From Calothrix sp. PCC 7103 (lineage in GTDB: Bacteria > Cyanobacteriota > Cyanobacteriia > Cyanobacteriales > Nostocaceae): a stretch of DNA of 64,000 bases. The DNA lies in contig NZ_KB217478.1 of the NCBI RefSeq assembly GCF_000331305.1, positions 3,871,315 to 3,935,314 of the forward strand, read 5' to 3'. The notes under the pieces were generated by a model, which did not search any database, had not been told where the DNA came from, and saw only the letters and a list, made by a program, of their open reading frames with translations. Shown in pieces: positions 1-64,000 of the stretch. How positions within the stretch are numbered: the stretch's first letter is position 1; each line of letters opens with the position of its first letter. The translations under genes and the position numbers were made by a program.

Positions 1-114
1 TTGCTTTTGCAAAAATCCTTCCATTTCTGGCGATAATTGAAGGTTTTCGGCATCAAGTAACAAAATCGCAATTCCTTTACTGCGAACAGTTGGCATTAGC
101 TCCTGTATCATCAT
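1..114 (-). CDS. N-terminus of a probable NYN-domain (PIN-like nuclease) protein, partial
   Basis: Only the first 38 codons lie in the window; the gene runs off its left edge. Reading the minus strand from ATG at 114 (a second ATG follows at 111) gives a frame open to the edge, with an in-frame stop 12 codons upstream. The peptide carries KGIAILLLDAENLQL. A hydrophobic strand ending in LLDAENL is how NYN/PIN-fold RNase-like domains usually begin (first catalytic Asp), a family common in cyanobacteria. The family call rests on this one motif, so it is tentative; the frame itself is well supported. Confidence 0.45.
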   Translation of the reverse strand, partial: MMIQELMPTVRSKGIAILLLDAENLQLSPEMEGFLQKQ

Positions 115-361
115 ATCCAGTTGGATACCAAAATTATACCTTAAGTTTTAATCTATAAAATTGATATCCGCAAAACTACTAGTTAAATTGATTCGTGATT
201 ATCTAGGGTAAGTAAAAACTGGAAATTAAACTTTTATAAATAATGTTAGTAATACCCCTGCTATTGGGAAAACTAAAAGCGTGGAAGTATATATATCTGA
301 TACTTCATAGTCGCTGACATTATGGTCGAGCCAATTAAATCAGGGTATAGAGGTAATTACT

Positions 362-544
362 GTGCAAAAATCTTTTAAAAAGCCCAAATTGATTAAAAAA
401 ATACCCCTGCGTCTGCTTCTTGTTATCCCGTTTGTCTTGCAAGTTTTTGCATCTGTCGGACTAGTAGGATATTTCTCGTTTGTTCGAGGGCAAAAAGCAG
501 TCAATAATCTGGCTAATCAGTTGATGGACAAAACAAGTCGTTAA
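362..544 (+). pseudogene. Truncated N-terminus of a sensor (histidine kinase-type) protein
   Basis: A 60-codon frame with GTG start: basic N-terminus (KSFKKPKLIKK), one strong membrane helix (LRLLLVIPFVLQVFASVGLVGYF region), then FVRGQKAVNNLANQLMDKTSR and a stop. Large cyanobacterial hybrid sensor kinases with an extracellular Cache-type domain often start this way, with GQKAVNDLA after the first helix. Here the sensor, HAMP and kinase parts are missing: the frame stops 2 bases before a palindromic repeat at 546-600, and the next gene is on the other strand. I read it as the stump of a kinase gene truncated at or near a repeat insertion. A genuine single-pass peptide is the alternative. Confidence 0.6.
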
Positions 545-545
545 A

Positions 546-600
546 TGTAGAGACGTATAATCCGCTCGTATTTCTCGAAAAGATTAATCACGTCTCTACA
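546..600. repeat. TGTAGAGACG-type palindromic repeat, copy 1 (expanded centre)
   Basis: The outer arms TGTAGAGACG (546-555) and CGTCTCTACA (591-600) match the 30-bp palindrome found elsewhere in the window (perfect copies at 29004 and 45595). The centre is longer and less symmetric here. It begins 2 bases after the stop of the truncated sensor fragment. Confidence 0.8.
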
Positions 601-622
601 ACAAATGTCACGAAACAACTAT

Positions 623-1402
623 TTATTTTACATGTTGGTGTTCAACCTGCACTGGCGCCTCAGATAATTTCCTTGCCATATTCAAAAACTCAGAAGGCAA
701 CATGACTACTGTAGTTGTATTATTCTCGGCGCCTACTTCTGTTAACATTTGTAAACGTCTTAACTCTAACGCGGCAGGATTCTGAGAAATTAATTTTGAA
801 GCTTCAGCTAATTTAATCGAAGCTTCTTGTTCTGCGTCAGCTTTAATTATCCGCGCGCGTTTCTCACGAATAGCTTCCGCTTCTTTTGCCATCGCACGCT
901 GCATCGAAGTAGGAATTTCAACATCTTTCATTTCCACCCGCTCGATAACTATACCCCACGGTTCGGTAATTTCATCAACGATTTCTTGAACTTTGACATT
1001 TATTTTGTCGCGGTTCTGTAATACGTCATCCAAAATATTCTGCCCAACCACGTTGCGTAAAGTCGTAAGTGCAGCTTGATATACAGCAACTTGATAATTC
1101 TCTACTTTGTTAATTGCTTTCGATGGGTCGAGAATTCGGTAGAACAGAACTGCATTGACACGAATTGTAACACTATCTGCAGTTACTGTTTCTTGCGGCT
1201 CAATATTTACTGTTTTTGTGCGGATATCAACTTGTGCTTTTTGATCGACAAAAGGTAATATCCAATACATTCCTGGTCCCATAACACCCTTAGTTCTACC
1301 TAAACGGAAAATAACTCCGCGTTGGTATTCTCTATCAAGCTTTATTCCTGATAAAGAAAGGATTATTAAGAAAGTGAAAAATGTACCTATAAGAGTTCCC
1401 AT
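623..1402 (-). CDS. SPFH/band 7 (slipin/stomatin-like) membrane protein
   Basis: This 259-residue protein has an N-terminal membrane helix (residues 3-20) followed by a band 7 domain: EYQRGVIFRLGR, GPGMYWILPFVD, VDIRTKTVNI and the conserved TADSVTIRVNAVLFYRI. A charged coiled-coil (AKEAEAIREKRARIIKADAEQEAS, about 165-195) follows, typical of slipins. These proteins form oligomeric membrane microdomains and often influence a partner protease (NfeD) or channel. No nfeD is adjacent, so the partner is unknown. The length is normal and the start lies directly before the helix. It is encoded alone, with divergent DNA upstream. Confidence 0.9.
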   Translation of the reverse strand: MGTLIGTFFTFLIILSLSGIKLDREYQRGVIFRLGRTKGVMGPGMYWILPFVDQKAQVDIRTKTVNIEPQETVTADSVTIRVNAVLFYRILDPSKAINKVENYQVAVYQAALTTLRNVVGQNILDDVLQNRDKINVKVQEIVDEITEPWGIVIERVEMKDVEIPTSMQRAMAKEAEAIREKRARIIKADAEQEASIKLAEASKLISQNPAALELRRLQMLTEVGAENNTTTVVMLPSEFLNMARKLSEAPVQVEHQHVK

Positions 1403-1560
1403 AGATGCTGACGTGATAAATGTATATCTTTATTTTATACTTCCTCTAATGGGTGAATATTAATACTCTCTTAAAACAAATTAATAAAGAAAATTTGTCA
1501 ATTGATCCCCAAATTGCACGGTAGATTGTAAACTGTGTAGAGGTCACTCGGATGTTAGTT

Positions 1561-1612
1561 TAAGGAGATATTAATGCCAATTATAAAATTGAGATTAAAA
1601 TTAAAATTTTAG
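1561..1612 (+). other. Strong RBS and 12-codon mini-ORF ahead of the transglycosylase, same frame, ended by TAG
   Basis: TAAGGAG at 1561-1567 is an excellent Shine-Dalgarno 6 bases before ATG 1574. That ATG opens a 12-codon frame ending in TAG 1610-1612. The frame is the same as that of the transglycosylase, whose possible starts (TTG 1616, ATG 1682) have weak RBSs. It could be a leader peptide or an N-terminal extension cut off by a nonsense mutation. The evidence is positional only. Confidence 0.35.
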
Positions 1613-1681
1613 AATTTGGTTCTCCTTGGCTCCAGTGATGCTAAAGTTGCATTCAATAAACGTCGTTTTCAGCGGGTCGAA

Positions 1682-3925
1682 ATGCTGAAGAAGCTACAAA
1701 AAAAGCAAATTTCTCTGATTGCGGGTGCTGGGTTGTGTGCCTTTCTAGCTGGAGCTTTAGTTTCAGCCCCTGAGATTGGCAAAAACTTTGGTAATTTGTT
1801 TAAATCTGGTAGGGACAAACCTGAACTCCTAACAGAGGAAACCAAAGCCAAATCAGCCGTACTACCTCTGGTTGTACAATCCCCGCAGGAACGGACGGCT
1901 AAACTTGAGGCTATTGCCAAAGGTTCTCCCTCAGATGACCGCAATCGCGCACGCTATCTTTTAGCCAGCGATTTAATTGAAAGTAAAGATGCCAAAAACG
2001 CCCTCAAGCATCTTGATAACCTTGAAAATGATTACTCACAACTGGCGCCTTACGTTATTCTCAGACAAGCACAAGCGCACGAAATGTTAGGAGAAGATGG
2101 CAAAGCATCAGATTTACGGCAAAAGGTAATCAAAGATTATCCAACGCACCCTGCTACAGGCAAAGCGCTTTATTTGATTAGCACTAAAGAATACCAAGAC
2201 CAAGCAATTGCTCAATTTCCATCACATCCTCTAACTTGGGAAATTATCAAGAAGCGCTTGGGCGAAAATCCTAACCAACCACAATTGCAGTTAGCATTGG
2301 CAAAATACTCGTTTGACCAACCGGGTATTACTGAAGTTTTGAACAAACTCGTCAATGACCCAACTCTCAAACCCGAAGAGTATGAAATTTTGGGAACTGC
2401 ATTTTGGGAAAATAATGAGTTTGGTAAAGCTTCAACCGCTTACAGCAAGGCGCCTCGTACTGCTCGCAATTTATACCGTGCTGGACGCGGTTTGCAAATT
2501 GGTGGAGAGCGCGAACAAGCTGCTGCGACTTATCAGGCATTAATTAGAGAATTTCCGGAAGCGCGAGAAACCGGAACAGCGTTAATACGAATGGCGGAAA
2601 TAACATCTAATAAAAAAGATGCGCTCCCATATCTTGACGCTGTTGTCAGTAAATTCCCTGATAAAGCAGGCGCCGCACTAGTTAAAAAAATAGAGATTCT
2701 CCAATCACAAAACGATGGCAAAGGTGCGGAAGCTGCACGCAAGCTATTAATTGACAAGTTTGGCAATACTGAAGAAGCTGCTGAATACCGTTGGAAAGTT
2801 GCTCTCGACAAAGCCAAAGCCAAAGATTTTAAAGCTGCTTGGCAATGGGCAGAACCAATTGCTACTAACAACCCCAATAGCATTTTGGCGCCGCGAGCAA
2901 GTTTTTGGGTCGGGAAATGGGCATTGCAAATTGGTAAACAAAACGAAGCCAAACAAGCATATGAGTACACAATTAGTAATTTTCCATACTCATATTACGC
3001 TTGGCGTTCAGCAGGGCTTTTAGGATTAAACGTCGGGAACTTCAACAATGTTAGGAATTTAAACCCGCAAGTTGTCGAGCTCGTGCGTCCTGTACCTACA
3101 GCAGGTTCAGAAACCTTTAAAGAATTATACCTGTTAGGACAAGACCGGGATGCTTGGTTACAGTGGAACACAGAATTCCAAAACAAAATGCAGCCAAGTA
3201 TAAACGAGCAGTTTACCGAAGGCTTAATGCAACTTGCAAGAGGTGAAAACCTTAAAGGTATTGACACAGTTTCGACGCTCGAAGACCGTGATGCACCTGA
3301 AGATTTAGCACAATATCAAGTACTAAAAAAACAGCTTATCTACTGGCAAGCGCGCTACCCCTTTCCATATATTGATATCATCGAAAAATGGTCAGCGCAG
3401 CACAAAGTCAACCCACTACTCGTCACAGCAATCATGCGTCAAGAGTCAAGGTTTGAGAAAAAAGCCAAATCAACAGCAGGCGCCACAGGCTTAATGCAAG
3501 TAATGCCAGCAACAGCCAAATTCATTGCACCACAAATTAAACAGGATATCAACAAAATTGAGCTTGAAAAACCTGAAGACAATATCATGTTGGGAACTTG
3601 GTATTTAGGACATACCCACGACCAGTACAAAGAAAACTCACTCCTGGCAATAGCATCTTACAACGCCGGTCCAGGTAACGTATCCAAATGGTTAACAACC
3701 TTACCAAAAGACGACCCCGATAACTTCGTCGAAAACATACCCTTTGACGAAACCAAAAACTACGTCCGTCAAGTCTTTGGTAACTACTGGAACTATCTGC
3801 GTTTGTACAATCCTGAAATTTCGCAAATTGTCGCGAAATACTCAACCGAACATCCCAAACTACCCCACGAAGGTTCACAAGACCAACCAGCAACACAACA
3901 AAAGACCGAAAAACCTAAACAATAA
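1682..3925 (+). CDS. Soluble lytic murein transglycosylase (Slt70-like) with TPR-type superhelix
   Basis: About 747 residues from ATG 1682. The N-terminus (LKKLQKKQISLIAGAGLCAF...) is a signal or membrane anchor. A long alpha-helical region with TPR-like repeats follows, including a run resembling tetratricopeptide units around DYPTHPATGKALYLI. The C-terminal SLT domain starts near residue 570: NPLLVTAIMRQESRFEKKA carries the catalytic Glu (in QES), then GATGLMQVMPATA and ASYNAGPGNVSKW. It would cleave peptidoglycan glycan strands with 1,6-anhydro products in the periplasm. The frame is open back to a TTG at 1616, but 1682 places the anchor at the N-terminus as usual for the family. A repeat begins directly at the stop codon. 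Confidence 0.92.
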   Translation: MLKKLQKKQISLIAGAGLCAFLAGALVSAPEIGKNFGNLFKSGRDKPELLTEETKAKSAVLPLVVQSPQERTAKLEAIAKGSPSDDRNRARYLLASDLIESKDAKNALKHLDNLENDYSQLAPYVILRQAQAHEMLGEDGKASDLRQKVIKDYPTHPATGKALYLISTKEYQDQAIAQFPSHPLTWEIIKKRLGENPNQPQLQLALAKYSFDQPGITEVLNKLVNDPTLKPEEYEILGTAFWENNEFGKASTAYSKAPRTARNLYRAGRGLQIGGEREQAAATYQALIREFPEARETGTALIRMAEITSNKKDALPYLDAVVSKFPDKAGAALVKKIEILQSQNDGKGAEAARKLLIDKFGNTEEAAEYRWKVALDKAKAKDFKAAWQWAEPIATNNPNSILAPRASFWVGKWALQIGKQNEAKQAYEYTISNFPYSYYAWRSAGLLGLNVGNFNNVRNLNPQVVELVRPVPTAGSETFKELYLLGQDRDAWLQWNTEFQNKMQPSINEQFTEGLMQLARGENLKGIDTVSTLEDRDAPEDLAQYQVLKKQLIYWQARYPFPYIDIIEKWSAQHKVNPLLVTAIMRQESRFEKKAKSTAGATGLMQVMPATAKFIAPQIKQDINKIELEKPEDNIMLGTWYLGHTHDQYKENSLLAIASYNAGPGNVSKWLTTLPKDDPDNFVENIPFDETKNYVRQVFGNYWNYLRLYNPEISQIVAKYSTEHPKLPHEGSQDQPATQQKTEKPKQ

Positions 3926-4040
3926 TGTCATTCTGAGCGTAGCGCTCCGGCGGAGCATTTAGAATCTCAACTACTATTCACAATACGAAAGATGCTACCC
4001 TACGGGAAAAGCTCCGCTTTACACTACGTTCAGCATGACA
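3926..4040. repeat. Intergenic inverted-repeat element (TGTCATTCTGAGCGTAGCG type)
   Basis: The element starts immediately after the stop of the transglycosylase with TGTCATTCTGAGCGTAGCG and ends near CGTTCAGCATGACA (4028-4040), its imperfect reverse complement. The interior contains GCTCCGGCGGAGC (3944-3956), a small perfect hairpin. It looks like a non-coding miniature element. Related CAGCATGACA text occurs at 39499-39567. Confidence 0.6.
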
Positions 4041-4177
4041 AGGACATTTTGGCGCCAGTAGATAATTTTCTTTACACAGATAATGTATAAGAAGATTTTA
4101 TAAGAAGTTTATGAAATTTTGACCGTGCTGTGGGAATCCTATAAAAGAAGCGATAGTATGCAGCACAAGGTGAGAAT

Positions 4178-7100
4178 ATGCCTTTAACTTCGAGAGTCCC
4201 AGGTTATGAAATTACAGAAGTAATTTATGAAGCTGAGAATACAACAGTATATCGAGCCAAATTGCAAAAAACTAACCTGCCTGCGATTTTAAAGGTTGTC
4301 AAGACAGAATTTTCAACCCCAGAGCAGGTTTATAGGCTAAAACGCGAGTTTAAGATTTGCGAAAACTTGAATTTGGAGGGAGTCGTCAAAGTTTACGGTC
4401 TAGAAAGCTCTGAAAATCAGCTTATTCTAGTAATGGAAGATTTTGGCGGCATTAGTCTTAAGGATTTTTTCTCCACACACACTTTATCCCTAGAAATTTT
4501 TCTTCTGATAGCCATACAGTTAGCAGAGTCTTTAGCATCTTTACACTCAAAACGCATCATCCATAAAGACATCAAACCTAGCAATATCATCATTAACCCA
4601 CAAACGCTACAAGTCAAAATCACTGATTTTAGTATCGCTGCAAGGTTTCAAGATGTTGAACTTGATAACTCAACTCAACTCGAAGGAACACTCTCATATA
4701 TATCTCCTGAACAAACTGGACGAATAAACCGCAAAGTTGATTACCGTACTGATTTTTACTCGCTAGGTATAACATTTTACGAGCTTTTAACAGGACAGTT
4801 ACCGTTTGCAAGTAATGACCCATTAGAAATTGTTTATGGACACACAGCGAAAAACCCAACACCAATTCGAGAATTAAGTCAAAACTTATATGAGGAAATT
4901 CCCGAAGATATTGAATCGATTATTACTAAGCTTATGGCAAAGAACCCAGACGCACGTTATCAAAACGCATCTGAGTTATTAGCTGATTTACAGCAGTGTT
5001 TAAATCAGTGGAAAAGCGCAGATAAGCTTACAAACAAAGTAATACTATCTAATCATATTTGTGAAGTATCGAGTACTACAACAAGTAAAGAAGTTTTAGA
5101 TTTAGCGACGGTTATCAAAGCAACGAGCGCAATATCAAGCGAAATAGTTCTCGATAAATTGCTTTTCAAATTGCTGCATATTATTATCGAAAACGCTTCT
5201 GCTCAAATTGGTTGTATTATTCTCGAACGTAATAACGAGTTATTTATCGAAGTCGCTGACACAAATCAAGATGTATCGGTAATTCAACTACAATCAACAC
5301 CCATCAATACTAGCAGCGATATTCCGGTTACAGTCATTAATTATGTTGCTACAACTAAAAAACCATTAGTACTAAGCGATGCAAGTCAAGAAAATATTTT
5401 TATAGAAGACCCTTATATTCTCAATAAACAACCCAAATCTATCTTATGTACACCGATTTTCTACCAAAATAAATTTCTTGGTGTTGTTTACCTAGAAAAT
5501 AACCATTATACAGGCGCCTTTACCCAAGAAAGACTGCAAATTCTCCAAGTTCTGACCTTACAAGCAGCTATTGCAATAGAAAACGCACGTTTGTTCAGCA
5601 CAGAACAACAAAAATCTCAACAGCTTGCTGAATCATTAAATAAACTAGCACAGCAAGAAGAACAATACCGTAACATCTTTGAAAACACCATTGACGGTTT
5701 AGCTATTTACGATTTAGAGTTGGGTAAATATCTTACTGTAAACCAAGCGCTTTGTGAAATTTACGGTTATGAAGCTTCGGAATGGTCAAATATTCAACTC
5801 CTAGATTTTATCCACCCAGACTCACAACATGTACTTGCTGAGTTTCTTGATATTCTCAACGCAGGTAAAGAATTTTACTGCGAAGCTGTAGTTATTCGTA
5901 AAGATGGAACATTAATAGACGTTGAAGTCAAAGCTAATGCTATTACCTATAACGGAAGACACTGTGCATTATCAGTATCGCGTGATATTACAGAACGTAA
6001 ACGAGTGGAAGCTGAACTGCGACAAAAAGAGGAACAGTATCGAGGAATTTTTGAAACAGTCACTGATGGTATTGGTATTTTTGACCTTGAAACTGGAAAA
6101 TTACTAGCATCAAATCCTGCTTACTACACAATGCATGGTTATACTTGTGATGAATTTATACGATTGAATCCCTTAGAATACATACATCCAAACTCGTATC
6201 ATTTATTTGGCGAGTGTATTAACGCGATAAAATCAGGTAAACCATATAGTTATCAAGCAACAGATATCCGCAAAAATGGCACTTTATTAGATATCGAAGT
6301 TAAAGGTATACCGTATTTGCTAAACAACAGTCCTTGTATTTTAGCAGTTGTACAAGATATTACAGAACGCAAACGCACCTTAGAAGCACTCTCACAACGC
6401 TCTCAAGAACTTGAGCAAACCTTATTAAAACTCCAGCGTACCCAATCTCAACTTGTCCAAACCGAAAAAATCTCTCAACTCGGACAACTCGTAGCAGGTG
6501 TTGCCCACGAAGTAAATAACCCTGTTAGTTTTATCAACGGTAACTTAACCCATGCAAAACAATATATTGAAGACCTAGTAAACCTAGTCAATTTATACCA
6601 AGAAAAATATCCTAATCCTGATAGCGAAATAGAAACCGAAATCGAACATATAGACCTTGACTTTCTACTCGAAGACCTGCCCAAACTAATCATCTCAATG
6701 AAATTAGGCACCGACCGCATTCGTGATATAATGCAGTCGCTTCGTAATTTTTCGCGTTCAGATACAGGTGAAAAAACTCAAATTGATATTCATCAAAGTA
6801 TCGACACAACTTTGATAGTACTCTCTCACCGTCTCAAAGCAAAACCCGAACGCCCAGCAATTCAAATTATTAAACAGTATGGAAAATTACCATTAGTTCC
6901 GTGTTTTTCTGGTCAAATTAACCAAGTATTTATGAACTTACTCGCCAACGCTATCGATGCATTAGAAGACTCAAATACTGGTAAAAGTTACTTAGATATT
7001 GAGAAAAACCCTAATCAAATTAAAATAACCACCGAACTAGTAAACGATTTTACATCTTACATTCAAATTAAAATTGCCGATAACGGTTTAGGAATGACCG

Positions 7101-7282
7101 AAGAAGTCCGCCAAAAATTATTTGATGCATTTTTTACTACCAAAGTAGAAGGCAAAGGTACAGGTTTAGGACTATCAATAAGTAACCAAATCATCAGAGA
7201 AGCACATAATGGCAAACTAGAATGTTTTTCATTACCTGGAAAAGGCGCCGAATTTGTTATCAAACTCCCACTAACTCACTAA
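4178..7282 (+). CDS. Serine/threonine kinase-GAF-PAS-PAS-histidine kinase (Hstk-type)
   Basis: This is a 1034-residue multidomain signalling protein. Residues 9-275 form a Hanks-type kinase: HKDIKPSN (129-136), DFS in place of DFG (150-152), then LSYISPEQ and DFYSLGITFYELLTG. A GAF domain (about 320-475) is followed by two PAS domains (about 500-610 and 625-735), both ending in DITERKR. A coiled linker then leads to HisKA, with the H-box VAGVAHEVNNP (His near 777), and HATPase_c with NLLANAID, ADNGLGM and GKGTGLGL (near 991). Most cyanobacterial proteins of this kind carry a large AAA/TPR segment between the Ser/Thr kinase and GAF; here the kinase runs almost straight into GAF. There is no receiver domain and no adjacent regulator. 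The signal is unknown. Confidence 0.92.
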   Translation: MPLTSRVPGYEITEVIYEAENTTVYRAKLQKTNLPAILKVVKTEFSTPEQVYRLKREFKICENLNLEGVVKVYGLESSENQLILVMEDFGGISLKDFFSTHTLSLEIFLLIAIQLAESLASLHSKRIIHKDIKPSNIIINPQTLQVKITDFSIAARFQDVELDNSTQLEGTLSYISPEQTGRINRKVDYRTDFYSLGITFYELLTGQLPFASNDPLEIVYGHTAKNPTPIRELSQNLYEEIPEDIESIITKLMAKNPDARYQNASELLADLQQCLNQWKSADKLTNKVILSNHICEVSSTTTSKEVLDLATVIKATSAISSEIVLDKLLFKLLHIIIENASAQIGCIILERNNELFIEVADTNQDVSVIQLQSTPINTSSDIPVTVINYVATTKKPLVLSDASQENIFIEDPYILNKQPKSILCTPIFYQNKFLGVVYLENNHYTGAFTQERLQILQVLTLQAAIAIENARLFSTEQQKSQQLAESLNKLAQQEEQYRNIFENTIDGLAIYDLELGKYLTVNQALCEIYGYEASEWSNIQLLDFIHPDSQHVLAEFLDILNAGKEFYCEAVVIRKDGTLIDVEVKANAITYNGRHCALSVSRDITERKRVEAELRQKEEQYRGIFETVTDGIGIFDLETGKLLASNPAYYTMHGYTCDEFIRLNPLEYIHPNSYHLFGECINAIKSGKPYSYQATDIRKNGTLLDIEVKGIPYLLNNSPCILAVVQDITERKRTLEALSQRSQELEQTLLKLQRTQSQLVQTEKISQLGQLVAGVAHEVNNPVSFINGNLTHAKQYIEDLVNLVNLYQEKYPNPDSEIETEIEHIDLDFLLEDLPKLIISMKLGTDRIRDIMQSLRNFSRSDTGEKTQIDIHQSIDTTLIVLSHRLKAKPERPAIQIIKQYGKLPLVPCFSGQINQVFMNLLANAIDALEDSNTGKSYLDIEKNPNQIKITTELVNDFTSYIQIKIADNGLGMTEEVRQKLFDAFFTTKVEGKGTGLGLSISNQIIREAHNGKLECFSLPGKGAEFVIKLPLTH

Positions 7283-7527
7283 TTAATCCCCCAACATAAC
7301 GCACGAAAGGGGACTTGATCAAATAAAAGTAGACGCGGTATTTTATAAAGAAGGATAAAGAAGGATAATGTAGATATATTATATAGATATACATAAAATG
7401 ACGCATACTATCTACTCAAGAATCCCTGACTATTGAGTTAAAAAGTTATAGGTCGCGTTTACCAGACCGAAAATTAATAGAAACTAATTTGCTATATAAA
7501 AATATAAGATACTTTACTCTCGTTTAA

Positions 7528-7839
7528 CTATTCAATTAACCACTCGGCCGCACGCTCACCTAAGTCAAGTGGTATACTAACAGCTTTACCTAAGCGTGGT
7601 TTTTCGCGCGTTTGTAGAATAAACGCTTGTACTTGGGATGTGCCACCCATCGCGTTTAAATAGTTCGCTACGTCATCTAAATGCGCTTGATACTCCCCTT
7701 CACTCAGTGGGAAAGAGGCTTGCTCTGCATACTTCCACATTATTTGGATAAATATTTTACCCTGTGTACGGCGAAATTGTACATCGTATGAGTATCCCCA
7801 CTTATCGATTAACATCTGGCGCAGTTCTTGTCCTGTCAT
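7528..7839 (-). CDS. DUF3067 family protein
   Basis: A 103-residue protein starting MTGQELRQMLIDKWGYSYDVQ, with the family core FIQIMWKYAEQASFPLSEGEY and YLNAMGGTSQVQAFI. DUF3067 is a small soluble family of cyanobacteria and plastid-bearing plants with no established biochemical function that I know of. It sits divergently from the cytochrome b6f operon petC-petA, with a 286-base shared upstream region. That placement makes a thylakoid or electron-transfer role plausible, but this is inference. Length and both ends fit the family. Confidence 0.85.
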   Translation of the reverse strand: MTGQELRQMLIDKWGYSYDVQFRRTQGKIFIQIMWKYAEQASFPLSEGEYQAHLDDVANYLNAMGGTSQVQAFILQTREKPRLGKAVSIPLDLGERAAEWLIE

Positions 7840-8092
7840 AAATTTATTACCCCCACAATAATTTTACAATTTGTGATGATGTTAATTTACGTAACTCAAG
7901 TATGATAAGAATATAAAGAAATGTAATGCTACCATAAAAGATGCTGGGATTATCTCGCTTCATGAGAGAGTTCGGCAGGGTGAAAGCGCGTTGCACTAGG
8001 GTTCCCTTGTGTTCGTGCTGCCATATGAAATTGTGGGTCATGGCATCTAGATAAGACTAGAGTCTCAAGATAAAGTTAGAACTCAAGTCTAT

Positions 8093-8108
8093 TTTGTTAA
8101 CAAAATAA
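8093..8108. promoter_or_regulatory. Perfect 16-bp palindrome upstream of petC (possible operator)
   Basis: ATTTTGTTAACAAAAT reads identically on both strands and lies 17 bases before the petC start codon. AT-rich DNA can form such palindromes by chance, but the position, in the leader of a photosynthesis operon, suits a regulator site or a short mRNA hairpin. No known consensus is assigned. Confidence 0.3.
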
Positions 8109-8125
8109 ACAAAGAACCTAAGATT

Positions 8126-8665
8126 ATGGCTCAATTTTCTGAATCAGCTGATGTGCCTGATATGGGGCGGCGCCAGTTCATGAACCTTTTAACGTTCGGA
8201 ACTGTGACAGGAGTCGCATTGGGAGCATTGTATCCCGTAATAAATTATTTTATTCCGCCTGCAAGTGGTAGTGGTGGTGGTGGCGCCACAGCAAAAGACG
8301 AATTGGGAAATGATGTTAGCGTCACTAAGTTTCTCGATAGCCATAATGTAGGCGACCGTGTTTTGGTTCAAGGACTGAAGGGAGACCCCACATATATTGT
8401 TGTTGAAAGCAAGGAAGCAATTACCGATTACGGTATCAACGCAGTGTGTACCCATTTGGGGTGTGTTGTGCCTTGGAACGCAGCAGAAAATAAATTTAAG
8501 TGCCCTTGTCACGGTTCGCAGTATGATGCAACTGGTAAAGTAGTTCGTGGTCCGGCGCCAAGGTCTTTGGCACTAAGCCATGCCAGCACGCAAGATGACA
8601 AAATTGTCCTTACTTCTTGGACAGAAACCGACTTCCGCACTGGCGAAGAACCTTGGTGGGCTTAA
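8126..8665 (+). CDS. petC: Cytochrome b6f Rieske iron-sulfur subunit
   Basis: A 179-residue Rieske protein. After a short stromal tail with GRRQF, one membrane helix (about 18-43) is followed by a glycine-rich hinge (SGSGGGGA, 48-55) and the soluble [2Fe-2S] domain. Cluster ligands are in CTHLGC (C108, H110, C113) and CPCHGS (C126, C128, H129). The C-terminal GPAPRSLAL is also typical. It oxidises plastoquinol and passes electrons to cytochrome f. It is followed 51 bases later by petA, the classic cyanobacterial petCA operon. All key residues are present. Confidence 0.98.
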
Positions 8666-8716
8666 TTCTAAATATTTCCTAACCCTGAATCGCGAAAAAC
8701 AATAGTCCTTATTGAG

Positions 8717-9718
8717 ATGAGAAAAACTTGCACAACGATGCGGTTAAATGCCGCTTTTAGAGTAATGACAAAATCATTGCTCGTTGTGATAGCAGCTGTG
8801 GGAATTATTTTCACCAGCGATATCGCATTACCCCAAACTGCTGCTGCATACCCTTTTTGGGCGCAGCAAACCTACCCAGAAACCCCTCGTGAACCGACCG
8901 GACGGATTGTTTGCGCGAATTGTCACCTTGCTGCAAAACCAGCTGAAGTTGAAGTTCCTCAAGCTGTACTACCTGACACTGTATTTGAAGCGGTTGTTAA
9001 AATCCCCTACGATACTAGCGTGCAGCAGGTGGGTGCGGATGGTTCCAAGGTTGGTCTAAACGTTGGCGCCGTATTAATGCTTCCCGATGGTTTTAAAATT
9101 GCACCCGAAGAGCGTATTCCTGAAGAAATGAAGGAAAAGCTCAACGGTGTATATTACCAACCTTATCGTGAAGATAAAGAGAATGTTGTTTTGGTAGGAC
9201 CCTTACCAGGAGAACAGTATCAAGAAATTATATTCCCTGTTCTTTCTCCTGACCCAAGAAGCGACAAGAGTGTCCAGTTTGGTAAATACTCGGTTCACTT
9301 AGGCGCCAACCGTGGACGTGGACAAGTTTACCCTACAGGTGAAAAGAGCAACAATAATCAATACACCGCTCCTGCTGCTGGTACTATCAGCAAAATAACC
9401 AAGCAAGAGGACGAAGACGGTAACGTCAAGTATGCGGTTGATATTCAGAGCGAAGAAGGAAAAACAGTTACCGAACTAGTTCCTGCTGGACCTGAGTTGA
9501 TTGTATCGGAAGGACAAACTGTAAAATCTGGTGACGCGCTCACCAATAACCCTAACGTTGGTGGTTTCGGGCAGAAAGACACCGAAATCGTACTTCAAGA
9601 TGCTACCCGTGTGGGCTGGTTAGTTGGATTTGTTTCTTTAACCATGCTCGCGCAAGTAATGCTGGTTTTGAAGAAGAAACAAGTAGAAAAAGTCCAAGCT
9701 GCCGAAATGAATTTCTAA
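8717..9718 (+). CDS. petA: Cytochrome f precursor
   Basis: A 333-residue precursor. A signal peptide (about 1-44, ending AAA) precedes mature [19 protein letters not shown]; Tyr45 would be the amino-terminal axial haem ligand, and CANCH (66-70) binds haem c. A large lumenal beta domain follows with the usual long insert, and a C-terminal helix ([20 protein letters not shown]) leads to a short stromal tail. It takes electrons from the Rieske protein and reduces plastocyanin or cytochrome c6. It is the second gene of petC-petA, with a short hairpin and T-run 40-60 bases after its stop. The first Met is chosen because known cyanobacterial cytochromes f have similarly extended signal peptides. 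Confidence 0.98.
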
Positions 9719-9754
9719 ATCTTGGTCAAATTAAATCAATATTTTACTATCTAA

Positions 9755-9782
9755 GACAGGTTAAACACCTGCCTTTTTTATT
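9755..9782 (+). terminator. Probable rho-independent terminator of petCA
   Basis: CAGGT (9757-9761) pairs with ACCTG (9767-9771), followed by CC and a run of six T. The stem is short (5 bp, plus a possible outer pair). It lies 39-64 bases past the petA stop. Confidence 0.6.
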
Positions 9783-9823
9783 TTAAGTAAGTGGGGCTAT
9801 ACCTCACATACAATCTTCAAAAA

Positions 9824-10450
9824 TTAATAACAAACAAAATATACAGGTTTATGAGTGCGAATAAAATTCGTCATAATATCTCTTTCATTAGTAGTAGGTG
9901 TTGCAAAACAACCTGCTGTACCACTATTAGAATTTTGCCTCAAAGCAGAAGGGTCATAGTGAACTCCAAGCTCTGTACGTCCAGTTGTAAAAGTGGGTGT
10001 CATTGATGACCATACACCACCAAACTCGCCATCTTTAAACTCTACAACTCCAGGAAAATCAAACTTATAAACACCAAAGGGTAGAGGCGCCTGAGAACCT
10101 GCTACATCTGATGGTGTTTGGTTGTTTGCCCGACCAGATACTCCACGCACAGTGTTTATAACTCTACCGTTACTATCTATCAAACGAGCATTATATACTC
10201 TTAATCCATTAATATTTACTGTTGTGCGATTAGCAACTATGCGGGCGCCACGAATAACAGTTATAAAATCATTTGCAATCCAACGATTAGCTCCAATTTG
10301 TACCCATTTTCTAGAGCCTGAAAATACAGGTTCACTAATTACATTTACTTCTGTACCGTTAACTAAAGAACCAACTGGTTCACCGTTTGCGCGATTACGA
10401 ACTGTAAGAGAATCGCCATCTTTTGTAGAAACATATGCAGTGAAAGCCAT
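9824..10450 (-). CDS. SH3-like domain plus L,D-transpeptidase-like catalytic domain protein
   Basis: 208 residues. The N-terminal 65 residues look like a bacterial SH3 domain (DSLTVRNRANGEPVGSLVNGTEV, then RKWVQIGANRWIANDFI). The C-terminal part contains GVYKFDFPG, LGVHYDPSA with His164, and NSGTAGCFATP with Cys181. A His followed by Ser-x-x-x-Gly-Cys resembles the active site of YkuD-type L,D-transpeptidases or related cysteine amidases acting on peptidoglycan. No signal peptide or membrane helix is visible, so export would need another route, or the enzyme works at lysis. It is monocistronic between petA and a small membrane protein gene. The family call is by motif only. Confidence 0.6.
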   Translation of the reverse strand: MAFTAYVSTKDGDSLTVRNRANGEPVGSLVNGTEVNVISEPVFSGSRKWVQIGANRWIANDFITVIRGARIVANRTTVNINGLRVYNARLIDSNGRVINTVRGVSGRANNQTPSDVAGSQAPLPFGVYKFDFPGVVEFKDGEFGGVWSSMTPTFTTGRTELGVHYDPSALRQNSNSGTAGCFATPTTNERDIMTNFIRTHKPVYFVCY

Positions 10451-10723
10451 TAGTTTATACCTTATAAATAATTAAAGTTATTAGATTTGCTTTTGTTTTG
10501 GTAATAAATACTTCAATTTATCAAAGAATAATTCCTGAAAATTGCAGCGCTCAGGATTTTAAATTGGTAAACGGCGCCTATCACTAAGTCTTATCGTAAA
10601 AGGTACGGTATACCGAACCCAATATTCCGGAAACCACACCAATGTTAAACTTGCAACTTATGTAACAAATACTTTACATTAATTTACATAAGTTAATAAA
10701 ACTTGATTAGGAGCTAAAACGTT

Positions 10724-10951
10724 ATGATGACTGTATTAATTTCATTGTTTGTAGTAGGTTGGGTTGCTGTTTCGTTGATTGGTAGCTTGGCGTATTTCAT
10801 GGGTGAGCAGACTAAACCTATCCATGAGCGTAACTGGAGTTCTGACTTTGATAAGTTGGCTTATACTATTACAGGTAAGAATGTTGACTACAGTGAGCGC
10901 ATTCCTGCTTATGCGATGGATGCTTATGCGAGTCAAGTTATTAAAGGTTAA
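10724..10951 (+). CDS. Small single-pass membrane protein, possibly Psb35-like (photosystem II assembly)
   Basis: 75 residues: one N-terminal membrane helix (about 3-25, TVLISLFVVGWVAVSLIGSLAYF), then a short soluble tail with GEQTKPIHERNW, DFDKLAYTITGKNVDYSERIPAYAMDAYASQ. I recall this layout and the tail motifs from a conserved cyanobacterial small protein annotated as Psb35, which stabilises the CP47 module of photosystem II; I cannot confirm the match here. TAGGAG lies about 10 bases before ATG 10724. A strong terminator follows. It is not cotranscribed with any neighbour. Confidence 0.65.
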   Translation: MMTVLISLFVVGWVAVSLIGSLAYFMGEQTKPIHERNWSSDFDKLAYTITGKNVDYSERIPAYAMDAYASQVIKG

Positions 10952-10984
10952 GTGTGAAAGCTTGTTTTTAATGAATATCAATAT

Positions 10985-11019
10985 AAAAAAGAACCTCTTC
11001 AGTACAGAGGTTCTTTTTT
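10985..11019. terminator. Strong bidirectional rho-independent terminator
   Basis: GAACCTCT (10991-10998) pairs perfectly with AGAGGTTC (11006-11013) around a 7-base loop. Six A on the left and six T on the right extend the stem and give U-tracts in both directions. It separates the + strand small membrane protein gene from the convergent gene ending at 11060. Confidence 0.92.
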
Positions 11020-11059
11020 GAATTCACAGGCAAGGATAGTTCAGTTTTGTATACCTGTG

Positions 11060-11665
11060 CTACAAGAAGGTTGGTTTTTTGATTTTTCGCTCACGAATGG
11101 TTCCTGCTTGACAGTCGCGTAACCATGCATCAACAGCTTGACCAACTACACCATTACTACTATCGCGCGGTGGACTGGGAACTTGTTTACTTACCGGGAA
11201 TGAGCCAGTTTGAGTAAACATCATGACTTTACGCCAACCTGTACTAGTTTTCGTTACCAGTAGCCAGTGAAATTCTTGTAACTCTACAGCTTGCTTTGCT
11301 ATATACCGTCGCTCTAACGTTGTAAAAAATATTTGTTCGACACCTTCAGAAAGAGTTTTTGCCGTATTTTCACTCGTAACATTTGGATTTAGTGGCAAAG
11401 GTTTAAATTCTGGTCTACCAGCAGTAAGCATGTAGCCGAAAGTGTCGCCTCTGCGAGTCAGGCGCCTAGCACGTTGAGTAGCACGATTTGCGTAGCTAGG
11501 CAAATCCCCCATTAGGTTAGTAATAATCAATTCTAGATTTTGCTCTCGACACAAGCTCTCGCTTTTGTTAACACCCCAAACAGGCAACGAGGATACATTC
11601 GAGACAAATAGCCACAACCCACATACGAAGCACAAGCTATAACTTTTCCCGACTGTCAATATCAT
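11060..11665 (-). CDS. Secreted/periplasmic cyanobacterial hypothetical protein
   Basis: 201 residues with a hydrophobic N-terminus ([23 protein letters not shown]) fitting a signal peptide, then a mixed alpha/beta region. Visible features are two cysteines (C39 in [10 protein letters not shown] in [14 protein letters not shown]) that could form a disulphide, and a basic [13 protein letters not shown] stretch. I do not recognise a named family. Its start overlaps the end of pyrF by 4 bases, so it is probably the last gene of tyrS-pyrF-this gene and translationally coupled to pyrF. The bidirectional terminator at 10985-11019 ends it. Confidence 0.75.
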
Positions 11666-12372
11666 ACTATTGCCACTTCATCGCATATCATTTTCCAGGC
11701 TAGCGCAGGTTCCTTGGCGGCGGTGATGGGACGACCGATAACAAGGAAACTGGCGCCTGCTTGGAATGCTTTTTTGGGGGTAAAAGTGCGTTTTTGGTCG
11801 CCTTTTTCCGCCCAATCCGGACGAACACCAGGACATACTAGCATCCAACCATCACCACATGTATTACGTAGTTGTGCCACTTCTTGAGGTGAACACACGG
11901 CGCCATCCAAGCCAGCTTCTTTTGCCATTAATGCCATTTGTAAGGCATATTCGGGCAGTTCTAGAGGTATTCTCAGGTCAAAAGCTAATTGGCGCGAAGA
12001 AATGCTGGTAAGCAAGGTAATAGTAATTAATTTGGGGGGTTCAACGCCTGCAATTGCGGCACCTTCTTTGACTGCTTCGGTTGCTTTCATTAAAGCGTCA
12101 CGTCCATTTGTAGCATGAACAGTCAGTAAATCTACGCCATAACGCCCAGCAGCACGACAGGCGCCTGCAACAGTATTAGGTATATCATGAAATTTCAAAT
12201 CAAGGAAAATTCGTTTTTGACGAGATTTTAAAATTTCGAGAATTAGTGGTCCAGTGCTTGTAAAAAGCTCCAACCCAACCTTCCAAAAAGTAACTTCGGG
12301 TAATTTGTCAATAAGTGCCACAGCATCATCAATTGTTGCGACATCTAGGGGAACGATTATTTTGTTGGACAT
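11662..12372 (-). CDS. pyrF: Orotidine 5'-phosphate decarboxylase
   Basis: About 236 residues from the Met of [13 protein letters not shown]. Markers of the OMP decarboxylase barrel are PLDV at the start, [14 protein letters not shown], the catalytic [14 protein letters not shown] loop (Asp-Lys-x-x-Asp) and, near the end, VCPGVRPDW and [14 protein letters not shown]. It makes UMP in the last step of pyrimidine synthesis. The frame is open 8 codons further up (to 12396), and the chosen start gives the usual family N-terminus. It lies between tyrS and an overlapping secreted-protein gene. A GGTGGC/GCCACC hairpin (12431-12446) sits in the gap to tyrS. Confidence 0.95.
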
Positions 12373-12451
12373 CGTGGTAGGGGCAATCATGCACAAATGC
12401 GATAAAAAGAGACGCGAGAAATTGAAGTAAGGTGGCTGATGCCACCCTACA

Positions 12452-13699
12452 TTACGGTATCAGGCGAATAAAATTTTTCTTTCCTAGTTGCAAAACTTTA
12501 CCGTGTAACTCTTCAGGGTTTTGAAAAGTCATTTCGGCATCAGAGACCTTCTCGGAATCCAACTTTACCCCCCCTTCCTGAATCTTACGCCTACCTTCAC
12601 CACCGCTTTTACACAACCCACTTAAATTTAAAATAGAAGCTAACCGCGCAGGAAATTCAAGCCCAGATAAAGAAAATTCTGGAATATCTCCTTGCTGACC
12701 TGCTGATTCTGCTGCTTTTTTCGCTTCGGCGGCGGCTACTTCTCCGTGGTACTGTTTAACTATTTCCCAAGCTAGGAGTTTTTGCTTATCGCGTGCTTCT
12801 GTGGGCAAACTATCTAAAGGTAAATCTGTTAACAGTTCAAAATAAGATTCCAACAAATTATCAGGTGTTGCTTGAAGCTTTTGGTATTTATTATTCGGAT
12901 GCTCTGATAAACCTATGTAATTATTCAGAGACTTCGACATTTTTTGTACACCATCAGTGCCTATTAAAATCGGTGTTAATAAACCAAACTGAGGTTTCTG
13001 CCCAAAATGGCGCTGTAAGTCACGCCCAACTGCAATGTTAAATTTTTGGTCAGTACCACCTAATTCAACATCTGACTCGACGGCAACAGAATCATAACCC
13101 TGCATTAACGGATACAGGAACTCATGAAGGAAAATAGGATTCTGTGCTTTATACCGTATGTCAAATCCTTCTTTCTCAAGCATTTGTCCTACAGTCATTG
13201 TAGAAAGTAACTCTAAAATTTTGGCTAAATCCAGTTTGGCTAGCCATTCCGAGTTATAACGGATTTCAAGACGGTTGGGTGTATCAAAATCTAATATGGG
13301 ACGTACTTGGTCAAGATAAGTTTTGGCATTTTCACGCACTTCTTCTGTAGTTAATTGGCGCCTGACATCAGATTTACCTGTTGGGTCGCCAATACGAGCG
13401 GTAAAATCACCAATAATCAAAACTGCTGTATGTCCTGCATCCTGAAAAGCTCGTAATTTTCGCACAGGTATGCTATGACCTAAATGTATATCTGTGCCAG
13501 TAGCATCAATACCTAACTTTACTCGCAAAGGACGGTTAATTTTTGTTAACAAATCTTCAAGATTTTCAGTTTCGCTTGCCTTGTCGGTAGCATGTGGGAA
13601 AATTTCTACAGTACCACGATGCAACCACGTTCGGGGGCGCGCTCCTACAGGAGTCTGTTGTAGAGTCTTTAGGGAAGACTGATTAGTTATACTTTGCAC
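12452..13699 (-). CDS. tyrS: Tyrosyl-tRNA synthetase
   Basis: 415 residues. Class I signatures are HLGHS (72-76, HIGH motif) after GIDATGTD, and KMSKS near 253-257. A C-terminal S4-like RNA-binding domain follows ([21 protein letters not shown]). KMSKS followed by LNNYIGL places it in the TyrRS group sometimes called TyrZ. It charges tRNA-Tyr. It is first in a minus-strand cluster with pyrF. Upstream lies a 142-base region divergent to the PBP gene. Nothing essential is missing. Confidence 0.97.
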
Positions 13700-13841
13700 A
13701 AATTTATGTCAGGTTAATTACAGTCAATATAAATTTAACGCCCAGGTTTTGGAGCCAAACTAATATAATTACAAAAAATCAACCGCGAGCAAAGCCCTTT
13801 TGAAAATATACTTACATATACAAGTGAGGAAGTAAAATCCC

Positions 13842-15764
13842 GTGTCGTCTAGGACTTTTGAAGATAAAAACCCCCGAGGTCAGACTGCATCTGGTTTTGA
13901 GTTTATAAAGGGAGTTGGTCAGGTAACTGGCGGCACCTTACTCGCCATTACCATGTTGACAAGTTCGATTGTTGCTGGAGGGCTGGTAGGATTAGCGATT
14001 AGCTTCCGCAATCTCCCCGATGTCAGACAGCTACGCAATTTTTTCCCCTCTGAAACCACTTACGTCTATGATGTTAAGGGTAAACTCCTAGCGAGTATCC
14101 ACGGGGAAGCAAACCGCGAAGTAGTACCTCTTGACCGTATTTCACCAAATATTAAGCGCGCGGTACTCGCGAGCGAAGACAGTGACTTTTATTTTCACCA
14201 CGGTATTAATCCTAAAGGTGTTGGACGCGCCCTAGCTAGCAACCTCAGAGGTGGAGGTGTTCGCGAGGGTGGTTCGACGATTACGATGCAGTTGGTGAAA
14301 AATTTATTTTTATCGCGTCGTCGTGAATTTACCCGTAAAATCGCAGAAGCAGTACTTGCTGTTCGTTTAGAGCAAATTCTCTCCAAAGACCAAATATTAG
14401 AAATGTACCTCAACCAAGTTTATTGGGGTCATAATAATTATGGTGTGCAAACTGCAGCGCGTAGTTACTTTAACAAAGCTGCTGAGAATTTAACTTTAGC
14501 AGAATCCGCGATGATGGCTGCTTTAATTCAGGCGCCGGAAGAATATAGCCCCTTTGCTTCAATGAAAAAAGCGAAGGAACAGCAGGAAATTGTGCTAGGA
14601 CGAATGCTCACATTGGGTTGGATAACTCAAGCCGAACACGACCAAGCAGTAAGTGAAAAAATCAAACTAGGTAAAATCCGTTCGTTCCAAGGTAGCGCAT
14701 TACCTTATATAACGAACGCAGTATCATCAGAATTAGCCAAAAAATTTGGACGTGAATCACTGCTAAAAGGCGGGATGCGCGTCCAAACAACCGTTGATTC
14801 TGAGTTTCAACGCATGGCGGAAGAAACTGTTGGCAAGTGGCACGGAAGACTTTTACGTCAAGGTTTATATAAAAACCAAATAGCTTTGGTAGCTGTTGAC
14901 CCCAGAACGCACTTTATTAAAGCGCTTGTGGGTGGTGTCGATGCCAAAACTAGTGAATTTAACCGCGCGACCCAAGCTTTACGCCAACCAGGTTCATCAT
15001 TTAAGCCATTCGTTTACTACGCAGCTTTTGCAACTGGTAAATACGCACCAGGCTCAACAGTAGTAGATTCTCCAGTTAGCTACCGTGATGGTAGTGGCTG
15101 GTATTTTCCAAGAAACTACGATGGTGGTTTCGCAGGTCCTATGTCAATTCGTACTGCCCTAGCACAGTCGCGTAACATTCCAGTTATTAAAATTGGTAAA
15201 GCGATAGGCATGAATAAAGTCGTGGAAACCTGTCGCACCTTGGGAATTATGAGTCCAATGGAACCTGTAACTTCGCTACCATTGGGTGCCATAGGTGTAA
15301 CACCATTAGAAATGGCTAGTGCTTACGCTACTTTCGCGAACTACGGTTGGCAATCTCCGTCAACCGTGATTATGCGCGTCACCGATAGTAGCGGTAATGT
15401 CATGCTTGATAATACGCCGAAACCCCAATTGGTTCTTGACCCTTGGGCAAGTGCCTCAACTATTGATATTATGCGTGCGGTAATTACTGAGGGTACAGGT
15501 AAAAACGCGGCAATTGGGCGCCCAGCAGCAGGTAAAACGGGTACAACATCTTCAGAAAAAGATATTTGGTTCGTAGGAACTGTACCGCAATTAACAACAG
15601 CTGTTTGGGTCGGTCGAGACGACAACCGACAACTCGCAAGTGGCGCCACGGGTGGTGGGATGGTAACTCCTATCTGGGCTGAATTCATGCAACGCGCACT
15701 CAAAGGAGTACCAGTACAAAACTTCAAGCCACCATCACAATTCCAACGTCCAAAATCTGACTAA
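13842..15764 (+). CDS. Class A penicillin-binding protein (PBP1A family)
   Basis: 640 residues from GTG with a good RBS (GTGAGGAAG). One membrane helix (about 28-56) is followed by a GT51 transglycosylase domain: LASEDSDFYFHHGI with catalytic Glu112, and GGSTITMQLVKNLFL. The transpeptidase domain has SSFK (about 385-388, nucleophile Ser), a SRN triad element (AQSRNIPV) and KTGTTS (about 565). It polymerises and cross-links peptidoglycan in the periplasm. The length is short for a PBP1A, with no long C-terminal extension. It is monocistronic, with a palindromic repeat after the stop. Confidence 0.95.
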   Translation: MSSRTFEDKNPRGQTASGFEFIKGVGQVTGGTLLAITMLTSSIVAGGLVGLAISFRNLPDVRQLRNFFPSETTYVYDVKGKLLASIHGEANREVVPLDRISPNIKRAVLASEDSDFYFHHGINPKGVGRALASNLRGGGVREGGSTITMQLVKNLFLSRRREFTRKIAEAVLAVRLEQILSKDQILEMYLNQVYWGHNNYGVQTAARSYFNKAAENLTLAESAMMAALIQAPEEYSPFASMKKAKEQQEIVLGRMLTLGWITQAEHDQAVSEKIKLGKIRSFQGSALPYITNAVSSELAKKFGRESLLKGGMRVQTTVDSEFQRMAEETVGKWHGRLLRQGLYKNQIALVAVDPRTHFIKALVGGVDAKTSEFNRATQALRQPGSSFKPFVYYAAFATGKYAPGSTVVDSPVSYRDGSGWYFPRNYDGGFAGPMSIRTALAQSRNIPVIKIGKAIGMNKVVETCRTLGIMSPMEPVTSLPLGAIGVTPLEMASAYATFANYGWQSPSTVIMRVTDSSGNVMLDNTPKPQLVLDPWASASTIDIMRAVITEGTGKNAAIGRPAAGKTGTTSSEKDIWFVGTVPQLTTAVWVGRDDNRQLASGATGGGMVTPIWAEFMQRALKGVPVQNFKPPSQFQRPKSD

Positions 15765-15773
15765 AATACACGT

Positions 15774-15833
15774 TGTAGAGACGTGATTAATGCCTGCGGG
15801 AAATCCTGCGGATTACACGTCTCTGTCTCTACA
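15774..15833. repeat. TGTAGAGACG-type palindromic repeat, copy 2 (with central insertion)
   Basis: TGTAGAGACGTGATTAAT at the left and ATTACACGTCTCT plus GTCTCTACA at the right flank a small internal hairpin (CTGCGGGAAATCCTGCG). It lies between the convergent PBP and DUF1825 genes and may serve as their shared terminator structure. Confidence 0.8.
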
Positions 15834-16157
15834 TTATTTTTGTTTTTCAAGTTCTGCTTTCATGCGCTGCAAGGTCATATCCATTTGGTCAAACATCTGT
15901 TGTGGGGTAACACCAAACTGACCAAGCTGGGTCTTGAGCTGTTCCATTGTCATTTGTGCCATAAAGTCTTCGGATAGCTCAAAGCGCTTCATAAAAATTC
16001 GATAGCGCTCCATCATTGCTTCCATTTGTTCGATGAACAACTTTTTGCCTTCACGGTCAAATTTACCGTAACCATTACCAAGTTTAATCAAAGCTTGGTA
16101 ATCATCAAACAGCAGCTTTGCTTCTTGTTGAATTATGTCAGAGTCAAAGAATCCCAT
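15834..16157 (-). CDS. DUF1825 family protein
   Basis: 107 residues from the Met of MGFFDSDIIQQEAKLLFDDYQ. GGGAG lies 4-8 bases upstream of this ATG, so I prefer 16157 to the longer frame opening at 16193. The protein is all-helical and charged, rich in Met, with FDREGKKLFIEQMEAMMERYRIFMKRFELSEDF as its conserved core. DUF1825 is a cyanobacteria-specific family with no function known to me. The stop lies directly beside a palindromic repeat. Confidence 0.88.
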   Translation of the reverse strand: MGFFDSDIIQQEAKLLFDDYQALIKLGNGYGKFDREGKKLFIEQMEAMMERYRIFMKRFELSEDFMAQMTMEQLKTQLGQFGVTPQQMFDQMDMTLQRMKAELEKQK

Positions 16158-16506
16158 GTTGCTCCCGGTTCGCTGAGTCACAACTCCCAGCAAATTTCTT
16201 ATATTTTTATAACTTTTACCTCTATAATTTCATTCTAGTCTAGGCTGATAATCTGGTAAGCTATGGTTTTTGTACGGTTTTTTACCGCGATTCCAACACT
16301 TGACGCTAAAACCTGCCTTTGTAGGTATTGTGATGGCAAGAATTAGCTGAATCTAATAACCTTTATGAAAAACTTTTACAATATATAGTATACCTTTTTG
16401 TTAAAATCGCACTCAGAAACCCGGTTTCCACACAAAATCATTGTTTTCATTACAAGATATCAATCAGAAAACCCGGTTTCTATAACTTATTCATTAATGC
16501 GCGTCT
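16158..16506. other. Intergenic region with two short palindromes
   Basis: This gap between divergent genes holds two copies of an AGAAACCCGGTTTCT-like palindrome (16415-16428 and 16466-16481). It also holds a GTA-N8-TAC sequence at 16273-16286 that resembles an NtcA core but is too far (over 200 bases) from the next gene to be convincing. No gene was seen. Confidence 0.5.
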
Positions 16507-16878
16507 ATGTTTAAAAATCAGCATAAAAACCGCAGTGTCGCTGCTGTATTAGCTTTTTCTGGAACGCTGACTGTTTCCGGATTACACAAATTTTACCTAG
16601 GACAACCTTTGTGGGGTGTAATATATGTCCTCCTTTCCTGGACACCAATACCAAAAGTTGCCAGTGCCATTGAGGGAGTTTGGTTTTTAGCTCAGGATGA
16701 AGACACTTTTGACCGTAATTTTAACTTAGGTTCCGCAGCCAGAATTTCCCAAGCTGCTGGTAAACAAGTGTCTTCCATTGCAGAAGCACTCCGTGAACTA
16801 GAAGCTTTACGTCAAGATGGCTTAATTACTGAGTACGAATTTGAACAAAAGCGGCGCCAGTTACTTGAGCATATTTAG
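16507..16878 (+). CDS. TM2 domain protein with C-terminal SHOCT-like motif
   Basis: 123 residues. The TM2 core is two membrane helices around GLHKFYLGQPLWGVIYVLLSWTPIPKVASAIEGVWFL, with the conserved FYLG turn. The tail LRELEALRQDGLITEYEFEQKRRQLLEHI is a SHOCT (short C-terminal) motif, common in small membrane proteins of unknown function and thought to oligomerise. The next gene starts 3 bases after its stop, so the two are cotranscribed. Confidence 0.85.
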   Translation: MFKNQHKNRSVAAVLAFSGTLTVSGLHKFYLGQPLWGVIYVLLSWTPIPKVASAIEGVWFLAQDEDTFDRNFNLGSAARISQAAGKQVSSIAEALRELEALRQDGLITEYEFEQKRRQLLEHI

Positions 16879-16881
16879 CTT

Positions 16882-17409
16882 ATGCCATTTTCTTTTAATT
16901 CCAGACTGCAAAAACTGCAAAATCAAATACTTAGTAATCCTTATTACCGTTTGCAGACAGTAGAAGAACTAGCTGTAGCTGCACAACTTGGTATTCGGAT
17001 TGATGCAAATCAAGCTACGGTAGACGATTGGTTAAGACTACCAGGATTTTCGATTCATCAAGCGCGTACACTGGCAGAATTATCACGTTCCGGTGTTAAG
17101 TATTACTGTATAGAAGATATTGCAGCGGCTTTGAGTATATCTCCTGCGCGTTTGGAAGCATTAAAACTAATACTTGATTTTAGTTATTACGACGAAGACG
17201 AATTAGAGATTTCTACTAAGCAAATTAATCCAAACACAGCAACAACAGAAGCGCTGCTGAAAGTTCCATTTATTGAGTTGGCTTTGGCTGAGGCTGTAGT
17301 GAAGAATAGGTTAGACGGTGGACTGTATCGGGATATTGTTGACTTTCAAAGGCGCCTGAATTTACCGGGTGATGTGTTGGCGCAGTTGATGTATTATTTG
17401 AAGTTTTAG
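16882..17409 (+). CDS. Helix-hairpin-helix (ComEA-like) protein
   Basis: 175 residues with two helix-hairpin-helix units: IDANQATVDDWLRLPGFSIHQARTLAEL (about 40-70) and INPNTATTEALLKVPFIELALAEAVVKNR (about 112-143). This N-x-A-x-x-x-x-L-x-x-(L/V)-P pattern is that of ComEA/T2SS-K type DNA- or protein-binding domains. There is no signal peptide, so it is probably cytoplasmic. It overlaps no gene but follows the TM2/SHOCT gene by 3 bases, suggesting a joint role. The specific function is unknown. Confidence 0.75.
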   Translation: MPFSFNSRLQKLQNQILSNPYYRLQTVEELAVAAQLGIRIDANQATVDDWLRLPGFSIHQARTLAELSRSGVKYYCIEDIAAALSISPARLEALKLILDFSYYDEDELEISTKQINPNTATTEALLKVPFIELALAEAVVKNRLDGGLYRDIVDFQRRLNLPGDVLAQLMYYLKF

Positions 17410-17423
17410 GTAGATAGATATAG

Positions 17424-17455
17424 GAGGGGGTGGGCAGGGATGCCCGCTCCACAAT
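17424..17455. repeat. GGGTGGGCA...TGCCCGC imperfect palindrome
   Basis: GGGGGTGGGCAGGGATGCCCGCTCC lies between the convergent HhH and lepB genes. It belongs to a loose family of G/C-rich intergenic hairpins also seen at 35530-35590, 44599-44615, 54150-54180 and 55558-55580; several may act as terminators. Confidence 0.5.
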
Positions 17456-17496
17456 TCAAAATTTATTCAAAATTTGTTCAGAATTTATCAACTAGC

Positions 17497-18096
17497 TTAA
17501 ATTAGACCTGTGCGATTGAAAGGGAAAAACCTAAATACTGCGCGACCGATGACGTTTTCGCTAGGTAAAAATCCCCAATAGCGTGAGTCGTTACTGTCGT
17601 TGCGGTTATCTCCCATGACAAAAAGCTGGTTGGGTGGGACTTGGGTTTTGTTAAATAGCTGTCTTGGGTCTTGCTGGATATAATTATCTTTGAGGTAATC
17701 TTCTTGAAGGGGTGTACCGTTGACATAAACCCTATTTTTAGTAACTTGTATCGAGTCACCTGGTTGACCAATAATACGTTTAATAAAAGCCTGGTCTTTG
17801 GGATATCCCCTTCGCTGTAACTCAGGTGGTGGGGTAAAAACAACAATATCGCCGAAATGGGGTGGATGAAAATGATAAGATACTTTTTCAACTACTAATC
17901 TATCACCCTGATGTAATGTCGGCACCATTGAATCTGAGGGTATATAGCGGGGTTCAGCAATATACGTGCGAATTAAAAACGCTAAAATCAGCGCAATAAC
18001 AACTAAAAAGATATTCTCGCGGACGTTTCGCCAAACTTGGGCTGACGCTGAATTTTGTTTGACATCGCTTTCTTGAGCGCTTTCTTGAGAGGTCAT
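17497..18096 (-). CDS. lepB: Signal peptidase I
   Basis: 199 residues. One membrane helix (about 28-46) precedes the S26 domain: YIPSDSMVPTL with nucleophile Ser56, GDRLVVEK, GDIVVFTPP, FIKRIIGQPGD with general-base Lys106, NRVYVNG and VMGDNRNDSNDSRYWG. It removes signal peptides from exported proteins at the membrane. The short single-helix form is normal in cyanobacteria, which often have more than one paralogue. It stands alone, and its upstream region is the AT-rich DNA before the AAA operon. Confidence 0.96.
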   Translation of the reverse strand: MTSQESAQESDVKQNSASAQVWRNVRENIFLVVIALILAFLIRTYIAEPRYIPSDSMVPTLHQGDRLVVEKVSYHFHPPHFGDIVVFTPPPELQRRGYPKDQAFIKRIIGQPGDSIQVTKNRVYVNGTPLQEDYLKDNYIQQDPRQLFNKTQVPPNQLFVMGDNRNDSNDSRYWGFLPSENVIGRAVFRFFPFNRTGLI

Positions 18097-18411
18097 ATCG
18101 ATAATTAAACCCAGTTATACATTTTCAGACTTGAACTTTGGCGCTTTGGAGCTTTAACGCTGATTATATATAAATATACCCGACTCGCATATACTTTATA
18201 ATTTAAAAAATGATTTTTTTTTAATTGATGATTTATTATTGGCAAATAAAATTTTGTGTTATAAAATTATCGTATTTAAAAAATAACAAAATATTGTAAC
18301 ATTTGATTTAGATTTTTATCAATTATATAATCTACTGTAATGTGTTTTTAATAACACATAAAATTTGATTTTATTGATAATATTAATTATAAATATTTAC
18401 TCCAATAAAAA
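18097..18411. other. Very AT-rich intergenic region upstream of the AAA-ATPase operon
   Basis: 315 bases of DNA clearly richer in A/T than its surroundings, with long A and T runs (18195-18300), between divergent lepB and the first AAA gene. No ORF, RNA or clear -35/-10 pair stands out. Curved or nucleoid-protein-bound DNA at the promoter of the operon is a possible reading. Confidence 0.5.
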
Positions 18412-19269
18412 ATGCCTTCTTCCAATCCTTTTGTAGCAGGCGCTAAGTTGCAGAATTCGCGGAATTTTATTGGTAGGAAAGAGGAATTAACAGCACTAAT
18501 CAGCCGAATGAGTGGTGTGCAACCCATCAGTGTTAATATTGTTGGGGAGAAGCGGATTGGAAAGTCTTCTTTTCTATATTATTTTTTCTTGAATTGGCGC
18601 CTGCAAATATTCGATACAGATAGATATGTAGTGATTTATCTATCATTAAAAGGGGCGCCGTGTCAACGTGAAGAAAATTTTTATCAAGCTATAAAGCAAG
18701 AACTACAAAATAGTTCATCAGTCCAAGCACAACAAGCTATAATTCAAGCTTTAAATAAAAATCCCTTAGACCGCTTGGCATTTTCTCATGCAATCAAAGA
18801 ATTTAAGCAGCATAATATCCTTCCTGTTCTTTGTCTAGATGATTTTGAAAGTCTATTTAAATATCCTCAAGAATTTGACAACGGATTTTATGACAGCTTC
18901 CGGTCATTGATGGATGACAACGCTTTGATGCTAATTGTCACTTCTTGTAAAAGACTTGACGTTCATGCTCACGAATATCGACTTGTTTCTAGCTTTTTCA
19001 ACTTAGGTCATATTATCAAACTAAGCGAATTAACTCCAGAGGAAGCAATTCAATTAACCCGCTTGCCTGATTATTTCAGTATAAATCAAAGACCTGCATT
19101 AACACAAAAAGAGCAAAGTTATGCACTTCAGTGGGGTAAATGCCATCCTTATTTACTACAATTAGCTTGTTCATATTTGTGGGAAGCACGAAAACACAAA
19201 AAAATATTCTATGGGCAAAAAACAAATTTAAGCAAGAAGTCTCTAAACATAAACTTAAAATCAACATGA
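18412..19269 (+). CDS. Soluble AAA/STAND-like ATPase, operon gene 1
   Basis: 285 residues. FVAGAKLQNSRNFIGRKEEL opens an archaeal-type/ORC-like ATPase domain, with Walker A GEKRIGKSS (about 45-53), Walker B VLCLDDFE (about 138-145), sensor-1-like IVTSCK, and the GKCHPYLLQLACSYLWEA helix typical of this group. In cyanobacteria such domains usually sit in larger STAND proteins with an effector or repeat partner. Here the protein ends 35 residues later in a basic tail (KHKKIFYGQKTNLSKKS). The stop overlaps the next start (ATGA), so it is translationally coupled to a membrane protein that may supply the missing partner. No specific function is recognised. Confidence 0.85.
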   Translation: MPSSNPFVAGAKLQNSRNFIGRKEELTALISRMSGVQPISVNIVGEKRIGKSSFLYYFFLNWRLQIFDTDRYVVIYLSLKGAPCQREENFYQAIKQELQNSSSVQAQQAIIQALNKNPLDRLAFSHAIKEFKQHNILPVLCLDDFESLFKYPQEFDNGFYDSFRSLMDDNALMLIVTSCKRLDVHAHEYRLVSSFFNLGHIIKLSELTPEEAIQLTRLPDYFSINQRPALTQKEQSYALQWGKCHPYLLQLACSYLWEARKHKKIFYGQKTNLSKKSLNINLKST

Positions 19270-19544
19270 ATAGAAAGTACCACTTACGTTTGTGGTTGTT
19301 GCTTATCGCTATTGTGTTATTGATATTTTTCATTCTGATTTATGTAGGTATAATAGACTGGCAATATTTATGGAATTGGCTGAATACTTTAGGTAACTTA
19401 CCTGTACAAATTGGACAAATTGTAGAAATTATTACTCGCGCAATCGCAGGGCTAATCATTCTAATTTTACCATTTTTAATATTTGCGCGCGTATTACGTC
19501 TAGAAGATGTTAAAGAAATACTGCAAAAGCTAATTGGTAAATAG
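19266..19544 (+). CDS. Small two-helix membrane protein, operon gene 2
   Basis: 92 residues from ATG 19266, which overlaps the preceding stop as ATGA. A longer frame to 19140 exists but lies inside gene 1. Two hydrophobic helices are visible: about 8-29 (LRLWLLLIAIVLLIFFILIYV) and about 58-76 (AIAGLIILILPFLIF). A short amphipathic link (WQYLWNWLNTLGNLPVQIGQIVEII) lies between them, and a charged tail (RLEDVKEILQKLIGK) follows. It resembles holin-like or anchor peptides in size, but no family is recognised. Gene 3 starts 1 base after its stop. A membrane-effector or scaffold role for the flanking ATPases is inferred from context only. Confidence 0.7.
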   Translation: MNRKYHLRLWLLLIAIVLLIFFILIYVGIIDWQYLWNWLNTLGNLPVQIGQIVEIITRAIAGLIILILPFLIFARVLRLEDVKEILQKLIGK

Positions 19545-19545
19545 T

Positions 19546-21879
19546 ATGGATAAGTCTTCCAAAACTTTGCAAAATTATGTTATTGAATGCGTCCGCTTAC
19601 TTTACTGGGCTTATTTTAAACCTTATTCCTTCGCAATCTGGCTACGCAATATTCATCCAGAATTAAAACCACAAGATAACCCCTTTCGGATGCAAAGAGA
19701 ATTTGCTAGTAATGCTCGACTCCACCGCTACGCATGGCAAGTTTGGCTGTTAACTGCCGTAATGCCAATACCTGTAATGTTGCTTGTATATAAAATGGCA
19801 AGACCTCTGGAGTGGTTGAATGTTTGTTTTTTACTAGTAGGTTGGTTAATAGGTTTATTTTTTGCTTTCCAAGATAACCAGAAAGTACTAAGGCAATTTC
19901 AGCAATTTGTTTGGCTTATAATTGTAATTCCATTTGGGGGCAATAATTTTTCAGTATTAAAAATACCATCATGGCTAACTCAACTTTGGTTTTTAGCATG
20001 TGGTTTAGCTGTAGCATTAGATGTACATTGGGGAATTGCACAGGGTTTTAGTTTGGGCTTGTCATGGTTGATGGGAATATTTTTGGTGTCACGTATGGAC
20101 TTACCAAAAACCTGGTTTGTAGTATGGCTACTTACTGCTACATTTAATTTTGGTATTGCTTTTAGCACAGTATTTTTGCTAATTCCTGCGTTGATATGGG
20201 TTGCTGAATTTCTTTGGATGGTTGGGATTTACTTATTATCTCGACGCGGTAGCAAAGTATGGTGTTTAGCTTATTTACCATCACGCTTTAATGAACGTAT
20301 TTTTCTACCGCTACCTTTCCTGGCAAAGATTATCGTTGAAGCTCATGAGGAAAATTCAACTGCTGCTCGTCAAACTATCAATTATCTATTAACTTACACA
20401 AACCAAGAAAAAATAGCAGCTCATGCTATTGCTAAAATTGCCATAGATAATCTTAAACGCTGTCAAACGCTCGAAGACATTGTAGAAGTTGGCACCAAAC
20501 TCAACTGGATTCCTTCACCACTACCAAAACAGCTTGACTCTGTGTTACCGCAGTTATTAGATGTAAGTCAAGATGTGCAAGCCTCGATGAAAGCAACTTC
20601 CCCTTACAGTAGATATAGATTGCTTTATGAGCCGATTTCTGATTTAAATCAATTGCTCCAAGAATTAGCGGTTAGTAAAAATGCTCTAATGGCTACAACT
20701 TTCGGTAGTATTGCTTCTAAATGGTTAAATATTCTTGAAACAGCAAGGCCTACATATAAAGAAGTATCACTATATTCAGCCGAAATTCGTCAAGTTTATA
20801 TTCCAGGTAGTGCTTTAGACCCTACAACCGCCAAAGAACGCTTTAAAGGAAGAGATTATTTATTTCGTCAAATCGAAAAGTTAGCCGACGAAAACCCCCC
20901 ACCTGTACTATTACTATATGGTCGGCGCCGTACTGGTAAAACTTCAGCTTTAAAATATTTACCCAATAGGGTAGCAGCAAATTTGGTACCTCTTTTAGTG
21001 GATATACAAGGTGCTGCAATTGCAACAACACTTTCAGGTTTGGCAGAGCAAATTGCAAGGCAAATTATGGAAGCTTCGCATCGACTGCCTCGGCGCCTAG
21101 ATTTGCCTGACTATGATAGTATATTTCGTATATCAAGTGACCCCTTTATCGCCCTAGATACCTGGTTTGGAGAAATCGAACGAACTTTTCCTGATAAGAA
21201 ATTTTTACTGTGCTTAGATGAATTTCCTCGTTTAGGCGAGTTTATAGAACTAACCGGAAGTAAGGCGCCGCTTAACTTTTTTCGCTCGCTTATTCAGCAT
21301 CGTCAACAATGGATTTTACTATTTAGTGGTTCCCACCTACGCTGGGAACTTCCCCCATACTGGAGTGACTACTTAATAAATACTATTTCTTTGCAATTAG
21401 ATTATTTACAAGAGTCAGAAGCGCGCGAGTTAATCATGCATCCAGTAGACGACTTCCCCAAAAACATCTACACACCCGAAGCAGTTGACAGAATTATTTA
21501 CTACACTCGCTGCCAACCTTATTTAGTGCAACTCGTTTGCTACCAAATTATTGAATTACTTAATCACTACATTCGCTCCCAAAACAGACCTCCTAAAATT
21601 ACAACTGCCACACTTGAAGATGTCGAGAAAGTAATTCCTAAAGTTTTAGAACGAGGCGACCAGTATTTTCGCGAATTTTGGACGAACCTAACGCTAGAAG
21701 AACAAAATTTACTTCAGGATACAGTTCACAATCAACAACCTGTATCAAAAGATAAATTGCTTGTACGTAGATTACTCAAAAAAGGTATCATACTACAAGA
21801 CGAGCAAAACCATCAAATTTCTTTCCAAGTGCCTCTAATACAAAAGTATGTCGAGCAAGAATTAGAACTAGAAAATTAA
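19546..21879 (+). CDS. Membrane-anchored AAA/STAND-like ATPase, operon gene 3
   Basis: 777 residues. The N-terminal 230 carry about six hydrophobic helices (for example AWQVWLLTAVMPIPVMLLV and LIPALIWVAEFLWMVGIYLL). A helical region (about 250-420) follows. The ATPase domain then starts at GRDYLFRQIEKLADE (about 434), with Walker A YGRRRTGKTS (about 458), Walker B LLCLDEF (about 554) and CQPYLVQLVCYQIIELL. The end (LTLEEQNLLQDTV ... LLVRRLLKKGIILQDE) looks like a winged helix. It is a different, larger relative of the gene 1 ATPase. The three genes form one tight transcription unit. Five GGCGCC sites in genes 1 and 3 show they share the genome's motif habit. The function is unknown. Confidence 0.85.
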   Translation: MDKSSKTLQNYVIECVRLLYWAYFKPYSFAIWLRNIHPELKPQDNPFRMQREFASNARLHRYAWQVWLLTAVMPIPVMLLVYKMARPLEWLNVCFLLVGWLIGLFFAFQDNQKVLRQFQQFVWLIIVIPFGGNNFSVLKIPSWLTQLWFLACGLAVALDVHWGIAQGFSLGLSWLMGIFLVSRMDLPKTWFVVWLLTATFNFGIAFSTVFLLIPALIWVAEFLWMVGIYLLSRRGSKVWCLAYLPSRFNERIFLPLPFLAKIIVEAHEENSTAARQTINYLLTYTNQEKIAAHAIAKIAIDNLKRCQTLEDIVEVGTKLNWIPSPLPKQLDSVLPQLLDVSQDVQASMKATSPYSRYRLLYEPISDLNQLLQELAVSKNALMATTFGSIASKWLNILETARPTYKEVSLYSAEIRQVYIPGSALDPTTAKERFKGRDYLFRQIEKLADENPPPVLLLYGRRRTGKTSALKYLPNRVAANLVPLLVDIQGAAIATTLSGLAEQIARQIMEASHRLPRRLDLPDYDSIFRISSDPFIALDTWFGEIERTFPDKKFLLCLDEFPRLGEFIELTGSKAPLNFFRSLIQHRQQWILLFSGSHLRWELPPYWSDYLINTISLQLDYLQESEARELIMHPVDDFPKNIYTPEAVDRIIYYTRCQPYLVQLVCYQIIELLNHYIRSQNRPPKITTATLEDVEKVIPKVLERGDQYFREFWTNLTLEEQNLLQDTVHNQQPVSKDKLLVRRLLKKGIILQDEQNHQISFQVPLIQKYVEQELELEN

Positions 21880-22082
21880 GATTTTTTCACCCTCTGTTGA
21901 TAGGAGGTAAATTTTTCATCGCTTGTACCAAGTTTTGCAGTTCAGACTTAACTTCCCCATAGTTGGCGTTTGAGATGCTTACTGAATTAGTTCAGTAAAA
22001 ATACTTGAAATATTATTAAGTAAGGTGGGCAATGTCTACCATACATACCCCTAACTCCCAAATTGGAGGGGGTAAAAATGGC

Positions 22083-22121
22083 AAAAAAAAGTGGTAAAGG
22101 TGTTAAAACCTCTACCACTTT
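22083..22121 (-). terminator. Rho-independent terminator of clpC
   Basis: On the minus strand AAAGTGGTAGAGGT pairs with ACCTTTACCACTTT (14 bp with one G-U type mismatch, 6-base loop) and ends in eight T. It lies 40 bases past the clpC stop. Confidence 0.93.
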
Positions 22122-22161
22122 CAAATATTGAGTTAAGACTAAAGCATTATTACTTAAGTAC

Positions 22162-24642
22162 TTATGCTTCTACACCTGCTCCGGGTGTTAACAGTTCGCG
22201 ACGTTCACCAGGACGAACGACGACGTTGTTGTTTTCATCGACATCAATGACGGCAACATCACCATCTTTAATGCGACCGGAGAGAATTTCCTCAGCAAGG
22301 CTATCCTCTAACAAGCGCATAATTGCGCGACGTAAAGGTCTTGCACCGTAACTGGGGTTGTAACCTTCTTGGATAAGACGGTCTTTGAAGCGGTCGGTGA
22401 TTTCCATCGTAATGCCTTTTTCGCCCAGGCGCCCGAAGACTTCCTTGAGCATGATTTCGGCAATTTCGGTAACTTCCTGTTTGTTCAACTGACGGAAGAC
22501 GATAATTTCGTCGAGTCGGTTTAAGAACTCTGGACGGAAGTAGTTCTTCAGTTCTTCGTTTACTAAGAATTTAATACGGTTGTACTGAGATTCGCTAGCA
22601 TCTTCGGCAAACTCGAAACCAATACCACCACCACCTTTTTCAATAACCTTAGAACCAATGTTCGAGGTCAAGATTAATAAGGTGTTCTTGAAGTCTACAG
22701 TACGTCCTTTCGCATCGGTAAGGCGCCCGTCTTCAAGGATTTGCAGCAGCATATTAAATACATCGGGGTGTGCTTTTTCGATTTCGTCGAAAAGTACCAC
22801 GGTGTAAGGTCTACGACGTACTGCTTCGGTTAACTGTCCACCTTCGTTGTATCCTACATAACCTGGAGGCGAACCGATGAGCTTAGAAACGGTGTGACGT
22901 TCCATGTACTCGGACATGTCAAGACGAATCATTGCTTCTTCTGAACCAAAGAAGTATGAAGCCAATGATTTCGCTAACTCGGTTTTACCAACACCAGTAG
23001 GACCAGAGAATACAAAGCTAGCAATTGGTCGGTTGGGGTTCTTCAAACCAACACGCGCACGTCGAATTGCTCTCGACACAGCTTTAACTGCATCTTCTTG
23101 ACCAATAAGACGCTGGTGCAAGGTGTCTTCCATATGCAAAAGCTTCTCAGATTCTGACTCAGTAAGCTTATTGACTGGTACACCTGTCCAAGATGCGACA
23201 ATGTGAGCAATGTCTTCTTCGGTAACAACAGGTTCATCGCTACCTTCAGTCTTCGTGCCACTTACTTTGCTTTGAGCAATAGCGCGAATTTCGGCTTTGA
23301 TTTCCATTTCCCGGTCGCGTAACTCACCTGCACGGTCGAAATCTTGACCACGTACTGCATCGTCTTTCTCTTTGAGAATTTGACGCAGTTCTTTATCAAG
23401 TTCTTTAGCTGCGGGGGGAAGTTGAGAATTAATTAAACGTACCCGTGAACCAGCTTCATCAACTAAGTCGATAGCTTTGTCGGGCAAATAACGGTCAGAT
23501 ATATAACGGTCAGATAATTTCGCTGCTGCGACCAAAGCTTCATCAGAAATTTTCAGCTTATGGTGTTGCTCGTAGCGGTCACGTAAACCATATAAAATTT
23601 CAATGGTTTCATCTACCGACGGTTCACCCACCATTACTGGCTGGAAGCGACGTTCTAGGGCTGCATCGCGCTCGATGTGTTTACGGTACTCATCAAGGGT
23701 TGTAGCACCGATACACTGCAATTCTCCGCGTGCCAAAGCTGGCTTGAGGATATTTGCTGCGTCGATGGCGCCTTCTGCTGCACCAGCACCAATTAAAGTG
23801 TGAACCTCGTCGATTACTAATATTACATTTCCCGCTTGTCGAATCTCATCCATGATTTTCTTCAAGCGTTCTTCAAATTCACCTCGATATTTGGTTCCTG
23901 CTACAAGCAAACCAATATCAAGAGTTACTACACGTTTATCTTCTAAAATGTCAGGTACATCTTTAGTGGCAATACGTGTTGCCAAACCTTCAGCAATAGC
24001 GGTTTTACCAACGCCAGGTTCACCAATTAACACGGGGTTGTTCTTAGTCCGACGACCAAGAATCTGGATTACCCGCTCAATTTCCTTTGCGCGTCCCACT
24101 ACAGGGTCAAGCTTACCGTCGGTTGCCATTTGGGTCAAATTTGAACCAAATTCATCCAACGTCGGGGTTTTAGTGCGGCTGGAAGGTCCACCTTGTGTTA
24201 CCTCAGCGGTTTCGCCCAACATCCGAATCACTTGAGTGCGGACTTTCGATAAATCTACACCGAGGTTTTCTAGAACTCTAGCTGCTACACCTTCACCTTC
24301 GCGGATTAAGCCCAACAACAGATGCTCGGTGCCAATATAGTTGTGCCCCAACTGGCGAGCCTCTTCTAAGGAGAGTTCTAAAACTCGTTTGGCGCGTGGC
24401 GTAAACGGAATTTCCACAGCGACAAAGCCCGAACCTCGACCTATGATTTTTTCTACTTCAATCCGAGCGTCTTTGAGATTGACGCCCATCGATTTCAGTA
24501 CTTTAGCTGCAACTCCGGTACCTTCGCCAATTAGACCCAGGAGGATCTGCTCAGTACCGACGAAATTATGCCCAAGACGGCGAGCCTCTTCTTGGGCAAG
24601 CATAATCACCTTAATGGCTTTTTCTGTGAAGCGTTCAAACAT
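22162..24642 (-). CDS. clpC: ATP-dependent Clp protease ATP-binding subunit ClpC
   Basis: 826 residues from the Met of [20 protein letters not shown], the standard ClpC N-terminus; the frame is open further to 24759 but that extension is not homologous. Order: two Clp-N repeats ([30 protein letters not shown]), AAA-1 with GEPGVGKT and [20 protein letters not shown], a UVR-containing middle domain ([21 protein letters not shown]), and AAA-2 with [14 protein letters not shown] and [14 protein letters not shown]. It is the Hsp100 unfoldase that feeds ClpP/ClpR and is essential in cyanobacteria. It is monocistronic with its own terminator. Confidence 0.97.
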
Positions 24643-25061
24643 ATTTTTCCCATCACCTGCGTCGTGCCGGTATGCTGATTTTAGCACAGGCAAATAAGTC
24701 GGGTGCCTGTATAAAGGTGTAGACAACCGAAATCGACGTGGCGAGTTCACAAGTTCCAATATGAACTTTTTTAACTTGTTTTACTGTTTATAACTACACT
24801 AATTGCCGTTGAGATGCTTCTGTAGGGCTTATTTTGGGCAAACTTATGACGATGAGTGTTGAGATATGTCAATACGCCCCCAAGTGAAAATATTTAACAT
24901 TTTCTTTATTGCGCGTCAAGTCAAATTTGAACTTTAAGCTACAATTTCCATGAAATTATCATCACATTTTCTCAAAATTTATTTTCACTCACTAAAAATA
25001 AAGATTTATTAAATTAACGTTAAGCTTATTTAAAAATCTAAGAAACCAGATTTATTGCATA
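24643..25061. other. Intergenic region upstream of clpC
   Basis: About 420 bases between clpC and rimI, both on the minus strand. The half nearest rimI is A/T-rich (ATTTATTTTCACTCACTAAAAATAAAG). I see no ORF, RNA gene or confident promoter motif. Confidence 0.4.
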
Positions 25062-25634
25062 TTAGTCTACAAATGTCAAGTTCCAGCCAGATTTATTTAG
25101 GCGCCTTTTAATGGTGTCAAGCCAAGTATTAAGAGTTAGAGTGAATTGTGACGTCTGGATATCACCCAGCCAAAGAATTAAAGCATCTTCGTCATTGTCT
25201 TTGTAGTATCGGCGCCGTCGCCCTGCTGTTTTGAAACCAAATTTTTGATATAAATTAATGGCGCCTACATTTGAGGGACGGACTTCGAGAGTGGCCCGCT
25301 CCAAACCATGTTCGTGAGCAGCCTTAAGAAGCGAAAATAGTACAGCTTGTCCCAAACCTTGGTTTTGATATCGAGGATGAACCGCCAAAATCGTGATATG
25401 CGCTTCATCTAAAATCGACCAAAAACAACCCATTCCTGATAATTCGTTAGAAGCAAGGGAAGAGGTAGAACCAAGCAAAACAGAGTTTGGACTCTCTAAC
25501 TCTCGCTGATACGCATCAAGTGTCCACAACCCACCAAAACAAGCTTGGTCAAGTTTAACTAAGGCACCCAAGTGGTTATGTGTCAATGATTGGATTTCTA
25601 AATTTAATGTGTTCACGCTTATTGGTAATGGCAC
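25062..25634 (-). CDS. rimI: Ribosomal-protein-alanine N-acetyltransferase (GNAT), RimI-like
   Basis: 190 residues. GNAT fold: LEIQSLTHNHLGALVKLDQACF at the start, then ILDEAHITILAVHPRYQNQGLGQAVLFSLL with the acetyl-CoA loop (RxxGxG-like QNQGLG), and ERATLEVRPSNVGAINLYQKFGFKTAGRRRRYY. EVR.SN..A..LY.K.GF is typical of RimI. It would acetylate an N-terminus, classically that of ribosomal protein S18. It carries a C-terminal extension of about 35 residues beyond the domain. lysA is divergent, with a 144-base shared promoter region. Confidence 0.88.
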   Translation of the reverse strand: MPLPISVNTLNLEIQSLTHNHLGALVKLDQACFGGLWTLDAYQRELESPNSVLLGSTSSLASNELSGMGCFWSILDEAHITILAVHPRYQNQGLGQAVLFSLLKAAHEHGLERATLEVRPSNVGAINLYQKFGFKTAGRRRRYYKDNDEDALILWLGDIQTSQFTLTLNTWLDTIKRRLNKSGWNLTFVD

Positions 25635-25778
25635 ATCCCATCTGTAAACTAAAGGTGGGAATATTTACTCCGTAACAAAAATTTAATAATTTAGATAAAG
25701 ATTGGTTTGCACTCTATCTAGCAAACTAACCTTTTTATGTACATGCCCGTCCAGTAAACAACTACAAATTTTAACGTT

Positions 25779-27206
25779 ATGGTATCGACACATCCGGCTA
25801 AGGTTCAAGATTCTGGTAGTAAATATTTACCCATTGTTACAAAAAATAACATTGATATTTCTCCAAATCAATCTCTGTTACCGATTACAGCTAAGGTAAA
25901 TAGTCACGACCATCTTGAAATTGGAGGTTGTGACGTTCAAAATTTAGTTCAGCAATTTGGCTCACCCTTATACATAGTAGACGAAGAAACATTACGTACA
26001 GCTTGCCGCCAGTACCGCGATAGTTTCCAACGTTATTATAAGGGCTGCTCACAGGTATTATACGCTTCTAAAGCATGGAGTTTAACGGCAATCTGTGCTA
26101 TCGTTCATTCTGAAGGTTTAGGTATAGACGTAGTTTCTGGTGGCGAATTATACACAGCATTAAATGCGGGTGTCAACCCTAGTCAAATTTATCTTCACGG
26201 AAATAATAAATCACAGCAAGAGCTTGTTTTAGCTATAGAGTCAAACATTACTATTGTTGTTGATAACTGGTATGAGCTAGAAACATTAGTTGAATTAGCT
26301 TCTACCACCTCGGAAGCAGTACGAATAATGTTGCGGTTAACACCAGGTATTGAGTGTCATACTCATGAGTATATACGTACTGGACATTTAGACAGTAAAT
26401 TTGGGTTTGACCCGAACCAACTTGGGGAAGTATTCGAGTATGTCAGTAAGCAAAGCAAGCTCAACTGTGTAGGAGTTCATGCTCACATTGGTTCTCAAAT
26501 TTTTGAGCGTCAACCACATCGTGACTTAGCAGGAGTGATGGTGCAGTGGTTAGAGCAAGCAGCAAGTTATGGGTTATCTATAACCGAGTTAAATGTTGGT
26601 GGTGGTTTAGGAACCAAATATATTGAGTCAGATGACCCACCAAGTATTGAAGAATGGGTAAAACCAATTTGCGAGGTTATTCAATCCGCATGTGAGAAAC
26701 TTTCTTTACCTTTACCCAAACTGCTATCTGAACCAGGACGCTCTTTAATTGCCACATCTTGCGTCACAGCGTATACTATTGGTTCATCAAAACAAATTCC
26801 TGGAATCCGTAACTACATAGCAGTTGACGGTGGTATGTCAGATAATCCTCGTCCAATTACTTATCAATCAGTTTACCGCGCGGTCGTCGCGAACAAAATG
26901 TCGAATAAGTGTAGCGAAACCGTAACAGTTGCCGGAAAGCACTGTGAATCAGGAGATATTCTAATCAAGAATGCTGAATTACCTTTAACTCAACCAGGAG
27001 ATATTTTGGTTGTAATGGCAACGGGTGCGTACAATTACAGTATGGCATCGAACTATAATCGCCTGCCTCGTCCGGCAGCGGTTTTAGTATCGAACGGTGA
27101 AGCAAATATTATTTTGCAACGCGAAGCATACCAAGATTTAATTCGACAAGATTGTTTACCAGAAAGACTTCAAAAAAGTGCGCTCGTAGAAAGTGCTGAG
27201 TGCTGA
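25779..27206 (+). CDS. lysA: Diaminopimelate decarboxylase
   Basis: 475 residues. A fold-III PLP enzyme: VLYASKAW carries the PLP lysine (Lys98). HAHIGSQIFE, LNVGGGLGTKY, LSEPGRSLIA, the catalytic-Cys motif GKHCESGDIL and TGAYNYSMASNYNR all match DAP decarboxylase. It converts meso-DAP to lysine. The N-terminal 45 residues precede the family core and may be variable. The last codons and the stop (SALVESAEC) are made by the left arm of a GTGCTGAGTGCTGAGT repeat that begins inside the gene, so the C-terminus was probably altered by repeat insertion. Confidence 0.96.
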   Translation: MVSTHPAKVQDSGSKYLPIVTKNNIDISPNQSLLPITAKVNSHDHLEIGGCDVQNLVQQFGSPLYIVDEETLRTACRQYRDSFQRYYKGCSQVLYASKAWSLTAICAIVHSEGLGIDVVSGGELYTALNAGVNPSQIYLHGNNKSQQELVLAIESNITIVVDNWYELETLVELASTTSEAVRIMLRLTPGIECHTHEYIRTGHLDSKFGFDPNQLGEVFEYVSKQSKLNCVGVHAHIGSQIFERQPHRDLAGVMVQWLEQAASYGLSITELNVGGGLGTKYIESDDPPSIEEWVKPICEVIQSACEKLSLPLPKLLSEPGRSLIATSCVTAYTIGSSKQIPGIRNYIAVDGGMSDNPRPITYQSVYRAVVANKMSNKCSETVTVAGKHCESGDILIKNAELPLTQPGDILVVMATGAYNYSMASNYNRLPRPAAVLVSNGEANIILQREAYQDLIRQDCLPERLQKSALVESAEC

Positions 27207-27299
27207 GTAAAGTTAGGAGTTAAGAGTTATGAGTTATGAATTAGGAGTTATGAGTTGGGATTTTGTCCTCGACACTCAGCACTCAGCATTCAGCACTTT
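27191..27299. repeat. STRR/inverted repeat element (AAGTGCTGAGTGCTGAGT arms)
   Basis: The left arm AAGTGCTGAGTGCTGAGT overlaps the 3' end of lysA. The right arm ACTCAGCACTCAGCATTCAGCA (about 27273-27294) is its inverted partner. Between them lie short tandem units of GAGTTATGA/GTTAGGAGT type. A close relative occurs at 49528-49593. This is the kind of short tandemly repeated repetitive DNA known from Nostocales. Confidence 0.8.
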
Positions 27300-27329
27300 T
27301 AACTTAGTTAAAGTACATTTCCAGATGTC

Positions 27330-28250
27330 ATGAGAGATTGGTGGAAGCAATGGCTGATAGCGGGATGGTCGCAGTCCTTGCTACTAAAGACTCTGGATAT
27401 TTTGTTAGTACTGGCACTGACTTATATGATGCTGGTTCTAATTAACGAACGGCGAACGCTGCGGATGGTACTAGGATTTGTGATCTTAATGCTAGCTTCA
27501 GCTTTGTCGCATCAGTGGGGGCTGGAACTGCTAAATTTTGTATTGGAAAAGTTAGTGATTGGCTGTGCGGTGGCAATGGCGGTTGCACTTCAATCTGAGT
27601 TTCGGCGATTTTTAGAGTTATTGGGACGAGGAGAGTTTAAGAAGCTATTTCAGCCTTCAACTCTGGCGCTTCCCAAGTCAGATAGCACAATTGATGAAAT
27701 TGTTGAAGCTGTTAGAGAATTGTCGAAAAGTCGGATTGGAGCGCTATTGATTATAGAAACAACAGGTCCAATAGACGAAAGAGATTTTTCTGTGCCCGGA
27801 GTAAAATTAAATGCTGAAGTTTCTAAAGAACTAATCCAAACAATTTTTCAGCCCAAGACACTTTTACACGACGGTGCTACATTAGTACGTGGCTCTCGAA
27901 TTCTCGCATCGGGTATAATCTTACCGCTATCGGGACGCACAGCCTCGCGCCAGTTGGGTACACGCCACCGGGCGGCGATGGGTATTACTGAGCGGGTCGA
28001 AAATTGTATTTGTGTAGTTGTATCAGAAGAGACGGGTTCAATTTCTTTGGCAGAAAGGGGAACCCTAAATAGACCATTAACGATCGCGAAGTTAAAAGAG
28101 TTGCTCGAAGATAAACTGTCACCTACTATTGACCGGGAAGCAGTGGCGCCTGGTTTACTAAGTTTGGGGCGAAAAATTCGGAGCAAAAGCCTCTTTGTAG
28201 TTTCACGATTACTCGGATTACCATCGACCGCTCCTCGGGATAAAAAATGA
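27330..28250 (+). CDS. cdaA: Diadenylate cyclase CdaA
   Basis: 306 residues. Three membrane helices in the first 90 residues precede a DisA-N/DAC domain. The two catalytic motifs are DGA (181-183, in LLHDGATLV) and RHR (212-214, in [10 protein letters not shown]), followed by [13 protein letters not shown]. It makes c-di-AMP from two ATP; in cyanobacteria this messenger is linked to osmotic, potassium and day/night control. No cdaR-like regulator is adjacent; instead uppS overlaps the stop by 4 bases (ATGA), coupling it to the undecaprenyl lipid carrier enzyme. ATG 27330 gives the usual N-terminal membrane anchor. Confidence 0.95.
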
Positions 28251-28996
28251 CAGCACAACAGACAGAACTGCGAGTTTTACCCTCTGACTTGAAACGCGAA
28301 TTATTACCAAAGCACGTTGCGGTGATTTGTGACGGCAATGGTCGGTGGGCTAGGCATAGAGGGCTACCCCGTATAATGGGTCACAAACGCGGGGTTGAGT
28401 CTCTCAAGCAATTACTACGTAACTGTAATGATTGGGGAATAGAAGCGTTAACCGCGTATGCTTTTTCAACTGAAAACTGGAAACGACCCCAGGAAGAAGT
28501 TGATTTTTTAATGACTTTATTTCAGGTAGTTTTGCGTAGTGAGTTGCGCGAAATGATGAAGGAGAATGTACGCATAAAGTTTGCTGGTAACTTAAATGCA
28601 CTTCCAACTGCTTTGCAGGAGCAAATCAGTGACGCAATGGAAGAAACGCGGAACAATCGCGGTATAAAATTTACCATTGCTACCAACTATGGCGGTAGAC
28701 AAGAAATACTATCAGCTTGTCGTGCAATTGCAGAAAAAGTCGAGCAAGGTTTGCTTAAACCTTCGGAAATTGACGAGGCAACTTTCGAGAGCCATCTTTA
28801 TACAGCTGGCATTGGCGACCCAGACCTGTTAATTCGCACAAGCGGGGAAATGCGGATTAGCAACTTTTTGCTATGGCAAATTGCTTACACTGAAATATAT
28901 ATTACAGATGCACTTTGGCCAGATTTCGACCGCGACGAATTTCACCGTGCCTTACTAAGTTTTCAAAAGCGCGAACGACGGTTTGGAAAAGCATAA
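28247..28996 (+). CDS. uppS: Isoprenyl transferase (undecaprenyl diphosphate synthase)
   Basis: 249 residues. [27 protein letters not shown] is family region I, with catalytic Asp29 and a Cys where Met is more usual (IMDGNGRWA). [33 protein letters not shown] and [14 protein letters not shown] are the remaining signatures. It condenses isopentenyl diphosphate onto farnesyl diphosphate to build the C55 carrier for peptidoglycan and polysaccharides. Its start overlaps the cdaA stop (ATGA). A perfect 30-bp palindromic repeat lies 7 bases after the stop. Confidence 0.96.
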
Positions 28997-29003
28997 ATAT
29001 CGT

Positions 29004-29033
29004 TGTAGAGACGTGATTAATCACGTCTCTACA
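29004..29033. repeat. TGTAGAGACG-type palindromic repeat, copy 3 (perfect 30 bp)
   Basis: TGTAGAGACGTGATT followed directly by its exact reverse complement. It sits between the convergent uppS and DUF3143 genes, with only 5-7 bases to either stop, so it may double as a terminator hairpin. Confidence 0.92.
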
Positions 29034-29038
29034 TATAT

Positions 29039-29311
29039 TTAAGGGCCAGCAAACACCGCTTGTTCAACATCTTGACGAGAGAGCGAATATTTAAACGACC
29101 GTTGAATATCTTGCCCATTTTCTCCAGCTTGGATGTATCGAACCGTGATTTGTTCGACATCAAGCCATAATTCCGCGTTCCAGTTGGTTTGTTCTAGGCG
29201 CCAGCAATGTAGTTCGCGCTTGTCTTGCTCACAACCTTGGTCGCGTAACCATTGTTCAATTTCTGGCAAGGGATGGCTGTATAAAGGCGTGTCAGGAGAA
29301 AGTTGAGACAT
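29039..29311 (-). CDS. DUF3143 family protein
   Basis: 90 residues, soluble and acidic. TPLYSHPLPEIEQWLRDQGCEQDKRELHCWRLEQTNWNAELWLDVEQITVRY matches the cyanobacterial DUF3143 pattern, in which Tyr-x-His-x-Leu-Pro near the start and a Trp-x-x-Glu/Asp region are conserved. The function is unknown. It is the second gene after a J-domain protein, with a 71-base gap, and this pairing suggests a chaperone-related operon. Confidence 0.85.
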   Translation of the reverse strand: MSQLSPDTPLYSHPLPEIEQWLRDQGCEQDKRELHCWRLEQTNWNAELWLDVEQITVRYIQAGENGQDIQRSFKYSLSRQDVEQAVFAGP

Positions 29312-29382
29312 AAGTTATGTACTGAGGATAAAAACACCAGTATTGTGACTACACTAATATTACAATTATTATCTTTTTTAGC

Positions 29383-29904
29383 TTATAAACGGCTATTTAA
29401 TGTATATGGTTTCGTTGATGCAGGTAATTTGGTAACTTGTTCAACAGAAACAGATTGTTGATTAATAGAAACAAACGCACTATCTCCGCGCGTTAAACCG
29501 ACCACAGCAACAAGTAACAAGCAACCTGCAAACGTCAGTCCCAGGATAAAGAGCGCAAAAAGTTCGCCGCCTGAAAGCGGACGGTCGGTAGCGTCAAGAT
29601 AAGCTGACTTACTCCAATCGTAAGAATTATATGGACGATTTAAATCGGGAGGCGCCTGAATAACCCCAAAACGCAAATAGCCAATTTTAAAATCGTAGTT
29701 TAACCGTCGTTCTGGACTGCTAAGAGTAGCATAAGCTTCATTGATTTCCCGGAATTTAGCTGTAGCAACTTTCTCTGACAACTCAGTAGTATCTGGGTGG
29801 TATAGCTTACTGAGTTCACGATATGCGCGTCGAATATCAATTACTGACGCACTTGGATGCAGTCCTAGCAATGCGTAATAAGTTGGTTCGCTATGTTGTT
29901 GCAT
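29383..29904 (-). CDS. Membrane-anchored J-domain protein
   Basis: 173 residues. The N-terminal J domain (residues 8-72) has YYALLGLHPSASVIDIRRAYRELSKLYHPD, with the HPD motif (36-38) needed to stimulate DnaK. A linker leads to one membrane helix (about 113-136, ELFALFILGLTFAGCLLLVAVVG) and a short tail. There is no G/F or zinc region, so it is a type III J-protein likely tethered to the thylakoid or plasma membrane, where it would recruit Hsp70. It is followed by DUF3143 in the same direction. Its upstream neighbour is a degraded kinase. Confidence 0.88.
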   Translation of the reverse strand: MQQHSEPTYYALLGLHPSASVIDIRRAYRELSKLYHPDTTELSEKVATAKFREINEAYATLSSPERRLNYDFKIGYLRFGVIQAPPDLNRPYNSYDWSKSAYLDATDRPLSGGELFALFILGLTFAGCLLLVAVVGLTRGDSAFVSINQQSVSVEQVTKLPASTKPYTLNSRL

Positions 29905-29972
29905 TTCCCGACAGGTACGAATCGTGTGTGGATGAATAGCAATACTTTTTACTATTTTAAAGCTATCAAAGC

Positions 29973-30330
29973 TTAACAGAGGGATGATACAGGTATCTCA
30001 ACCATAAACTTTGTTCCTTGACTTGGCGCCGATTCACACCAAATTCTTCCGCGATGCTTTTCTGTGATAATTTGATAGCTAATAAATAAACCTAAGCCCG
30101 TTCCTTTACCAACTGGTTTGGTAGTGAAAAATGGGTTAAACAATTTTGCACGAACATCTTCTGGAATACCTGAGATGATGGTACAACTAATGCTGTTATT
30201 AACTTACTTGCGTATGAGTTTTCTCTAACTGAAAAACTTCTATTATCGCTATTGCTAATGAAGGGGATGCTGAAGAAATAACCGATACAGTTAATATAGG
30301 CGACTGCGGGCACGGAAGCCGACACCGCCT
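29973..30330 (-). pseudogene. Histidine kinase C-terminal remnant (HATPase_c)
   Basis: Reading the minus strand up to the TAA at 29973-29975 gives [63 protein letters not shown]: the F-box and G2 box of a sensor kinase ATPase domain. Upstream of the GIPEDV part (about 30180) the expected N- and G1-box residues do not continue in that frame; other frames give unrelated text. No start or H-box is present. It is therefore the decayed end of a kinase gene, about 150 bases from an IS200-like element that may have contributed to the loss. Confidence 0.75.
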
Positions 30331-30399
30331 ACTTTAGGCTCCCAAACGCATAAATTCCTGTCACCCGAAATAGTCAATGCGTTTTATCAATAACTTAAG

Positions 30400-30965
30400 T
30401 AGTAGTTTAAATTGTTTGACTCGATATTATTGACTACAATTAATATACCATAATTCCTGGACATGACAAGAAATATTTATGACTATTTTGAGGAGCGGTT
30501 CGCACGTTGTTTTTTCTATTCACTTGCATGTAGTATTTGTGACGAAGTATAGGCGTAAAGTTTTTACAAACCAAATGATTGAAGACATGAAAGAAGTTTT
30601 CGAGCGTATACTAGTAGCAAATAAATCCAATTTAGAAGATTGTAATGGTGAATCAGACCATGTACATCTGCTTATTGACCTGCATCCGGATAACAATATT
30701 TCTGATTTGATAGCATCTTTAAAATCAGCAAGTAGTAGAATATTGAGAGAAAAATATAAATCTACAATTGATAAATACTGCTGGGGTAAAGCAAAACTTT
30801 GGCACGACTCAAAATGTATTGTATCTTGTGGTGGGGACCCTCTAGAAACAGTGAAGCAATACATTGAAAATCAATCAGGTGGGAGAGAGTAAAGTAGTAG
30901 GACATCGAACCCTACTATTTTAGTGCTATCCATCCCCACCGCATAGCGGATGGGGAATTCCGCAA
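30400..30965 (+). mobile_element. IS200/IS605-type element carrying only tnpA (approximate ends)
   Basis: The transposase gene at 30479-30892 is followed by a hairpin-forming end: CCATCCCC-ACCGCATAGCGG-ATGGGG (about 30928-30955), with no terminal inverted repeats. Subterminal hairpins instead of inverted repeats are the hallmark of single-strand transposing IS200/IS605. There is no tnpB. The left end is not clear; I place it by distance only. Confidence 0.55.
30479..30892 (+). CDS. tnpA: IS200/IS605 family transposase TnpA (Y1 HUH)
   Basis: 137 residues, full length for the family. SIHLHVVFVTKYRRKVF is the opening signature, ESDHVHLLI gives the HUH metal site (His61, His63), and LETVKQYIENQ carries the catalytic Tyr128. 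Y1 transposases cut and rejoin single-stranded DNA at hairpin ends. All catalytic residues are present and the frame is intact, so it may be active. A RAYT-type enzyme that moves REP palindromes is a less likely alternative, because the sequence looks like a classical IS200 TnpA. Confidence 0.92.
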   Translation: MTILRSGSHVVFSIHLHVVFVTKYRRKVFTNQMIEDMKEVFERILVANKSNLEDCNGESDHVHLLIDLHPDNNISDLIASLKSASSRILREKYKSTIDKYCWGKAKLWHDSKCIVSCGGDPLETVKQYIENQSGGRE

Positions 30966-30971
30966 AAAGAG

Positions 30972-31967
30972 TTAAAGTAAATCAGCACGTGGTTTAAAAG
31001 TCTCAATTTGGCGTAACTTTTCATACAGTTCGCGTTCTTGTTCGCTGATAGTTCTAGGAGTGACAATCTGAATTTCAACGAGTTGGTCTCCACGTTTACC
31101 AGCTTCGTTAGGATAACCCTTATTAGCTAAACGAAATCTTTGACCTGAACGTACCCCACTTGGTATTGACATTTTAACAGGGCCATCTAACGTTGGCGCC
31201 TCTATTTGCCCACCTAACACAGCTTCACTAGGAGTAACGGGGACTTGGCACAATATATTTAAACCTTCAAGTTTAAACTGTGAATTTGGCTCAACTGTTA
31301 TTTTTAAGTACAAATCACCACCGTTTATACCTTGGTCACGTAGTCGAATCGTTTGACCTGTAACCATACCAGCAGGCATATTTACTTCCAACGAGCGTCC
31401 ATCTTCAAGACGAATTCGTTCCAAACCACCTTGATAAGCTTTAGCAAGGGGAATAGTTAGACGCGCTTCGATATCACGACGCTGTGGTCGCTCCTTCGCG
31501 TTGTAAGACACTTTGCTTCTTGTATTGCGGAACGGGTCACTGTTACCATTTGTATAGCCATTAGAAGCCGTTCTTGTTTCTTTACTAGTGGCGCCAACAC
31601 CAATAACCTGGTTGATAAACTCATCAAAACTACTGTATTGACCAGGGTCTACAGTACCATTACTACGATTATTTTTACTACTACCTCCCCAACTGGCACT
31701 TTTTGGAGTTTTGCTTGTAAAACCTTTTTGCTTCCAATGACGACAATATTCGTCATACTGTGCGCGTCGAACTTCGTCTAAAAGAACTTCTTTAGCTTCA
31801 TTGATATCTTTAAATTTTTCTGCGGCTTGCTCATTTCCTTGGTTACGGTCGGGATGATATTGAAGCGCTAATTTACGATAAGCTTTTCTAATGTCTTCAT
31901 ATGAGGCATCTTTGGATACTCCTAAAATTTCGTAATAATCTCGAAAATTCTGCAAATTGAGTGACAT
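30972..31967 (-). CDS. dnaJ: DnaJ-like co-chaperone (type B, CbpA-like)
   Basis: 331 residues. The J domain (9-75) has [22 protein letters not shown] and HPD (38-40). A glycine/serine/asparagine-rich linker (about 90-160) follows, then the C-terminal substrate-binding beta domains ([65 protein letters not shown]). There is no zinc-finger CxxCxGxG region, so it is a DnaJ of type II/CbpA. It lies downstream of dnaK on the same strand with a 273-base gap. It delivers clients to DnaK. Confidence 0.93.
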
Positions 31968-32240
31968 AATTAGGTGTTTAACTAATATATGAGTGATTTT
32001 TCTATTTAGACCAGTAATCAGACTAATAAATAGAAATTATAAAGTTTTACTCGTTGAACGTGCAGTCAGCGTAGCGCATCTATTGAGTCACTTAACATTA
32101 CTAGTTACGCGCGTTAAATTCCGTATTAAGTTGTGTTCCGGATTTATAATTTATTACGTAGCATTAAATTACTACATAATTAACGAGTAGCAGATAGTTA
32201 ATATGACGTAAAGGCGGGAAAACCCGCCATTACTCTACAA

Positions 32241-34424
32241 TTACAGCCAATCATCATCGTCATCATCCCAGTTATCTCGATAGCTTGGACGGTCGCGGCG
32301 CGAGTCAGGAGGTTTGCCAAAGTCCGAACGTCCTCCTCTACCGTAATCATTTCTTGAATCCCTATCAGAATTTCTTCCAGAAGAACCATAATCACGGTCA
32401 GGGTCTCGACCATAATCACGATTTGAATCTCGACCATAGTCTCTGCCGTAATCACGGTTGGAGTCTCGACCATAGTCTCTGCCGTAATCACGGTTAGAGT
32501 CGCGACTATAATCTCGACCATAATCACGATTATCTCGGTCGTCTTTATCGCCACCTGTAAATATGTCGCGAATGGTGCCAAACAAATCATCATCTTCATC
32601 ATCCGCATAGTACGCACGCACTTCGCGGTTTAATTCGGACAACGCATCTTGAAGGTCAGCGTAGGACTGGTCGATACCTCGGTCGTCGTTAGCTTGCAAT
32701 GCTTCACGCAGTTCACGACATATATTATCAATACGCTGGCGCCGACTCCGGGCAAACTGCATTCCAAAATCTAAAGCGACTTCTCGCAGTTGACGTTCTG
32801 CTTGTAAAATCAATGCTTCAGCACGAGTACGCTTTTCGACTTTTTCTTTACGTTGACGGTCGGTTTCGGCGAATTTCTCAGCATCGCGAATAGCCTGGGT
32901 AATTTCTGACTCGCTCAATGTCGAGGCGCCTTGAATAGTTATACTTTGCTCGCGTCCAGTCGTGCGGTCAAGGGCTGTTACCTGTAATATTCCGTTAGCG
33001 TCTATATCAAAAGATACTTGTACCTGTGGTATACCGCGCGGTGCTGGGGGAATACCATAAAGCTTGAAACGACCAAGGGATTTATTATCCACCGCCATTT
33101 CCCGCTCACCTTGAACTACGTGAATTTCCACAGTGTTTTGGTTATTTTCTGATGTGGAGAAAATATCCGAACGACGGACGGGAATTGTAGTATTGCGGGG
33201 AATTAATTTCTTGGCAACACCACCTATTGTTTCCAACCCTATCGATAGTGGTGTGACATCAAGTAGTAAAACGTCTTTAAGTTCACCACCAATAATACCA
33301 GCTTGAATAGCGGCGCCTATTGCCACAACTTCATCAGGGTTAACATTTTCATTGGCTTCAATGCCAATTAAATCTTCAACTAACCTTTTTACCATTGGCA
33401 TCCGCGTCGAACCACCCACTAATACCACTTCGTCGATATCATCAGGACGCAAACCAGCATCTCGAAGCGCACGTTTAACAGGTGTTCGTACTCGCATTAA
33501 TAAATCTTCACATAACCCTTCAAATTCGGAGCGAGTTAACCGTGTTTCAATGTGCTGAGGGCCATCTTCGGTAGCAGTAATAAAGGGTAAATTAATATCA
33601 GTAACACTAACGGCAGAAAGCTCGATTTTGGCTTTCTCTGCGCCTTCGAGTAAACGCTGTAAAGCTTGACGGTCACTGCGTCGTAAATCTACACCGTGTT
33701 CTTCTTCAAATTTTGCAGCCAGCCAATCAACTATTTTCTTGTCAAAATCATTACCACCAAGCTGAGTATCTCCACTAGTGGACTTTACCTCAAAAACACC
33801 ATCCCCAACTTCCAGCACAGAGACATCAAAAGTACCACCACCCAAGTCAAACACAAGGATAGTTTCGCTACGACCTTTATCTAAGCCGTAAGCTAAAGAT
33901 GCGGCGGTTGGCTCGTTGAGAATCCTTAAAACATCTAAACCTGCGATTCTGCCAGCATCGCGCGTAGCTTGGCGCTGCGAATCGTTAAAATAAGCAGGAA
34001 CTGTAATAACTGCACCAGTTACTTTTTCTCCCAAATAGCGACTAGCATCGTCTGCCAATTTCTTCAAAATCATTGATGAAATTTCTTCGGGAGAGAAATC
34101 TTTACTCAAACGAGGACATACAATTTTGATATTGCTAACTTCGTCTTTGCGAATGGTGTAAGGAACGCGCTTCGATTCGGGACTAAGCTCAGAATACTTA
34201 CGTCCAATAAACCGCTTAACTGCGAAATATGTATTTTGTGGGTTTAGGACGGTTTGGCGCCGTGCCATTTGTCCAACAACTCGTTCACCATCTTTGCTAA
34301 AGCCGACAACGGAGGGGGTTGTACGTGTTCCTTCAGCATTGGCAATCACCACCGGCTTGCCACCCTCCATGACAGCAACTACTGAGTTGGTTGTACCCAG
34401 ATCAATGCCGACTACCTTGCCCAT
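32241..34424 (-). CDS. dnaK: DnaK (Hsp70) with repetitive [13 protein letters not shown]-terminal tail
   Basis: 727 residues. The nucleotide-binding domain begins [21 protein letters not shown] and has [30 protein letters not shown] and [11 protein letters not shown]. The peptide-binding beta domain ([18 protein letters not shown]) and a helical lid follow. From about residue 640 the tail is unusual: a highly charged stretch with a 12-residue unit ([12 protein letters not shown]) repeated about three times, coded by near-identical 36-bp DNA units at about 32405-32530. It ends [12 protein letters not shown] second or third DnaK with an extended tail is common in cyanobacteria, but this repeat is atypical. 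dnaJ follows. Confidence 0.93.
32400..32530. repeat. 36-bp in-frame tandem repeat inside dnaK
   Basis: About three and a half units of a 36-bp sequence containing TCTCGACCATAGTCTCTGCC with few differences between units. Each encodes twelve residues (minus strand). Because 36 is a multiple of three, unit gain or loss keeps the frame, so the tail length probably varies between strains. Confidence 0.85.
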
Positions 34425-34582
34425 GCGTTACTGTTCTCCTAATTTATCTTAATAAAACTATTGGTTTCGTTAGAAACCTTAGCTTGACTTAATTGTATCT
34501 TGCACTCGAAAAAATGAAGGCAGAAGGCTGCTACACATAGATTCAATATATATCCCTTTTCCTTTTTCTCTCCTAAGACTCT

Positions 34583-35431
34583 GTGAACTTGAAGACGCAA
34601 CTTATTACTCACCTGAATCAAATTGTTCGCGACCGCGACCCATACATAGCATCGGGTGGACATTTCTTTGTCCAGCAGTACATTCAAACTTCATTTTCCC
34701 AATGGGGAAGTGTGGAAATCCACACCTTCAAAGTTGGTGGTAAAAACTGTAGCAATCTCATATTGAATTTACCTTGTCAGGCGGAGTCTGAAAAGGCTAA
34801 CTTGCCACCAATTTTAATCGGCGCCCATTATGATGCTGTACCAGGTTCTCCTGGCGCCGATGATAACGCTACGGGTGTAGCAGTATTACTCGAACTAGCG
34901 CGCATGTTCGCTACTGAGCCAGCTAAATATCCTTTGCGACTCGTTGCATTTGATATGGAAGAGTATGGCTTATTGGGAAGTATTAGCTACGCGGCAAAAC
35001 TTAAAGAAGAACAACAACCTTTGAGGTTAATGATTTCACTGGAAATGTTAGGGTATTGCGTAAAAACACCTAATTCACAAGTGTATCCGGCGCCGTTAGA
35101 AAAGATTTATCCTAATAAAGGTGACTTTATAGCGTTAATTGGTAACTGGCGAACACTACGTGACTTAATAACTATTAGTCGCAGCATACGTAAAGTTGGT
35201 GTATCAAGTCAATGGTTGCCTGTACCTAATCGTGGTTTAATTGTGCGAGATACAAGACGCAGTGACCACGCGCCATTTTGGGATGCTGGTTATCCCGCGA
35301 TAATGATTACTGATACCGCCCACATGCGAAACCCTCATTATCATAAGTCGAGTGATACTATTGAAACTTTAGATTTGGATTTTTTGACAGGAGTATGTGA
35401 GGGAGTAGAAAAAGGTATCAGAAAATTGTAA
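34583..35431 (+). CDS. M28 family zinc aminopeptidase-like peptidase
   Basis: 282 residues from GTG. The zinc-site motifs are GAHYDAVPGSPGADDNATG (His82, Asp93), AFDMEEYGLLGS (Glu126/Glu127), RRSDHAPFWDAGYPAIMITDTAHMRNPHYHKSSDT near the C-terminus. All expected ligands of the co-catalytic two-zinc site seem present. No signal peptide is seen, so it is probably cytoplasmic. It is divergent from dnaK (158 bases). The substrate is unknown. An 8-bp hairpin GCACAGGC/GCCTGTGC (35445-35466) follows the stop. Confidence 0.9.
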   Translation: MNLKTQLITHLNQIVRDRDPYIASGGHFFVQQYIQTSFSQWGSVEIHTFKVGGKNCSNLILNLPCQAESEKANLPPILIGAHYDAVPGSPGADDNATGVAVLLELARMFATEPAKYPLRLVAFDMEEYGLLGSISYAAKLKEEQQPLRLMISLEMLGYCVKTPNSQVYPAPLEKIYPNKGDFIALIGNWRTLRDLITISRSIRKVGVSSQWLPVPNRGLIVRDTRRSDHAPFWDAGYPAIMITDTAHMRNPHYHKSSDTIETLDLDFLTGVCEGVEKGIRKL

Positions 35432-35444
35432 CCCCCCTCTTGTA

Positions 35445-35590
35445 GCACAGGCCGAAAAGCCTGTGCAGTCAATAGAATTAATTATTTTTTACCACAGAGA
35501 CACAGAGTACACAGAGGAGGAGCAATTGTGGAATGGGCATCCTTGCCCGTTCCAAATATAGGGGCGGGCAAGAATGCCCACCCCACAAGA
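35445..35590. repeat. Cluster of hairpins: GCACAGGC stem and GGGCGGGCA/TGCCCACCC palindromes
   Basis: GCACAGGC and GCCTGTGC (35445-35466) form an 8-bp stem that could terminate the peptidase gene. Further on, GAATGGGCATCCTTGCCCGTTCC and GGGGCGGGCAAGAATGCCCACCCC are two consecutive imperfect palindromes of the G/C-rich intergenic family. The DNA between also has CACAGAGACACAGAG-type direct repeats. Confidence 0.7.
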
Positions 35591-35621
35591 GCAAATCTCA
35601 AATATTTTGTATCTGAAATTC

Positions 35622-36200
35622 TTATTCAAACCGAACATTATCATAAATATCAGCTAGAGCAATTTCAAAACTTATAGAATTTAAACAAAGCGTTTCATTC
35701 AAATCATCGTATTCTGTGAAAGTCCAACGTTTTGTATCAGTTTTAAAATACTGCTCAACATGCACTTCGTATTGGTCGATTAAAACATACTCCTGGAAAG
35801 TTGGAATAGTCCGATATGCCGCAAACTTATCATCTTTATCGTAACTTTTAGTAGACTCTGATAAAACTTCAGCAATTATTAAGGGGTTAGTAATCGTATC
35901 CCGGCGCCCTTCTTGCATTTGTAATTCGCCTTGAACTACCACTACATCTGGATAAGTATAAATACGTTTTTTCGGAATCCATAGCCTTTGGTCAGTCACA
36001 AAAACTCGATACGGTTGGCGCCTGAGCGCGAAATTAAGTGCGGCATAAAAATTACCCGCAGCTTGGTTGTGATTCGGTGTACCACCAGTCATAAGTATAA
36101 TTTCACCATCAATGTACTCATGGCGTTCAGGCGAGTTAACCTCAAACTCTAAATATTCTTCATACGTATAATATTTTTTTTCTTCAACTTGTGCAATCAT
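35622..36200 (-). CDS. Uma2 family (DUF820, PD-(D/E)XK-fold) protein
   Basis: 192 residues: YYTYEEYLEFEVNSPERHEYIDGEIILMTGGTPNHNQAAGNF, YTYPDVVVVQGE with PD, NPLIIAEVLSESTKSYDKDDKFAAYR with the E-x-L half-site, and YVLIDQ. This is the cyanobacterial Uma2 family, which occurs in dozens of copies per genome and has a restriction-endonuclease fold; the cellular role is unsettled. The motifs for catalysis are intact. It is next to a bona fide restriction-modification system, but these proteins are scattered widely, so the neighbourhood may mean little. Confidence 0.92.
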   Translation of the reverse strand: MIAQVEEKKYYTYEEYLEFEVNSPERHEYIDGEIILMTGGTPNHNQAAGNFYAALNFALRRQPYRVFVTDQRLWIPKKRIYTYPDVVVVQGELQMQEGRRDTITNPLIIAEVLSESTKSYDKDDKFAAYRTIPTFQEYVLIDQYEVHVEQYFKTDTKRWTFTEYDDLNETLCLNSISFEIALADIYDNVRFE

Positions 36201-36305
36201 CGGTTATTACCCCTAATCTTTCCAAGCCTTTATCTAGTATTGTACAAGCCAAGTTACAGAAATTGGGTTGGTCTAAAAAATAAGTATAAATCAGGTTTTT
36301 AGATA

Positions 36306-37766
36306 ATGGACACAAATAACACTTTGGAGAAAACCAGCTTGCAACTCAATACTTCTTTTCATAAAAGAGGCGCCCTTTACAATAAATTCAAATCTAAAAT
36401 TATTCACAACCCTTATTTAGATAGAACTTTAGTCAGTTTTCAAGCTAACAAAGAAGCCCAATTTTGTTGGTTTAAATACAGAGAAGGTTTTTCAGAAAAG
36501 CTTGTTACATACCTAATTGAAACTTTAAAACCAAAACCAGGCGCCTTACTTGACCCATTTTCAGGAGTTGGGACATCATTATTTACAGCAAGTGATTTAA
36601 ACTGGCAAACTACTGGAATTGAACTATTACCCGTTGGTGTTTTTGCCATAGAAGCGAAAATCAACGCACGAACAGTAGATGTAGAAGCTTTAAGCTTAAT
36701 TATAAACCAAATAAAAACAATAAATTTTTCTGATTACTATGATCAACAATACGCATTTAATCATTTAGGCATTACAAAAGGCGCCTTTCCTAAGTCTCAA
36801 GAACTAGAATTAGTAGGTTATATCTCTTATTGTAATAAACATATACAAAATATTTCCATACGTAATATTTTATTATTTGCAGCATTTTGTATTCTAGAAA
36901 ATATTAGCTATACCCGAAAAGATGGGCAATATTTACGCTGGGATTCTCGTTCGAGTCGTTCCAGAGCTAAAAAAGAATTTTGTAAAGGGGAAATATTACT
37001 TTTCAAAGAGGCAATATACAAAAAATTATTACAAATATTATCAGACTTATCTAACGAAGATGCCGTCCAACTTGATTTATTTAATGTCAACTCTAAAAAA
37101 ACCACTTTAAAAGAAGTCAATATACAACTTCATCAAGGCACTTGTTTAGAAATTCTTCCAACTATAGCAAATAAAAGTATTGATTTTGTTATTACCTCCC
37201 CTCCCTACGTTAATAGGTATGACTACACACGTACATACGCCTTAGAACTTGCATTTTTAGGATGTAGCGAAGAAGAAGTAAAGCGTTTACGGCAAACAAT
37301 GCTTTCATGCACTGTAGAAAACCGCGACAAGCGAGATATGTTAAAAAAACACTATCTAGCGATAAACCGTCATGATGATTTTATCAAGATAGATTCAACT
37401 TTTAGTAACCAAGGCGCCTTACAAGAAGTACTAGCAATTTTAGAAAGCTATAAGCAAGAAGGTAAATTAAACAACGTGAACATTATTAGAATGATTCGTA
37501 ACTACTTTTATGAGATGTGCTTCGTAATTTACGAACTAGCGCGCGTACTCAAACCAGGTGGAGTAATAGCAATGGTCAACGATAACGTCCAATACGCAGG
37601 TGAAGAAGTTCCTGTAGATATTATATTATCGGACATAGCAGAATCATTTGGGCTGACTACAAAACATATTTGGACATTAGGACGTGGCAAAGGTAACAGC
37701 AGTCAACAAATGGGTAGTCATGGTCGTTCCGAATTACGTAAATGCGTTTATATTTGGGAAAAATAA
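36306..37766 (+). CDS. Type II DNA methyltransferase (TSPPY motif, probable N4-cytosine)
   Basis: 486 residues. SAM-binding motif I LLDPFSGVGTSLFTA (about 81-95) precedes catalytic motif IV ITSPPYVNRYDYT (TSPPY about 297-301), then VLKPGGVIAMVNDNV. TSPPY is characteristic of m4C enzymes such as those of CCCGGG systems; DPPY/NPPY would indicate m6A. The long segment between I and IV may hold the target-recognition domain (alpha-like order). It would protect DNA from the endonuclease encoded 5 bases downstream. Two lines support a working pair: intact motifs and tight gene order. Confidence 0.85.
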   Translation: MDTNNTLEKTSLQLNTSFHKRGALYNKFKSKIIHNPYLDRTLVSFQANKEAQFCWFKYREGFSEKLVTYLIETLKPKPGALLDPFSGVGTSLFTASDLNWQTTGIELLPVGVFAIEAKINARTVDVEALSLIINQIKTINFSDYYDQQYAFNHLGITKGAFPKSQELELVGYISYCNKHIQNISIRNILLFAAFCILENISYTRKDGQYLRWDSRSSRSRAKKEFCKGEILLFKEAIYKKLLQILSDLSNEDAVQLDLFNVNSKKTTLKEVNIQLHQGTCLEILPTIANKSIDFVITSPPYVNRYDYTRTYALELAFLGCSEEEVKRLRQTMLSCTVENRDKRDMLKKHYLAINRHDDFIKIDSTFSNQGALQEVLAILESYKQEGKLNNVNIIRMIRNYFYEMCFVIYELARVLKPGGVIAMVNDNVQYAGEEVPVDIILSDIAESFGLTTKHIWTLGRGKGNSSQQMGSHGRSELRKCVYIWEK

Positions 37767-37771
37767 TTATT

Positions 37772-38788
37772 GTGATAGAAGCAAATAGATTAAATTACAG
37801 GTTGCGCTCAACTTTCTTTTATCGTAAGCTCAAGGAATATAATACACTTTCACTAATTAAAAAAATAAAATTATTATTTTCTGTTGAACATTTATATGAT
37901 TGGCAGGATAAATTAAACTGGTGTATTGGGGAAGATGCATTTAACTATATACATACGCACTCTCAATTACATTTAATTCAAGTGTTTTGCCACCCTCGCT
38001 TAATTCGAGAACAACCTCAATTGGTCGCTTACTATCGTAATATCGCAGCATTATCTCAAAAAGCTGTAACTAGTTTAGTAAAAATAAGCGTAAATAAATT
38101 TGAGACTGATGATGAAAATCGATACTCTTTAACAGAGAATAATGCATTGGAGCTATGTAAGCTTTTTAACGAACACATTTCGCTTATTATCGATAGCTCT
38201 GTAGAAAGTTTCACAGAAGAAGAGCTACACGGAATACTTTTAGCATCAACAGGAGCGCAAATTGATGGTTCTTGGCGTAATGCTATTGGAGAAGAAGCAG
38301 AAAAATTAGTACAACGACTCATTGTAAAAGAAGCAAAAGAGAGAAATCTTCTTCACGCTTTTATTTTGCGTATTGGTACAGGAATAGAATTATACGATTC
38401 TGATAAATCTGAAGAGCAATTCGGTAATCTTAAAAAGTATCGAGGTGTTATGCTATCAAACCATACCTCTATACTATTTTCTAGTGAACCGGATATTTCA
38501 CTTATAAATAATCAAGGTGTAACAGTTGGTGTCGTCGAGGTTAAAGGAGGAACAGACCCTGCTGGAGCATTAGAACGATATGGCGCCGCAATAAAATCCT
38601 TTGAAGAAGCTCGTCGTGGTAATGTAGACGTAAAAACTATTCTTGTCGCTAGTTGTATTACAACTGAGGTAAACAATCGTATAAAAAACGATAATATAAC
38701 TTCTTACTACTTTAATTTGACAGATATACTAAGCGAAAATTCTGAACAGTACAAGCAATTTGTTCAAGAGGTATTTTCTGTGCTGTAG
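37772..38788 (+). CDS. Type II restriction endonuclease, possibly XcyI-like
   Basis: 338 residues from GTG 37772; the frame is open to ATG 37742 inside the methyltransferase. A PD-(D/E)XK active site is visible: EPDISLI (Asp about 241), 14 residues, then EVKGG (Glu256, Lys258). The sequence before it has QIDGSWRNAIGEEAEKLVQRLI. Overall layout and HPRLIREQPQLVAYYRNIAAL recall the XcyI endonuclease family (CCCGGG), but I could not align it and this is a recollection. It is immediately downstream of the m4C-type methyltransferase, so it is the restriction partner. The exact target is unverified. Confidence 0.7.
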   Translation: MIEANRLNYRLRSTFFYRKLKEYNTLSLIKKIKLLFSVEHLYDWQDKLNWCIGEDAFNYIHTHSQLHLIQVFCHPRLIREQPQLVAYYRNIAALSQKAVTSLVKISVNKFETDDENRYSLTENNALELCKLFNEHISLIIDSSVESFTEEELHGILLASTGAQIDGSWRNAIGEEAEKLVQRLIVKEAKERNLLHAFILRIGTGIELYDSDKSEEQFGNLKKYRGVMLSNHTSILFSSEPDISLINNQGVTVGVVEVKGGTDPAGALERYGAAIKSFEEARRGNVDVKTILVASCITTEVNNRIKNDNITSYYFNLTDILSENSEQYKQFVQEVFSVL

Positions 38789-39316
38789 GTAGGCGCTCTT
38801 ATGTAAAATTTGTGAAAATAGCATATAAGTAGGGTTTGCTGAAAAACTCCACAAAACGAATCTGGACGCGCTTGCAGTACAAAAAATGGTTGTTTCGGAG
38901 GTTGACTTACAAATCCAGCCCTAATTTTTCCACCCAAATGCACGGATTTTGAGCCTGTAGGCGCCCTAAGCTTGCATCTACTTGAACTTAAAATGCTTGA
39001 AACCATTACATGGTAAAGGTTATAGTTCTATTCAGCAAGCCCTAAGTAGAAGCGTTGTATGATGCACTTCTTTGACATGAAATTAAGGATTATATTCATA
39101 CAACTTAGATATACATACTCCCAGCCAATCGGCGCCTACTACCTCATGAATTATTAAATCTTGCTTGAAAAGTTAACATAAGTTTACGAATGAATTAATC
39201 GTCTGTGTCAATATTTTTGGTTAATTTTTCTTCTCTCTGTGTCTTTGTGGTCAATAGATATACGATTACAGTTAGTTGCATATAGCAGTCCTAAATCATT
39301 TGTGTAACCCGCACGT

Positions 39317-39452
39317 TGTAGAGACGCGATTAGGGAGCATCCACTTTTGGCAGATCGACTTTTCTAGACTACCCTTATAGTAGGCTTTCTGGCGCCAAAT
39401 AATTATGTATGTTCCAAAAGTGGATGCTCCCCGCGATTAATCGCGTCTCTAC
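39317..39452. repeat. TGTAGAGACG-type palindromic repeat, copy 4, split by an insertion
   Basis: The left part TGTAGAGACGCGATTA (39317-39332) and the right part CGCGATTAATCGCGTCTCTAC (39432-39452, overlapping target duplication) together restore the standard palindrome once the 99-bp insert and one 8-bp duplicate are removed. Confidence 0.88.
39333..39431. mobile_element. 99-bp MITE-like element with 18-bp TIRs and 8-bp target duplication
   Basis: GGGAGCATCCACTTTTGG at 39333-39350 is the exact reverse complement of CCAAAAGTGGATGCTCCC at 39414-39431. Both ends are flanked by CGCGATTA (39325-39332 and 39432-39439), an 8-bp direct duplication. The 63-bp interior has no ORF. These are the features of a non-autonomous transposon mobilised by a transposase encoded elsewhere. 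The parent IS family is not identified. Confidence 0.9.
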
Positions 39453-39500
39453 GCGGATATAATTTTCACGACTCATATAGGATTGCTATATATTAAATAT

Positions 39501-39564
39501 GACAATATTAGAGATGCTTCGTTCCTCAGCATGACAATATTAGAGATGCTTTGTTTCTCAGTAT
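39501..39564. repeat. Two tandem copies of a 32-bp repeat
   Basis: GACAATATTAGAGATGCTTC... repeats at 32-bp period with three or four mismatches. CAGCATGACA, also seen at 4031-4040, is part of it. Non-coding. Confidence 0.7.
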
Positions 39565-39572
39565 GACAGTGG

Positions 39573-40508
39573 TTAGTTTGCGTGAACTTTAGGCTTTAAT
39601 TTGATTAAGTCGTCGATATTGCGCTTTATGGTGTTGCAAATTGTATCGAGGGGTAAATCGTTTGCATCGTAGCCAAAGGGGTTTTCGATTTCTAAGCCTA
39701 TTGCTTCGATACCAAATAGTGTAAAGCTAATTAATGCTGATACAAAGCCTGTCCACCATCCTAGGCTGGCGACCATTTGAAATGGTAGTGATAAGCAGTA
39801 AAGTAATAATAGTTGTTTAAGATGTATTGCGTAAGCTAGTGGCATTGGTGTTCGTAATATTCTTTCACAGGCGCCAAGGTTGTCAACTAATTGGTTAACT
39901 AGTTCTTGCATTGCTGAAAGTTGATAGCTATTGATACAGTTACGGTCGTATTGATGCTGTAAATAATCTCCTATCCAAAAGGCAACTTCAAGAGGAGGAT
40001 TATCTATCATTGTTAATTTTGCGTACCGTGTTTCAGGCATGAGTTCTTCTAACTCGGCATTGACTTGTTCTCCTCGCAAATGAATTTTTGTCGCTACTGC
40101 AAATGCTACTAATAAATATAATGTTGCAATTTTGCTTTTTCTATCTTCGTATTCAACTTCATTAACCGAAACCCATATTTGCCGCGCTAGGTTTCGGACA
40201 TTATTAACCATAGACCCCCAACACTTTCGACCTTCCCAAAAGCGTTCATATGCAGTATTGGTACGAAATACAAGCAATAAACCTAAAACGATACTCGGTA
40301 TCAAACTGCCTAATATAGGTTGTGATACAGGCAACTTGTAATAATGAAGTACCGAAATGAAAACGGCAAAAAGACCGCAACCTATAACTCGTCTATATAT
40401 TGCTCTGATAACAGAACCTTTTATTTGCAGTGCGCTTTTTAGCCAGTATCCTCTTTCAGCAGCCATATTAATAAAATAATTTTTAGTTGGTACGCGCGTT
40501 AAATGCAT
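39573..40508 (-). CDS. Bestrophin family (UPF0187) anion channel-like protein
   Basis: 311 residues. Two pairs of membrane helices: around VIGCGLFAVFISVLHYY and ILGSLIPSIVLGLLLVF, then LLLLYCLSLPFQMVASLGWWTGFVSALISFTLFGIEAIG. Signature: FRTNTAYERFWEGRKCWGSMVNNVRNLARQ, and the acidic cluster EIENPFGYDANDLPLD, typical of bacterial bestrophins. Bestrophins form pentameric anion (chloride/bicarbonate) channels; cyanobacterial and plastid members are linked to thylakoid ion and bicarbonate flux. Monocistronic. The start could also be Met15 (MAAERGYWLK). Confidence 0.92.
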   Translation of the reverse strand: MHLTRVPTKNYFINMAAERGYWLKSALQIKGSVIRAIYRRVIGCGLFAVFISVLHYYKLPVSQPILGSLIPSIVLGLLLVFRTNTAYERFWEGRKCWGSMVNNVRNLARQIWVSVNEVEYEDRKSKIATLYLLVAFAVATKIHLRGEQVNAELEELMPETRYAKLTMIDNPPLEVAFWIGDYLQHQYDRNCINSYQLSAMQELVNQLVDNLGACERILRTPMPLAYAIHLKQLLLLYCLSLPFQMVASLGWWTGFVSALISFTLFGIEAIGLEIENPFGYDANDLPLDTICNTIKRNIDDLIKLKPKVHAN

Positions 40509-40828
40509 TTTGCACGCTTTTTAACAATTTACCTGATTTCACTGTTAAATTTAACGCTCAACCGAAGGAGTTGCCAAGGATACATCTGTATGTTTATAGT
40601 AAATTAGCACTTTTGGTGTCGAAAAGGGGTTAGAAAAAAATAAAATTAAAAGTGGCAACTAAGATATTTTTTTTCGTCTGCTTGTGTTGATATGTGAACC
40701 ATCATATCTTTGTCACATGTTTCGGCTGAGTCACCTTGTAAAATTTACATTTTTTGTGATATTCTTCAGTTTTGAAATATGTCTTCATAAATGGTTTTAT
40801 TAATGGATTTAAAATTTTGCGTGATTTT

Positions 40829-40896
40829 GAGAAACCAGGTTTCTTTTGGTTAAAATTGAAGATTTTTATACTTAGTATTTAAGAAACCAGGTTTCT
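40829..40896. repeat. Two AGAAACCAGGTTTCT palindromes
   Basis: GAGAAACCAGGTTTCTT (40829-40845) and AAGAAACCAGGTTTCT (40881-40896), 37 bases apart. A CCGG-centred variant occurs twice at 16415-16481, also about 50 bases apart, so the element tends to come in pairs. Confidence 0.75.
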
Positions 40897-40914
40897 GTGT
40901 TTTATGTAAAATAA

Positions 40915-40970
40915 AGGGCACCTTATTAAGATGCCCTGTTATGCAGGGAAACCCATAACAGGGATTACCT
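40915..40970. ncRNA. Possible structured RNA: two overlapping hairpins
   Basis: AGGGCA/TGCCCT (40915-40937, 6-bp stem) and CCCTGTTATG/CATAACAGGG (40934-40963, perfect 10-bp stem, 10-base loop) share CCCT, so the two cannot both form. Mutually exclusive hairpins are found in attenuators and small RNAs. No coding gene is close enough on the plus strand to be a target. No named family is recognised. Confidence 0.3.
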
Positions 40971-41118
40971 ACACCTTCCCAACAATCAGCAACAGTGACT
41001 AATTCCACGTTAGCCACATCACAGTCATAGATGTGAATACTAGTTATTTTATTAACGTATAAACTTATATGACAGTGGTATATACACTGATTTTTATTGA
41101 GGAAAGGGAAAGTTAGTA

Positions 41119-42426
41119 TTACATGTCTAGTTCTTGTTTAACGTGATTATAGCGGTAAGATACTCCGGAAACGGCGCCTAGTAACAGCCATGAAAGTGCA
41201 TTGAGTCGCAGGTCAAATAAACTTACGTCTACTGTGTTAAAAATTACCCATGATATGACAATTAGGAAATAGCTGAAGAATATTAGTTTGTCTTGTTCAG
41301 AACATATTGATTGTTTTAGTACTCGTATACTGGAGATTAAAATCCAGATAATTAAGCTTATAAATAATAGTGTGTTGGGTATTCCTATTTCTGCGGATAG
41401 CATCAAAAAAAAGTTGTGGGGATGTCCTAGCCAAATGTGCATTTTTTCTTGGTATACGGGGGTAAAGTTTCTTAGTCCCCAACCTGTTAAAGGACGCTGT
41501 TGTGCCATTGACCAGGCAAACTGCCATTGTGTTGTTCGCATTAGTTCAACTGGTCGGTCTGGAAACATTTGGTCGTTTAAACGTGCCCAAAAGAATGCTG
41601 GAACAAACGAACGAAATATCCCAGCGATAGATGTCGGTGCGAATGCTGCTAAAAGTACACTAGCTGTAACGGCGCCAAAAAAACCAACTATAAGGTGCCA
41701 TCCTTTAAAAACTGCATAAGCGACACAAGCTAAAATTGCTATTAACCAAGCATTACGTGAATTAGTTAATATCAATGCGGCAAAATTGAGAAGCACAGCA
41801 ATTGTCAGAAAGAGTAGAGACGCGATTAATGGCGTCTCTACGGAAATACCTTTCTTTTCTCCTATCTTTTCTAACCACAATCCAGATGCGAGAATAAAAA
41901 CTATTACCAAATACCCAGCAAGGATATTCGCGTACATAAATACTGAAGACATGCGACCTAGAGGGTTTCCACCAGGTGTAATTGTCCAACCAAATATATT
42001 AAAGATTAATTCGGGGGTTTTTAACCCTAAGAACATTTGTCCTAAACCAAGTAATGCAACTGGTATAGAAGTGATTACCATTATCCAAGCAAGGCGCCGT
42101 AGTTGGGCTGTTGTTTGAATTAAAGTATCAAAGGCACAAAATAATAAAATGAAAGGTACAAAATTTGGCAATCCCAGTAGTGCTGGTATTTTATCTTGTG
42201 CAAAAAACGTTGTGATAATAAGCACTAAGCTAAAAATGCCAAATCCCTGATTAATAGGGCGCTTTACAATACTCTTGTACTTAAACCACCAAGTAATAAG
42301 TAGTGCCAAGCTTAAGTTAATCACCCCCAATACTGGCATTAGAGGAAAAATTAACACTCCAATTTGGGCGAAATTCCAAGGTAGTTGTAATTTTGAATCT
42401 GGATGCTGTGAACCGTGTTTAGTCAT
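41119..42426 (-). CDS. O-antigen ligase/polymerase family (Wzy_C) membrane protein
   Basis: 435 residues with about ten to twelve membrane helices. The Wzy_C signature region has RPLTGWGLRNFTPVYQEKMHIWLGHPHNFFLMLSAEIG, with a large loop before it (FARLNDQMFPDRPVELM). Members ligate or polymerise lipid-linked glycans on the periplasmic side. A palindromic repeat (41814-41841) sits inside the frame and codes GISVETPLIASLL at a loop just after KIGEKKG. The gene remains intact, with the insertion adding about ten residues in a predicted loop between helices. No other glycan gene is adjacent. Confidence 0.85.
   Translation of the reverse strand: MTKHGSQHPDSKLQLPWNFAQIGVLIFPLMPVLGVINLSLALLITWWFKYKSIVKRPINQGFGIFSLVLIITTFFAQDKIPALLGLPNFVPFILLFCAFDTLIQTTAQLRRLAWIMVITSIPVALLGLGQMFLGLKTPELIFNIFGWTITPGGNPLGRMSSVFMYANILAGYLVIVFILASGLWLEKIGEKKGISVETPLIASLLFLTIAVLLNFAALILTNSRNAWLIAILACVAYAVFKGWHLIVGFFGAVTASVLLAAFAPTSIAGIFRSFVPAFFWARLNDQMFPDRPVELMRTTQWQFAWSMAQQRPLTGWGLRNFTPVYQEKMHIWLGHPHNFFLMLSAEIGIPNTLLFISLIIWILISSIRVLKQSICSEQDKLIFFSYFLIVISWVIFNTVDVSLFDLRLNALSWLLLGAVSGVSYRYNHVKQELDM
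41814..41841. repeat. TGTAGAGACG-type palindromic repeat, copy 5, inside a coding sequence
   Basis: GTAGAGACGCGATTAAT followed by GGCGTCTCTAC, 28 bp, one central mismatch. It lies in the O-antigen ligase-like gene and is translated as part of VETPLIAS without breaking the frame. Confidence 0.9.
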
Positions 42427-42484
42427 TTGTCAAAAGTACTATTGCTAATTGTTTTGGTCTTTTGCCCGCTCGTCCTGGGTCTGA

Positions 42485-42561
42485 TGACGAAGGACTAACG
42501 ACAAATGACTAATAACTTTTAAACTTTAAACTTATGACTAATGACTAATGACTAATGACAT
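42485..42561. repeat. STRR-type tandem heptamers (GACTAAT)
   Basis: ATGACTAATGACTAATGACTAATGACA near 42534-42560 is a run of 7-bp units. Related ACGACAAATGACTAATAAC lies just upstream. This is the classic short tandemly repeated repetitive DNA of heterocystous cyanobacteria. Confidence 0.85.
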
Positions 42562-42566
42562 TAAAG

Positions 42567-43430
42567 TCAAGCCGGTTCCCAACATTCTTCGCCACGAGTC
42601 AGACGAATTTGTGCGATTGTAAAAATTGTGGGGATTATCCGACCGTAATTTGTTGCTATCGCACGCCACCCTAAATCAGCAAGAAACCATGTCCACATCA
42701 TTGGACCAATAAAGGCAAACACTGTACGTGCGGCGCCATATCGTGCTGCATTTACTGCCATTCCTTGACGTGCCATCTGTAAACCCACGTAATTTTGGAA
42801 TTGGTCGGCTGCTATTTTTCCTCCTTGCATTGCGGCTTGACGTGCCATTTGATACGCTGCGAAATGCGTAGCAAATTGACGCGCAATTTGTCTGAGCAAC
42901 AGCGGTTGCACTACTGAAGTTAAAGCTAACGCACTACCTCCTTTAAATAGCAGTCCGAGTGGGTCGGGTTGCAATAATAAAGGTAGTGGTTCGTTTGTCG
43001 ATATCGATTTTGCCAGCTGCGCTTGTACTCGCTCGGTTAACTTTTGTTTTTCCGCAGGGGGTAATTTTCGCCAAACGCGCCCTAGTAAATGTAGAAAAAC
43101 TTCAGCTTCTAAATCAACTGTTGCTAAATCATCTGAATAAGTTACTTTTAAATACTTACAAACCTGAATTAGGGCTTGTCGGTAGGTAACTTGATTGGTG
43201 CGTCCCCGTAAAACCGTAATACCATCGGCGGCTAAATACCGAAAGCGTTCTTCTAGCGCCGATAGCCAAGCTTCACGGCTTTGGCTTTGCACTTCGATTG
43301 GTTCGGGTGTCTGTACGTAATCGAGGGGGTTGAATTTACGACTAAACAAGATTGCTGTTAAATCCTTTAATTCATCCTCTGTTGCCAGTTCCAAGGCTTC
43401 CCTCAGTTCATCCAATTTCCCTTCCTCCAA
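42567..43430 (-). CDS. YaaW-like (DUF3944) protein
   Basis: 287 residues. The N-terminal part (LDELREALELATEDELKDLTAILFSRKFNPLDYV) recalls the DUF3944 helix-bundle motif. A middle helical region is followed by hydrophobic segments (SALALTSVVQPLLLRQIARQFATHFAAY; AFIGPMMWTWFLADLGWRAIATNYGRIIPTIF) that may associate with membrane. Family relatives include E. coli YaaW, of unknown function. The protein is well conserved in cyanobacteria as far as I recall. It is monocistronic, ending beside a heptamer repeat. Confidence 0.75.
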   Translation of the reverse strand: MEEGKLDELREALELATEDELKDLTAILFSRKFNPLDYVQTPEPIEVQSQSREAWLSALEERFRYLAADGITVLRGRTNQVTYRQALIQVCKYLKVTYSDDLATVDLEAEVFLHLLGRVWRKLPPAEKQKLTERVQAQLAKSISTNEPLPLLLQPDPLGLLFKGGSALALTSVVQPLLLRQIARQFATHFAAYQMARQAAMQGGKIAADQFQNYVGLQMARQGMAVNAARYGAARTVFAFIGPMMWTWFLADLGWRAIATNYGRIIPTIFTIAQIRLTRGEECWEPA

Positions 43431-43553
43431 ATCGCACAGCTTGTTCTCTGTTCCCTATTCTACTATCAGCTTTTCGTGGTCAATGGTAATAGTAGTAGCT
43501 AACAGCTAATTCAATATTGACCACTTATACATTAACTATTTACCACGCTCCCT

Positions 43554-44591
43554 ATGACAGATGTTGTAATAATAGGCGCCGGAATGGCTGGTTTAGTTTG
43601 CGCGCAGCAGTTAACCCAAGCTGGTTATTCGGTGTTAGTAGTTGAAAAATCGCGTGGTTTTGGTGGCAGAGTCGCAACTCGTCGCTTACATAATACTTGT
43701 GCTGACCACGGTGCATGTTACCTTAAGCCCAAAGGTAAATTAATGACTCAGTTCGTTGAGTCATTAATACAACGTAACATTCTTCAAGTTTGGAACGGTA
43801 CTTTTATGGAAAAGACACAGAATATTGTGTCTTCGATGCAACCGAGGTATGTAAGTCCGAATGGAATGAGTTCTATAGCTAAGTTTCTGGCACAAGGTTT
43901 AGATGTAATTCTTGAACAGCGTGTTACTGAAGTTAATCTTGATGATAATCAATGGCGCCTGACTATTGAATTAACGACGGCGCCAATAACAGCGAAAGCC
44001 TTAATTATCGCAATCCCTGCCCCCCAAGCTTTAACCCTACTTGAACCACTCGAAGGTAGTATTCTTAATTCCACATTTATTAACAAACTACGTTCGGTTG
44101 AATTCTTCCCAAGTATCACCGTCATGGCTGGCTATCCAGCTACGTCAACACCACTTCCTCAATGGAAAGCCATAACATTTGAGAACGATAATATCCTAGG
44201 ATGGATTGGTTTCGATAGCACTAAACGTCTTAACCCCTCACAACCTGTTTTCGTAGTTCAAAGTAGTGCTGATTTTGCCGCACAAAATTTAGAGACTCAA
44301 GATTTGCAGCCTGTAGGACAACAGATGTTACGTACTGTCGCCAACTCGGTCGGGTTTGACTGGCTTGCATCGCCTGATTGGTTACAAGTTCATCGTTGGC
44401 GTTACGCTTTTCCTAGCACTCCCTTAAAAGAAACTTTTTTAACTGCGGAAACTTTACAGCCCTTAGTGTGCTGCGGTGACTGGTGTGGAGGTAACTTAAT
44501 TTCAGGCGCCGTTGATTCTGGACTTAGCGCAGCAAGTGCTGTAAACTCTCAACTTCGACCCAATACCACCCTCAAAGATTGGAAATTTTAG
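43554..44591 (+). CDS. FAD/NAD(P)-dependent oxidoreductase (amine oxidase/renalase-like)
   Basis: 345 residues. The Rossmann motif VIIGAGMAGLVCAQQL (5-20) with Glu at the end of strand 2 (VVEKSRGFGGRVATRR) is a flavin site of the amine oxidase/renalase type. The C-terminal GDWCGGNLISGAVDSGLSAA is the second FAD contact. The substrate cannot be told from sequence; cyanobacterial members are annotated as renalase-like or phytoene desaturase-like. It has no cotranscribed neighbour. A GGTGGGCA/TGCCCACC hairpin follows at 44599-44615. Confidence 0.88.
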   Translation: MTDVVIIGAGMAGLVCAQQLTQAGYSVLVVEKSRGFGGRVATRRLHNTCADHGACYLKPKGKLMTQFVESLIQRNILQVWNGTFMEKTQNIVSSMQPRYVSPNGMSSIAKFLAQGLDVILEQRVTEVNLDDNQWRLTIELTTAPITAKALIIAIPAPQALTLLEPLEGSILNSTFINKLRSVEFFPSITVMAGYPATSTPLPQWKAITFENDNILGWIGFDSTKRLNPSQPVFVVQSSADFAAQNLETQDLQPVGQQMLRTVANSVGFDWLASPDWLQVHRWRYAFPSTPLKETFLTAETLQPLVCCGDWCGGNLISGAVDSGLSAASAVNSQLRPNTTLKDWKF

Positions 44592-44598
44592 GTTGTAG

Positions 44599-44615
44599 GG
44601 TGGGCAATGCCCACC
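44599..44615. terminator. Compact GC hairpin after the FAD oxidoreductase gene
   Basis: GGTGGGCA and TGCCCACC are separated by a single base; no strong U-tract follows, so it is a weak terminator candidate or an intergenic repeat of the GGGTGGGC family. Confidence 0.45.
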
Positions 44616-45243
44616 TTGCTATCGGCAGCTAAACTACGGTCATATATAAACTATTTTTATACGCTACTATCCGTATAATTGTTTTTAACAGATAAGTATA
44701 TATACGTAGTCACAATCTAAATGTTAAGAAATGATTAAAACAATTTAATTACACTACCTATCCTAAAAATTGTTTCATAGAATAGATGAGTCGTAAGTTT
44801 TGATACCAACTACTTAATTACACTTGTTTGTATATTTACTATACAACAATCTTCTTACAAGATAATTTGTACGAATTAATACATAGTAGTAAAGATACAG
44901 CAATTAGAGTTAGTAACTGTAATTAGTAAGTGGAGAAGCTAATTCTTAATAATATATTTATTATTAAGGGATGGCGCCCAAAATGTTCACAATGAGTTTT
45001 GTGTATTTTTTGCGCGAAAAGTCTGAAAATCTAAATAATTAAGATAAGGCTGCTTACTAAATTTGGATGTCGGCAGACTTATGTTGATTAGTAAAAATTT
45101 GTCTACTAAAGATGAACTGTTGTTTAAGAAGCGAAATATAACTCAAGTAGTTTGATAAATCAAATGACTCACTTGAGCAAAATTTGCTTGCTTACAACAA
45201 CTGTAAACTTAGTCATGTTTCAAATAATCGAGGGAGTATAGAT
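44616..45243. other. Intergenic region with one AT hairpin
   Basis: About 630 bases without a gene. It holds CTTAATAATA/TATTATTAAG (44945-44968, perfect 10-bp stem). The rest is AT-rich and no promoter is clear. Confidence 0.5.
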
Positions 45244-45591
45244 ATGGAAACTGCTGTTAAATTAACATTGCAATCAGTTGTTGGAGAAATACAAAAGGTT
45301 TTAGATACATACCCTTACACTCCTTATCAACAAGTATTTGCAATTCCTGACATAAATCAAGACTTAATAGATTATGTAGCGGCCCAGATTCCTTGCTTAG
45401 ATAGCGATTTTGATACAGGTTGTGGAATCAATTATAAGTTACCACGTAACCCTTTGCAAGCAAAGTTGCACGTGCAAAGTATTATTCACCAAGGAATTTG
45501 TTCGATTATGGAACAAAAATCTGAATGGATTAGTAGATTATTTAATGACACAGTTCAACCAAATTGCGAACCTTCACACTGGTTTGGATAA
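45244..45591 (+). CDS. ComFB-like protein (late competence development family)
   Basis: 115 residues from ATG 45244, which has GAGGGAG 7-13 bases upstream; a longer frame to 45184 is less likely. LQSVVGEIQKVLDTYPYTPYQQVFAIPDINQDLIDYVAAQIP resembles the helix-strand core of ComFB, whose cyanobacterial members are described as c-di-GMP receptors. Cysteines at CLDSDFDTGC and GICSIM stand out. The family call is by resemblance and could be wrong. Its stop codon overlaps the start of a perfect palindromic repeat (45591-45628). Confidence 0.5.
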   Translation: METAVKLTLQSVVGEIQKVLDTYPYTPYQQVFAIPDINQDLIDYVAAQIPCLDSDFDTGCGINYKLPRNPLQAKLHVQSIIHQGICSIMEQKSEWISRLFNDTVQPNCEPSHWFG

Positions 45592-45628
45592 TTCTGTAGA
45601 GACGTGATTAATCACGTCTCTACAGAAT
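45591..45628. repeat. TGTAGAGACG-type palindromic repeat, copy 6 (38-bp symmetry)
   Basis: The 30-bp palindrome at 45595-45624 is extended by ATTC/GAAT on either side to 38 bp. It begins at the last base of the ComFB-like stop codon and lies before the convergent DUF3140 gene. Confidence 0.92.
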
Positions 45629-45635
45629 TATAAAT

Positions 45636-45968
45636 CTATTTAATTGCGTCATATCCCCAGTTTTTGAGGGAATAATACCAGTGAGTGTTTTCGATATCAC
45701 CCTCTGGTTTTTGTGCTGAGTGACGATGAATATAACTAACAACTTTTTTCATGTGGGCGAAATCATCTTCTGTATATTTATCTTCGTCTTTTTGCAGTAA
45801 CTCGATAATATACTTTCCAGATTTATGACCAACAGATTCGTCTTCTCCGTCTTTCGTTATTCCTACAGATTTTGATTCTTCCGTATCTAACCATGATTCC
45901 AATTCTTTTGGTTTCATGTTTACTGACGTGCGGAATTCTTCAATTACAGATTTTACTTCTTTACTCAT
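45636..45968 (-). CDS. DUF3140 family protein
   Basis: 110 residues: EEFRTSVNMKPKELESWLDTEESKSVG, then GHKSGKYIIELLQKDEDKYTEDDFAHMKKVVSYIHRHSAQKP and HWYYSLKNWGYD. This is the DUF3140 pattern, a small soluble family of unknown function, often next to a DUF2945/TUDOR-like protein as here (16 bases apart). The repeated pairing across bacteria and fungi suggests a common stress-related role; that is inference. Confidence 0.85.
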   Translation of the reverse strand: MSKEVKSVIEEFRTSVNMKPKELESWLDTEESKSVGITKDGEDESVGHKSGKYIIELLQKDEDKYTEDDFAHMKKVVSYIHRHSAQKPEGDIENTHWYYSLKNWGYDAIK

Positions 45969-45984
45969 AGTTCGTTATTGGTGT

Positions 45985-46254
45985 TTAATCTACTTTTTCA
46001 AGTGAACCTGGTTTGTGTGCTGCAACATCACCACTTTTGTCACTTTTAACTAAATACTGAGTATTATCTTTAGAAGCTGCTACGTGATGTCCTTTAATAT
46101 CTGTGGGTGAGGTAAGTTTTTCTTCGACTTCTCCTACGGTTTCTCCACGCGAAGTCTTCCATTTAACTTTGTCACCTGCTTTTAATTCTTCAGACACGGG
46201 TTTAGTCCTTTTACTCTCTACTTTATATACCCGTTTATTATGTTTGCTGCCCAA
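45985..46254 (-). CDS. Hypervirulence-associated TUDOR-domain (DUF2945) protein
   Basis: 89 residues. The core LKAGDKVKWKTSRGETVGEVEEKL, then TDIKGHHVAASKDNTQYLVKSDKSGDVAAHKPGSLEKV, matches the HVA1/TUDOR family: a small beta-barrel with a conserved GDxVxWxxSxG opening and KSxKSGxxAxHKPxxL ending. The function in bacteria is unknown. It is upstream of DUF3140 with a 16-base gap, so the two are one operon. The basic N-terminus (SKHNKRVYKVESKRTK) is extra and the true start may be further in. Confidence 0.82.
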   Translation of the reverse strand: MGSKHNKRVYKVESKRTKPVSEELKAGDKVKWKTSRGETVGEVEEKLTSPTDIKGHHVAASKDNTQYLVKSDKSGDVAAHKPGSLEKVD

Positions 46255-46387
46255 ACCTGGTTAATCAGTCTTTGGTATAAATTATTTTATCTATCTGCTT
46301 GAGGATATTTATGAAAATAAATTTGCACCTACGCAGTAAAATATATATTCGTTAATAAAACTTAAAAGGCAACGCGCGACTTCTTAT

Positions 46388-46909
46388 ATGAATATCCAAC
46401 CAGAATTTCTCCAATATACTCAGTGGTCGGGAATTGCGACTTTAGCTTTAGCCGCTATAGCAATTTTAGCTTTTGTTTTTAAATGGGGTATTCGCTTTCG
46501 ACTTGTGGGTACAACCGGGTTTATGTTAGTTGTTACAGGAGGTTTGTTTGCCTTATCACTGGCGCCACTAACACGAACAGTAATTCCCGGTGCCGTTCGC
46601 TACAACTTAGTCTACGACAATGGAGGGACGCAAACCGTAATTTTACTTAAAAACGATATCACCGAAACCCAACTCGATGCGACTCTTCGCCAAGCTGCAA
46701 GTGATTTATACTCCTCTGGGCGCCTCGGTGTTGGTACTAATAATCTTATGTTAATCCGGGCACGTACCGTAATTCACCCAGAACCAGGTGTTTCAATACC
46801 TTTGTACATTGGACAAGTCAAACGCTCTTTAGCTAGTCGCGATGACTCAAGCATGGCAGTCGAAATTTTTGAAGATAAATTTGCTTTATTACCAAAACCA
46901 ACAGCATAA
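46388..46909 (+). CDS. Ycf51 family protein (DUF2518)
   Basis: 173 residues with two N-terminal membrane helices (WSGIATLALAAIAILAFVF and GTTGFMLVVTGGLFALSLAP), then a soluble domain: VRYNLVYDNGGTQTVILLKNDITETQLDATLRQAASDLYSSGRLG, LMLIRARTVIHPEPGVSIPLYIGQVKRSLA. This is Ycf51, conserved in cyanobacteria and encoded in some plastid genomes; its function is not established. It is monocistronic. A strong 65-base hairpin begins directly after the stop. Confidence 0.9.
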   Translation: MNIQPEFLQYTQWSGIATLALAAIAILAFVFKWGIRFRLVGTTGFMLVVTGGLFALSLAPLTRTVIPGAVRYNLVYDNGGTQTVILLKNDITETQLDATLRQAASDLYSSGRLGVGTNNLMLIRARTVIHPEPGVSIPLYIGQVKRSLASRDDSSMAVEIFEDKFALLPKPTA

Positions 46910-46974
46910 GCAACGGATTATAAACGGATGTAACGGATGCATAACTTATCCGTTACATCCGTTCTATCCGTTGC
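46910..46974. terminator. Long nested hairpin after ycf51
   Basis: GCAACGGAT (46910-46918) pairs with ATCCGTTGC (46966-46974), and inside it ACGGATGTAACGGAT (46924-46938) pairs perfectly with ATCCGTTACATCCGT (46948-46962). The stem is 15 bp plus 9 bp with small internal loops, starting 1 base after the stop. The units are ACGGAT repeats. It may terminate transcription or be a small mobile palindrome. Confidence 0.75.
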
Positions 46975-47145
46975 CTATGTTGTGTTTCCCGATACAATTT
47001 TTATTATTTTGAAATAAAATATTACTTGAAGGTAGTTGCTGTATAACTTAATGCATATGTATTAAAGAAATGGAAAGCGGATACTTACTAGTTAAGAACT
47101 TTATCAAAAAGTATGCAGAAATGTTACTGTTAGTTAATTAGTTAT

Positions 47146-48330
47146 ATGCCTAATAAATTTTTAACCGAAAAGTTGTCTACTCAAACTTCTAGTTCGTTAT
47201 CTTTCCTTGCAGTTGCCCCTGCGAAGGTAATTCGCGGTACCCAAGTGTTGGCAGGTGCTGTTGATGAGATTGCCCGTTTGGGTAAGCGTCCTTTGATTAT
47301 TGGTGGTAAAACGCTGACTGCAATTGAAGGTTTTTTGCAGCCTGTTTTAAATGCTTCTTCGTTGCAATGCTCGTGTGCTTGTTACACTCCTGATTGTAGT
47401 GAAGCTAGTTTACTTTCTTTACGTGCTGAAGCCAAAAAGCATTCTTGTGATGTCATTATTGGTGTTGGTGGTGGTAAAGCACTAGATACAGCGAAGCTTA
47501 TTGCTTATCAGTTAGATGTGCCTGTAGTGACAGTTCCAACTTCGGCGGCAACTTGTGCTGGATGGACTGCTTTATCAAATGTTTATTCGGATGAAGGAGC
47601 ATTTCTTTACGATGTTGGGTTAGCACGCTGTCCTGATTTGCTTATTTTAGATTACGATTTGGTGCAAACGGCGCCAACTCGGACTTTGGTAGCAGGTATT
47701 GGCGATGCTTTAGCGAAGTGGTATGAAGCTTCGGTCAGTAGTGGGCACTCTGAGCAAACAATAATTATTGCTGCTGTTCAGCAAGCGCGTGTATTACGCG
47801 ATATTCTCTTCCAAAAATCCTCACAAGCCCTAATTGAACCTGGTGGTGATGCTTGGCGTGAAGTTGTTGATGCTTCTGTTCTCATGGCAGGAGTTATTGG
47901 TGGTTTGGGTGGTGCCCAATGTCGAACGGTTGCAGCACATGCAGTTCACAATGGATTAACTCATATTTGCGGGCGCCATAGTATCCACGGTGAGAAAGTA
48001 GCTTTTGGAATTTTGGTGCAGTTGCGTTTAGAAGAGATGGTTCAAGGAAGCCAACTCGCTTCCTCTGCAAGACAACAGCTGTTAAAGTTCTATGCAGAAA
48101 TTGGTTTGCCGCGTAATTTGAATGATTTAGGTTTGGGAGATGTGACTCTGCGACAACTACTTTGTGCCGCAGAAATTGCCCTTGACCCCAAATCAGATAT
48201 TCATAGATTACCGTTTAAAGTTTCCTCTGAGCAGCTGATGGCAGCAATGGTATCTACGACGGCGCCAATTGATAATAATACGATAAGTCGCGTTTCGATG
48301 TTAGGAGTGAGTGATGAGGTTGGGCAATGA
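47146..48330 (+). CDS. Iron-containing (GldA-like) dehydrogenase
   Basis: 394 residues. The family features are the nucleotide-binding region VIIGVGGGKALDTAKLIAYQL, the loop TVPTSAATCAGWTALSNVY, GIGDALAKWYEASV (metal Asp), AAHAVHNGLTH and HSIHGEKVAFGIL (metal His). This is the glycerol dehydrogenase/glycerol-1-phosphate dehydrogenase-like superfamily; the natural substrate of the cyanobacterial member is not known to me. The next gene, an aminotransferase, overlaps it by 4 bases (ATGA), so the two probably act in one pathway. Confidence 0.85.
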   Translation: MPNKFLTEKLSTQTSSSLSFLAVAPAKVIRGTQVLAGAVDEIARLGKRPLIIGGKTLTAIEGFLQPVLNASSLQCSCACYTPDCSEASLLSLRAEAKKHSCDVIIGVGGGKALDTAKLIAYQLDVPVVTVPTSAATCAGWTALSNVYSDEGAFLYDVGLARCPDLLILDYDLVQTAPTRTLVAGIGDALAKWYEASVSSGHSEQTIIIAAVQQARVLRDILFQKSSQALIEPGGDAWREVVDASVLMAGVIGGLGGAQCRTVAAHAVHNGLTHICGRHSIHGEKVAFGILVQLRLEEMVQGSQLASSARQQLLKFYAEIGLPRNLNDLGLGDVTLRQLLCAAEIALDPKSDIHRLPFKVSSEQLMAAMVSTTAPIDNNTISRVSMLGVSDEVGQ

Positions 48331-49526
48331 GTTTAAGTTGGATTAAGTCCGCAGAACGCATACAAAATTTACCGGCTTATCCGTTTGCCCGGTTAGATGA
48401 ACTTAAGGCAAATGCACGGCAACAAGGTTTAGATTTGATTGACTTGGGAATGGGCAATCCTGATGGTAGTACACCTCAACCAGTCATTGATGCTGCGGTG
48501 AAAGCGTTGCAGAACCCTGCAAATCACGGTTATCCACCATTTGAAGGAACTGCTAGTTTTCGACGTTGTATAACAAATTGGTACTATCGTCGCTATAGTG
48601 TAAAGTTAGACTCCGACAGTGAAGCTTTACCTTTACTTGGTTCTAAAGAAGGTTTGGCACATTTAGCGCTAGCTTATATCAATCCAGGTGATGTTGTTTT
48701 AGTGCCTTCGCCATCGTACCCAGTACATTTCCGTGGTCCGTTAATTGCTGGGGGAGATGTTTATAGCTTAGTTCTGAAGCCAGAAAATAATTGGTTAATT
48801 GATTTAGCGGCAATTCCTGATGATGTCGCACATAAAGCTAAAATTCTTTATTTCAATTATCCTAGTAATCCAACGGCGGCAACTGCTCCGCGTGAATTTT
48901 TTGAAGAAATAGTTGCTTTTGCTCGTAAGTATGAAATTCTGCTAGTGCATGATTTATGTTACGCCGAGTTGGCTTTTGATGGCTATCAGCCTACGAGTTT
49001 ACTAGAAATTCCTGGCGCCAAAGAAATTGGTGTAGAGTTTCACACGATGTCCAAAACCTATAATATGGCAGGTTGGCGCGTTGGCTTTGTAGTTGGCAAC
49101 CGTCATGTTATTCAGGGACTGCGAACACTCAAAACAAATTTAGATTACGGTATTTTTGCGGCATTACAAGCTGCGGCAGAAACGGCCTTACAACTTCCAG
49201 ATACTTACTTGTACGACGTGCAAAAACGCTACCAAACCCGTCGTGATTTTCTCATTGAAGGATTATCACAATTAGGATGGGATGTGGGTAAAACCAAAGC
49301 CACTATGTATTTGTGGATTCCTTGCCCACCTGGAATGAGTTCAACTGATTTTGCACTTGATGTATTACAAAAGACAGGTGTAGTGGTAACACCAGGTAAT
49401 GCTTTTGGTAATGGTGGTGAAGGATACGTGCGCGTCAGCTTGATTTCGGAATGTGACCGTTTGGGTGAAGTTTTGCGACGATTTAAGCAAGCTGGTATTC
49501 GCTATAAAGCTGAAGCCTTCGCATAA
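48327..49526 (+). CDS. Class I/II PLP-dependent aminotransferase
   Basis: 399 residues. Fold-I signatures: DLGMGNPDGSTPQPV, GYPPFEGTASFRRCI, LGSKEGLAHLALAYINPGD, YFNYPSNPTAATAP, and the PLP lysine in TMSKTYNMAGWRVGF (about Lys243). The closest named groups are LL-diaminopimelate and alanine/aspartate aminotransferases, which share this arrangement; the substrate is not decided by the sequence. The start overlaps the GldA-like gene (ATGA). Confidence 0.88.
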   Translation: MSLSWIKSAERIQNLPAYPFARLDELKANARQQGLDLIDLGMGNPDGSTPQPVIDAAVKALQNPANHGYPPFEGTASFRRCITNWYYRRYSVKLDSDSEALPLLGSKEGLAHLALAYINPGDVVLVPSPSYPVHFRGPLIAGGDVYSLVLKPENNWLIDLAAIPDDVAHKAKILYFNYPSNPTAATAPREFFEEIVAFARKYEILLVHDLCYAELAFDGYQPTSLLEIPGAKEIGVEFHTMSKTYNMAGWRVGFVVGNRHVIQGLRTLKTNLDYGIFAALQAAAETALQLPDTYLYDVQKRYQTRRDFLIEGLSQLGWDVGKTKATMYLWIPCPPGMSSTDFALDVLQKTGVVVTPGNAFGNGGEGYVRVSLISECDRLGEVLRRFKQAGIRYKAEAFA

Positions 49527-49527
49527 A

Positions 49528-49593
49528 AGTAGTGCTGAGTGCTGATTAAAGTTAGGAGTTAGGAATAAAACTCAGCACTCAGCACTTACTACT
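49528..49593. repeat. STRR/inverted repeat element (AGTAGTGCTGAGTGCTGA arms)
   Basis: AGTAGTGCTGAGTGCTGA and CTCAGCACTCAGCACTTACT form inverted arms around GTTAGGAGTTAGGA direct units. It is the same family as the element at 27191-27299, again starting right at the 3' end of a gene. Confidence 0.8.
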
Positions 49594-49747
49594 ATTAAGT
49601 GAAAATACGGATGTAATTTTTCCATAATTTACCGGATACGCGATACATAAATCCTCGCTTATATATAGAGAAGAACTAAGCAAGTGTACGTTAACACTTA
49701 CCCAGGCTAGTTTTTTATTCTAAATTGGTTTCATACGAGGATGTTAA

Positions 49748-51145
49748 ATGGATAGCGCAAAAGCGTATCAAAAATGCTTAAAGCGGCTGACCTGGGCAAC
49801 CGAAAGCCTCAAATTGGAGATTCCGGAGTCTCAACTTGAGCATATTACTGACTTGATTGTGCAGCCGATGACGGGACCTTGGCGGTTCTTTCACACTCCG
49901 CAACATATTTTTGAAGTCGGTGGCAGTAAAGACCCAATTGAAGTTTTGGCGGCATTATTCCATGACCTTGTTTATGTACAAGTTGACTGGAGCATTCATT
50001 TTAATGTCGGTTATTATATTTCTCCGTTTGCCAAAGAAATTAATGGGCGCCTAACAATTCGCAGTCAGTCAGATTTACCAGTTGATACAATCTTTGAAAT
50101 TGTTACTTCAGTTTTTGGATTTGTTCCTGGGCAAGTTCTCAACCCTTATGTAGGACAAAACGAGTTCTTAAGCGCTTTGGTTGCAGCAAAAGTCTTAGAA
50201 CCCTTTGCAGGAGCGCCGTTGTTAATGCAAATAGTAGCGTGTATCGAAGCGACTATTCCATTTCGTCCAGCATGTGAAAAAGGTTTAACAGCAAGCGAAC
50301 AACTTTTAGAACGCTTAAAATTCACAAACCAAAAGTTCTACTTACTCGTCACGGATGCTGAACTGTGTGAAACCATAAAAAGAGGTGTGCGTGTCGCTAA
50401 CCGCGATGTATGTAGTTTCGCCCATCCAAGTGCAGCAAGATTTCTAGCAAACACCTGGAACTTACTTCCCGAAACTAATCATAACCTTAGCGCTACTGGT
50501 GCTTATACGGTTGCCGATTATAGACTGGCTATTCAAAAAATGGAAGGGTTTATGGCTTCACTCAAACCTGAAGTTATTTTTCGCTATTTTCAAGATGAAC
50601 CTCGGCGCCATACTTATAATATTTTTGAATATTATGCCAAACGAAATATTGAGATTGCTCAACTATACTTAAAAGCCAAACTTGTCACCATTGCCTTGAT
50701 TGAAGCGATTTCGTTTACTATAGGGTTAGAGATTCCCTTAGTCATTATGATGGGGGAAGTGCCTTTGCGCGGTTTTACTTTTATGCGACTTGAACATTTC
50801 TTGCCAGAAGTTGTAAATCCCCGTGAGATAAAAAACAATATTGAACAAGAGGTGTGGAATTTACTGAAATTTGGACGTGCTAAAAGTAACTACAGCGATT
50901 TACAACACTCTCCCATCGCTACATTTATTGTGAAACTAATTGGATTTGATGGTATTCAAAATCAGTGTGACTTGGCAAAACAGTTCTTTTTAGGAAACAT
51001 TTCTAGTGAAGAATTTATTGCGAGCTTTGAAAATGGTTTAGCAGAGAAAATTATTTACGCACTGCAAGAGTTATTTGAAAGTCGTAAAATTGCTGTTAGT
51101 CATTGTTATAAATTTACTTCAAACCGAAAAACTCAACATCATTGA
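49748..51145 (+). CDS. Cyanobacterial hypothetical protein with HD-like N-terminal domain
   Basis: 465 residues. Residues 45-80 (WRFFHTPQHIFEVGG ... LAALFHDLVYVQVD) carry H49, H53 and H72-D73, resembling the metal-binding His/His-Asp of HD-domain phosphohydrolases. The rest is helical, with no strong signature: VAACIEATIPFRPA-type segments and a long C-terminal helical region. There are no convincing membrane segments except ALIEAISFTIGLEIPLVIMM. I do not recognise the whole protein. It is monocistronic and there is no partner gene. Confidence 0.65.
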   Translation: MDSAKAYQKCLKRLTWATESLKLEIPESQLEHITDLIVQPMTGPWRFFHTPQHIFEVGGSKDPIEVLAALFHDLVYVQVDWSIHFNVGYYISPFAKEINGRLTIRSQSDLPVDTIFEIVTSVFGFVPGQVLNPYVGQNEFLSALVAAKVLEPFAGAPLLMQIVACIEATIPFRPACEKGLTASEQLLERLKFTNQKFYLLVTDAELCETIKRGVRVANRDVCSFAHPSAARFLANTWNLLPETNHNLSATGAYTVADYRLAIQKMEGFMASLKPEVIFRYFQDEPRRHTYNIFEYYAKRNIEIAQLYLKAKLVTIALIEAISFTIGLEIPLVIMMGEVPLRGFTFMRLEHFLPEVVNPREIKNNIEQEVWNLLKFGRAKSNYSDLQHSPIATFIVKLIGFDGIQNQCDLAKQFFLGNISSEEFIASFENGLAEKIIYALQELFESRKIAVSHCYKFTSNRKTQHH

Positions 51146-51191
51146 TTTTAATCCCCCAAACTTCAGGGGGTTAATAAGAAAAATATCAACT

Positions 51192-52817
51192 TTATTTTTG
51201 TAATTCTGCACGTAATTTCGCCCATTTACTTAGAACATTTGGTTGCGATATCAATTGTTTTTGCAGCAGTATTACATCATCTTGAATATCTACAATCCCA
51301 TATTTATATTCATTAATAAATCTGTCTACTAACGAAGCAAAATTAACTAAATCAGTTCGTTCATCTTGAAAGCTTTTTTGGTAGCGTAAATCACGCCATA
51401 CATCTGCTAATATAAATTCTACATATTCAATTTGCTTCAAATCGTTTTGTATTTGGATATGAGGTAAACGCACAATTTTACGACGAGTGGCAAGATGGGG
51501 AAGTAAATAAGTTGTTGTTGAAACGCTTGCAGAAGGATTTATATTATTCATCAACGTGCGGATGTGTCCTACATGTTGCCACTGACGAGTTAATGCAGTG
51601 TATACCCAAGGATTAAATGATTCAGGTATTAAATAGTAAAATGCACGATTCGGACTCGATATCACAGTAATAATTAATGATAAAACTATACACCTAATCC
51701 ACCATCTCTGTACAGAAGCATTAAACTTATTTTGATTTTGTGACCACCATATAATGGCGCCATAATAAATACCTGGCATTACAGTTAAAGCATATCTAAT
51801 ATTCACGCCGAGGGCAAGTTTTCGCTCTTGAATTAAAAGGACTAATAAAGGAGGACTTATTGTTATCCAAGCAGTAGGCGATATTACTGGTATAAATAAT
51901 AAAGGCAACCAGTGGTTGAGCATGTATCGTACCCTTCTATCAAAAGGAATGAACACACTTTTAAAAACCTCTACAGGATGAGTTATCATTCCCCACAAAA
52001 TTTGTAGCGTACTGGGACTATCATTACCAGGAGCGAATTTACCAAAAATGCCTTTTAAATATAGTCGTGAATTATCATTAGAAAATAATTCCATAACTTG
52101 ATTAGTTATCAGCGACACATAAGCAAAGCTAACCAAACACAAAGCAATTCCGACCCTAGCATGGCGACGAGTATATATTAAGTAAAGCCCAAAACCAAAT
52201 AGAGTGATTCCGATATCTTCGCGGATTCCTAACGTTAAAGCTACAAATAACCAAAACAATGACCATTTACGTTTTGCAAATGCCCAGAGCATACTAAATA
52301 CAAACAAAGGAATTTGACAATATTCATAAAAATTTGCCAATGTCGGCCCAATGACTGTATTCGCGCTAAAGTAAGCAGCTACTATTAAGACAGCAATGTT
52401 AGTAGGCAAATAATGACGCGAAGTAGCATAAAGTACCAAACCACCCGCTGTCATTAAAGCAACCTGTAAAATAACTAAGGTGGCGCCTGTTGGGAATAAA
52501 GCGTATATTGGCAACCATAGTATAAAATCTATGACGAAGTGCTGTCCTAAATGATTATAGAAAACCTTATGTATCTGACCGTCAGCAATAACAGCACTAG
52601 ATTGACCCGACGATAACGAACCCTGGAAAAAACGTCCGTGGATAGTGTTCCAGAACAACTGGTCAAAAAGTGCTTGGTCATAAGAAGCATAGAAGCTGTA
52701 AAACCGATGTAGTGCAAAAATTGATACTAGTACAAAAAAAATGCCAGCTAGTACACATACAAGGCGCCAGCCAGAAGTTTCATTGAGTGATAACTTCTTG
52801 ATTTTGCTTATCAGCAT
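51192..52817 (-). CDS. DUF2079 polytopic membrane protein
   Basis: 541 residues with about ten membrane helices. The N-terminal RFYSFYASYDQALFDQLFWNTIHGRFF with a conserved acidic pair, and ADGQIHKVFYNHLGQHFVIDFI, match DUF2079. This family resembles GT-C-type glycosyltransferases, which use a DxD/acidic motif in the first periplasmic loop. The C-terminal 150 residues are soluble. Function: probably periplasmic glycosyl transfer, by fold resemblance only. Confidence 0.82.
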   Translation of the reverse strand: MLISKIKKLSLNETSGWRLVCVLAGIFFVLVSIFALHRFYSFYASYDQALFDQLFWNTIHGRFFQGSLSSGQSSAVIADGQIHKVFYNHLGQHFVIDFILWLPIYALFPTGATLVILQVALMTAGGLVLYATSRHYLPTNIAVLIVAAYFSANTVIGPTLANFYEYCQIPLFVFSMLWAFAKRKWSLFWLFVALTLGIREDIGITLFGFGLYLIYTRRHARVGIALCLVSFAYVSLITNQVMELFSNDNSRLYLKGIFGKFAPGNDSPSTLQILWGMITHPVEVFKSVFIPFDRRVRYMLNHWLPLLFIPVISPTAWITISPPLLVLLIQERKLALGVNIRYALTVMPGIYYGAIIWWSQNQNKFNASVQRWWIRCIVLSLIITVISSPNRAFYYLIPESFNPWVYTALTRQWQHVGHIRTLMNNINPSASVSTTTYLLPHLATRRKIVRLPHIQIQNDLKQIEYVEFILADVWRDLRYQKSFQDERTDLVNFASLVDRFINEYKYGIVDIQDDVILLQKQLISQPNVLSKWAKLRAELQK

Positions 52818-52924
52818 GTTACAGTTTACAACCTGTATCTTTAAATGCCTACATAAATAACATATCGAGAAGCTAAAAACAAGATTTTAATAACCAATGA
52901 TAAATATGCGAAGAATCAATCTAA

Positions 52925-52954
52925 TGTAGAGACGTTATATGTAACGTCTCTACA
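52925..52954. repeat. TGTAGAGACG-type palindromic repeat, copy 7
   Basis: TGTAGAGACGTTATATGTAACGTCTCTACA is written here as arms TGTAGAGACGTTA and TAACGTCTCTACA around TATG. 30 bp, intergenic, between divergent genes. Confidence 0.9.
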
Positions 52955-53096
52955 TTTTCTACATTAATTAAACAGTGGCGAAGTATATTTATTTACTTTA
53001 AAATAAAGAATATATAAATTAGCTCTATAGAAAGAGGGTTAAATCAAGTCTAGAAAGTTAAAATCGACGGCATTTAGTAGAATCTGTTATAAAATC

Positions 53097-54146
53097 GTGA
53101 TAAATCAAAAATCGCAAAGTTATATTAGTGTCATAAACCCTCAGTTACAAGCGTTTTCAAATGAGGGTGATAAAAATAGCTACAAATATAGCTGGTTTGA
53201 CTGGTTTTGCTTGTGGTATCCCCCAGGATGGCTGGTTTTATTCAATCGTCACTGGCAACATTACCATTCTGACCCTGATGGTTGGAAATGGTATGAGTAT
53301 GGATTATTCCTTATTCCTGGTGGATTTTACTTAGCTTTATTAATACGTTGGTTACGTTTAGGTTGTCGCTCACCCCGTAACGAACAAACTGAGTTTAACC
53401 ATTATTATCAACAGGCATTTCGTCAGGAAATATTGACGCCAATTATTAAAAAATATTTCCGCGCAGAGTTACAGCAAATTGAAAATTTACCAGCAACAGA
53501 ACCTCTAATAGTAGTTATGAACCATGCTGGAATGTGCTTTCCTTGGGATTTTATAACTCTTGGATATTTACTAAGCGAAAAACGAAATTGGACAATAAAA
53601 CCACTTGCAGGAGTAGCATTGTTTGAACATCCTTGGATAGTCTGGTGGTTGCCTGTGGGATGGTCAAACGTTTTGGGTGGTATACGTGCCGAATTTAAAG
53701 CATTTGAAAGTGCTGTTAAAGAACGTCAGGTAATTCTTTATGCTTCTGAAGGATTGCGTGGACCGCAAAAAGGTTGGCAAAAACGCTATCAGCTACAAAA
53801 CTTTGATATTAGTTTTGAGCAATTAAGTCAGCGCTATCAGGTTCCAGTTCTGCCAGTCATTTGTGTTGGCAGCGAGAATTTACATCCTTTCGCTATCAAT
53901 ATTAAAAAAATTCAAAGACTATTCAAACTACCATTTTTGCCAATCTCTCCATTAATACTATTACTAGCTATTTTTCCTTCAATGGGTGTTTGGGCTATGC
54001 GCGCGCGGTTGCGTTATTACATTCAAACTCTTGAAGAGATTGCGATGGAAAAAGTTGATGATAACCGTACAGAGGCTTATCAAAGAGCGCAAGCATTAAA
54101 AGACAAAATGCAGAAATCTATAGATAAATATTTGAGATTGGCTTAA
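53097..54146 (+). CDS. PlsC-like acyltransferase
   Basis: 349 residues from GTG. Two hydrophobic segments (WLVLF; GLFLIPGGFYLALLIRWLRLG) precede an acyltransferase core: IVVMNHAGMCFPWDF has Asn-His and an Asp seven residues later (His143, Asp151) rather than the common His-x4-Asp. ILYASEGLRGPQKGWQ replaces the usual FPEGTRS. PVLPVICVGSENLHPF and the C-terminal helix follow. It probably transfers an acyl group to a lipid acceptor at the membrane, but the non-standard motif leaves the activity open. Confidence 0.7.
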   Translation: MINQKSQSYISVINPQLQAFSNEGDKNSYKYSWFDWFCLWYPPGWLVLFNRHWQHYHSDPDGWKWYEYGLFLIPGGFYLALLIRWLRLGCRSPRNEQTEFNHYYQQAFRQEILTPIIKKYFRAELQQIENLPATEPLIVVMNHAGMCFPWDFITLGYLLSEKRNWTIKPLAGVALFEHPWIVWWLPVGWSNVLGGIRAEFKAFESAVKERQVILYASEGLRGPQKGWQKRYQLQNFDISFEQLSQRYQVPVLPVICVGSENLHPFAINIKKIQRLFKLPFLPISPLILLLAIFPSMGVWAMRARLRYYIQTLEEIAMEKVDDNRTEAYQRAQALKDKMQKSIDKYLRLA

Positions 54147-54178
54147 CTCTTGTGGGGTAGGCATCCTTGCCCGCCCTA

Positions 54179-54862
54179 CTAATTACCAAAACGATAACCT
54201 TTACCATAAACGGTATGAATTAATTGTGTTTCTCCTGTAGATTCGATTTTACGACGCAGTAGGCGAATTAATGCTGCAATTACATTACTACTTGGTTGCT
54301 CCGTATCGTTCCATAAATTTTCCATAATTTGGGCATGTGTAAGTAACTGCCCTGCATTTTCCATAAAATATTGTAATAACTGACTTTCTTTTTCTGATAG
54401 TTCAATTACTCTACCAGTACGGTAAGCAACTTGATTTTCGATATCTAATTCTAAATCAGCTTTAACTAAACGCGGAGTAGGCGCCTCTTGCACTTGTGTA
54501 GTTGATGAACGTCGCAGCAGTGCCCGTACTCGTGCAAGTAACTCCCGCAGTTCAAACGGTTTAACTAAGTAATCATCGGCGCCTGCATCTAAACCTTGAA
54601 CTCGGTCATCAAGCGTATCTTTTGCTGTGAGAAATAGTACAGGTGTTGTTTTACCTTGGCGCCGGAGTTCTTGACAAATTTCTAGCCCGCTTTTTCCAGG
54701 CAACATCCAATCTAAAATCAACAAGTTATAATCGCCACTCAGTGCTAACTCACTGCCATGTAATCCATCGTAGGCAGCATCAACGTTATACCCTTCGCGC
54801 GTCAGTAATCGACTTAAAGGGTCTGTAAGCTCTACTTCGTCATCAACCAAAAGGATTTTCAT
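54179..54862 (-). CDS. OmpR-family response regulator (RppA-like)
   Basis: 227 residues. The receiver domain has the acidic pair Asp7/Asp8, phospho-acceptor Asp51 (LILDWMLPGKSG), and the T/K signature FLTAKD and LVKPFELRELLARVRALLRR. A winged-helix DNA-binding domain follows (ELSEKESQLLQYFMENAGQLLTHAQIMENLW, SNVIAALIRLLRRKIE, IHTVYGKGYRFG). RppA of cyanobacteria has this layout. No histidine kinase is adjacent, and hisG is divergent. Confidence 0.9.
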   Translation of the reverse strand: MKILLVDDEVELTDPLSRLLTREGYNVDAAYDGLHGSELALSGDYNLLILDWMLPGKSGLEICQELRRQGKTTPVLFLTAKDTLDDRVQGLDAGADDYLVKPFELRELLARVRALLRRSSTTQVQEAPTPRLVKADLELDIENQVAYRTGRVIELSEKESQLLQYFMENAGQLLTHAQIMENLWNDTEQPSSNVIAALIRLLRRKIESTGETQLIHTVYGKGYRFGN

Positions 54863-54897
54863 AATATTATATTTCTGTGAACCTGCCCCTACTTCGT

Positions 54898-55536
54898 ATG
54901 ATTACTGTTGCATTGCCCAAAGGTGGACTTTTAAAAGATAGCATTCGCTTATTACAAGATATTGGACTAGATTTTAGTGCTTTTTTAGACTCAGGAACTC
55001 GTCAATTACAACTGCCCGACGCAAGTGGAAAAGCTAAAGGGCTATTAGTTAGGGCACAAGACGTTCCAGTATATGTAGAATATGGGCAAGCACATTTAGG
55101 TATAGTTGGATACGATGTATTGCGTGAGAAAAAACCTAATGTAGCTCACCTTGTTGATTTAAAATTTGGTTACTGTCGATTATCGGTAGCAGTAAAAGAA
55201 TCAAGTGGGTATCGTTCGGCATTAGATTTGCCAGCAAACGGTAGAGTTGCATCAAAATACGTCAACTGCGCGCGTGAATACTTCCAAAGTCTTGATTTAC
55301 CAGTAGAAATTATCCCATTATCAGGTTCAGTAGAACTAGGACCCATCACAGGAATCTCCGAAGCCATCGTAGATATAGTATCCACAGGAAGAACCCTACA
55401 CGAAAACGGTTTAATAGAAATCGAGAGACTGTACGAAAGTACCGCCCGTTTAATAGCCCACCCATTAAGTTACCGTTTAAACGTAGGTAACATGGACGAA
55501 TTAATCAGCAAAACTCGCCACGGCATTACTGTATAA
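54898..55536 (+). CDS. hisG: ATP phosphoribosyltransferase (short form)
   Basis: 212 residues from the Met of [20 protein letters not shown], the normal short-form HisG start; the frame extends 7 codons further to a GTG at 54877. Core signatures: [39 protein letters not shown] and [20 protein letters not shown] with the phosphoribosyl-diphosphate loop. It starts histidine synthesis. Short HisG lacks the regulatory domain and needs HisZ from elsewhere in the genome. A GC hairpin (55558-55580) follows. Confidence 0.95.
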
Positions 55537-55557
55537 ACCCATTACACAAAAGATACA

Positions 55558-55580
55558 GGGTGGGCATAAAACGCCCACCC
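55558..55580. terminator. GC-rich hairpin after hisG
   Basis: GGGTGGGC (55558-55565) pairs with GCCCACCC (55573-55580) around a 7-base loop. It lacks a U-tract, and CACAAG follows as in the other members of this intergenic family. Confidence 0.55.
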
Positions 55581-55591
55581 CACAAGAACCC

Positions 55592-56293
55592 ATGCAAAAA
55601 CCGACCATTGATTTTGATACAAACCCAACAGTGCCAACCAGCGAATACGATGAAATGGCGCGCATTGCTTTACCAGGTTACGAAGCAATGCATACAATGG
55701 CACTATCAATCTTAAAATCTCACCTACCCAAAACCGCAAACCTACTAATAGTAGGCGCCGGAACCGGAATGGAATTGATACATTACAGCCAAAGTAACCC
55801 ACAATGGTCATTTCTAGGCATCGACCCTAGTGCCAACATGCTAGAAATAGCACGCACGAAAATCGAGCAGCATAACTTATCAGAACGTATAACATTACAA
55901 CAAACCTACACACACGAATTACCACTAGCACCGTTATACGACGCAGCAACATCTATTTTGGTAATGCATTTTATACCCGATGATGGCAAATTAGCCTTTT
56001 TACAGAGTATTGCTCAACGCTTAAAACAAGGGGCGCCTTTTATACTAGTTGATATATTTGGTAAAAAAGGCACACCCGAATTTGAAAGAATAATTAGCTA
56101 CATACAATCCTACTGGCAAGAAATGGGAAGAAATGAAGCAAATATAAAAGAAATGCTTGCCACTTTTGATACAGGTATTTATACAGTAGAAGAAGCGCGT
56201 GTTTATGAATTGTTACAGCAAGCTGGTTTTACAAATGTAACAAGATTTTATACAGGAATTTGGGTTGGTGGCTGGGTAGCATCAACAGGATAA
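55592..56293 (+). CDS. Class I SAM-dependent methyltransferase
   Basis: 233 residues. A motif I of NLLIVGAGTGMELIHYSQ, then WSFLGIDPSANMLEIARTKIEQ (acidic end of strand 2) and ILVMHFIPDDGKLAFLQSIAQRLKQGAPFILVDIFG fit methyltransferase domain type 25/12. The acceptor is unknown. It follows hisG but with the hairpin in between, so cotranscription is uncertain. Confidence 0.85.
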   Translation: MQKPTIDFDTNPTVPTSEYDEMARIALPGYEAMHTMALSILKSHLPKTANLLIVGAGTGMELIHYSQSNPQWSFLGIDPSANMLEIARTKIEQHNLSERITLQQTYTHELPLAPLYDAATSILVMHFIPDDGKLAFLQSIAQRLKQGAPFILVDIFGKKGTPEFERIISYIQSYWQEMGRNEANIKEMLATFDTGIYTVEEARVYELLQQAGFTNVTRFYTGIWVGGWVASTG

Positions 56294-56308
56294 ACTATAA
56301 GAAAGATT

Positions 56309-59300
56309 TTACTTTGAAAATCTGACTTTGTAGGTGTTGATTTTCCAGGGTTTAATTGATGACTCAGTACTCTGTAGAGGACGTTCTAATAAATCGACAG
56401 GCGCCTCTAATACTATACCAAAATCACTTTGCGCTTTAATTTCTGTTTCTTTTCCGTTACATTCATAACATCGAAGTATCCACTTATCAGAATCTTCAGC
56501 TTGTTTAAAAGCCATTAAAACAAGATTTTCGCTGCCTAAATTCAAAAAGCTGATACTATCTTTACTTGACTCCAAGCCAGATGTAACATCCTCACGCATA
56601 ACAACTTGTAACGGAGTATTTAATTCATACCCTTTTTGTACTGTTTGCGCTTCTTCCCAACTACCTGCATGAGGATACACAGCATACGTAAATTCATGCA
56701 TTCCTTTATCAGCTTCGGAGTCTGGCCATTCGGAACCTCGCAGTAAAGTTAATCGAAGTTGATTTGGTGTTGCGTCGTAGCCATATTTACAATCGTTCAA
56801 TAAACTAATACCGTATGAATTCGAGGTTGTTAAATCAGCCCATTTCAATGCTGGTACTTCCCATTTCGCTTTTTCTTCAGGAGTTTGGGGTTTTGTTGTA
56901 CGCTGAATGGCGCCACAAGGTATTTCATAAGTGGCAAAATCTGATTCAATATTAAGAGGAAAAGCAGCTTTAACTAAAACGTGACGTTCTTGCCAATTAA
57001 CGTGCGTTGCTATTTTGAGATACCGAGAACCTTTATCTAAAATATAATCTTGGCAAAACTCTGAGTTACCAATAGTACGAACCACACGTAAACAAGATTG
57101 AATGACACCTCTATCCAACCATTCTATAGATTTTAACTGTGTAGCTGGTAAAGGATGCTGTGCGTAATTAGGGTCTATATTCCAACCATCCCAATATTGA
57201 CCACTATCTTTCCAGCTTTGGAGTTGATTTCCGGCGCCATTAAGAATTTCTTTTTGTTTAACTAGGTCGTATATACTATCTAAATCCCCAGTCTTTTCAT
57301 TGACAACTACCCGTAGATATTCATTTTCTAAAGAAAATCCTTGAAATTCAGGTGTAGTAATGTTATCAGATGTACTTGGGCAAAGCCAAAAAATACTGTA
57401 ACCAAGAGAGGGTATATTTTCAGCAAGAAATAATAGTTTAAATGAGTTGCTTAACTGCGAAGGTATTATAGCGTCTGAAGAATAAACACAAGCAAAAGAA
57501 AAAGATTCGGGTAAGTCTACACAAACAACTTCACTACGTGACCAGTTTAGGGAATTAAAAACAAAAATTGGTTTAGCGTCTTTGTGTGGTGGTATAGGTA
57601 AAGGCGCCTGAAGTGCAATTTCGTGTAAAGATTTGTGTAAAATCTCAGTTCCGACTCTTTCAACCTCTTGCCATTCGGGTAGTGCATCAGTATAAACTTC
57701 GGTAATTGATGAACCTGGTAATATATCGTGGAACTGGTTGAATAATAACTTTTTCCAAGCAGCTTCCAATTCAGCTTTTGGATATTTCACTCCACAACGA
57801 ATATTTGCCCATGCAGCAAAAATTTCTGCCTCATATAATAAAATCTCAGACTTTCGGTTGAAGCGTTTTTGGTCGGCATGTGTAGTGTAACAACCCCGAT
57901 GAAATTCCAAATATAATTCATCATTCCACGTAGAGACGCGATTAATCGCTTCTCTACACGTATTTTGGATGTGACGTAAATAATTTTCGGCAGTAGTAAA
58001 TTCTAATTTAGGGAAAACCTCAGATTTTTGCCAGCGTTGAGCGATTTCCAACATATCACGAGTGGGTCCACCACCGTGGTCGCCAACACCAGGAAGCCAA
58101 AGTGCGTCTTTCATACCAGTTTGAGTTTCCCACTCACAGCTATACGCAGCCATTTTTTCTGGGTCAATACCTTCCCCAATAAGTCCCGACATATAACTAA
58201 ATATCTCACTACCATCAGGAGAACGCCATAAAAAGGCGCCTTTCTGAAATTTGGTAGTATCATTCCATCGTAATTTCTGAGTCACAAAATATTCAATACC
58301 AGCAGAAACCATAAACTGTGGTAATGTCCAGCAAAAACCAAACGTATCGGGTACCCAGACAATAGGAGAAATTTTGCCAAACTTTTCTTGGGTGTAGCGC
58401 TGCCCATAAAGAAGTTGTCGAACTATTGACTCTCCCGAAATCAAATTTAAATCAGGTTCGACCCAAAAGCCTCCTAAAACTTCCCATCTACCAGCTTTAA
58501 CTGTAGCTAGTATCTGAGCAAATAAATCAGGACGATTTTCTTCTACCCAAGCATACAAAGCGGGAGTTGAGTGACAAAAAACCAAATCAGGAAAATCCTG
58601 CTGTAACTTTAATACTGACTCAAAAGTATTTTGTGCAGCGCGCCAAGTTTCTTCAACTTGCCATAACCAGGCCATATCTAAATGCGCGTGACCGAGGAGA
58701 TATATTTTTTTAGATTTAAAATCCCCTGATACTTTAAGATACTCTCTCTCTCTGTCCTCTGTGTCTCCGTAATAAAACTCATTAACAGCTTCAGCCAACA
58801 CAGATAACTTATCAGGAGCAAAAGTCTCCAAATACTGTTTAACAACAGCAATCTCCGAAGCAACGAAACCGGGGTCATCAGCACTTGAAGACTCAAAAAC
58901 GAGATGCGAGCGCATCAAGGCGCCCCTATCATGCAACGGACTAACTAAGCGCAGCGCTACAATAAAATCATCGCCACCTGTAACTGCTTCCGACAACAGT
59001 ACACGTGGTGAAAAGTCAAACAAATCTCCGGCGGCAACAAGTTTACCATTAACATAAACTTGCACATCTTCTGCCCACCATACCAAAGCCAAACGTAAAG
59101 ACTTTCCTTGTAATGAATAGCTTGACACCAAACATTCGGGAACAGTAATCTTCTGCGCTAACCATAAAATCCTGCGTCCAGATTCCCAAGCAATATGTCC
59201 TTTATCGTTAGTACTGGCGCCGTTCCATTTTGATATATCTTCTTGAAATACCTGATTTGCCGTCAAATCTAAAAGTGAATATCGCCAAGCAGGTTGAACC

Positions 59301-59380
59301 TCGGTTTGGCATAGGGCGCGGAGGTTATCAATTGCGGTGATAATTGATTTGGTATCAATTGCAGGGTTTTGAGGAGTCAT
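56309..59380 (-). CDS. GH38 alpha-mannosidase
   Basis: 1023 residues. HAHLDMAWLWQVEETWRA (231-248) has the zinc/catalytic His-x-Asp and WVPDTFGFCW (Asp about 346) the nucleophile. DHGGGPTR and the C-terminal beta-rich domains (about 620-1023) fit bacterial and eukaryotic GH38 enzymes. It would trim alpha-mannosides, likely in glycogen- or polysaccharide-derived material, in the cytosol as no signal peptide is seen. A palindromic repeat inside the gene (57930-57957) codes CREAINRVSTWND and adds about ten residues; the frame stays open. Confidence 0.92.
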   Translation of the reverse strand: MTPQNPAIDTKSIITAIDNLRALCQTEVQPAWRYSLLDLTANQVFQEDISKWNGASTNDKGHIAWESGRRILWLAQKITVPECLVSSYSLQGKSLRLALVWWAEDVQVYVNGKLVAAGDLFDFSPRVLLSEAVTGGDDFIVALRLVSPLHDRGALMRSHLVFESSSADDPGFVASEIAVVKQYLETFAPDKLSVLAEAVNEFYYGDTEDREREYLKVSGDFKSKKIYLLGHAHLDMAWLWQVEETWRAAQNTFESVLKLQQDFPDLVFCHSTPALYAWVEENRPDLFAQILATVKAGRWEVLGGFWVEPDLNLISGESIVRQLLYGQRYTQEKFGKISPIVWVPDTFGFCWTLPQFMVSAGIEYFVTQKLRWNDTTKFQKGAFLWRSPDGSEIFSYMSGLIGEGIDPEKMAAYSCEWETQTGMKDALWLPGVGDHGGGPTRDMLEIAQRWQKSEVFPKLEFTTAENYLRHIQNTCREAINRVSTWNDELYLEFHRGCYTTHADQKRFNRKSEILLYEAEIFAAWANIRCGVKYPKAELEAAWKKLLFNQFHDILPGSSITEVYTDALPEWQEVERVGTEILHKSLHEIALQAPLPIPPHKDAKPIFVFNSLNWSRSEVVCVDLPESFSFACVYSSDAIIPSQLSNSFKLLFLAENIPSLGYSIFWLCPSTSDNITTPEFQGFSLENEYLRVVVNEKTGDLDSIYDLVKQKEILNGAGNQLQSWKDSGQYWDGWNIDPNYAQHPLPATQLKSIEWLDRGVIQSCLRVVRTIGNSEFCQDYILDKGSRYLKIATHVNWQERHVLVKAAFPLNIESDFATYEIPCGAIQRTTKPQTPEEKAKWEVPALKWADLTTSNSYGISLLNDCKYGYDATPNQLRLTLLRGSEWPDSEADKGMHEFTYAVYPHAGSWEEAQTVQKGYELNTPLQVVMREDVTSGLESSKDSISFLNLGSENLVLMAFKQAEDSDKWILRCYECNGKETEIKAQSDFGIVLEAPVDLLERPLQSTESSIKPWKINTYKVRFSK
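57930..57957. repeat. TGTAGAGACG-type palindromic repeat, copy 8, inside a coding sequence
   Basis: GTAGAGACGCGATTAATCGC followed by TTCTCTAC, 28 bp with one mismatch. Located in the GH38 gene between HIQNT and WNDELYLEF, which are otherwise conserved flanks, so it inserted and was retained in frame. Confidence 0.9.
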
Positions 59381-59574
59381 ATTTGAGCTAATATATTTCA
59401 GTCTTTAACTTGAATAAAGATTTGATGCTGAATCTAATATGCTTTTTTAACACCTATTAAGTATTTACGTATTTTAAATTTTAGTTATAAAAGCTATTTA
59501 ATACAGGTAGTATAGTTTCAGTTTGACCAATCACGCTTATTTTCAGTCAGTCGTTTACAGTTTCCATTTTTATC

Positions 59575-60981
59575 ATGACTTCCAGTCGCTATCAAAGCAG
59601 GCTTTTTAACTTTTTCTCCCGCCAGTCGCAGCGTTTCGGTGACTCGGCGGGACGCACTTGGCGCACAATACGAGTTACTGCTAATTGGTCGTTAGAAGCA
59701 TTACTTTATCCTGTATTTGCACTGATTCAGAAAGCTGTAAATTCTGCTGATAAACAACTTGGACACGCAGAGGCGCCGCAACAAAGGCAGTTAAATTCAG
59801 ACAATAATACTATTAAGAACACAAGTACTCTTGATTGTGATACAGCAATTGTCCATATGCTGGAAATGGTAAAAAAAATACCATCACGCCCTCAAAAAAG
59901 TATAAACTCTGTACCAGAAAAATTAGATTACGTAAAATATCATCAGCAATTAGAAACAAATGATACAGTAAAAGCGTATTTATCAAAAGTGCAAGGAATT
60001 GCAACTCATTTAGGAAATAAACATATAGTATTGATAACAGAAGATAATAAAGTGCTTGATATACTCACTTTAAAGCAGCAGCAAATGATACAAGATAAAA
60101 TAGTGGCGGAGGTAGCGGAGTATTGGCGATTATGGCATTCCATAAGCAAGCAAGTACAGTCTAACAAAAATTTATTACCTGAAATAGACCAATTACTACA
60201 TAAATTAACAGGCAGCAATATAATTCCAACTGAACACAACTCGAAACAAAATCAAGAAATTGTTACACAATTATCTACACAATCATATATATCTGGTCTA
60301 GATACTTTTGTTGCTCACCTCGAATCGAGCATGTTAACCGTGAGGCGCCATCATCAAAATCAAAGCTTGGTAGCAGAAATTGGTGCGCTCGTCATGAACA
60401 CCATTAATCACTTTTTTGGCAAATCTAAAGTTAATAGTCAACACGGCGAAGTTACAAATAATCAATTACATCCGTCATATAACGCAACATTGCCGAAGTT
60501 AAAGCAGGTAGCAAACGAAACTGAAGACTTATGGTTGACATTTGACGATTTGTTTGGAGAAGAGCTACGGAGTGAAAATCAACCAGTCTCAACCAATAAG
60601 CGTCTAGCTTTTAGCCCAAGCCAAAGACTATTAAATCAATCTTGTCATGATGAACAACAAGCGAAGCCAAAAGTTAGTCAAATGGTTAAGAGCAGTTACA
60701 TAAAGGGTAATTTAACTCATAACCCCAAAAAACCTGCTATAACTCAACAAGTCGAATCAGATACTCTAATTTTGAATCTTATAGATAGCGTTAACATAAA
60801 ACAAGCTCATCAAATACCTACTTCAGATGATAAACCTGAATTTGTGGAAATTAGAGCAACGAGCGTCAGGTACGAGAAACATATCTTGGAAAGGATTTTG
60901 GAGTGGTTGGATAATTTGATGCTGTGGTTAGAGGATAAATTCGTAAGAATACTTAAGTTAATTCAGCAAATCTTCACGTAA
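59575..60981 (+). CDS. Cyanobacterial hypothetical protein
   Basis: 468 residues. The N-terminus is basic with aromatic residues (SSRYQSRLFNFFSRQSQRFGDSAGRTWRTIRVTANWSLEALLYPVFALI), perhaps a membrane-associated amphipathic helix. The middle and C-terminus are polar, with conserved KYHQQLETNDTVKAYLSKVQGIATHLGNKHIVLITEDNKVLDILT and LWLTFDDLFGEEL, ending in a hydrophobic-charged helix (RILEWLDNLMLWLEDKFVRILKLIQQIF). I do not recognise a family. It is monocistronic. Confidence 0.7.
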   Translation: MTSSRYQSRLFNFFSRQSQRFGDSAGRTWRTIRVTANWSLEALLYPVFALIQKAVNSADKQLGHAEAPQQRQLNSDNNTIKNTSTLDCDTAIVHMLEMVKKIPSRPQKSINSVPEKLDYVKYHQQLETNDTVKAYLSKVQGIATHLGNKHIVLITEDNKVLDILTLKQQQMIQDKIVAEVAEYWRLWHSISKQVQSNKNLLPEIDQLLHKLTGSNIIPTEHNSKQNQEIVTQLSTQSYISGLDTFVAHLESSMLTVRRHHQNQSLVAEIGALVMNTINHFFGKSKVNSQHGEVTNNQLHPSYNATLPKLKQVANETEDLWLTFDDLFGEELRSENQPVSTNKRLAFSPSQRLLNQSCHDEQQAKPKVSQMVKSSYIKGNLTHNPKKPAITQQVESDTLILNLIDSVNIKQAHQIPTSDDKPEFVEIRATSVRYEKHILERILEWLDNLMLWLEDKFVRILKLIQQIFT

Positions 60982-61268
60982 AATTAGAAGTTAACTAAAT
61001 ATGTAGCCAACAAATGACCTATATTGTTTTTATATTTTTATAAACATGCCAACACAAGTGAGATACAGAGCGATGAGTTAACAAGTAACGTTTATCTATG
61101 CAAGGGGGTAGAATGTATTTCAAATGCTTTTCTACAATAATTCTAAATCTACTTGCGTAATATATTGTGAATGCAGTATTATAAATAACTTTGACAATTT
61201 GAAGAGAAAAGCATTGTTCAATGTAACAATAACAATGCTTATTTCGTATACTTTGATGAGATTGTAAC

Positions 61269-62051
61269 ATGAGTGATACTACTACCGAGACCTCGCCACC
61301 AGCTTCCAACCCACCATTGTCTCAACCGATTCCAAAACCAACCCAGCCACAGCAGTATCGAGCTATTGGCTTATTGTGGGGAAAATACACTCCTAGCGCT
61401 GAAGAAATCAACAAGGGAATATTGCTTGCACCTGACGGTACAATCATCGACGCGGTTGTTAAGGGTAAAGTCCTTGGTTTGGTGAAATCGTCAATCGTCG
61501 ATTTGGAGAAAGAGCATTTGTGGGTAGTTTACCCAAAAACCCCTAAAGAAGAATCTCCTATACCTCTACACGTTCAGATAGCGGGTATTTGGGAACCAGA
61601 AACTCTTCATCCAGAATTGGAAAAAACAGACTTGCTATATAAAGCAGATGAATTTTCGATACAAGGGGAAGTAGTTTTTCAAGAAAACCAAAAAGGCTTA
61701 ATAGTAGTTAAGATACAACGGGCTGCGCTTCAACCTGATGATGTGCCAAAATACTTCAAGCTTAAACTACTGGGATATTTGCCACCTAAAGCTGCAAAAA
61801 ACTTTTGGGAGTTCAAGGTCAAACGTGTGGGTACCGATTTAGTGATTCAGTCAGCCGAAAATATTGCATCACTGGCGCCTCCAGGAAAACCAGGAGGTTT
61901 TGGGCGCAAACCCTTTGATAAAAATAGAGGAGGAGGTTATCGTCGTCCACCAGATGGCGGTTCAAAGAAACCTTTTCCCAAAAAAGTCCCAGGTTCTAAT
62001 GCTCCAAGTGGTCCAACACAACCACCTGTCCTTAAAAAACCACAGCCTTAG
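61269..62051 (+). CDS. Cyanobacterial hypothetical protein with proline-rich ends
   Basis: 260 residues. After a Thr/Pro-rich start, RAIGLLWGKYTPSAEEINKGILLAPDGTIIDAVVKGKVLGLVKSS begins a globular domain with alternating strands (WVVYPKTPKEES, IPLHVQIAGIWEPETL, LKLLGYLPPKAAKNFWEFKVKRVG). The C-terminus is a Gly/Arg/Pro-rich linker (KPGGFGRKPFDKNRGGGYRRPPDGGSKKP) suggestive of nucleic-acid binding or a scaffold. Function unknown. It is followed 53 bases later by another proline-rich gene on the same strand, probably one operon. Confidence 0.7.
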   Translation: MSDTTTETSPPASNPPLSQPIPKPTQPQQYRAIGLLWGKYTPSAEEINKGILLAPDGTIIDAVVKGKVLGLVKSSIVDLEKEHLWVVYPKTPKEESPIPLHVQIAGIWEPETLHPELEKTDLLYKADEFSIQGEVVFQENQKGLIVVKIQRAALQPDDVPKYFKLKLLGYLPPKAAKNFWEFKVKRVGTDLVIQSAENIASLAPPGKPGGFGRKPFDKNRGGGYRRPPDGGSKKPFPKKVPGSNAPSGPTQPPVLKKPQP

Positions 62052-62104
62052 AATAAAAAAAGAACGGTTAGCAGCAGTAATTTTAAGTAGCATTATCCTT
62101 CGGT

Positions 62105-62752
62105 ATGCCTAAATCAAAATCAAAATCCAATAAAGACTCCTCTCAACCAGAAACTCCTTCTGCACCGGAGCAGCAACTGTTGAGTATTAAACCCAAAAGA
62201 CCTCAGCAGGATGTGTTGGCTGACGCAGAAAAAACAAGTCCGCCACCAGTTGAGCAAAAATTACTAAGTATCAAACCTAAAAAGACTGAAGAAGTTCTAC
62301 CGCCATCTGAAACTCAGTCCCAGTCTACTTCTGTTCCCGAAGCTACACAAACGAACTTAAAGCGCCCTGAATCGGCTCTAGAAAAAGAGCTTACACCCCT
62401 ATCCCAGGCACCTTCTGAGTCGGCTTCGGTGCAGAAAGAAGTTACAGAAAACCAAGAAGACAGACCGCAAAAACCAGCATTTCAAAAACCGCAGCTTAAA
62501 AAGCCACAACCACCTCCATACAAGAATTTAGAGGAAGTGACCATAAGCAGTGGAGAAACATTTATTGTTGGAGAGCAAGTCAAAGTTACAACTGCCAATT
62601 ATGGCGAATACGTTGTAGCAATTAAGTTTATATACGAAGCTGCTGATGGTAGCGTTTGGGCTAGTTATTCCCATACCAACAAAGAACAAAGACACCCTTG
62701 GCGATGGGGATGTTGTCGAGCAGATTTACTTAAAAAAGAGTTAAACGAATGA
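62105..62752 (+). CDS. Proline-rich hypothetical protein with C-terminal beta-rich domain
   Basis: 215 residues. The first 150 are low complexity and highly charged, with a duplicated unit (EQQLLSIKPKRPQQD and EQKLLSIKPKKTEE). The last 65 (ISSGETFIVGEQVKVTTANYGEYVVAIKFIYEAADGSVWASYSH, then HPWRWGCCRADLL) look like a compact beta-barrel fold. The function is unknown. It follows the related proline-rich gene at 61269-62051 and precedes a convergent DUF3769 gene; a shared scaffold role of the pair is possible. Confidence 0.65.
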   Translation: MPKSKSKSNKDSSQPETPSAPEQQLLSIKPKRPQQDVLADAEKTSPPPVEQKLLSIKPKKTEEVLPPSETQSQSTSVPEATQTNLKRPESALEKELTPLSQAPSESASVQKEVTENQEDRPQKPAFQKPQLKKPQPPPYKNLEEVTISSGETFIVGEQVKVTTANYGEYVVAIKFIYEAADGSVWASYSHTNKEQRHPWRWGCCRADLLKKELNE

Positions 62753-62764
62753 TATAAAAAAACT

Positions 62765-64000
62765 TTATCGTTGCTCCACACCACCAACTACTGGTTTAAC
62801 CTCAGTCGGATCAGAAAATGGGTCAGTACCACCAGTCCAGTTAAAGTCACTAATGCGGAAACTAATGCCTCCTAATTCTTGAACAGGATTGTAGCGTAGC
62901 GTAATACCGTAAGTACGACGACTGTACTCTAACGAATATTCGGTGCTAAGACTTTGCCCATTATCAAGGTTGATTGAGGTTTGAAGCCCAAGTCGGAATG
63001 GTCCGTAAATTTGTTGAACCACACCTAGGTTTAGTACTTTGTTATCAACTGCACGGTCAAATAGAAACGGCGACAAACCGTTATTTAAACCTTGAGTATA
63101 GCTAACATTAAAGGCTGTGTAATCTAAGAAGGGTTTGGAAAAATTGCCAAATTGTCCTTGTATACCAGCGGTAGCAAGTAAAGTGCTTTGATTATTACCG
63201 CTGGTATAAAAGCTAGTCGTACCATTGAGTTCACCGTAAGCGGTTATGTAAGGTACAAGTGGGTTAGGTGTATAGCGCAAACCTTCAGTTGGTGTAGGAG
63301 GTAATGCTTTTCCTCTCCATAAAGGCAACCCACCAAAGAGTCTGGCATTAGTTTGAAATCGTCCTAAAGAAATGCGGTCATTATCGCGTCTGGCTGCCAA
63401 AAGGTCTAATCTATCTGTATTTGCATCAATTAATTGAGCGCTGGCTTGATAGGTCAAATTTATACCACTTTTGCCTAAAGGTATAACAGGTGATAGAAGT
63501 ACACCTCCTAAACTGCTTTGCACTCGTTGAAAACCAAGTGTTCCGTTATAGAACCTATCGCGGTAGCTGTATTCTAAGTTTAGAATATGCGGGTTTTGGG
63601 CGCCGAGTGCTTGTTGATATCGCAAATTAGCCCGAAAAGTATCCTCAATTTTACTGAAGTCTAAAGTCTCAAATCTGGCATTTCCTTCAAAGCGACTTGT
63701 TGGACTCAAAACAGCATTCAGCCGAGATTTTAGACCAAACAGCGAAGCAAAATTATCGCTTCCAGTTATTGCCTTTTGAGCATAAAACTGTGGTGTTATT
63801 GTGAAACTAGACGTATCAGAACTAAATGCTTCAAAGCTTCGCTCGACAAATATACCACCACGCTGTTCACCGTCATATCCAATTGATGCGATTAGTGGTG
63901 TAACATCGCGTTCTCTACGGTCAATTACCTGCTCATTTCTAGGAATTGGTAGAGTTGTGCGTTGGTCAAAGACTAACCGTTGTCCTTGTGTTTTTATTCT
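62765..64000 (-). CDS. DUF3769 outer-membrane-type protein, partial (N-terminus beyond window)
   Basis: 412 codons, open from the right edge to a stop at 62765. The frame continues upstream of the TTG at 63709 (residues such as FVERSFEAFSSDTSSF and ITPQFYAQKAITGSDNF), so the window holds only the C-terminal part. The repeated aromatic/polar alternation (YTAFNVSYTQGL, YSLEYSRRTYGITLRYN, ISFRISDFNWTGG) is that of an outer-membrane beta-barrel. DUF3769 is a cyanobacterial family distantly like LptD. Function: probably lipopolysaccharide export or cell-envelope barrel, by family. Confidence 0.75.
   Translation of the reverse strand, partial: RIKTQGQRLVFDQRTTLPIPRNEQVIDRRERDVTPLIASIGYDGEQRGGIFVERSFEAFSSDTSSFTITPQFYAQKAITGSDNFASLFGLKSRLNAVLSPTSRFEGNARFETLDFSKIEDTFRANLRYQQALGAQNPHILNLEYSYRDRFYNGTLGFQRVQSSLGGVLLSPVIPLGKSGINLTYQASAQLIDANTDRLDLLAARRDNDRISLGRFQTNARLFGGLPLWRGKALPPTPTEGLRYTPNPLVPYITAYGELNGTTSFYTSGNNQSTLLATAGIQGQFGNFSKPFLDYTAFNVSYTQGLNNGLSPFLFDRAVDNKVLNLGVVQQIYGPFRLGLQTSINLDNGQSLSTEYSLEYSRRTYGITLRYNPVQELGGISFRISDFNWTGGTDPFSDPTEVKPVVGGVEQR

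Follow-up and report, generated by a model that had tools for sequence, protein, structure and literature searches.

In the Calothrix genus, the highly iterated palindrome is GGCGCC, which stands in place of the HIP1 word of related genera, and this exchange is well supported by counts from seven of seven genus genomes. The exchange has already been published for one strain (Elhai 2015, PMC4390886); its presence across the genus is added here, together with the level at which permitted positions are occupied, the retention of sites between species, a footprint at the third base, and a fixed methyltransferase locus with no restriction partner. We put at about 0.5 the probability that an orphan methyltransferase marks the word as GGmCGCC and that the sites persist through a force acting on each of them, probably biased repair coupled to methylation.

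GGCGCC replaces HIP1 across the genus

The window is the whole 64,000-nt stretch of DNA that was analysed. A preliminary description, made by eye, put the number of GGCGCC sites at about 98 and called this a gross excess at roughly 40% GC; we count 99 at 39.5% GC, where base composition predicts 3.8 and a maximal-order Markov model 49. Among 6-mers seen at least 10 times in the window, GGCGCC is the most over-represented (26-fold). The same description was right that HIP1 (GCGATCGC) is absent (0 copies), that its core CGATCG occurs once, and that GGCGCC falls in all reading phases (42, 26 and 23 sites by phase, the ORFs being simple in-house predictions). The 15 copies of the one-step neighbor GGTGCC/GGCACC in the window are read here as decayed or not-yet-formed GGCGCC sites. 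Neither an Rfam search nor a tRNA search of the window gave a match.

Table 1. Positions of GGCGCC and related words in the 64,000-nt window
Feature	Coordinates	Strand	Remarks
99 GGCGCC sites	654..63604	. (palindrome, both strands)	outermost sites at 654 and 63599; ORF predictions cover 91, leaving 8
Sole CGATCG (HIP1 core)	28081..28086	.	word count
15 GGTGCC/GGCACC one-step neighbors	6707..62412	.	outermost copies at 6707 and 62407

Beyond the window the count stays far above expectation: the 11.58-Mb genome holds 17,704 copies of GGCGCC and 8 of a reversed control word, and in a 464-kb part of the same contig that includes the window, sites number 733 versus 25 expected. HIP1, with 163 copies in the same genome, is not the iterated word there. 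Each of the seven genus genomes carries 7,475 to 20,380 GGCGCC and 31 to 163 HIP1, versus 3 to 127 GGCGCC and 4,807 to 7,721 HIP1 per genome in six other genera of the family. The resulting densities in the genus (1150–1711 GGCGCC and 4–23 HIP1 per Mb) fit the range of ≈500 to 2500 per Mb given for alternate HIPs, and the low HIP1 content that belongs to the definition is seen in all seven genomes. The suggestion that GGCGCC is a HIP1 replacement is thus well supported: the swap is reciprocal in seven of seven genomes, and the sites are retained between species. Plasmid pieces, 25 kb from three named plasmids and chosen for carrying methyltransferase genes, hold 1.9 and 2.1 GGCGCC per kb.

GGCGCC was named an "alternate HIP" of Calothrix PCC 7103 by Elhai (2015, PMC4390886), who proposed both the replacement of HIP1 and the involvement of a methyltransferase. 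The genome that holds the window (G000) is very probably that strain: HIP1 stands at 14 per Mb in both, and CAGGCGCC occurs at 163 per Mb in our 464 kb compared with 159 in its Table 2. The word and the depletion of HIP1, CGATCG, and GATC are also the same, and the two GRCGYC-type methyltransferases described there have a counterpart in the two homologs of G000. There the word was found in one of 97 genomes and in 19 kb of Calothrix D253, and alternate HIPs were described as sporadic rather than grouped in clades, in contrast to the seven of seven genomes of one genus reported here.

Permitted positions are about half occupied

Codon bias, which had been named as a possible cause, explains the excess in no phase. 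In genes of the 464-kb region, GGCGCC occurs 632 times versus 34.8 after synonymous-codon shuffling (18-fold; 23-, 14-, and 16-fold by phase), and outside genes it occurs 102 times versus 2.3 expected, or 44-fold over base composition. A bias of base composition, codons, or amino acids would agree with the frequency of GGC and GCC codons where GGCGCC is frequent, but these excesses refute it, as do the protein positions of the rpo block, where GGCGCC sits at 17 to 22 of 38 to 42 positions in five genus genomes and at 0 of 36 to 41 matching positions in four HIP1 genera (G001, G005, G008, and G011 being set aside for coverage); we regard this explanation as practically eliminated. The numbers of accessible positions do not differ (38–42 versus 36–41), and the idea that GGCGCC shapes protein sequence was rejected on this ground.

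Within the limits of these comparisons, protein-permitted positions are shown to be about 50% occupied and largely independent of their neighbors. Occupancy ranges from 36 to 57% by genus genome and holds in all three phases; in G000, 647 of 1274 accessible positions are filled (49, 49, and 55% by phase), versus 2 of 422 in the HIP1 relative G012, where HIP1 itself fills 129 of 192. In G000, occupancy is flat (0.53–0.70) from 100 to 1000 bp off another site, and in six of the seven genomes (three groups) the joint occupancy of positions more than 30 bp apart is 0.82 to 1.10 of that under independence. G001 alone has fewer close pairs at 30 to 150 bp, with 2 seen versus 7.0 expected. A 1-kb spacing rule was considered and rejected: gaps below 50 bp are scarcer than under a placement null (3.3 versus 8.9% in G000), but the pair analysis finds clear exclusion only below 30 bp.

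Sites are retained between species and decay most often at the third base

GGCGCC sites are protected from decay between species, as shown in 42 ortholog sets around rpoBC, one region of the chromosome. Pooled species pairs are nonindependent; single pairs were analyzed with a gene bootstrap. In four such pairs, 81 of 110, 82 of 100, 96 of 111, and 36 of 76 sites are retained, where codon-matched expectations are 29, 25, 57, and 13%, respectively, and the genus keeps the word across 81 to 97% nucleotide identity. Such maintenance is measured here and is not a subject of the parts of Elhai (2015, PMC4390886) on which we draw.

When sites do decay, they most commonly become GGTGCC/GGCACC, a predominance expected of 5-methylcytosine at base 3. 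Of the 38 one-step alternatives found where GGCGCC sites are aligned, 27 belong to this class, which, measured against base composition, is also the highest of the nine one-step neighbors in seven of seven genus genomes; GGTGCC is also high by composition outside the genus, in G148 (3.4) and G048 (2.0). Its density is 3.2 times that of G012, compared with 0.25 to 0.75 times for the other eight neighbors, part of the ratio arising because GGTGCC is low in G012 (0.46 of composition). The base-3 change does not exceed codon-matched expectation (0.45–1.16 in the four single pairs) and stands out only because all other classes but one are suppressed; from G000 to G003 it is seen 7 times versus 9.8 expected, and the other eight classes pooled 5 times versus 38.8. 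The base-6 transition, AGCGCC/GGCGCT, is also unstable, with GGCGCC in the partner genome at 24 of 61 and 24 of 68 sites. Taken together, the mutation footprint agrees with a putative methylation of the middle cytosine in GRCGYC, a methylation that is assumed in Elhai (2015, PMC4390886).

The 27 unanimous near-site windows, which hold 0 gains of GGCGCC versus 0.01 expected, give no polarity for gains. Conversion of old HIP1 sites was rejected as a source, since 0 of 38 aligned site columns overlap HIP1 in six outgroups.

A candidate methyltransferase without a restriction partner

The search for a GGCGCC-directed methyltransferase, proposed in the preliminary description, led to a candidate: a BsaHI/HindV-type C5 gene (family GRCGYC) at one locus in all seven genus genomes, flanked in each by a RuBisCO-like gene and a gene for a 684-aa protein. 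In G000, the gene occupies G000:C7:8004469-8005407. Identity among the six intact copies is 81% or more. In G006, the gene is split, its two ends lying at contig ends (96–98% identical to G000) and its middle unassembled; a complete second copy in that genome (83% identical) was for this reason rejected as the ortholog. In a tree that includes 26 of 27 other homologs, the six intact copies and the complete G006 copy are set apart from the rest by a branch supported at 100/99.

The G000 protein matches the C5 domain PF00145, and five C5 motif strings are present in seven of seven genus rows, G006 being represented there by its second copy. The pattern RR[GA]x6P[SA]PT[IV]x3NRP around the TL motif is shared by seven of seven genus rows, two of two plasmid HindV-type enzymes, and 27 of 27 other homologs, so that the surroundings of the TL motif in BsaHI/HindV systems have the same residues as the genus enzyme, which matches the two plasmid enzymes at 54 to 57% identity across 96% of its length. 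The GRCGYC family has been described with R placed eleven residues upstream and G/A nine (PMC2413257); counted from T, the genus rows have R at 11 and G/A at 10. Within GRCGYC, the cytosine modified by M.BsaHI is the central one (Neely and Roberts 2008, PMC2413257), and methylation of the third base of GGCGCC by the genus enzyme is accordingly quite probable as a prediction from homology and footprint.

A HindVP-family endonuclease adjoins 19 of the 27 nearest homologs elsewhere, among the loci examined and with some endonucleases broken, and lies beside the two plasmid HindV-type methyltransferases as well. It was matched in none of the seven genus genomes and in four of four chosen positive controls; G071 was negative. 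The genus enzyme is by these sequence comparisons an orphan, with GRCGYC as its predicted specificity. The suggestion in the preliminary description that a mechanism such as a methyltransferase maintains the word thus has indirect backing, from this orphan gene and from the base-3 footprint. Unlike BsaHI/HindV restriction–modification systems, the genus lacks a HindVP-family match and its sites are enriched rather than avoided; HindVP itself is reported to be inactive in vitro (PMC2413257). A C5 methyltransferase cluster that occurs in G007, G008, and G014 to G016 is absent from the genus loci examined, in a comparison that covered all but a few short fragments of the genus and a minority of the G013 matches. 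Its distribution, with the account of Elhai (2015, PMC4390886), suggests that the CGATCG methyltransferase was lost in the genus.

The enzyme family is insufficient for GGCGCC enrichment, since 108 of the 109 homolog-carrying genomes outside the genus do not exceed 132 GGCGCC per Mb and the remaining one is enriched in a different word. That genome, G071, from another family of the order, has 9489 GGCGCC, 74 HIP1, and a HindV-type homolog, and three congeners have 3110 to 3424 HIP1 and no homolog. It was rejected as a second independent case because its word is CGGCGCCG/CAGCGCCG, with AGCGCC enriched as much as GGCGCC at 54% GC. By a hand reading of the count tables, HIP1 is also lost in two other carriers: G350, with 9 GGCGCC and a remnant endonuclease, and G148, with 872 GGCGCC in 6.6 Mb, about the expected number, and no HindVP match. 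G148 was rejected as an intermediate, since 54 kb of it hold 9 GGCGCC versus 5.6 expected. The other words that GRCGYC covers are depleted, GACGTC with 7 versus 62 expected and GACGCC/GGCGTC with 26 versus 79, and they are depleted in G012 too, a genome with no homolog.

Discussion

In the reading we prefer, the orphan BsaHI/HindV-family C5 methyltransferase at its fixed locus would methylate the third base, GG(m5C)GCC, and methylation-coupled biased repair or gene conversion would turn near-sites into sites and mend decayed ones, HIP1 and the restriction partner having been lost earlier or at the same time. The resident methyltransferase would thereby set which word becomes the HIP. That this is the force, and that the enzyme chooses the word, we put forward as somewhat short of an even chance. 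The repair step has no candidate protein, since a Vsr endonuclease (PF03852) was matched in 0 of 21 genomes searched (5 of 14 named control genomes matched). Caulobacter ScmA and VsrA (PMC12907096) offer a parallel, an orphan C5 enzyme that methylates thousands of GC-rich palindromes and for which a repair partner is invoked; they differ from the present case in having a Vsr, which was not matched in the 21 genomes. HIP1, with DmtA and DmtC, shares with GGCGCC the form of a GC-rich palindrome at ≈1 per kb inside and outside genes; the word and the methyltransferase differ, and the HIP1 core is methylated, whereas methylation of GGCGCC is predicted.

Selection would protect the sites from decay just as a drive would. 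A cellular protein for recombination, nucleoid structure, or repair might need about one GGCGCC per 600 to 700 bp, with the methyltransferase incidental or serving the same function; the retention far above codon-matched expectation, the hold on one word across the divergence of the genus, and statistical analyses that support selection for HIP1 itself (PMC6604393) all favor such direct selection. Similar occupancy in three phases, near-independence beyond 30 bp, the excess outside genes, and a density on plasmid pieces no lower than on the chromosome look more like a drive at the DNA level than a local need, and we consider selection a serious possibility, if the less probable one. A role in DNA uptake or transfer, like that of the words of Haemophilus and Neisseria, would suit a genus-specific word that is also found on plasmids, yet GGCGCC is a perfect palindrome whose flanks are not strongly conserved; to our knowledge, uptake words are longer and nonpalindromic, and this explanation appears very improbable.

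In the model of Elhai (2015, PMC4390886), mismatch repair that is directed by GmeC and reaches ≈1 kb adds sites up to the point where no base is more than 1 kb away from one, and creation then ceases. The model requires the central C to be methylated, with which the footprint and the biochemistry of M.BsaHI agree, so that the present results address a gap stated there, namely which C is methylated. The density of 1.15 to 1.71 per kb suits it, and the pair deficit in G001 fits it better. The stop predicts falling occupancy, however, and none is seen between 100 and 1000 bp; the near-independence of pairs in six of seven genomes is contrary to it as well. These results weaken the stop at ≈1 site per kb, and we judge the model in that form rather unlikely.

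A broader reading, less probable than not but worth serious consideration, is that HIP words are the self-written signature of a resident orphan C5 methyltransferase rather than selected functional sequences, GmC methylation and biased repair acting as a sequence drive, independently at each permitted position, plasmids included, up to about half-saturation. The Calothrix genus would then be a natural swap experiment, HIP1 for GGCGCC, kept through species divergence. With its clean exchange of words, an orphan methyltransferase gene whose place is fixed, and a base predicted to be methylated, the genus makes "function or by-product?" a bench question for HIP1, a word described in 1995.

Abundance of GGCGCC in Calothrix sp. 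PCC 7103

Counting across the 64,000 bases of the window (39.5% GC), we find 99 copies of GGCGCC against 3.8 expected from base composition, which bears out the ≈98 of the preliminary description; its statements that HIP1 (GCGATCGC), the iterated palindrome of most cyanobacteria, is missing and that the HIP1 core CGATCG occurs once hold as well. The excess extends over 464 kb of the same contig (733 versus 25 expected) and is not confined to this region, the 11.58-Mb genome (G000) carrying 17,704 GGCGCC sites and 163 copies of HIP1. Codon bias is excluded as an explanation: genic sites on the 464 kb number 632 versus 34.8 after synonymous-codon shuffling, with excesses of 23-, 14-, and 16-fold by phase, and 102 sites lie outside genes versus 2.3 expected from base composition. 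CCCGGG, the recognition word of XcyI, occurs once across the 464 kb versus 25 expected. Over the window and the 464 kb, GGCC stands at 14% of expectation (93 versus 662) and GATC at 6% (103 versus 1636), the latter being lower than the 16% given for PCC 7103 by Elhai 2015 (PMC4390886).

Positions of individual features
Feature	Sequence	Position	Observation
CGATCG	window	28081	single copy
Type II methyltransferase, then XcyI-family endonuclease	window	36306-38788	PADLOC E 8e-137 and PF09571, E 9e-24; likely restriction-modification pair
RuBisCO-like gene	L040	8181-9374 and neighbours	2,3-diketo-5-methylthiopentyl-1-phosphate enolase-like; it and its counterparts adjoin the methyltransferase gene in 7/7 genomes
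HindV-type methyltransferase copy	L056 (plasmid of PCC 7716, G002)	1892-3680	broken; adjoins DpdA-like gene
CGGCGCCG with CAGCGCCG	L275-L279, L316, L322 (G071)		another alternate HIP

The abundance of GGCGCC is real and already in print for one strain. Elhai 2015 (PMC4390886) names GGCGCC as an alternate HIP in Calothrix PCC 7103, with HIP1, CGATCG, and GATC depleted and two GRCGYC-type methyltransferases present, and proposes a model in which mismatch repair is directed by GmeC. G000 is very probably this strain, with HIP1 at 14 per Mb in both and CAGGCGCC at 163 per Mb versus 159 in Table 2 of that paper. Among titles and abstract openings, with subscription journals and preprints mostly uncovered, no other paper treating GGCGCC or an alternate HIP in this genus was found. 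New here are the genus-wide presence of GGCGCC, its measured maintenance, a footprint at base 3, and the enzyme's status as an orphan.

Distribution within the genus and the order

All seven Calothrix genomes searched (G000-G006) are rich in GGCGCC (7,475-20,380 sites) and hold only 31-163 copies of HIP1; in six genomes from six other genera of the family, GGCGCC is found 3-127 times and HIP1 4,807-7,721 times. Elhai 2015 (PMC4390886) describes exceptional HIPs as sporadic rather than arranged in clades, and argues from this in favour of HIP1 function; the genus-wide presence of GGCGCC contradicts that statement for this word.

Among 388 genomes of the order (3 in the Calothrix genus, 385 outside), two non-genus genomes exceed 1,000 GGCGCC per Mb. 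G071 has 2,497 per Mb, yet its own word differs; G128, whose GC content is 65%, has about 1,075 per Mb, with 23 sites versus 24 expected in 20 kb. A further genome, G181, combines about 530 per Mb with 15,293 copies of HIP1. The G071 word, CGGCGCCG, occurs 127 times in 111 kb (observed/expected 38) in a genome with 74 copies of HIP1, and was not found among the alternate HIPs in the available parts of Elhai 2015 (PMC4390886). HIP1 exceeds 3,000 copies in three of the four congeners sampled and numbers 134 in the other, G019.

Maintenance of sites and a footprint at base 3

Maintenance was measured in 42 orthologue sets, with expectations from codon-matched change. GGCGCC is kept at 96 of 111 sites at about 95% identity (57% expected), at 81 of 110 and 82 of 100 at about 87% identity (29% and 25% expected), and at 36 of 76 at about 81% identity (13% expected); in each of the six sets compared, the gene-bootstrap interval for the excess lies clear of zero. 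For three control near-words retention is 0 to 1.5 times that expected, and for AGCGCC/GGCGCT 0 to 0.4 times. Apart from the base-3 transition, loss classes lie at 0-0.4 of expectation, the exception being GCCGCC/GGCGGC, which reaches 4.4, 1.9, and 0.74 in three of the six sets (3, 2, and 13 events).

The base-3 transition stands at 0.45-1.16 of codon-matched expectation and the base-6 transition at 0.09-0.22 (four single pairs); of the two, base 3 has the higher value in 95-100% of gene bootstraps. The density of GGTGCC/GGCACC is 3.2 times that in G012, the one HIP1-bearing relative compared, where GGTGCC is low (0.46 of composition) and inflates part of the ratio; the eight other one-step neighbours are at 0.25-0.75 times. 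By composition, GGTGCC/GGCACC tops the nine neighbours in all seven genus genomes (1.05-1.98; narrowly in G004), and it is also high outside the genus, in G148 and G048. Within the genus, one-step alternatives number 38 in the 38 site columns aligned across the rpo block, and 27 of these are GGTGCC or GGCACC. In pooled, non-independent pairs, 4 of 108 such words are kept against G003 (NIES-4105), where 60 are GGCGCC, and 36 of 172 against G001, about expectation; they are short-lived as judged against G003 but not against G001. This footprint is the one expected from m5C deamination at base 3, atop general protection.

Occupancy of permitted positions

Of the 1274 positions in G000 at which GGCGCC is synonymously permitted, 647 carry it (49%, 49%, and 55% by phase). 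Occupancy is 307/580 in G002, 289/504 in G003, 122/217 in G004, 99/191 in G006, and 69/192 in G001, and 2/422 in G012. At the same rpo-block protein positions, five genus genomes have GGCGCC at 17-22 of 38-42, and four HIP1 genera at 0 of 36-41. HIP1-accessible protein positions in this block number 10-13 in the four HIP1 genera versus 6-8 in the five genus genomes, small numbers that hint that HIP1 may shape protein sequence.

Accessible pairs more than 30 bp apart are jointly occupied at 0.82-1.10 of independence (three groups, 6 genomes), and pairs 12-30 bp apart at about half of expectation (14 versus 26.6; four groups); G001 departs, with 2 pairs versus 7.0 expected at 30-150 bp, on small numbers. 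GGCGCC reaches 1.9 and 2.1 per kb on three named plasmids (25 kb) and 1.45-1.8 per kb on three small pieces of further contigs. The genic odds are shifted roughly 37-fold (2.7% expected, 51% seen, from slightly different ORF sets), and the intergenic excess is 44-fold. A like-sized shift in all phases, intergenic DNA, and plasmids is compatible with a weak drive at the DNA level or equally with weak, uniform selection; a one-per-kb rule does not account for it. We hypothesize that methylation may be what maintains the sites.

A candidate methyltransferase

The preliminary description had suggested a HIP1 replacement with a maintenance mechanism of its own, such as a methyltransferase. We searched 13 genomes for C5 methyltransferases and clustered those at fetched loci. 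One cluster has members in 7/7 genus genomes and supplies a candidate GGCGCC-directed enzyme of the GRCGYC family, encoded in all seven at a single locus, flanked by a RuBisCO-like gene and a gene for 684 aa (neighbour families tested at two loci, positions at all seven). The gene is intact in G000-G005, mutually at least 81% identical, and in G006 is represented by two ends at contig ends (residues 1-85 and 209-313; 98% and 96% identical). Extra copies occur in G000, G002, G003, G005, and G006, three on named plasmids. A homologue was not found at E 1e-40 in the six non-genus genomes of that search, G007, G008, and G013-G016. The CGATCG enzyme appears lost from the genus, judging from Elhai 2015 (PMC4390886) and a cluster seen only outside it.

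The genus enzyme is 54-57% identical to enzymes of two enterobacterial plasmids, shares with both the residues around the TL motif, and differs in setting: both plasmid enzymes adjoin an endonuclease of the HindVP family, the restriction partner of BsaHI/HindV-type methyltransferases, and HindVP was found in 0/7 genus genomes by a search positive in 4/4 chosen control genomes. The genus methyltransferase is an orphan. Neely and Roberts 2008 (PMC2413257) showed for a member of its family, M.BsaHI, that the methylated base of GRCGYC is the central C, and the product predicted for the genus enzyme is GG(m5C)GCC.

The homologue does not force GGCGCC, even after loss of HIP1. It is present in 112 of the 388 order genomes, 72 of them also with a HindVP sequence. 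Among its 109 non-genus carriers, GGCGCC per Mb is 2,497 in G071, with its other word, 132 in G148, and at most 70 in the others. The median is 2.4 in carriers with a HindVP sequence (n = 72) and 26 in those without (n = 37), so the endonuclease accompanies avoidance and its absence relief, not enrichment. Fewer than 50 HIP1 per Mb are found in 19/388 genomes, six with the homologue: three genus members, G071, G148, where GGCGCC is about at expectation, and G350, with 9 sites and a remnant endonuclease. In the 13 HIP1-poor genomes that lack it, GGCGCC does not exceed about 250 per Mb. Besides the enzyme, a role falls to time, expression, or some other factor.
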